A DNA stretch of 22,353 nt. Source: a virus. Position 1 is the stretch's first letter, and every line of letters begins with the position of its first letter. Location: the IMG/VR virus record IMGVR_UViG_3300037189_015050, positions 1-22,353 of that record; one strand, written 5' to 3'. The position numbers and the translations under genes are program-made. This document shows, piece after piece, positions 1 through 22,353 of this stretch. Under the pieces are notes generated by a model, which worked only from the letters and a program-made list of their open reading frames with translations, ran no database searches and was not told the DNA's origin.

Positions 1-561
1 TACTCGGTCATTACCGATGAATTCTATATACCCGAACCGCAGAACCTCAAGCCTCAAAGTACAACCAATAAGCAAGGTAGAGCGGGTGAACTCGATGACA
101 TCCAACGACAACACGTCATTGACGATATGCTCGGAGCGTGGGATCACAACTATGAACTCTACGAACGTCATATCAACGACTTTGGCCTGGCTAGAGAAAC
201 TGCTCGTGCGATCCTCCCAGTAGGTGGGTACACTGAGTGTTATTGGAAGGCTAATTTAAAGAACTTCTTACATATGGCTCGCTTGCGTATGGATAGCCAC
301 GCACAGTGGGAAATACAGGAGTTTGCTCGTGCTATGTATGATCTTGCTAGACCGTTATTTCCACTAGCTTGTGAAGCATTTGAAGACTATGCTGTTAACT
401 CAGTTAAGGTTAGCCGACTTGAAGTAGAATTACTAAAGAAATTAATCAGCAACGATAAGTGGGTAACACTGTTGGATGGATTACGAGGTGAAGACGGAAT
501 CGCTAATAGATACAATCTTAGCAAAAGAGAACTAGACGAATTCAAGTCAAAGTGGATTTAA
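1..561 (+). CDS. thyX: Flavin-dependent thymidylate synthase ThyX, 3' part (5' end outside window)
   Basis: ThyX makes dTMP from dUMP using FAD, NADPH and methylenetetrahydrofolate, supplying thymidine for phage DNA synthesis. The reading frame is open from base 1, so the start codon lies to the left. The 186 visible residues begin with the YS that ends the ThyX signature (RHRxxS...RYS), followed by the family pattern FYxPE. Further on come the conserved helices: ARxxLPxxxYTxxxW near residues 66-80, then HMARLRMDSHAQWEIQEFA, matching the family's H-xx-LR-xxxxAQxEIR-xxA nucleotide-binding region. Most of the C-terminal two thirds is present and looks intact. Composition is clearly richer in GC than the genes after 1491. 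ThyX is common in marine T4-like phages, so this is taken as core phage DNA. Identification is firm; only the N-terminus is unseen. Confidence 0.95.
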   Translation, partial: YSVITDEFYIPEPQNLKPQSTTNKQGRAGELDDIQRQHVIDDMLGAWDHNYELYERHINDFGLARETARAILPVGGYTECYWKANLKNFLHMARLRMDSHAQWEIQEFARAMYDLARPLFPLACEAFEDYAVNSVKVSRLEVELLKKLISNDKWVTLLDGLRGEDGIANRYNLSKRELDEFKSKWI

Positions 562-566
562 CTATA

Positions 567-600
567 CCTAGATCAGATAAATAAAAACAACTGATCTAGG
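567..600 (+). promoter_or_regulatory. Perfect 10-bp inverted repeat over the fibre promoter and ribosome binding site
   Basis: The arms CCTAGATCAG (567-576) and CTGATCTAGG (591-600) are exact reverse complements around a 14-base loop. The loop carries a late-promoter-like box. The 3' arm contains the AGG of the fibre Shine-Dalgarno. There is no T-run after the stem, so a rho-independent terminator is unlikely. A transcript reading through from thyX could fold and hide the ribosome site. A transcript started at the box in the loop would lack the 5' arm and leave it free. The fold is seen; the switch is inferred from the known T4 precedent (genes such as e and soc). Confidence 0.75.
576..583 (+). 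promoter_or_regulatory. Late-promoter-like box GATAAATA upstream of the fibre gene
   Basis: GATAAATA matches the NATAAATA form of the T4/cyanophage late promoter. T4 late transcripts start about 5-7 bases after this box, here around 589-590, just before the 3' arm of the inverted repeat. The box ends 26 bases before the fibre ATG, leaving room for a normal leader with a Shine-Dalgarno. A structural gene such as a fibre is expected to be late. Confidence 0.65.
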
Positions 601-602
601 AG
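597..602 (+). promoter_or_regulatory. Shine-Dalgarno TAGGAG of the fibre gene
   Basis: TAGGAG lies 7 bases before the ATG at 610 and fixes that start. Its first four bases are inside the 3' arm of the inverted repeat at 567-600, so it would be partly paired in a long transcript. Confidence 0.7.
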
Positions 603-609
603 TTCATTC

Positions 610-1491
610 ATGTCACTTAAAATACGCAGAGGTACCGACGCAGAAAGATTAACAATCACCCCAGCTGAAGGAGAATTAATCTATACTACTGATACCAAAG
701 AGTTATACATTGGAGACGGTAGTACTGTAGGTGGAAATTTAGTAACTTCCGAAGGTAGTGGAGGGGGTAATGGATACACTGGGTCAATTGGTGCTACTGG
801 GTACACTGGATCAATTGGAGCTACTGGTTATACTGGATCTGTACCTTCTGGACCAGCTGGTTATATAGGAAGTTTTAAGGGTCCTTTGTATTCGTATAAT
901 GGAACTGTAGTATATGATGGTTCTACAACTAATAAAATTAGAATCGATAAAATTGTCGGTAGTTCATTTACGGAAGTTAATATTGGAACTTTGACAGAGT
1001 TAAACACATTAAATGTGTATGGTGGACCTCAAAGATGTGTAACATTATATGGTACTGTCAGTGGTACTTATAACATACCAGTTATTGAGATGCGATCATC
1101 TCGAGGAACTATGAGTTCTCCAACACCAATACGTGCAAGTGATATGGCATCTGCATTAAAATCCACTGCCTGGAATGGTCAAGATTATGCGGATATTGGC
1201 GGTGTAATATTTACATCAACTAGTTTAGCAACATCATCAACTTCATCAGGAAAAGTATCTGTGTACTCAGTAGATACTACTGGAAATCCTCATTTCTTTG
1301 ATTTTAACGATAATGGTGATTTATCAGTTGATCGCGGTATTAGGCCAGCTATTTTAACAAGTGCTCCAACAAGTCCTGTTACAGGTACTATATATACAGC
1401 AAACGGCGTTAGTTGGAACCCAGCAAGTAAAGGTGGAAGTAAGCCATATCCTGTATTTTACGACGGTACATCATATAATGCGTTTTATTAA
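610..1491 (+). CDS. Tail fibre / receptor-binding protein with collagen-like repeat
   Basis: A probable virion fibre of 293 residues. Residues 1-45 (LKIRRGT, then AEGELIYTTDTKELYIGDG) match the short N-terminal domain found in Mtd-type and many other phage fibres, which serves to attach the fibre to the virion. Residues 55-88 form a Gly-X-Y tract with the repeated nonapeptide GYTGSIGAT. The rest is rich in Ser, Thr, Gly and beta-forming residues, and the end has a PTSPVTGTIYTANGVSW segment typical of fibre tips. It is short for a T4-like distal fibre, so it may be an accessory or tip fibre. The stop codon overlaps the stop of the facing minus-strand radical SAM gene. It is the last gene with core-like composition before the AT-rich island. 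Fibre assignment is confident; the receptor is unknown. Confidence 0.85.
   Translation: MSLKIRRGTDAERLTITPAEGELIYTTDTKELYIGDGSTVGGNLVTSEGSGGGNGYTGSIGATGYTGSIGATGYTGSVPSGPAGYIGSFKGPLYSYNGTVVYDGSTTNKIRIDKIVGSSFTEVNIGTLTELNTLNVYGGPQRCVTLYGTVSGTYNIPVIEMRSSRGTMSSPTPIRASDMASALKSTAWNGQDYADIGGVIFTSTSLATSSTSSGKVSVYSVDTTGNPHFFDFNDNGDLSVDRGIRPAILTSAPTSPVTGTIYTANGVSWNPASKGGSKPYPVFYDGTSYNAFY
772..840 (+). repeat. 27-bp tandem repeat encoding the collagen-like tract
   Basis: Two full 27-base units (772-798 and 799-825) and a partial third (from 826) encode GYTGSIGAT, GYTGSIGAT, GYTGS. They differ only at a few, mostly third-codon, positions. Copy number of such tracts often varies between related phages by slippage or recombination. 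Confidence 0.85.
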
Positions 1492-2573
1492 AGCCTTTGA
1501 TCTAATTCGCCAAATAGATTAGGATCGTTTACTTGATCAGTTGATGAGTTACAGCAGGTACTTAAACAAGCAAATATTGTTTTTTTCTTGTCTGTAACTT
1601 TCCAACTTTCTTCAATTAATTTAAAAAATTTTCCTTCTAAAATTTCATCCCATCCGTAATTATATAAACAAATTTTATCTTTTCCATAATTATTCCATAT
1701 ATCTAACCATCCGTCGTTAACTTCTTTATGATCGTAAATATATAAAGAACCTGCTATAAAGCAACAAGGAAAGAGTCGTCCTTTACTATCAATATATAAT
1801 GATTTTTCCTTTTTAACAAAACAATGGATTTTTTTTCCAATAGTGTTATCTATAATACCATCTAGTGTAATATTTTCTCTCTTATTCAATAAAACTTTAT
1901 GAACATATTCTTTATTTTCAGGAGGAAGAATTGGAATACCATTAGATCCAATTTTATTCATATTAAACATTTCATCAAACACAAATCTATGACTTTTTTT
2001 TATATTAATAAAAGTAAATCCCATATCTTTTGCCATTTGTTTAGCTTCATCTACTTGATGTTCATTATGTTTAAAAACAATAAATTGCCAATGAGCATTT
2101 CCACCATTAGATAAAAATGCATTAATATTATTCATTAATTTATTCCAATTAACATTGACTCTATATATATGATTAGTATCAGATAATCCATCAATAGCAA
2201 ATTGAACATGTCCGTTTTTTCCGATTGAATGAGCAAGTCTTTTCCAAAATTCAGGAACTTTAAGTCCTCCATTAGTTTCAATCTTAATATAAACATGAGG
2301 AGCTTTTTCTTTTATCCAATCAATTGTTGAAATTAAATTAGGAGCAGCACAGGGATCGCCCATAGTTCCAGCAAACGAAACCCTCTTTATTTTCTTCCAA
2401 ACTTCGTCAGGAATTTGTTGAAAGGCTTTTAATTTTAGATAATCTTGTGTGAACCAACTTCTATCATTATCAAGTGCTTGTCTAGTACACTGCGGGCAAG
2501 CTGCATTACATAAAGAACTGTTTTCTACTTCTAATAACTCAATGTCATATTTAAAAAAACTCATACCTATCAT
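1488..2573 (-). CDS. Radical SAM protein with C-terminal SPASM domain (family A, copy 1)
   Basis: A 361-residue radical SAM enzyme. The SAM-binding [4Fe-4S] motif CxxxCxxC is at C22/C26/C29 (LCNAACPQC). The segment FAGTMGDP near residue 68 stands in for the usual GGE SAM-contact motif, and FAIDGLSDT near 125 fits a barrel strand. A SPASM-like domain follows, with C251, C270-C271 (YIDSKGRLFPCC) and a final group C336/C340/C341, enough to hold auxiliary iron-sulphur clusters. SPASM enzymes often modify peptides or sugars; the substrate here is unknown. It is closely related to the gene at 16901-17989, including LDGLSDT and FKHN.HQ. Its ATG overlaps the stop of the upstream aminotransferase-like gene (ATGA), so the two are translationally coupled. 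An alternative start three codons in is possible. Confidence 0.87.
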   Translation of the reverse strand: MIGMSFFKYDIELLEVENSSLCNAACPQCTRQALDNDRSWFTQDYLKLKAFQQIPDEVWKKIKRVSFAGTMGDPCAAPNLISTIDWIKEKAPHVYIKIETNGGLKVPEFWKRLAHSIGKNGHVQFAIDGLSDTNHIYRVNVNWNKLMNNINAFLSNGGNAHWQFIVFKHNEHQVDEAKQMAKDMGFTFINIKKSHRFVFDEMFNMNKIGSNGIPILPPENKEYVHKVLLNKRENITLDGIIDNTIGKKIHCFVKKEKSLYIDSKGRLFPCCFIAGSLYIYDHKEVNDGWLDIWNNYGKDKICLYNYGWDEILEGKFFKLIEESWKVTDKKKTIFACLSTCCNSSTDQVNDPNLFGELDQRL

Positions 2574-3466
2574 TTACCTACATTTTCTAAGTATCGTATT
2601 AGATTACAAGTACCAACTAATTTATTACCATCCAATGCTACATGTATTGAGGATGTTGGTTTGAGATTAAAATCAGTGCAAATTTTATCATAACGATTAC
2701 TATGTTCATTCCATAAATGATCTATTTCAAGATTATCAATAAAATGATTAGCAATACATATTAACATTGTAGGAATCATCTGATGATCATTCATTATCTT
2801 TATTGAATCAATTGTTCTGTTTCTTTGTAATCTTATTCCTATCCTATTCCATCCTAATCCAAATCCTTTACTAAGACTAAATCCAATACTCTCAATAGAT
2901 GGATGTGAAAAATCAAAATCTATATTTTTAGAAGCAGTAATCCAAGCACAATCAATATGTAATTTACTTCCATTTTCGAAACATTTATCTAGTATATCGT
3001 TCATCTTTGTATGTTTGTTTCCGTTTACAAATGGTAAACTAATTATAATATCTCTATTTTTTAATATATCAGTGTTATCTACTATATGTACAGATGGATA
3101 TAATCGTTGATGATATCTATATTCTCCAGATAAAATCTGAAGTTTATTAACACCATGATACAAATAAAGATTGTCTATATATTGTGTACATCCCAAACAA
3201 ACATCTATATTTGTAAATAATTCAAGATTTTTTAAATTATTTAATTTGCTCGACAGTATTTTTTCTAACATACGTGTTTTAAACAAATCAACAAGATCGT
3301 GTGTACTGTTTTTTTCTAACATAGAATAGTAATTATCTCGAAAATCTTTATTAAAATTTCCATTTATTATATCGTTTATAAGATTTTTAATTTTAGAACT
3401 AAACACAGGGTGTATTCTTTCATATTCTAAAAAAGATTTATCATATGAATTTGGAATTTTAAACAT
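2570..3466 (-). CDS. Compact PLP-dependent aminotransferase-like protein (copy 1)
   Basis: 298 residues with the core of a fold-type I PLP enzyme: a cofactor-binding Asp in LHIDCAW (D172), the Schiff-base lysine in FSLSKGFGLGWNRIG (K200), and the Arg at 208 that follows in aspartate-aminotransferase relatives. The class normally has about 380-420 residues, so part of the small domain is reduced. An N-terminal signature CxGCTxxID (about 90-98) and GEYRYHxRLxP (about 114-124) is shared with the gene at 10319-11182 and probably forms the phosphate-binding turn and substrate pocket. It likely transfers an amino group to a keto acid or keto sugar, but a decarboxylase or lyase is also possible. It is first in a two-gene operon with the radical SAM gene at 1488. 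A CATAAATA box lies 4 bases before its ATG, and there is no Shine-Dalgarno. Confidence 0.72.
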   Translation of the reverse strand: MFKIPNSYDKSFLEYERIHPVFSSKIKNLINDIINGNFNKDFRDNYYSMLEKNSTHDLVDLFKTRMLEKILSSKLNNLKNLELFTNIDVCLGCTQYIDNLYLYHGVNKLQILSGEYRYHQRLYPSVHIVDNTDILKNRDIIISLPFVNGNKHTKMNDILDKCFENGSKLHIDCAWITASKNIDFDFSHPSIESIGFSLSKGFGLGWNRIGIRLQRNRTIDSIKIMNDHQMIPTMLICIANHFIDNLEIDHLWNEHSNRYDKICTDFNLKPTSSIHVALDGNKLVGTCNLIRYLENVGK

Positions 3467-3470
3467 ATCT

Positions 3471-3478
3471 TATTTATG
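3471..3478 (-). promoter_or_regulatory. Late-promoter-like box CATAAATA abutting the start at 3466
   Basis: On the minus strand CATAAATA ends 4 bases before the ATG of the aminotransferase-like gene. No Shine-Dalgarno is visible. A T4-type start 5-7 bases after the box would give a leaderless or nearly leaderless message. It is paired with the plus-strand box at 3495-3502 in the same 40-base divergent gap. Confidence 0.6.
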
Positions 3479-3494
3479 AATTAAAAAGTGCGTA

Positions 3495-3502
3495 TATAAA
3501 TA
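3495..3502 (+). promoter_or_regulatory. Late-promoter box TATAAATA abutting the start at 3507
   Basis: An exact match to the T4 late promoter TATAAATA, ending 4 bases before the ATG of the kinase-fold-like gene, with no Shine-Dalgarno between. The spacing equals that at 8292-8299 and, on the other strand, 3471-3478. Confidence 0.65.
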
Positions 3503-3506
3503 TTCA

Positions 3507-4208
3507 ATGGATATCAACAATTGGCACTTTTATCATAAAATATTAAATGAAACTTTAGAAAGAGAAACAACTCAGATGGTTTACGAACCGAGGATAAACC
3601 AAAAAAAAGATGTTTTTTGTATGAATTTTTGTTATCCCTCTGAATACCAATTAAAGCAAAGAAAAATATATCCAGAATATTACACAGAAGAACTTGTTGA
3701 AAATATGTTTTTTAGAGAAAAAAAATATCTATTACATTGTTCTAAATTTAAATGGGTTCCTGAAATATTAGAAATTAATGAGATTAAAAGACAAATATTT
3801 TTTAAATGGTACAATAATACCTGTAATGAAATACTATATGGAAGAGATAAAAATTTAATTAATATATGTAAAATAAAATATCAAGAAATAATACAAGAAC
3901 AATTAAAAAATCAAATATATAAATTATCAGCATATCCACATTGTTATTATTTAGATAATAATTTAGAAATGAAAACTTTTGATTTCTATGCATGTTGTAC
4001 TGAAGATACTAAATTTATTAAATTAGAAAATATTAAAGGATTACTAGGTGATAGTAGTTATAGATTTTTAGAATGTGAAAAGAACGGATATATTAATTTA
4101 AAATTAATGTTTACAAATACTATGTTAAAATATTCGTTTTGGCCAAATAATTTAACTAAAGAAATCTATGAAAATTTTATAGATAAAAATATTATATCCA
4201 AAAATTAA
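3507..4208 (+). CDS. Kinase-fold-like protein, possibly inactive (copy 1)
   Basis: 233 residues, very rich in Asn, Lys, Ile and Tyr. I see a weak resemblance to the protein-kinase or aminoglycoside-phosphotransferase fold: a helix with conserved Glu/Arg (MFFREKKYL), a hinge-like WVPEILEINEIKRQIFFKW, then a segment in the place of the catalytic loop (YKLSAYPHCYYLDNN) followed by TFDFYACC where a DFG-type metal site would be. The HxD catalytic Asp is not present. The gene at 5645-6334 has the same order of motifs and is a likely paralogue. The role could be regulatory, or substrate binding without phosphotransfer. It is a single gene between divergent and convergent neighbours, and overlaps the 3' end of the gene at 4192-4740 by 17 bases. 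Fold assignment is inference and may be wrong. Confidence 0.4.
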   Translation: MDINNWHFYHKILNETLERETTQMVYEPRINQKKDVFCMNFCYPSEYQLKQRKIYPEYYTEELVENMFFREKKYLLHCSKFKWVPEILEINEIKRQIFFKWYNNTCNEILYGRDKNLINICKIKYQEIIQEQLKNQIYKLSAYPHCYYLDNNLEMKTFDFYACCTEDTKFIKLENIKGLLGDSSYRFLECEKNGYINLKLMFTNTMLKYSFWPNNLTKEIYENFIDKNIISKN

Positions 4209-4740
4209 AAATATATTTTGGAGTTATGCCACAATTTGATCCAGCATGCCATAATTTTCTATTGTTCCATTTAAATACATCACCTATTTGTTGATTATAA
4301 AAACAAGAATCTCCTACAAAAAAAGAATGTCCTGGAGATTGTGGAATTATATGACAATGAAATCTAACGGATTCTTTAGATAAAGTTGCTTCATCGTCTG
4401 TTACATCCCAATGCCATGGAGCCATTTTTCCGGGATTGATTCGACTAATCCATGCATATTCTGGACCATTATTTGTTACTCCTGTCCATTTGATAAACTT
4501 TTTAACTATAGATCTATCAAAATTAATTCCTGGCAAAAACATATCCCATCCAGCAACACCACCGTCGTGGATAGTTTTATACCCTAATCTTTCCCATAAT
4601 ATAGCAACTTCATCTATACCTTCTATATTATCAGTTGCTTTGTGTCTTGGCCCAATATATGCTGGCTCTTGATCTTTTAAAGAATCAACAACTTCATTCC
4701 AATTTATAATTCCGGAACAATTTCCAAAATACTCTATCAT
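4192..4740 (-). CDS. Aspartyl/asparaginyl hydroxylase-like 2-oxoglutarate oxygenase
   Basis: 182 residues forming one double-stranded beta-helix domain. The iron ligands of the HxD...H triad are visible: H110 and D112 in MAPWHWD, and H165 in LWHAGSN. RFHCHI (R126, H128) matches the RxH strand seen in the AspH (aspartyl/asparaginyl beta-hydroxylase) family. The usual Arg that binds 2-oxoglutarate after the distal His is replaced by Lys (K175) or lies elsewhere. Such enzymes hydroxylate amino-acid side chains or small molecules in the cytoplasm using Fe(II), O2 and 2-oxoglutarate. It is second in a minus-strand pair after the gene at 4783-5589, with its own strong Shine-Dalgarno. The substrate is unknown. 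Confidence 0.72.
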   Translation of the reverse strand: MIEYFGNCSGIINWNEVVDSLKDQEPAYIGPRHKATDNIEGIDEVAILWERLGYKTIHDGGVAGWDMFLPGINFDRSIVKKFIKWTGVTNNGPEYAWISRINPGKMAPWHWDVTDDEATLSKESVRFHCHIIPQSPGHSFFVGDSCFYNQQIGDVFKWNNRKLWHAGSNCGITPKYIFNFWI

Positions 4741-4782
4741 AAAGATACTTATCTCCTGTTAATTAATAAAGTAAGAAAAAAA
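4741..4782 (-). promoter_or_regulatory. 42-base gap with Shine-Dalgarno AGGAG for the gene at 4740
   Basis: On the minus strand AGGAG (4757-4753) lies 12 bases before the ATG at 4740, a rather long spacing. The rest of the gap is A/T-rich with no clear promoter box or terminator stem. Confidence 0.55.
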
Positions 4783-5589
4783 TTAATAACAATCTAAATG
4801 ATCTATCCCTAATTTCTTCCTAAATTCATCTGAAAATTTTCCATCTATGCGTAAGCCATAACTTTGTTCTATTATTTTATCTCCACCGTGCCAATCTTGA
4901 TCATTCCACCAAGCTGCTCGTGTATTGATATAGATTTTATTTTTCTTTTCAGGATCCCATAAGTAAAAAGGTTTCTTGGTATTAGGACGAATATGTATAA
5001 ATTCATTACGATGAGAATAATACTCTTGATCCTTACCTTTTGACCCATCTAGATCACGATGTTCAAACGGAATACCATCGGCTTCGCAATGAAAAAAGAT
5101 AACTCTACCAATATTATTAAATATATTAGAAGTTATCATATTTTCTATCCATTTAACTGTATTTGGAAAATACTTTGCTTCTTCTGTTAATTTCCTCGGT
5201 GAGGTTCTATCGTCCCAACTCCCTTGGTCCCAAAGAAAATAATAAATGTAAGGATCATATGCTCCCATTGCCATTTTAATATATCGAGTAAATTTATTTC
5301 TAATCCTAAAATCATGGAAATCTTTATAAAGATCAATTCCACCTTGTTTTATTGGATCATCATCAGGCAAATCTAAAAACTCATCTATAGCTTTATATAT
5401 AGGTTTCCATGATACTAGATAACTCATGTCTTTTAAAGAAAATCCAGGTTTCATCCATGTTCCTTCTTTAGCAAATTCTCTAGCTTCCGCAAAACCTCGA
5501 ATAATTTCTGGTTGTAACTTATTAAATGTATTCATATCAATATATGATTCTAAATCTAAATAAGGTTTATTATTAATTCCTTTAATCAT
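4783..5589 (-). CDS. 2-oxoglutarate/Fe(II) oxygenase-like protein, larger form
   Basis: 268 residues. The C-terminal half has the signs of a double-stranded beta-helix oxygenase: HRD at H177/D179 in PFEHRDLDG, EFIHIRP as the next core strand, H234 in DQDWHGGD as the distal iron ligand, and R247 in YGLRIDGKF, in the right place for a 2-oxoglutarate carboxylate clamp. The first 160 residues are a helical N-terminal part of unknown role. It is first in a two-gene minus-strand unit. A Shine-Dalgarno GGAG (5603-5600) sits 10 bases before the ATG. It faces the plus-strand operon at 5645 across a 55-base divergent gap. The fold is supported by the spacing of His, Asp and Arg; the reaction and substrate are unknown. 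Confidence 0.62.
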   Translation of the reverse strand: MIKGINNKPYLDLESYIDMNTFNKLQPEIIRGFAEAREFAKEGTWMKPGFSLKDMSYLVSWKPIYKAIDEFLDLPDDDPIKQGGIDLYKDFHDFRIRNKFTRYIKMAMGAYDPYIYYFLWDQGSWDDRTSPRKLTEEAKYFPNTVKWIENMITSNIFNNIGRVIFFHCEADGIPFEHRDLDGSKGKDQEYYSHRNEFIHIRPNTKKPFYLWDPEKKNKIYINTRAAWWNDQDWHGGDKIIEQSYGLRIDGKFSDEFRKKLGIDHLDCY

Positions 5590-5644
5590 ATAGAACTATC
5601 TCCAATTAACATATATAAGATAGTTATCAAACAGAGGATATGAA
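5590..5644. promoter_or_regulatory. Divergent gap with Shine-Dalgarno sites on both strands
   Basis: The gap serves the minus gene at 5589 (GGAG, 5603-5600) and the plus gene at 5645 (GAGG, 5634-5637, 7 bases from ATG). Between them an A/T-rich core has CATATATAAG (5610-5619), which may be a -10-like element, but there is no NATAAATA box. This junction therefore differs from the ones at 3467-3506 and 8263-8303. Confidence 0.5.
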
Positions 5645-6334
5645 ATGATTTTTAATTATTATTATAATAATCTTCCGGAACACGGTCTTTGTCGCAATAA
5701 TTTAATTTACACAAGCTTAATATCATCTGATCAAAAAACATTTTGTCAATGGTACTATAACGATACTGAGTATCACAAAGGACAAAATCAAGTAATTGAT
5801 CCAGAAAAAATGGAAGAAAAATGGGAACGAGAAGTAAAATTTCTAACATTATTAAGTAATACCAACCTAGATATAATTCCAACTATACTAGATATAGATT
5901 ATAAGAATAAAAAAATATTTTTAGAAATTGATGGAGTTGATTTTTGGCAAAGAAGTTTAGATAAAAATAATTGCTCTTTTGATGAGATACTACCAGACTG
6001 GCAAGATCAAATGTTAGAAATGATTAAAATTTATCGTAAGTTAAAAATCTATAAATATTCTATGCATCCAAGTAGTTATTTTTTAGTAAATAAAAAATTA
6101 AAAAGTATTAATTATTTTTTTACATACAATCACGACGAAAATCAAATTAGTATAAAAGATGTCGAAAGTCATATATATAGCACAAGACAGGAAGAACTAA
6201 AGAAATATACAGAAAAACTTGGAATAGTTTGGGATAAACCTCAAAGTTTCGATATATTACAAAAATTATGTTGGGAGAGTTTCAGAACAAATTATCCAAA
6301 AGATTTTATAGAGAAAGTATTATGTATAAAATAG
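5645..6334 (+). CDS. Kinase-fold-like protein, possibly inactive (copy 2)
   Basis: 229 residues with the same motif order as the gene at 3507-4208: an early strand pair, a helix with WEREVKFLTLL, an IIPTILDIDYKNKKIFLEIDG hinge-like segment, then YKYSMHPSSYFLVN in the catalytic-loop position and SINYFFTYN in the DFG position. Both the catalytic Asp and the metal-binding DFG Asp are missing, so if this is a kinase fold it is probably a pseudokinase or uses other residues. The ATG at 5645 has a good Shine-Dalgarno. It is first of a three-gene plus-strand operon and overlaps the next start by 13 bases. The function is unknown; the kinase comparison rests only on pattern and on the paralogue, whose FDF is closer to the canonical motif. 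Confidence 0.4.
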   Translation: MIFNYYYNNLPEHGLCRNNLIYTSLISSDQKTFCQWYYNDTEYHKGQNQVIDPEKMEEKWEREVKFLTLLSNTNLDIIPTILDIDYKNKKIFLEIDGVDFWQRSLDKNNCSFDEILPDWQDQMLEMIKIYRKLKIYKYSMHPSSYFLVNKKLKSINYFFTYNHDENQISIKDVESHIYSTRQEELKKYTEKLGIVWDKPQSFDILQKLCWESFRTNYPKDFIEKVLCIK

Positions 6335-6888
6335 TTCCATTTACTGACGATTTAGATCTTTCTAATTTTTATTATGAAGCAAGTATTAGAGGATTTACTA
6401 ATAATTCTTCTAAAAAATCATTAGTTGATTGTTTTATAAACGAAAGAGAGAAACAAGTTTTTATTTTATATTTTAATGATATTGCTATTGGTAGTGTAGG
6501 TGCTCATAGTTTTGATGATGTTATGGGCAAAAATAGTTATAGAATAGCTGCTCGTACATGCGTATTTACAAATTACTTAGATAAAGATTACAACAAAGCA
6601 TTACGTACTATAAGTGTAATAACTAAACATCAAAATCCAACAGCTCAATTTCTAATACCTGCTTGCTTAAATTGGGTACCAGAAAATTCAAAACTTTATA
6701 TTACATCTAATGAAAGTTTGGTTGGGACACAAAGATTAGTACATAAGATTTTTGGACCTGCAATGGAAAAACAAAATGTAATGAAACGCATAAAAGAAGT
6801 ATTTTATAGAGGGTCAATTCAAACAGTATGGGAATTCTTTCCTAAAGAATTTTTAATACAATTAAACAATAACAAGAGATGGCAATGA
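6322..6888 (+). CDS. Possible GNAT-type N-acyltransferase
   Basis: 188 residues from the ATG at 6322. This start overlaps the previous gene by 13 bases and fits better than an upstream in-frame ATG at 6268, which would extend deep into that gene. The pattern resembles GNAT folds: a helical start, a strand pair QVFILYFNDIAIGSVGAHSF, a following strand YRIAARTCVFTNYL, then a late strand and helix KLYITSNESLVGTQRLVHKIF where GNATs often have an Asn-containing pantetheine contact. No clear Q/RxxGxG/A acetyl-CoA loop is seen, so assignment is tentative. If right, it would acylate an amine, which would fit the aminotransferase-like genes in the island. It is coupled to the next gene through an ATGA overlap. 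Confidence 0.4.
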   Translation: MYKIVPFTDDLDLSNFYYEASIRGFTNNSSKKSLVDCFINEREKQVFILYFNDIAIGSVGAHSFDDVMGKNSYRIAARTCVFTNYLDKDYNKALRTISVITKHQNPTAQFLIPACLNWVPENSKLYITSNESLVGTQRLVHKIFGPAMEKQNVMKRIKEVFYRGSIQTVWEFFPKEFLIQLNNNKRWQ

Positions 6889-7625
6889 TAGACATATATA
6901 AAGCCGACAAACCAACTATTGGGTTTTTACCTTTAGATTTGGATTATCAATTACCTGATGAAAATGAAATAATCAAATACTGTCATAAAAATCATATTAA
7001 AAGAGAATTTACTGAAGAAAACGGACCATGTTGGTTGATAACCCCTGTATGTGGGAGATTTAATCCTGCTGATTGGTATGATCATAAAAAAGTAAATAAT
7101 CATTGGTTTAATAGATATGTTTCAACAAAAAAAGAATTAGAATTTGTTAACGATATTGAAAAGAAATTTCCAAATATTAAACATATGTTAAATCAACTAC
7201 CTTATAAGGAGTTATCTATAGCTACTCTTTTTTTACAAATATCCGATGTTGAATCACATATAGACTGGTTTAAAGATGATAATTACGACGATCCTGATGA
7301 AAAATCTATAGAAAACGAGCCTAGAAGATTTAACATACAATTATCTAAACATCATTATCCTAGTACTTTTTTATCAGGTACCGAAAAAGGAGAAAAATAC
7401 TATGCTAATATTTCACAAAAAACTCCAGGATATTGTATATCTGAAATGTATAATTGGCATGGTGCTGATTTATGCGGACCTGATAAAATTACGCTTTTTA
7501 CAACAGGGTTAATTGATAAAGAAAAAAGAGATCAATTAATTAATAAAAGTTTATTAAAATATAATAAAGATGCAATTATATTTAATAATGGTATTCGTGT
7601 TCAATCTTTAAAGATTGAGGAATAA
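6885..7625 (+). CDS. 2-oxoglutarate/Fe(II) oxygenase-like protein
   Basis: 246 residues. The start is set at the second ATG (6885), which makes a 4-base ATGA overlap with the stop of the previous gene and leaves a GAG 6 bases upstream; the ATG at 6879 has no room for a ribosome site. Iron-ligand candidates are H125 and D127 in VESHIDWF, and H192 in YNWHGAD. RRFNIQL (R147-R148) forms the strand after the acidic loop, and ITLFTTGLI ends the barrel. It shares the WHGaD motif with the gene at 4783-5589, suggesting the two are related. It is probably a cytoplasmic hydroxylase of unknown substrate. Its 3' end overlaps the facing gene at 7582-8262 by 44 bases, the longest overlap in the island. Confidence 0.62.
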   Translation: MIDIYKADKPTIGFLPLDLDYQLPDENEIIKYCHKNHIKREFTEENGPCWLITPVCGRFNPADWYDHKKVNNHWFNRYVSTKKELEFVNDIEKKFPNIKHMLNQLPYKELSIATLFLQISDVESHIDWFKDDNYDDPDEKSIENEPRRFNIQLSKHHYPSTFLSGTEKGEKYYANISQKTPGYCISEMYNWHGADLCGPDKITLFTTGLIDKEKRDQLINKSLLKYNKDAIIFNNGIRVQSLKIEE

Positions 7626-8262
7626 TTTTATATATTTCATTAAGAAATTTTTTTTCTAAATTAAAACTTATATTTGTATTTTCATAAACAAAATTGTTAA
7701 TAATGCCTTGCTTGTTAGCTTGATTTAACCAAGGACTTATCTTAACATCAAATGCATATCGAACTTCATCATGATTGTTTAAATTTGGAAAAATTTTAAT
7801 TTTTATAGGATCATTGATAATATTTGGTAATAATAATTTTCTAACTACTAATTGTATTCTAGGATAATTTCCAAAATTTGTTGCCGTATGCAAAATTCCC
7901 GCATTCATATCATACCAAATTTGATCACATTTAAGTTGATGCATTATTTTATTATCTAAATCAATTAAATAACATTGTTCACCTTGTAAATTTAAATGGT
8001 ATCTATCATCTATATCAGCATGACTAACATAACAAGTTTCAGGTTCTAGTTTTATAATCCTTGCTTCACCAATATCTATAGGTAAAGTATTTAATATTTC
8101 TTCCCAACATGTTCCTTTTAACTCTTTTTTAATTTCCCAAGAATCATAAAAAAATCTCCCGGTAGGAAAATTTAATATTAATTTAGAATCAATTTTAGAT
8201 AAATTTTTTAAAATTTTATCAAATAAAGATAATTCAATATTTAAACTAGTTTTATACAACAT
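7582..8262 (-). CDS. AspH/cupin-like 2-oxoglutarate oxygenase
   Basis: 226 residues from the ATG at 8262. A TTG six codons upstream (8280) is in frame but less likely, because a late-promoter-like box sits between the two. The iron triad is clear: H81/D83 in YVSHADIDD and H125 in ILHTATNFG, with R87/H89 in RYHLNLQG and R135 in YPRIQLVVR as the likely 2-oxoglutarate contact. This spacing is that of aspartyl/asparaginyl beta-hydroxylase-like enzymes. The C-terminal 80 residues add a region of unknown function. It is a single gene facing away from the radical SAM operon at 8304. The substrate is unknown. Confidence 0.7.
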   Translation of the reverse strand: MLYKTSLNIELSLFDKILKNLSKIDSKLILNFPTGRFFYDSWEIKKELKGTCWEEILNTLPIDIGEARIIKLEPETCYVSHADIDDRYHLNLQGEQCYLIDLDNKIMHQLKCDQIWYDMNAGILHTATNFGNYPRIQLVVRKLLLPNIINDPIKIKIFPNLNNHDEVRYAFDVKISPWLNQANKQGIINNFVYENTNISFNLEKKFLNEIYKIIPQSLKIEHEYHY

Positions 8263-8267
8263 GTAGA

Positions 8268-8275
8268 TATTTATT
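8268..8275 (-). promoter_or_regulatory. Late-promoter-like box AATAAATA abutting the start at 8262
   Basis: On the minus strand AATAAATA ends 5 bases before the ATG at 8262, with no Shine-Dalgarno. It supports 8262 rather than the TTG at 8280 as the start, because the TTG lies upstream of the box. Confidence 0.6.
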
Positions 8276-8291
8276 ACCAATATTTTACTAC

Positions 8292-8299
8292 TATAAATA
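8292..8299 (+). promoter_or_regulatory. Late-promoter box TATAAATA abutting the start at 8304
   Basis: An exact TATAAATA ends 4 bases before the ATG of the cobalamin-type radical SAM gene, with no Shine-Dalgarno. This probably drives the seven-gene plus-strand operon 8304-14964. Confidence 0.65.
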
Positions 8300-8303
8300 T
8301 AAA

Positions 8304-9755
8304 ATGTTTCATGCTCTTCTATTTAATATTAATTCAAAAATAAGTAACGGAAGAATTGCTGGAATTCATCGAATTGCTACTCATTTAAGAGAACAAAATT
8401 GGGATATTGAGGTTATTGATTTTACCTGTTTTTGGTCATTAGAAAATCTAAAAATATTATGTAAAAATAGATTAAATAGTGAAAGTAAATTCATAGGATT
8501 CAGTCCTACATTTTCATATTGGTCGGATGAATTAAATTTATTCTGTGATTGGCTTAAAGAAAAATATCCACATTTAATATTGATTTCAGGCTCGTCAAAT
8601 GATCCATTATTTTTTAGTAAATCAATAGATTATTATATTTCAGGTTATGGTGAAAACGCTATTGATGCACTATTAAAATATAAATTTAGCAACGGCCCTA
8701 ATATTAAATTAAAATTGTTATCAGATAATAGAAAAGTTATTAATGCATTGCACGATTATCCTGCATTTCCAATAAGAGATCCATCTATTATATATGAAGA
8801 TCGTGATTTTATAAATGAAAATGAGTTTTTACCTATTGAATTTAGCAGGGGGTGTCGATTTTCATGCCACTTTTGTAATTTTCCAATACTAGGTGTTAAG
8901 GGAGATTATACTAGAAATGTTGATAATTTTGAAAAACAATTATTACATGCATACGATATGTGGGGTACAAAAAACTATATCGTAGTGGACGAAACATTTA
9001 ATGATTATACAGAAAAAATAATTAAATATGGAAATATTGTTGAGAAATTACCTTTCCGACCTTGGTTTAGTGGTGGATTGCGAGCCGATTTACTTGTAAC
9101 TAGACAAGTCGAAAAAGATGAATTACTAAGAATGAATTTTTTAGGTCATTTTTATGGAATTGAAACCTTTAATCACGATTCAGGAAAATCCATAGGTAAA
9201 GGAATGGATCCTGATAAATTAAAAAAAGGGTTAATAGATCATAAAGAGTATTTTAAAAAACACGGGTTTTATAGAGCAACTATCTCTCTTATATGCGGAC
9301 TACCGTTTGAATCTTTAGAAAGTATTAATACCACACATCAATGGTTATTAGAAAATTGGAACGATCAAGTTACTCAAATGAATCCTTTAGAAATTTATAA
9401 TAATGAATTAATTAGAGATTCAAAAATTAGTATTAATTATGGAAAATATGGTTATAGAAAAATAGGATACTCTGTCGTTGATAATGGTTTAAATTTAGGA
9501 GGAGAAAATCATTTAATATGGGAAAATGATTTTATGGATTATCGTATATCTACCGATATTTCTAAAACAATATCTGAAAAATTTAGATTATTAGATAATT
9601 TTTCAATTGGACACATTACTGTTAATTCAGATAATAAAATTTTGCCGTTGGAAGAAAAGCAAAATCTAACAATAGACGATACATATCCATTGTTTAAAAA
9701 TAATCAAAATTTTATTGATGATTATATTTTAAAAAAATTAAATTATAAAGGATAA
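8304..9755 (+). CDS. Radical SAM protein with cobalamin-binding-like N-terminal domain
   Basis: 483 residues. Residues 1-130 alternate beta strands and helices as in the B12-binding Rossmann domain of this class (FHALLFNIN, then KFIGFSPTF, PHLILISGSS and DYYISGYGENAIDALL), though the DxHxxG motif that holds the cobalt from below is absent, as in many members. The radical SAM motif is RGCRFSCHFCNFP with C184/C188/C191. Later parts (YIVVDETFNDY, WFSGGLRADLL, YGIETFNHDSGKSIGKGM) follow the typical barrel of the B12-dependent branch, which includes methyltransferases and ring-forming enzymes. It is first gene of a plus-strand operon, followed one base later by an oxygenase-like gene. The substrate is unknown; methyl transfer to unactivated carbon is a reasonable guess. 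Confidence 0.85.
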   Translation: MFHALLFNINSKISNGRIAGIHRIATHLREQNWDIEVIDFTCFWSLENLKILCKNRLNSESKFIGFSPTFSYWSDELNLFCDWLKEKYPHLILISGSSNDPLFFSKSIDYYISGYGENAIDALLKYKFSNGPNIKLKLLSDNRKVINALHDYPAFPIRDPSIIYEDRDFINENEFLPIEFSRGCRFSCHFCNFPILGVKGDYTRNVDNFEKQLLHAYDMWGTKNYIVVDETFNDYTEKIIKYGNIVEKLPFRPWFSGGLRADLLVTRQVEKDELLRMNFLGHFYGIETFNHDSGKSIGKGMDPDKLKKGLIDHKEYFKKHGFYRATISLICGLPFESLESINTTHQWLLENWNDQVTQMNPLEIYNNELIRDSKISINYGKYGYRKIGYSVVDNGLNLGGENHLIWENDFMDYRISTDISKTISEKFRLLDNFSIGHITVNSDNKILPLEEKQNLTIDDTYPLFKNNQNFIDDYILKKLNYKG

Positions 9756-9756
9756 T

Positions 9757-10317
9757 ATGAATAAAATTTATCATTATTTAGATGTTGACAATCATCAAAT
9801 TATTTCTGAAAAACTTTATCATTATGTTAAAGACTACACTAACATTTTAAATGATAAAATATTTTGGAATAATTTAAACTTCGATGATGTAATGATCAAA
9901 ATACCCGAACTAGATGCAATCTTCAAAAAAATAAACCTGTTTGGAAGAAAAATTTCAATTATTTACGCAGAATCCGGATTTGAAGGGGGTATACATATCG
10001 ACCATTCACCCCTCGATCCTGAGGTTGCGCCAGCAAGATGTTTGTGGCCAATTAAAAATTGTAACGGATCTAAAACTAAGTTTTTTGATGTTGATAAAAA
10101 GTTTATTACATTAAAATACTTAGAAAATCAAATGCCATATTTGCATATAGATGAAAATGGAATTAAAGGTGAATTAGGATCATTTGAATTAAATAAACCT
10201 TTGATTTTTAATCCAGGAATTCCACACGGAGTATGGACTAACAAAGAGTATACAGAACCTAGACTGAGTGCTACAATCGCATTCCATAATCCTCCAAATT
10301 ATCTATTAGAGATGTAA
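9757..10317 (+). CDS. AspH-like 2-oxoglutarate oxygenase, short form
   Basis: 186 residues forming one double-stranded beta-helix. The iron ligands are H80/D82 in GGIHIDHSP and H157 in GIPHGVW. R94 (ARCLWPI) and R169 (EPRLSATIAF) are placed like the substrate- or 2-oxoglutarate-binding Arg residues. ATG follows AAAGGA by 4 bases and lies just after the stop of the radical SAM gene, so co-translation is likely. It is less similar to the other four oxygenase-like proteins than two of those are to each other. It probably hydroxylates the product of a neighbouring enzyme; that is inference from position. Confidence 0.68.
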   Translation: MNKIYHYLDVDNHQIISEKLYHYVKDYTNILNDKIFWNNLNFDDVMIKIPELDAIFKKINLFGRKISIIYAESGFEGGIHIDHSPLDPEVAPARCLWPIKNCNGSKTKFFDVDKKFITLKYLENQMPYLHIDENGIKGELGSFELNKPLIFNPGIPHGVWTNKEYTEPRLSATIAFHNPPNYLLEM

Positions 10318-10318
10318 A

Positions 10319-11182
10319 ATGAAAGAAATAGAAACTGCTACTAGTTATAGTAATAAATGGTTACAAATTAATAGACCCAACCCATTTATAGACAACAAAA
10401 TTGAAAATCTTATAAAAGATACAATTAAGGGAAAAATTTTAGTAGATTCATCAGATCAAGTCTATGAAAATTTTAAAATCGAGATGGAAGAATATATAAC
10501 ATCATCACCATTAAACAATTTAAAACAAATCAAAGATTGGGTTAGAAAAGATATATGTATAGGATGTACTCATTTTATCGATTCGATTTATATGAGAACA
10601 TCTCCACAAATTTTAAGGGGTGATTACAGATATCACGAAAGATTAAATCCAAATATAATTTATAGCCAACCAAAAAATCTCGTGAAGAATACACCTCTTA
10701 TTATTGCTATGCCTTTTCCAAGCACCGGTGATGTACATTATCAAATGAATGAAATATTAGACGAGTGTATTGAAAAAAATATAGAAGTACACATCGATGG
10801 AGCATGGATAACATGTTGTAAGGGTATAGATTTTGATTTTTCTCATCCTGCCATTGAAAGCATCGCTATAAGTCTTAGCAAAGGGTTAGGATTAGGATGG
10901 AATCGAATTGGATTACGATGGTCTAAAAGTACTAAGCCTGATTCAATATCTATAATGAATGATTACAATATGAACTTACGGGCTATTGCAAATATCGGTC
11001 TATATTTTCTAAGAAACATTCCAATAGATCATCTTTGGTTGACACACAGTAATAACTATTATAAAATATGTAAAGATTTTAATCTTACTCCAACTAAAAG
11101 TATATATATAGCATTAAACAATGGAAATCCAGTTGGAATAAGTCCGTTATTAAGGTATTTAGAAAAAAATGGAAACCTATAA
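10319..11182 (+). CDS. Compact PLP-dependent aminotransferase-like protein (copy 2)
   Basis: 287 residues and a clear paralogue of the gene at 2570-3466. Shared parts are CIGCTHFID (80-88), GDYRYHERLNP (101-111), VHIDGAW with cofactor-binding D160, and ISLSKGLGLGWNRIG with the Schiff-base K188 and R196, followed by SIMNDY and IDHLW near the C-terminus. The two copies stay alike over their whole length, which suggests the short form is functional and not a broken gene. It sits one base after the oxygenase gene and overlaps the next start by 14 bases. Reaction type is inferred from the fold-type I core; the amino acceptor is unknown. Confidence 0.72.
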   Translation: MKEIETATSYSNKWLQINRPNPFIDNKIENLIKDTIKGKILVDSSDQVYENFKIEMEEYITSSPLNNLKQIKDWVRKDICIGCTHFIDSIYMRTSPQILRGDYRYHERLNPNIIYSQPKNLVKNTPLIIAMPFPSTGDVHYQMNEILDECIEKNIEVHIDGAWITCCKGIDFDFSHPAIESIAISLSKGLGLGWNRIGLRWSKSTKPDSISIMNDYNMNLRAIANIGLYFLRNIPIDHLWLTHSNNYYKICKDFNLTPTKSIYIALNNGNPVGISPLLRYLEKNGNL

Positions 11183-11894
11183 TATTGAGGGTGTAAAAAT
11201 TCCTTTTGATAACAAATGGAAAAATGTCGCAATTAGTGTAAGTGGAGGAGCTGATTCAGCATTATTATCATTTTTAATATGTTCATTAGTAAAGGATCAA
11301 ACAGTACATATTATTTCACATACACGCATGTGGAAAACTCGACCATGGCAAGGATACGATAGTTTAACTATTTTTAATTGGTTACTAGAAAGATTTCCAA
11401 ATATAAAACTTGTAAGGCATACTAACTTTATTGCACCTGATATTGAATATGGAAATACTGGTCCTATTATAAAAGACGAATATGGAAAAATAGTTAGTGG
11501 GGATAATGCACAAATTAGAGCATATTCAGAATATGTCTGCTTTACAGAAAATATAGAAGTTTATTACAATGCTGTTACACGTAATCCTAAAGGTATTGAT
11601 TTAGGAGGAATGCACGAAAGAGACATTGACCAATTAGATGAAAACAAACATCTAGAATATATGATACATATGGGAAAGGTTGCTAGCCATCCATTTAGAT
11701 TTGTAGATAAATCTTGGATAGTAGCGCAGTATAAACGATTAGATATTATGGATTTATTTAATATAACTCGAAGCTGCGAAGGAGAATTTACAGGATTAGA
11801 TTATACTACATATAGATACGGTGACCCTGTTCCTGTATGCAATAAATGTTTTTGGTGTAAAGAAAGAGAATGGGCAATTGAACAAAACAAGTAA
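11169..11894 (+). CDS. QueC-like PP-loop ATPase with zinc Cys4 site
   Basis: 241 residues. The P-loop SGGADS at 25-30 marks the adenine-alpha-hydrolase/ATP-pyrophosphatase family, which activates a carboxylate or carbonyl with ATP. At the C-terminus C203 and then CNKCFWC (C224, C227, C230) followed by KER match the zinc site of QueC, the enzyme that turns 7-carboxy-7-deazaguanine into preQ0. The middle part is unlike standard QueC, and no queD, queE or folE partner is seen here, so it may be a relative that makes an amide or nitrile on another carboxylate. It is in the plus operon between the aminotransferase-like gene and a radical SAM gene, overlapping both. The symbol is left empty because QueC activity is not shown. 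Confidence 0.75.
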   Translation: METYNIEGVKIPFDNKWKNVAISVSGGADSALLSFLICSLVKDQTVHIISHTRMWKTRPWQGYDSLTIFNWLLERFPNIKLVRHTNFIAPDIEYGNTGPIIKDEYGKIVSGDNAQIRAYSEYVCFTENIEVYYNAVTRNPKGIDLGGMHERDIDQLDENKHLEYMIHMGKVASHPFRFVDKSWIVAQYKRLDIMDLFNITRSCEGEFTGLDYTTYRYGDPVPVCNKCFWCKEREWAIEQNK

Positions 11895-13146
11895 AACTTT
11901 CTGTATGCATCCGTTTACAGGTTTAGCAACTAGAGGAGATGGAGCAATTTTAGCGTGTTGTCGAAGCCAACCTATAGGGTGGATACAAAATGATTCTTTA
12001 GAAAATATTTGGAATAACGATACGATACGCAATATTCGACATAAAGTATTAAATGACGAAAGGCCTAATGAATGCTCTGCTTGTTTTAATTTAGAAGATC
12101 AAGGTGTTGAAAGTTTACGTCAACGACATATAAAAGGAAATATACCAGAATCTAGAATTAATTTATATCCCGATGCACTATTGTTACTAAAGGATGACTA
12201 TTCTATGCCATTTGAAATTCCAACAATGGAAATTAAACTTAATAATCTTTGTAATCTTAAATGTAAAATGTGCCACCCAATGGATAGTACTAGTTGGAAC
12301 GATTGGGATCAAGTAGAGGATTTTTATAAGAGTGAAGATAATTTTATGGTTAATGCAATTAATGACCTTAATCTTAAAAAAAAACCATATTTAGATTTTT
12401 TTGATGATAATACTAATTGGTGGGATAGCTTTGCCAAAATAGTACCATTCTTCCGTAGAGCAGAATTTGCAGGCGGAGAACCGTTAATGGATCCACAACA
12501 TTATCGTATTTTAGATATGTTAGCACCATATGGCCATCAAATTGAAATTAAATATGCTACAAATATGAGCGTATTAGGTATAAAAGGCGGGAGAAATGTT
12601 TGGGATTACTGGCCTAAATTTAAAAGTGTAGCAGTAAATGTTAGTATAGACGGCATAGGAGAATCATACGAGCACATTAGAGGAAATGCCGATTGGAAAA
12701 CTATGATAGATAATATTAAGAGTATACAAACTGTACCAAATATTTCACGTATCGTAGGAGCAGTATGTGTACAAGCTGGAAATATTATGATATTAGATAA
12801 AATGATAGAATATTTTCTAGACGATCTAGGTATAGTATTTTACAATAATTATTGTGAATATCCTAATTTACTTTCTGCACAAGTTATACCTAATGAATTA
12901 AAATTAGAAGTTATAGAGAGATTAGAAACAATTAAACCAAAAATTAAAAATTTTAAATTAGTTAGAGAAAAACCAATACTATTAGATTTTACTATAGATT
13001 TAATTAATAGTAATATTAATTATATTAAATCTCGAGATCAAAGTCATCTATGGAAAAAATATTTAGAATTTAATAATCGACTAGATTATCATAGAAAACA
13101 AAAATCTATTACAGAAATTATTCCAGAATTTAGGAATTTTATATGA
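11878..13146 (+). CDS. Radical SAM protein with N-terminal SPASM/twitch-like domain (family B, copy 1)
   Basis: 422 residues from a TTG at 11878, which gives a 17-base overlap with the previous gene and a GAG about 10 bases upstream; the first in-frame ATG (11905) would cut off the first conserved Cys. Residues 1-80 hold a Cys-rich auxiliary domain at the front (C9, C27-C28, C66, C69; GLATRGDGAILACC), normally found after the barrel. The radical SAM core begins at LNNLCNLKCKMC (C125/C129/C132), with FAGGEPLM near 198 and VNVSIDGIGESYEHIRG later. The paralogue at 15496-16908 has the same order. This layout occurs in marine radical SAM proteins annotated as twitch-domain proteins of unknown function. 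The stop overlaps the next ATG (ATGA). Confidence 0.84.
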   Translation: MNKTSKTFCMHPFTGLATRGDGAILACCRSQPIGWIQNDSLENIWNNDTIRNIRHKVLNDERPNECSACFNLEDQGVESLRQRHIKGNIPESRINLYPDALLLLKDDYSMPFEIPTMEIKLNNLCNLKCKMCHPMDSTSWNDWDQVEDFYKSEDNFMVNAINDLNLKKKPYLDFFDDNTNWWDSFAKIVPFFRRAEFAGGEPLMDPQHYRILDMLAPYGHQIEIKYATNMSVLGIKGGRNVWDYWPKFKSVAVNVSIDGIGESYEHIRGNADWKTMIDNIKSIQTVPNISRIVGAVCVQAGNIMILDKMIEYFLDDLGIVFYNNYCEYPNLLSAQVIPNELKLEVIERLETIKPKIKNFKLVREKPILLDFTIDLINSNINYIKSRDQSHLWKKYLEFNNRLDYHRKQKSITEIIPEFRNFI

Positions 13147-14066
13147 AAGAAATATTTTACAATTCTCAAGGATATAATACTGTAAAAATTACAATAGAAT
13201 CATTTAATGAAAAATTAGATTTATATTATCATTTAAATAATAATCCTGTACAATATATATGGCAAGAAATACATAAAAATTCTAAAAATTTCTCTATGGG
13301 AATTTCAAATGCATTTGATACCGATATATTAATCAATAGATTAGATAATTTATGTAAAAAAGTAGGAGAATTAAAAATACCCCTACCACTAACACAAGAA
13401 AATCTTAATATTTTACATCATAAATTTGTAATTTCTCAAAATCTCTCAAATAATTTATTTTCAGAAGAATGGTTAGAAATAAATCATTTAATACATGCTC
13501 TTGAATCAAAAATAGATGAAAAATTATCTAAATATAAAAAATCAATTATATTTTATAAAAATCCTGAAAATAAAATAGTACCTATTAAAGACGAATATAA
13601 AATTTGGTTAACTACTGAAAGAAAATGGGGCAAACTATTATTAGGTTACGGAACTTTAGGAAAAGATTGGATAGATATAGCCACTAATAATGACGATTTA
13701 ACTGATTTAAATATACAATCAACTATAAGTTCCGAAACTACAATGATATTTGATTTAGATTATCCATTTTTATTTGGCGATGTACAAAGGTTCTATCAGT
13801 GGACTAAAAAATCAAATTATGTAATACCATTAAATAATTTAAACAAACTTTCATTGGGTAATTATTTTCTAGGCGAGATAATAATCACAGATGTATTTCT
13901 TGATTATCATCCTAATACTAGTGATTGGTATGTACCAAATCATAAATGTAAACTAGACTGGGGTGACAAAATATTAGGAAATAATCCAAAAGTTAAAGAA
14001 ATTAAATTTTTTAATAGCGATTTATATTTCGATACACTCGTAAAGCATAGTAAATTAAATGTATAA
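13143..14066 (+). CDS. Unrecognised protein, 307 residues
   Basis: I do not recognise this family. The first 150 residues are mostly helical and rich in Asn, Lys, Ile and Leu. The second half is better ordered and has likely conserved motifs: RKWGKLLLGYGTLGKDW (about 173-190), TTMIFDLDYPF and, near the end, DVFLDYHPNTSDWYVP then CKLDWG. There is no signal peptide, membrane segment or known metal-site pattern beyond scattered His/Asp. It is coupled by ATGA overlap to the radical SAM gene before it and overlaps the radical SAM gene after it by 8 bases, so it is made together with them. It might be a partner, scaffold or substrate of these enzymes; that is a guess from position only. Confidence 0.6.
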   Translation: MKEIFYNSQGYNTVKITIESFNEKLDLYYHLNNNPVQYIWQEIHKNSKNFSMGISNAFDTDILINRLDNLCKKVGELKIPLPLTQENLNILHHKFVISQNLSNNLFSEEWLEINHLIHALESKIDEKLSKYKKSIIFYKNPENKIVPIKDEYKIWLTTERKWGKLLLGYGTLGKDWIDIATNNDDLTDLNIQSTISSETTMIFDLDYPFLFGDVQRFYQWTKKSNYVIPLNNLNKLSLGNYFLGEIIITDVFLDYHPNTSDWYVPNHKCKLDWGDKILGNNPKVKEIKFFNSDLYFDTLVKHSKLNV

Positions 14067-14964
14067 AATAGTTAGTAGATGGAATCATCAAGGTGCAATT
14101 AAAATAGAATGGAATCTAGGAAAACGTTGTAATCTAGATTGCGCTTATTGCCCAGAATATATCCACGATAATCACAGTCCACATACTGACATAGAAATAC
14201 TTAAACATACAGTGGCGGTTTTAAATGCATTAGACAAGCCTGTGCGTCTAAGTCTTACAGGAGGCGAGCCTAGCGTACATCCTCAGATAGAAGAACTGCT
14301 AGAAACTATAAATGCTGCGGATAATATTGTTTGGTTGAGCATGACTACTAATGCTACACGTACAGGAAAATGGTATGTAGATCAATCAAGATACATCGAT
14401 CAATATGTTTTTAGTTTACACTATGAGAAGAATAGTAAAACATCATTTGAGCATATAGTAGCATTCCATTCTGCTAAAACTGATACAAAAATACTAGTCC
14501 ATATCATGGCGCATCACAAATATATGGATGAAGTAAAAGGTGGAGTGTTTTCTTGTAAGGCGTTAGAAATTCCATATGTCATTCGGAGAATACGATGGAC
14601 AGAAGGAAATCATGATTTGTTTAATGATATGAGATACGATCATTATGACTTACAGTGGATTAAGAGATCTACTAAAACAGCAGAACCAAACTGTATAATA
14701 GACGATGAAGAATTATTACATGCCAACGATATAATTAAATCCCATATGAACCAATTTAGCGGTTGGACGTGTAATGCTGGTATAGAAAGTCTAATGATTA
14801 ATTGGGATGGAGAAGTACATAGAGCAACATGTCGCGTTGGAGGAAGTTTAGGAAATATATACAATGATGTTTTTATAGTTCCTAAAGATCCAATCATATG
14901 TACAAGAAATTGGTGTACGTGTGAAGCAGATATACCGCTAACTAAATTAAATCTAGCCCGTTAA
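14059..14964 (+). CDS. Radical SAM protein with C-terminal twitch-like Cys domain (family C, copy 1)
   Basis: 301 residues. The radical SAM motif is KRCNLDCAYCPEY with C24/C28/C31, and LTGGEPSVHP (67-76) is the SAM-contact GGE loop. The barrel follows to about residue 210. The C-terminal 65 residues carry an auxiliary cluster domain: GWTC (C238), C258, and CTRNWCTC (C281, C286, C288), the arrangement called twitch or half-SPASM. The genes at 18599-19573 and 19561-20556 share this pattern. It is last gene of the plus-strand operon, and its 3' end overlaps the facing SDR-like gene by 23 bases. It looks somewhat less AT-rich than its neighbours. The substrate is unknown. Confidence 0.86.
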   Translation: MYKIVSRWNHQGAIKIEWNLGKRCNLDCAYCPEYIHDNHSPHTDIEILKHTVAVLNALDKPVRLSLTGGEPSVHPQIEELLETINAADNIVWLSMTTNATRTGKWYVDQSRYIDQYVFSLHYEKNSKTSFEHIVAFHSAKTDTKILVHIMAHHKYMDEVKGGVFSCKALEIPYVIRRIRWTEGNHDLFNDMRYDHYDLQWIKRSTKTAEPNCIIDDEELLHANDIIKSHMNQFSGWTCNAGIESLMINWDGEVHRATCRVGGSLGNIYNDVFIVPKDPIICTRNWCTCEADIPLTKLNLAR

Positions 14965-15499
14965 TTCCAAATTCATCTTCTATTAATCTTAAATTAATAT
15001 CAGTTAATTTAAGATTAAAATCAATAGAATGAAATGTTGGATTTTTTAACCAAAATTCACATATATCAGTAATATCTTTATACGAACATCCAAAATCCGG
15101 AGTGGAATTTTCTGTCATTGCTACATTTAAAATTAAAAGTTTGGTAATTGAATGAAAAGATAGTTTTTTATTTAAATCAATTAAATGATTTTTATTAGTA
15201 CAATATTCGTGTTTACTTGATACATACTCATGATAATATCCAGCAACTGATCCTAAAGATATTATAAATGGGATCTTATTTGATAAATCGTTTAAAAATT
15301 TAATTTGAAAATCTTTATGATAAGCATTATTAACAAATAAATCACATCCTAACGCATCATTAATTATTTTTTGGTAATTTTCTTCAATATCAGTTCCTGT
15401 ACTTTTTGAAATTCCAATTACATCAAACCCTATCTCTTTAAATCTATTATAGATAGATCTGCCAATGCCTGAAGTATGTCCTGTTATTAAACATCTCAT
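14942..15499 (-). CDS. Short-chain dehydrogenase/reductase (SDR), compact
   Basis: 185 residues of an NAD(P)-dependent SDR. The nucleotide-binding TGxxxGIG is at 6-13 (TGHTSGIG), NNAY at 57-60 replaces the NNAG motif, the catalytic Ser is in SLGS (81-84), and YxxxK is Y99/K103. Classical SDRs have about 250 residues; this form has a short substrate-binding part after YxxxK, so it probably acts on a small substrate. It would reduce a ketone or oxidise an alcohol, a usual step before or after amino transfer in sugar or small-molecule synthesis. It is last gene of the long minus-strand operon, with ATGA coupling to the radical SAM gene upstream. Confidence 0.82.
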   Translation of the reverse strand: MRCLITGHTSGIGRSIYNRFKEIGFDVIGISKSTGTDIEENYQKIINDALGCDLFVNNAYHKDFQIKFLNDLSNKIPFIISLGSVAGYYHEYVSSKHEYCTNKNHLIDLNKKLSFHSITKLLILNVAMTENSTPDFGCSYKDITDICEFWLKNPTFHSIDFNLKLTDINLRLIEDEFGINGLDLI

Positions 15500-16908
15500 A
15501 TTAAATTACTTAACTCCGGAAAAACTTTAGAAAAAGATATATTTCGTATAGAGTCTAAATTATTTACATATTCTTTAAAATCAGGTAAAAGATGTGTATG
15601 ATCTTCTGCCATAACAAATTTTAAAATTCCTTCCCATCGACTCCACCCATACGGATTATCTTTCCAAAAATTATCATCCTGTCTATAATTTTCCCATAAC
15701 CATTTTTTAAATTCAGAAAAATCTTTTTCTATTTGTTCTTTTTCAGTTTGAGGTAATAGTCTAGCACTTAAAAATGTCGGAATATACAATAGATGTAAAT
15801 TAATAATACCTCCACCTGTTTCATATTCATCAAGAGAAAATTTGTTTATTTTTTTAAATCCTTGGATTAATTTCCATTTAGCGAAATCAATGATATGTTT
15901 AATATTAAAAATTTGTACAGCACACGCTATAGCACAATGAATATTATCTGGAGAATTATCCATTAACCACAAACTACGTTCAATATCTTTCCAATTAGTT
16001 GGATAACGAATATAGTTATTTCTTTCCATAAGAGCATCTATGCTAAAAGCATATCTTACTTGTTTAAACTGGCTCCATATATTAATTATATCGTCATTGA
16101 CAAATATACCATTACTGTTATATCTTAGACTAATATTCTTAGCATATCCTCTTTTAATAATTTCATCTAAAAACCTTCTATGTTCTTTGATCATCAAAGG
16201 TTCGCCTCCGGCAAAATATAACTGAGTAATATTAGGAATTTGTTCAAATACATCATTCCAAAATTCTGGTTTTTCATACCATGTATTATTGAATGCTTGT
16301 TTATCAAATCCTACCTGTTTTAAAATTTGAGAACTTTTGGTTTTTTCTATCAACTTATCATAATCTTGTAACCAACGACTACTATCATGCGGACTACACA
16401 TAACACATTTAAGATTACAAGTATGACCTAAACGCAAATCTAGATATCGAACTACCGGAGGAACAGTTCCATCGCTATTAGTGTCATTAATAAGTTTAGA
16501 AAAATCTAATCCATTTCGATTCCATTCGTATATCTCCCATAATCTTTTACTTACAACACCATTAGATTCTTCTTCAAAGCATTTTGTACAACTAGCAGGA
16601 ATTTTACTATCTAACATAGTTAGACGTACATCTCGCATATACTGATTATTAAATGCTTCGAGAGGTGTTTCTCGACCAAAATTAGCAGGAACTCCATTTT
16701 CTTTTTTTACTAAACCTACAGTATGGTCTCCGGTTACTGCACCACTAGCATTTGTAACACAGCATAATCTAGCATCACCGTTAGGCCTAGTAGCAAGATG
16801 GATCCAAGGTAATACACAAAAACTAGAAGATCCTGTTTTTTGTATTATCTGTCTTTGTCCTTGACCGATTCTTGTTAACTCTGATTGAATCCAGAATTCC
16901 TTACTCAT
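15496..16908 (-). CDS. Radical SAM protein with N-terminal SPASM/twitch-like domain (family B, copy 2)
   Basis: 470 residues. As in the gene at 11878-13146, the auxiliary Cys domain comes first: C31, C49-C50 (HLATRPNGDARLCC), C107 and C110 (SCTKCFEEESNG). The radical SAM core starts at GHTCNLKCVMCSPHDSSRW (C164/C168/C171). YFAGGEPLM is the SAM-contact loop and FSIDALMERNNYIR matches the paralogue's SIDGIGESYEHIR. It is longer than copy 1, with an insertion between the two Cys groups (about residues 55-80). The C-terminal WKDNPYGWSRWEG region is additional. Coupled to its neighbours: an 8-base overlap upstream and ATGA downstream. Confidence 0.86.
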   Translation of the reverse strand: MSKEFWIQSELTRIGQGQRQIIQKTGSSSFCVLPWIHLATRPNGDARLCCVTNASGAVTGDHTVGLVKKENGVPANFGRETPLEAFNNQYMRDVRLTMLDSKIPASCTKCFEEESNGVVSKRLWEIYEWNRNGLDFSKLINDTNSDGTVPPVVRYLDLRLGHTCNLKCVMCSPHDSSRWLQDYDKLIEKTKSSQILKQVGFDKQAFNNTWYEKPEFWNDVFEQIPNITQLYFAGGEPLMIKEHRRFLDEIIKRGYAKNISLRYNSNGIFVNDDIINIWSQFKQVRYAFSIDALMERNNYIRYPTNWKDIERSLWLMDNSPDNIHCAIACAVQIFNIKHIIDFAKWKLIQGFKKINKFSLDEYETGGGIINLHLLYIPTFLSARLLPQTEKEQIEKDFSEFKKWLWENYRQDDNFWKDNPYGWSRWEGILKFVMAEDHTHLLPDFKEYVNNLDSIRNISFSKVFPELSNLI

Positions 16909-17989
16909 TAAAATTATACCTATTTGTAAATTGGTGTCTTGGTTGACTAAATTTTTTCTCTGCTATTCCACACGTACGAGCGCATGTAATCGATTTTTTC
17001 TCTTTCCATATTTGATCCCATATAGATTGCCATTTATTATCATTTATTATATCCTGTAATGGTCGACTTATAGAATTGATATATTCTTTTCCGCCTAGCT
17101 CATTTAGCATTTCTAAATGTTCTTTATCAATTTCTTTTCTAATTAGATAAGCGCCATCATCTAAATTATGATATGTAAAAGGTGAAGCACCTAACCAGCA
17201 ACAAGGATATACATCGCCTAAATGATCTATATAAACAGATTTATTTTTTTTTACTACACAATCAATATCACTATTTTTTACTATATCTTTATAATTGTCA
17301 ATAATACTCTGATCTACATATGTTAATTCAACATTATCAGCTGGTTCTAAAAAGTATTTAAAATTTCCATTTTTATCTCTCACGCGAAGTCTAGGTTCGC
17401 CAATAAATCTTGTACTATTTTTTACTTGGAATGTATTAAATCCTATTTTTTTTGCCATCTCCTTAGCTTGACTAATTTGATGTTGATTATGTTTAAAAGT
17501 TATAAATGCCCATTCTGCATTACCTTTTTCTGATATAAAAGCTGAAGCATTTTCTATTATTTTTTCAAAGTTAGTTCCAATCCTATATATAGAATGTGTA
17601 TCAGAAAGTCCATCTAATGCAAATATAACATTGTGATTTTTTGGTAATTTTAGTGCTAACAATTTCCACCATTGCGGTGTTCGCATACTTCCATTAGTAT
17701 GAATATTCACATATATTTCTGGGTTAATTAAATTAATATGTTCAACCATCTTTAAAAGATCATCATTTATTATAGGATCTCCAAGATTACCACAAAATAT
17801 AATTCCTTTTAATTGGATTAAAACATGATTATTTAATATAAGTTTAAACTCATCAATATTCCAAGATCGGATTTGATATCGATTGTTTATTCCACTACCG
17901 TTAACATTTCGAATACACATTGGACAAGATGCTTGGCAATTGCTTGTAATTTCTAAATGTACCGAATCTAATTGATCAAATCTAAACAT
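16901..17989 (-). CDS. Radical SAM protein with C-terminal SPASM domain (family A, copy 2)
   Basis: 362 residues and a paralogue of the gene at 1488-2573. The radical SAM motif is SNCQASCPMC (C18/C22/C25), FCGNLGDP replaces GGE, and FALDGLSDTHSIYR and FKHNQHQ are shared with copy 1. The SPASM region has DCVVKKNKSVYIDHLGDVYPCC and a last group TCARTCG, so auxiliary clusters are likely. The start overlaps the stop of the methyltransferase gene by one base (TAATG). The two copies lie at opposite ends of the island with different neighbours (aminotransferase-like there, methyltransferase here), which suggests duplication followed by separate use. The substrate is unknown. Confidence 0.87.
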   Translation of the reverse strand: MFRFDQLDSVHLEITSNCQASCPMCIRNVNGSGINNRYQIRSWNIDEFKLILNNHVLIQLKGIIFCGNLGDPIINDDLLKMVEHINLINPEIYVNIHTNGSMRTPQWWKLLALKLPKNHNVIFALDGLSDTHSIYRIGTNFEKIIENASAFISEKGNAEWAFITFKHNQHQISQAKEMAKKIGFNTFQVKNSTRFIGEPRLRVRDKNGNFKYFLEPADNVELTYVDQSIIDNYKDIVKNSDIDCVVKKNKSVYIDHLGDVYPCCWLGASPFTYHNLDDGAYLIRKEIDKEHLEMLNELGGKEYINSISRPLQDIINDNKWQSIWDQIWKEKKSITCARTCGIAEKKFSQPRHQFTNRYNFNE

Positions 17990-18594
17990 TATTTTTTACT
18001 TCCAATTATCATGAATCTATTATATTTAGGTAATTCCATTATTGATGAGGACCAAACTTTTATATTACTTTGATCGATAAACTCTGTTATATCATTAGCA
18101 CATCTAATATGTTCGTCTAATTCAAAATAATTGTTACTTTGCAATACAATAATAGACTTAGATGGAATTTTTTTTAACCATTTGTTATAAGTATCTTGTG
18201 TAATATGTTCACAACTTGTATTAATCACTATGTCCGGAAAATATTCATATTGATAATCATCCATACTACAAGTAATTGCTTTAAATTTTCCTAACATATC
18301 TTCAATCTTATTCATTGTTCTCGATATGTCTTCGCAAGTTGGATCAATATCAACTGATATAATATTGTTTGTTTTTATACTAGATTGAAATAATAAACTT
18401 GCTAAAACTCCATTCCACCCGCCATGAATTACTATATTATTATCAATAGAAGCAACATGCACCATTAGATTTTCTATTAACCAAATCTTACTTTTAATCT
18501 GACCTTTCCAAAAACTTTCCAATGTTCTATTCGTGTTATCGCTATTGCGAATTGCATCCATCCAGAATAAAATATGTTCTATATCAATTTTCAT
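17989..18594 (-). CDS. Class I SAM-dependent methyltransferase-like protein
   Basis: 201 residues. The Rossmann core is visible: VIHGGWNGVLASLLF (55-69) in the place of the glycine-rich motif I, ISVDIDP (79-85) with an acidic residue for the SAM ribose, FKAITCSMDDY as motif II, and PDIVINTSCEHI (120-131) followed by IIVLQSNNYFE as motif III. This NTSCEH...LQSN pattern is one I associate with small methyltransferase-like proteins of marine T4-like phages. The N-terminal 45 residues are helical. The methyl acceptor is unknown; no DNA-methylase catalytic motif (DPPY or PCQ) is seen, so DNA modification is unlikely. It lies between two radical SAM genes, with a 4-base gap upstream and a 1-base overlap downstream. 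Confidence 0.72.
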   Translation of the reverse strand: MKIDIEHILFWMDAIRNSDNTNRTLESFWKGQIKSKIWLIENLMVHVASIDNNIVIHGGWNGVLASLLFQSSIKTNNIISVDIDPTCEDISRTMNKIEDMLGKFKAITCSMDDYQYEYFPDIVINTSCEHITQDTYNKWLKKIPSKSIIVLQSNNYFELDEHIRCANDITEFIDQSNIKVWSSSIMELPKYNRFMIIGSKK

Positions 18595-18598
18595 TTTT

Positions 18599-19573
18599 TT
18601 AAATAATAACTTTTTTCTTATTCATGTTTGCTTCAAATGCGCACCAACAACTGTCTTTTTTACAAACTGTAGAAATTATTTTAGGTTGAAATTTTTCAAT
18701 AAAATTTATATCATATATATTTAATATTTCTTCTATGTTGTACAAAGAATTATTACAAATACCAGATATATTACCATTATGCTTGATTGATATCCAATTT
18801 ACTCCTAAACTACATTCCCATCCTAAAAATTTATTTAATCTTTCAAATATTAATGTGTTATCTTGAATTTTATATGATTTATTTTTTTCATCAATCACCG
18901 TTACTTTACTTCTATATTGTTTATTAACTTTAAAAAACCAAAATGGGTTAGAAGATCGTATTCTATAATCTTTTATTAATTTTCTTTGTTTATCTGTATA
19001 TGTTATATTTTTATCTATAATTTCTTTACAAATTATAGACCATCTTCTTTTACTCTTTTTATAGTACTCAATTGATTTTAAACAGTTATCCCAATCATTA
19101 GCATCCATCATTATCATTATGTTAACAAATACATTTGATTCATATATTAAATCAGCAAGATCTCTAGTATGAACTATATTTGTAAACTGTTGATGATGGC
19201 TTATCGATATTTGATCTAAATATAGAACTGCTTCTTTCCACCAATTGAGATTTTTTGATCCGTTCGTTGTTAAAGAGAATATACAATCATATCGATCTTT
19301 AAAATATTTTATAAATGGAATAAAATATTTCCAGTGTGTCGATTCGCCGCCTAAAATATTAAATTCAAATTTTCTTTTATTAGTATTCTTAATATAGTAA
19401 TCAACTAAATGACTTAGATTTTTTACTAACAATTCATAGTTTGGCCATTTATATATAGCAGAATTTGATCCTGGATAACAATATTGACATTGGAAATTGC
19501 AAATATCTCCAATACTTACTTCTATTATAAAATATTCTTCTGGATAATTTTGTTTAACTTCTATAATTTCCAT
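18599..19573 (-). CDS. Radical SAM protein with C-terminal twitch-like Cys domain (family C, copy 2)
   Basis: 324 residues from the ATG at 19573, giving a 13-base overlap with the upstream gene; an ATG at 19606 would overlap by 46 bases and add 11 unconserved residues. The radical SAM motif is GDICNFQCQYCYPG (C25/C29/C32), and FNILGGESTHW holds the SAM-contact GGE. The C-terminal domain has GWEC, then ICNNS, then CKKDSCWC, the same five-Cys pattern as the gene at 14059-14964. Very AT-rich. It is probably made together with the related gene just upstream, and may form a pair or act in sequence with it. Confidence 0.85.
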   Translation of the reverse strand: MEIIEVKQNYPEEYFIIEVSIGDICNFQCQYCYPGSNSAIYKWPNYELLVKNLSHLVDYYIKNTNKRKFEFNILGGESTHWKYFIPFIKYFKDRYDCIFSLTTNGSKNLNWWKEAVLYLDQISISHHQQFTNIVHTRDLADLIYESNVFVNIMIMMDANDWDNCLKSIEYYKKSKRRWSIICKEIIDKNITYTDKQRKLIKDYRIRSSNPFWFFKVNKQYRSKVTVIDEKNKSYKIQDNTLIFERLNKFLGWECSLGVNWISIKHNGNISGICNNSLYNIEEILNIYDINFIEKFQPKIISTVCKKDSCWCAFEANMNKKKVII

Positions 19574-20556
19574 TTTGGAACTTTCGAATCTGCTGAGCTT
19601 ATACAATTATTTGTTATGCAAGTTTGTGGAGAATTAAAAATTTTAAATCCATCAGTTATTGTACCCAATAACATATCAGAACAACTGTAACTACGTTTAA
19701 CTTCATTACCTCGAATTATAACACTTTGATATCCGCTATTGCAATTCCATCCTTTAAATTTATTAAATCCAAAAGAATTAAATCTTTCAGCTTGGTCAAA
19801 ATCATATATATTTCCTTTAAAATCTTTTAATTCTATCTGATAGATATTATCTTGTTTAAAACTCTGTGGAAATCCTGTCTGCATAATGTCTATCATTTCA
19901 CTTGTATAACCTACAACTATCTCTGTTGCTGTGCTATTACTTTGAGGTTTTAAAGTTACTGGAATACCGCGTTCATGAAATCTTTTACAACGATCATAAT
20001 ATTCATAAAACCTATCAGGAACCATAACCTGATTAATAGTTACATATATTTTATTCTCCATAAGAAATAATAACTTTTCACTAAATTCTATTTCATTAGC
20101 AAATTCTGCATGAAAGCTAGCAGTAACACTTGCTCTATCTAAAAGAGATAACTTACTAACTAATCTCTTCCACCATTTTAATCCCGGACTACAATTACTA
20201 GTCATATGAAAACTCTGATATTTAGGATCAGTATCATTAGCATAGTATTCTATTAGATTTAGGAAATCTTTATAAGCAGTCGGTTCACCGCCACTAAAAC
20301 TGAAATGAAAATCTGTAAATCCGTTTTGTTGTGCTTGTCTTTTAATCTCATCGATAGTTTTTTTATAAAGATCTAAACTATAATGATCAAGTTTATCACT
20401 ACGGGCATAAGGCCAACAATATGAACAGTTATAGTTACAGAATCTCCCAAGTATCCAACTAACTGAGAATAAAGGATTATTTAACATAGTTTTTTGACCA
20501 AAACTAGTTATATCATTCCAGGGTATATTTTGAAAATTAGAGTTTGTTAAATTCAT
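19561..20556 (-). CDS. Radical SAM protein with C-terminal twitch-like domain (family C, copy 3)
   Basis: 331 residues. The radical SAM motif is GRFCNYNCSYCWPY (C40/C44/C47), with FSFSGGEPTAYKDF as the SAM-contact loop. The C-terminal domain has GWNC, then YSCSDM and CITNNCISSAD. The last Cys of the group seen in the other two family C proteins (CxC) is Ser here, so the auxiliary cluster may be missing a ligand or use another. The ATG lies inside the 3' end of the repeat-protein gene, overlapping by 20 bases. It is the second gene of the minus-strand operon visible from the right edge. Confidence 0.85.
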   Translation of the reverse strand: MNLTNSNFQNIPWNDITSFGQKTMLNNPLFSVSWILGRFCNYNCSYCWPYARSDKLDHYSLDLYKKTIDEIKRQAQQNGFTDFHFSFSGGEPTAYKDFLNLIEYYANDTDPKYQSFHMTSNCSPGLKWWKRLVSKLSLLDRASVTASFHAEFANEIEFSEKLLFLMENKIYVTINQVMVPDRFYEYYDRCKRFHERGIPVTLKPQSNSTATEIVVGYTSEMIDIMQTGFPQSFKQDNIYQIELKDFKGNIYDFDQAERFNSFGFNKFKGWNCNSGYQSVIIRGNEVKRSYSCSDMLLGTITDGFKIFNSPQTCITNNCISSADSKVPKWKL

Positions 20557-22353
20557 TATTCAACCATTCCCAATCATTAATCTTAGATAACATAGACTTA
20601 TTATCATAATATTTTAATCCAAATTCTTTACCAGCCATTGCACCCTTAATAGAATATTCACCAAAAGGTTTATCAGATCCAATCGTACACCAAGCATCTA
20701 ATCTTTTTTCTGTTTCATTATCGATTTGTCCGTCAATTACTTTACTTGACATTTTAACACATTCTCTAAATGCACTCTTCCATGTATTAAAAGGATCAGT
20801 ATTAAATATAGTTAAATTACTAATACCATCCATTGGATTAAATTTCTTACTAATAGACGTAGACATATCAACTGTTGATGTATCTAATTCTAAAGTAAGT
20901 TTCTTTGGAAATAACTTAACGCCACCATAACCATATACTAGATCGTTAACTGAATTTTTACTTTTCCACACAAATACAGAATCTTTATCCCATGGATTAA
21001 CAACATAATCTAAATTAAAATCCTCTACTATTTGTGAATCACCATCAATCACCCAAAACATCGAGGTAGTAGATATCTTAGCTGCTTGTATATGAGCATT
21101 ATGAATACCTTCAATTCCATGCACCCGTTTAGCTTGTGGGAATCTACTTTTTAGATTCATCCAATTGTCTTCTGCATTTGGTTCTTTATAAGATATAAAA
21201 ATTATATCATAAGTTTCTTTAAATAAACTTTCTAACATTTCTTTCTTATTAATAAAAAATAAATTATCGGCTTCTTTTTTAGCAATAGGATATGTTTTTG
21301 GAATAAGATTTAATCTAGAATGAATAGTATTTGAAGCATTCCACTGGTGTACATATTCCTTGTCATAGTCGGGTACTAAGTATGTCAAATCAGTTAATAA
21401 TTCAGAATCACTATGTAATACCCAGAACATTGACGTAGTTGATTGGAATGAAGTAATCCGATCATATATATTGTCGTCAGTATCCAATTCTAGTATATCA
21501 TACCCAACTTTAGAAATCTTATTATCCATTTCTTTCTTATTAATAAAAAATAAAGTTTTAGATTCTCTTTTAGAAATAGTATAATTTTTTGGTATTAAAA
21601 ATAAATTTGGCCAATTATGGTTAATAGGTGTCCACTGATGAACATATTCCTTGTCATAATTAGGTACTACATAATCTAATTCATTTAATAATTTGCACTC
21701 AGGGGCTAACACCCAGAACATAGATGTTGTCGACTGGAATGAAGTGATACGCTCATAAACATCATCATCGAATGATAATTGTATTGTATCATAGACAACT
21801 TTAGAAATCTTATTATCCATTTCTTTCTTATTAATAAAAAATAAACTCTTTGCTTCTCGACTGGTAACTAGATAATGCTTTGGTATTAGAAATAAATTAG
21901 GTGACTCGTGATTGATTGGTGTCCACTGGTGTACATAATCCTTGTCATAATCCGGTACTAGATATGTTAGATCAGTTAATAACTTACATTCAGGAGTTAA
22001 TACCCAAAACATAGATGTTGTTGACTGGAATGAAGTAATACAATCATAAACATCATCATTAGTATCTAACTGTAATATATCATAGCCAATCTTAGAAATC
22101 TTATCATCCATTTCTTTCTTGCTGATAAAAAATAAATGATCTGCTTCTTTCTTAGTAACTGGATAATCTTTTGGTATTAAGAATAAGTTTGGTGACTCGT
22201 GATTGATTGGCGTCCACTGATGTACGTATTCCTTGTCATAATCAGGTACTAGATATGTTAATTCATCTAATAACTTACATTCAGGTGCTAATACCCAAAA
22301 CATAGATGTTGTTGACTGGAATGAAGATATTTTTTTATAGAAATTATCACCAA
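20537..22353 (-). CDS. Repeat protein with GT-A-like C-terminal domain (5' end outside window)
   Basis: The frame stays open to the right edge, so at least 604 residues are seen and the start is missing. The last 240 residues or so look like a GT-A glycosyltransferase-like domain: YDIIFISYKEP, then an AKRVHGIEGIHNAHIQAA helix, and MFWVIDGDSQIV with a DxD-type DGD that would bind metal and nucleotide sugar. Before it are four tandem modules, each starting MFWVL, containing YDKEYVHQW and ending FQSTTS. They resemble the DGD-containing part but have lost the acidic motif (PEC or SDS instead). So one domain seems to have been copied several times and only the last copy kept catalytic residues. 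The sugar donor, acceptor and even catalytic activity are unproven; a binding or structural role for the modules is possible. Confidence 0.7.
   Translation of the reverse strand, partial: GDNFYKKISSFQSTTSMFWVLAPECKLLDELTYLVPDYDKEYVHQWTPINHESPNLFLIPKDYPVTKKEADHLFFISKKEMDDKISKIGYDILQLDTNDDVYDCITSFQSTTSMFWVLTPECKLLTDLTYLVPDYDKDYVHQWTPINHESPNLFLIPKHYLVTSREAKSLFFINKKEMDNKISKVVYDTIQLSFDDDVYERITSFQSTTSMFWVLAPECKLLNELDYVVPNYDKEYVHQWTPINHNWPNLFLIPKNYTISKRESKTLFFINKKEMDNKISKVGYDILELDTDDNIYDRITSFQSTTSMFWVLHSDSELLTDLTYLVPDYDKEYVHQWNASNTIHSRLNLIPKTYPIAKKEADNLFFINKKEMLESLFKETYDIIFISYKEPNAEDNWMNLKSRFPQAKRVHGIEGIHNAHIQAAKISTTSMFWVIDGDSQIVEDFNLDYVVNPWDKDSVFVWKSKNSVNDLVYGYGGVKLFPKKLTLELDTSTVDMSTSISKKFNPMDGISNLTIFNTDPFNTWKSAFRECVKMSSKVIDGQIDNETEKRLDAWCTIGSDKPFGEYSIKGAMAGKEFGLKYYDNKSMLSKINDWEWLNNEFNKL
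21062..22353 (-). repeat. Tandem 291-bp coding repeats (97-residue modules)
   Basis: Modules begin at 22303, 22012, 21721 and 21430 on the minus strand. The first three are exactly 97 codons apart. The fourth is 123 codons, because its second half is the longer GT-like form leading into the last unit at 21061. Bases 22304-22353 encode the end of another module, so the array goes on outside the window. The DNA of the modules is still alike, which favours recent duplication and copy-number change; assemblies from short reads could collapse it. Confidence 0.9.

Follow-up and report, generated by a model that had tools for sequence, protein, structure and literature searches.

A recurrent set of radical-SAM, QueC-like and oxygenase genes in uncultured bacterial viruses

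An IMG/VR contig of 22,353 bases, analysed over its whole length and called the window here, has a coding density of 99% and carries eight radical-SAM (rSAM) genes, five HxD...H oxygenase-like genes, two genes for PLP-fold proteins and one for a QueC-like PP-loop ATPase, adjoined by an Mtd_N tail fibre gene (Table 1). The genes, which looked co-expressed in a preliminary description of the sequence, lie in seven strand blocks and do not form one operon. At the right end, the units of rep lie at residues 11, 108, 205, 302 and 427; this gene may be truncated by the contig end, and tblastn found no relatives of it in phages. The window as a whole had no megablast match among cultured phages.

Table 1. 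Features of the window.
Feature	Positions	Strand	Assignment	Support
ThyX, 3' part	1..561	+	left flank, phage backbone	PF02511 E 1.8e-23; 75% identical ThyX at equivalent place in G021
Tail fibre	610..1491	+	Mtd_N domain, collagen-like GYTGSIGAT repeats	PF18454 E 1.9e-12; tandem repeat 771-839
rSAM1	1488..2573	-	SPASM-type	PF04055 above cut-off; phrog_21308
PLP1	2570..3466	-	fold-type-I PLP protein, PLP2 paralogue	aligned with PLP2, 48% identity, SLSK lysine kept
Promoter gap	3467..3506		divergent	NATAAATA motif 12 nt before each ATG: CATAAATA for PLP1, TATAAATA for u3507
u3507	3507..4208	+	recurrent in related islands	28/47 PP-loop loci
oxy4192	4192..4740	-	AspH-like oxygenase by motif (HWD...H)	37/47 loci; itself without Pfam match
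u4783	4783..5589	-	putative 2OG-type oxygenase (EHRD...DWHGG...R)	33/47 loci
u5645	5645..6334	+		23/47 loci
u6268	6268..6888	+	GNAT-like by reading only	13/47 loci
oxy6879	6879..7625	+	putative oxygenase (HxD...H)	11/47 loci
oxy7582	7582..8262	-	AspH-type Fe/2OG oxygenase, invariant core gene	47/47 loci; PDB 'Beta-hydroxylase' 7v4f E 1.4e-16
Promoter gap	8263..8303		divergent	AATAAATA 13 nt before oxy7582 ATG; TATAAATA 12 nt before rSAM2 ATG
rSAM2	8304..9755	+	class-B-like, related to B12-rSAM methylases, without DxHxxG	PF04055; PhpK/B12-rSAM models E 6e-11; motif check
oxy9757	9757..10317	+	putative oxygenase, rare	1/47 loci
PLP2	10319..11182	+	fold-type-I PLP enzyme	AlphaFold2 pLDDT 90.6; 31/47 loci
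PP-loop	11169..11894	+	QueC-like ATPase with C-terminal CxxCxxC, core gene	predicted structure pLDDT 89; 401 viral relatives
rSAM3	11821..13146	+	N-terminal twitch rSAM, core gene	NF033640 305.4 bits; 47/47 loci
u13143	13143..14066	+		9/47 loci
rSAM4	14059..14964	+	core gene	PF04055; 47/47 loci
SDR-like	14942..15499	-	short SDR-like protein	adh_short E 7.5e-4, under cut-off
rSAM5	15496..16908	-	N-terminal twitch rSAM, core gene	NF033640 381.1 bits; 124 viral relatives
rSAM6	16901..17989	-	SPASM-type, core gene	phrog_21308; 25% identity to a CP220 rSAM
MT	17989..18594	-	methyltransferase-like by motif only (IxGGWxGVLAS...DIDP), recurrent	35/47 loci; family alignment
rSAM7	18599..19606	-	rSAM	PF04055; 28/47 loci
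rSAM8	19561..20556	-	rSAM; adjoins tRNA-like RNA in relatives	PF04055 E 6.6e-16; 35/47 loci
rep	20537..22303	-	tandem ~97-residue units (FWVLAPECKLL...), GT-A-like domain by DGD motif only	291-base period x3.4

The rSAM assignments were based on a match to PF04055 above its curated cut-off of 29.5 bits together with a CxxxCxxC motif. All eight proteins passed, and none of the genes contains an internal stop, in agreement with the preliminary description. CxxxCxxC is kept in 638 of 643 distinct members of these families. The two twitch proteins, rSAM3 and rSAM5, also exceed the curated cut-off of 170 bits for NF033640 (N_Twi_rSAM). Prokaryotic viperin-type defence was considered and rejected; the best window score against NF038283 was 39.8 bits versus a cut-off of 180, and the PADLOC pVip models, which matched the domain only in part, gave no more than 44 bits, likewise far under cut-off. 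Searches of phage records by tblastn returned no relatives of rSAM8; rSAM5 has only distant relatives there.

All five oxygenase-like proteins contain HxD...H, as previously noted. The AspH-type assignment is firm for oxy7582 alone, in whose family the triad was found in 72 of 72 sequences, and the other four are labelled by motif. Pfam Asp_Arg_Hydrox was matched only by island oxygenases other than oxy4192, and u4783 is strongly conserved (68-83% identity over 18 loci). The preliminary labels for the two PLP enzymes stood: the PLP2 model aligned with ACC synthase 1ynu (VIA Z 18.6, rmsd 4.1, 269 aligned), recovering fold type I. Among its remaining labels, the SDR assignment is weakly supported, whereas the methyltransferase and GT-like ones are motif readings to which Pfam, PHROG and NCBIfam lend no support; MT likewise had no match in the profile libraries or the PDB.

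Structure prediction also bore out the QueC-like assignment of the PP-loop protein. Its model aligned with QueC 3bl5 (Z 14.6, rmsd 3.9, 180 aligned), Foldseek gave an E value of 3e-6 and a TM score of 0.66 by target, and fold matches to QueC, Cap9 and QatC had Z scores of 12.6-14.6. As modelled, the protein shares the overall fold of these three, along with their SGGxDS, HPFxxxxK and C...CxxCxxC elements; SGGxDS and the Zn motif C(x)nCxxCxxC are invariant columns in the alignment of the PP-loop family. The substrate motifs of QueC are YPDC and VPxRN (PMC13329287). When aligned with E. coli QueC, the PP-loop protein has GM-ER in place of the CDG-binding YPDC and VSGDN in place of VPxRN. We therefore rejected canonical QueC on the basis of these replacements and of failure at the PF06508 cut-off, which no protein exceeded in 21 records including the window (11 of 14 control genomes were positive). 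No relatives of the PP-loop protein or PLP2 were found by tblastn in all phage records, CP220 included. A PP-loop profile run against 84,980 genomes gave 190 pattern matches and no true relative, although it consisted of two short patterns that distant relatives could escape. PDB sequence profiles gave no convincing match for the PP-loop, PLP, u4783 or MT proteins.

We found rSAM genes, 3-15 per record, in 37 of 37 related viral records tested. The PP-loop protein was used to recruit 47 loci, each at least 20 kb long, for an assessment of co-occurrence. In every one of them the PP-loop gene is accompanied by the AspH-type oxygenase, rSAM3, rSAM4, rSAM5 and rSAM6, a figure inflated by shared ancestry since the loci were recruited from related phages via their own genes. 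The usual order is oxygenase(-), PLP(+), PP-loop(+), rSAM3(+), rSAM4(+), rSAM5(-), rSAM6(-), MT(-) and rSAM8(-). The core set, i.e. at least four rSAM enzymes, a QueC-like enzyme and an iron oxygenase, was present in hundreds of uncultured bacterial viruses, and because the same families recur in so many viral contigs, their grouping is more than chance. Median dN/dS values across families were 0.047-0.136. These results are the opposite of rare co-occurrence and of absent purifying selection, either of which would have spoken against the phage-encoded multi-enzyme modification pathway suggested earlier; that suggestion is well supported. We conclude that the core set is held intact by selection. 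Allele distances correlated (0.45-0.75) within PLP2/PP-loop/rSAM3 and mostly within PLP2/rSAM4/rSAM8/MT, and were low elsewhere; this test did not show co-inheritance of the entire core. Low correlation combined with a complete set indicates that genes are swapped while the set is kept whole. One relative, G011, has most of the island and lacks the PP-loop gene, so the PP-loop step is not universal. Variable enzymes in relatives include a sulfotransferase, an amidinotransferase-like protein, an SGNH hydrolase and a tryptophan halogenase (E 1.8e-99). The core contains no classical sugar-nucleotide or GT2 genes.

Four window genes are headed by a T4-type late-promoter motif. In long relatives NATAAATA is about 25-fold enriched ahead of ORFs, with a peak at 12-13 nt. 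Of 10 genes selected from those that it heads outside the island, 8 had matches to families of virion structural proteins. The motif stands 10-16 nt ahead of oxy7582 in 42 of 72 upstream regions. It covers some island units only, the exact motif being absent from the gap at 5590-5644. Since this conserved motif lies 13 nt upstream of ATG 8262, the start of oxy7582 is most likely that codon and not TTG 8280. Because island units, like virion genes, have the motif 12-13 nt ahead of their first gene, the island is probably expressed late in infection.

The phage context of the island was confirmed, as was the neighbouring tail fibre gene, which has GATAAATA 34 nt upstream of its ATG. Adjacency to a fibre was borne out in part: of the 14 records in which Mtd_N was matched, 7 have the fibre no more than 6 kb from the island, and the other half have it far away. 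Where their type could be read, the island viruses are T4-like phages; two long relatives are T4-like by gp23, and size reaches 353 kb. Some 12 kb past the island, G021 has a giant gene of virion structural type. The host recognition cluster of pelagimyophages is bounded by vrlC and the neck gene gp14; the neck gene PF11649, sought to place the island in the T4 map, was matched in no record.

Related islands also contain an anticodon-less tRNA-like RNA with a CCA end and covarying acceptor and T stems; by reading, it has a leucine-tRNA-like D-arm and A73. It is divergent from rSAM8, the nearest island gene in 86 of 90 loci, at a distance of 34-76 nt. The RNA is absent from the window, and no confident instance was seen in G021 or G011. 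Its pattern was detected in 26 of 64 rSAM8 upstream regions, a count that is too low by method. Small 'VGFEPT' ORFs were considered as antisense of ordinary tRNAs and rejected, as ARAGORN found none; these ORFs overlap the tRNA-like element. The RNA could serve as an anticodon-nuclease decoy or a regulatory RNA.

As the set is selected, probably late and often fibre-adjoining, the phages most likely make a chemical decoration. We tentatively favour, at somewhat less than an even chance, a single late pathway, specific to phages, in which a small group is built or tailored and then attached covalently to a macromolecule, the likeliest being a virion surface protein, for example the adjoining tail fibre, or a host envelope polymer that new phages must pass. 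The rSAM enzymes, four of which are always present, and the AspH-type oxygenases would act on an amino-acid- or sugar-like precursor by functionalising its unactivated C-H bonds. Transamination or elimination would fall to the PLP enzymes, and the QueC-like enzyme would adenylate a carboxylate and then form an amide bond. Methyltransferase-like and SDR-like enzymes, and in relatives the variable enzymes named above, would diversify the product.

The next candidate, an unlikely one, is that infection is accompanied by secretion of a small molecule, either an antibiotic or a signal. The halogenase, sulfotransferase and amidinotransferase-like proteins of relatives are of the tailoring type, and such a product has been proposed for a cyanophage cluster with a halogenase and 2OG oxygenases (PMC7824862). 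Against this, no PKS/NRPS-type scaffold gene was recognised, no membrane exporter was apparent among the window proteins by hydropathy, and the promoter motifs are late. Hypermodification of DNA nucleobases, in which QueC-like and rSAM enzymes would extend a genome-protecting 7-deazaguanine base, is distinctly improbable. A QueD-type gene occurs in 14 of 21 relatives; G021, G011 and G028 also have FolE, a QueE-like rSAM and a DSGGFQ (DpdA-like) gene, and with no PF06508 QueC above cut-off the QueC-like step is missing there. However, these genes lie far from the island, and G011 has FolE, QueD, QueE and the DpdA-like gene yet no island PP-loop. Replacement of YPDC in the PP-loop protein, late-type promoters ill-suited to DNA-precursor enzymes, and thymidylate-synthase-family genes that are mostly absent also argue against it.

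There is a slim chance of RiPP-like maturation, with twitch/SPASM enzymes cross-linking or modifying a phage peptide or protein. The twitch type of rSAM3/5 and the likeness of rSAM1/6 to SPASM maturases speak for it. However, the 47 islands share no conserved small precursor ORF, though one may lie elsewhere in the genome, and the most widespread cluster of small ORFs, present in 9 loci, overlaps the tRNA-like RNA. That RNA, with its CCA end, covarying stems, D-arm, A73 and position beside rSAM8, might instead carry an amino acid for island enzymes to modify and pass on; its absence from the window and from more than half of rSAM8 upstream regions by pattern, together with its alternative roles, makes such an aminoacyl-carrier pathway very unlikely. 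It is equally improbable that auxiliary metabolic genes with no pathway in common were loosely gathered in a hypervariable region linked to fibres. Such regions are known for their hypervariability (PMC7029224), the accessory genes are variable, and several core-gene allele distances are uncorrelated; against this, the six-gene core is invariant in 47 of 47 loci with conserved order.

Returning to the surface decoration, a bolder version is doubtful: a phage-only pathway would fix a new hypermodified group to the virion or host surface via a QueC-like amide ligase, with the tRNA-like RNA, paired with an rSAM enzyme, acting as amino-acid carrier in many members. If the favoured pathway is real, lytic phages would maintain a dedicated oxidative biosynthesis of several steps and run it late in infection. 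The fixed core of four rSAM enzymes, the oxygenase and the QueC-like enzyme, for which no cellular counterpart was found here, is a defined six-gene set open to expression and assay. The QueC fold was lately found in bacterial anti-phage immunity, and Cap9, whose protein deazaguanylation joins CDG to a glycine at the N-terminus, belongs to type IV CBASS; the island would extend this fold to the phage side.

To our knowledge, phage rSAM enzymes are rare, mostly one per phage. The rSAM density of the window is unusual and has precedent (PMC2853527, PMC7029224). The earlier statement that it is far beyond known phages was overstated, as Campylobacter phages CP220/CPt10 have 11-12 rSAM genes (PMC2853527). 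Those phages are T4-like, and CP220 has five rSAM genes, an amidinotransferase gene and two NDP-sugar-transferase-like genes in a single run, with a tail fibre gene about 10 kb away. However, its rSAM match to rSAM6 is only 25% identical, and tblastn found in it no relative of PP-loop or PLP2 and no match to the amidinotransferase-like protein of island relatives. The host recognition cluster of pelagimyophages is hypervariable, fibre-linked and carries rSAM cassettes, and the freshwater genomes of that study are reported to be without rSAM genes (PMC7029224). Like the island, this cluster and the cultured pelagiphage Mosig have AspH oxygenases, aminotransferases, methyltransferases, GNAT and MoaA-like rSAM genes near fibres. 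In Mosig a redox island of similar kind, which includes sugar-type genes, is flanked by fibres and VrlC; this phage differs in having three annotated MoaA-like genes, and PP-loop and rSAM8 were not found in phage records. Cyanophage capsule/secondary-metabolite clusters, proposed to decorate polysaccharide or produce a metabolite, also occur in large T4-like phages with tailoring enzymes (halogenase, 2OG oxygenases, carbamoyltransferase), whereas no rSAM or PP-loop core is seen in the available part of the account (PMC7824862). The phage 9g-type 7-deazaguanine cluster holds FolE, QueD, QueE, QueC and DpdA together; none of these genes is in the window, and the FolE, QueD, QueE and DpdA-like genes of some relatives are scattered elsewhere without a canonical QueC. 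Within the QueC family, the island PP-loop protein differs in being part of a putative biosynthetic set and in falling below the PF06508 cut-off. We found no paper describing the island core in the openly licensed literature. Because the multi-rSAM modules of CP220 and pelagimyophages were noted earlier, the island is not the first of its kind; it is a new, far more widespread variant of multi-rSAM phage modules.

Relatives of the island were sought with two of its genes. A search of viral contigs with the radical SAM (rSAM) gene rSAM5 recovered 124 relatives with identities up to 85%, and all 37 records examined whole contained between 3 and 15 rSAM genes. The profile of the QueC-like PP-loop ATPase recovered 401 relatives in viral contigs and, at the sensitivity of that profile search, none among 84,980 cellular genomes. 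Records recruited by rSAM5 contained a PP-loop match at E < 1e-100 in 22 of 35 cases, and a weak match in five more. The AspH-type hydroxylase relative oxy7582, rSAM3, rSAM4, rSAM5 and rSAM6 were each present in 47 of 47 PP-loop loci of at least 20 kb, a set that includes near-identical contigs and thus fewer than 47 independent cases. In the same loci we found the AspH-like gene oxy4192 (37/47), rSAM8 and the methyltransferase-like gene (35/47 each), the ORF u4783 (33/47) and PLP2 (31/47). Gene order was mostly kept; four loci (L209, L214, L164 and L160) were rearranged with the set still whole.

The catalytic motifs of these families were retained: CxxxCxxC in 638 of 643 distinct rSAM family sequences, SGGxDS in 81 of 83 PP-loop sequences, the PLP lysine motif in 59 of 62, and the oxygenase motif in all 72 sequences of oxy7582. 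Median dN/dS was 0.047–0.136 across all 18 families tested, some of which had one to three usable pairs only. Allele distances were correlated inside sub-blocks, with no correlation over the core as a whole. We infer that island genes are swapped while the set remains complete, a pattern that would favor functional dependence over simple co-inheritance.

The window is the whole IMG/VR record of 22,353 bases. Over 1488–22303 the coding share was 99.1%, and the 23 genes of this stretch fall into seven strand blocks. The eight rSAM genes named in the preliminary description were borne out, as eight proteins exceeded the Pfam radical-SAM cut-off and internal stops were absent; the HxD...H motif was likewise present in five proteins, as claimed for the oxygenase-like genes. 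Library support for its SDR label was weak, and the methyltransferase and glycosyltransferase labels had little or no such support. NF033640, an N-terminal-twitch rSAM family, takes in rSAM3 and rSAM5, and phrog_21308 is common to rSAM1 and rSAM6. rSAM2 is similar to B12-dependent class B methylases, yet lacks DxHxxG; rSAM4, rSAM7 and rSAM8 are MoaA/viperin-like, none reaching an equivalog cut-off. The GTG start of rSAM3 at 11821 would give a 74-base overlap with the PP-loop gene, which ends at 11894. As the NF033640 alignment begins at residue 24, translation of rSAM3 likely starts downstream of this GTG.

The predicted model of the PP-loop protein (pLDDT 89) matched QueC best (3bl5; Z 14.6, rmsd 3.9 Å, 180 residues), followed by TilS-like 1ni5 and Cap9 9nto (Z 13.9) and then by QatC 9y02 (12.7). 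Other PP-loop enzymes scored no more than about 2 Z units away from these matches, so the reaction cannot be read from the fold. In an alignment with E. coli QueC, the P-loop, the PxxxxxK segment and the zinc finger were kept, whereas YPDC was changed to GM-ER and VPxRN to VSGDN. The YPDC and VPxRN residues of QueC are tied to 7-deazaguanine binding (PMC13329287, PMC13279940). Since these residues are replaced, we conclude that the protein is QueC-like by fold and is not a QueC. The PLP2 model (pLDDT 90.6) was a fold-type-I PLP enzyme with many chains tied at Z 17.6–18.6, so its chemistry could be that of a transaminase, lyase or oxidase.

The window and the related 145-kb viral record G021 share the ThyX–fiber–island junction. 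T4-type gp23 was found in G021 and in the 353-kb record G011, and in none of the remaining 16 records tested, many being fragments. The G021 capsid protein shared 79% identity with its counterpart in Sinorhizobium phage Phosso and 72% with the one in PA5oct. An Mtd_N fiber lay at most 6 kb from the island in the window, G003, G015, G021, G028, G030 and G038. In six long contigs the GC content of the island was 2–7 points lower than that of the rest.

The motif NATAAATA, the consensus core of T4 late promoters, preceded about 10% of the ORFs of long relatives versus 0.4% expected. Its distance to the ATG showed a sharp peak at 12–13 nt and a broad class at 25–42 nt. Eight of 10 motif-headed genes chosen for a check encoded virion structural proteins (baseplate wedge, tail tube, tail, tail spike and other structural). 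In the window, the motif was 12 or 13 nt upstream of PLP1, u3507, oxy7582 and rSAM2, and among 72 distinct regions upstream of oxy7582 in relatives, 42 had it ahead of the gene. The sharp spacing was seen in the window, G021, G011, G003, G028, G015 and G030. Given the usual distance from a late-promoter element to the transcription start, this spacing predicts that one class of late mRNAs of these phages would be leaderless.

Locations of features in the window, in related viral records (G) and in viral loci (L)
Feature	Location	Basis
ThyX and Mtd_N tail fiber	window, left end	profile match
Divergent gaps with NATAAATA, 40–41 nt each	window 3467-3506 and 8263-8303	sequence
Tandem-repeat gene rep	window 20537-22303	
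tRNA-like element (examples, with others)	L174:20556-20667, L164:6525-6634, L027:2922-3032, L191:19836-19941	
Tryptophan-halogenase-family gene	L082:2788-4290	PF04820, E 1.8e-99
Sulfotransferase and APS-kinase-like genes	L189:12574-13188, L157:19894-20682	PF03567 (sulfotransferase)
FolE, QueE-like and DSGGFQ (DpdA-like) genes	G021 7.5-15 kb; G011 162-197 kb; G028 12-21 and 66 kb	

Related islands carried a 106–119 nt element on the strand opposite to rSAM8, 34–76 nt from its start codon. This anticodon-less tRNA-like element (55 distinct sequences, 101 loci) combines a CCA-bearing acceptor stem of 7 bp with a canonical T-arm and a long variable arm; the anticodon loop is replaced by a larger structured arm, often with a GNRA-capped hairpin. 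Covariation supported the acceptor, T and variable stems, both sides having changed in 7 of 19 pairs. ARAGORN and Rfam at gathering thresholds did not detect the element; permissive Rfam matched it to tRNA at 24–30 bits. Among 49 loci that were recruited solely through a short DNA pattern and afterwards filtered for the structure, 35 had island-type rSAM genes in the fetched stretch. The element was absent from the window, where rep takes its place, and had no confident match in G021 or G011. The rep protein contains tandem units of about 97 residues (291-base period), and shorter relatives adjoin rSAM8 in G021 and G011.

The reading that fits best, which we hold tentatively, is that the island may direct covalent decoration of the virion or envelope, which would vary under selection. 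It would account for the probable late expression, the frequent fiber neighborhood, the lack of a recognizable exporter or scaffold synthase, and a fixed oxidative core combined with variable tailoring genes (halogenase, sulfotransferase, APS-kinase-like, SGNH hydrolases). The halogenase-family gene lies on an island contig, and its cluster occurred in 6 loci. The sulfotransferase and APS-kinase-like genes close to islands suggest that some members have sulfated products. DNA modification by the island is less likely than such decoration, because these phages have their 7-deazaguanine genes away from it and G011 has such genes without the island PP-loop gene. QueD was additionally found in the G011 and G028 regions containing FolE, and PF06508 QueC in none of G021, G011 and G028. 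Judging from gene content, these three phages probably carry out 7-deazaguanine DNA modification without the canonical QueC step.

Two unannotated single-cell virus fragments (MH319724 and MH319727, Marine virus AG-345-D19) contain an amidinotransferase-like gene resembling that of island contigs, and one also has a twitch rSAM relative. The T4-like phages CP220 and CPt10 have 11–12 rSAM genes, and a five-rSAM segment was termed an interchangeable module (PMC2853527). Pelagimyophages are reported to carry rSAM cassettes inside the host recognition cluster (PMC7029224), and capsule decoration or a halogenated metabolite was proposed for a cyanophage cluster (PMC7824862). In view of these precedents, multi-rSAM phage islands as a kind are already known; in the literature searched, no description was found of the conserved core of QueC-like, AspH and four rSAM genes, of how widely it occurs or of its promoter signature.
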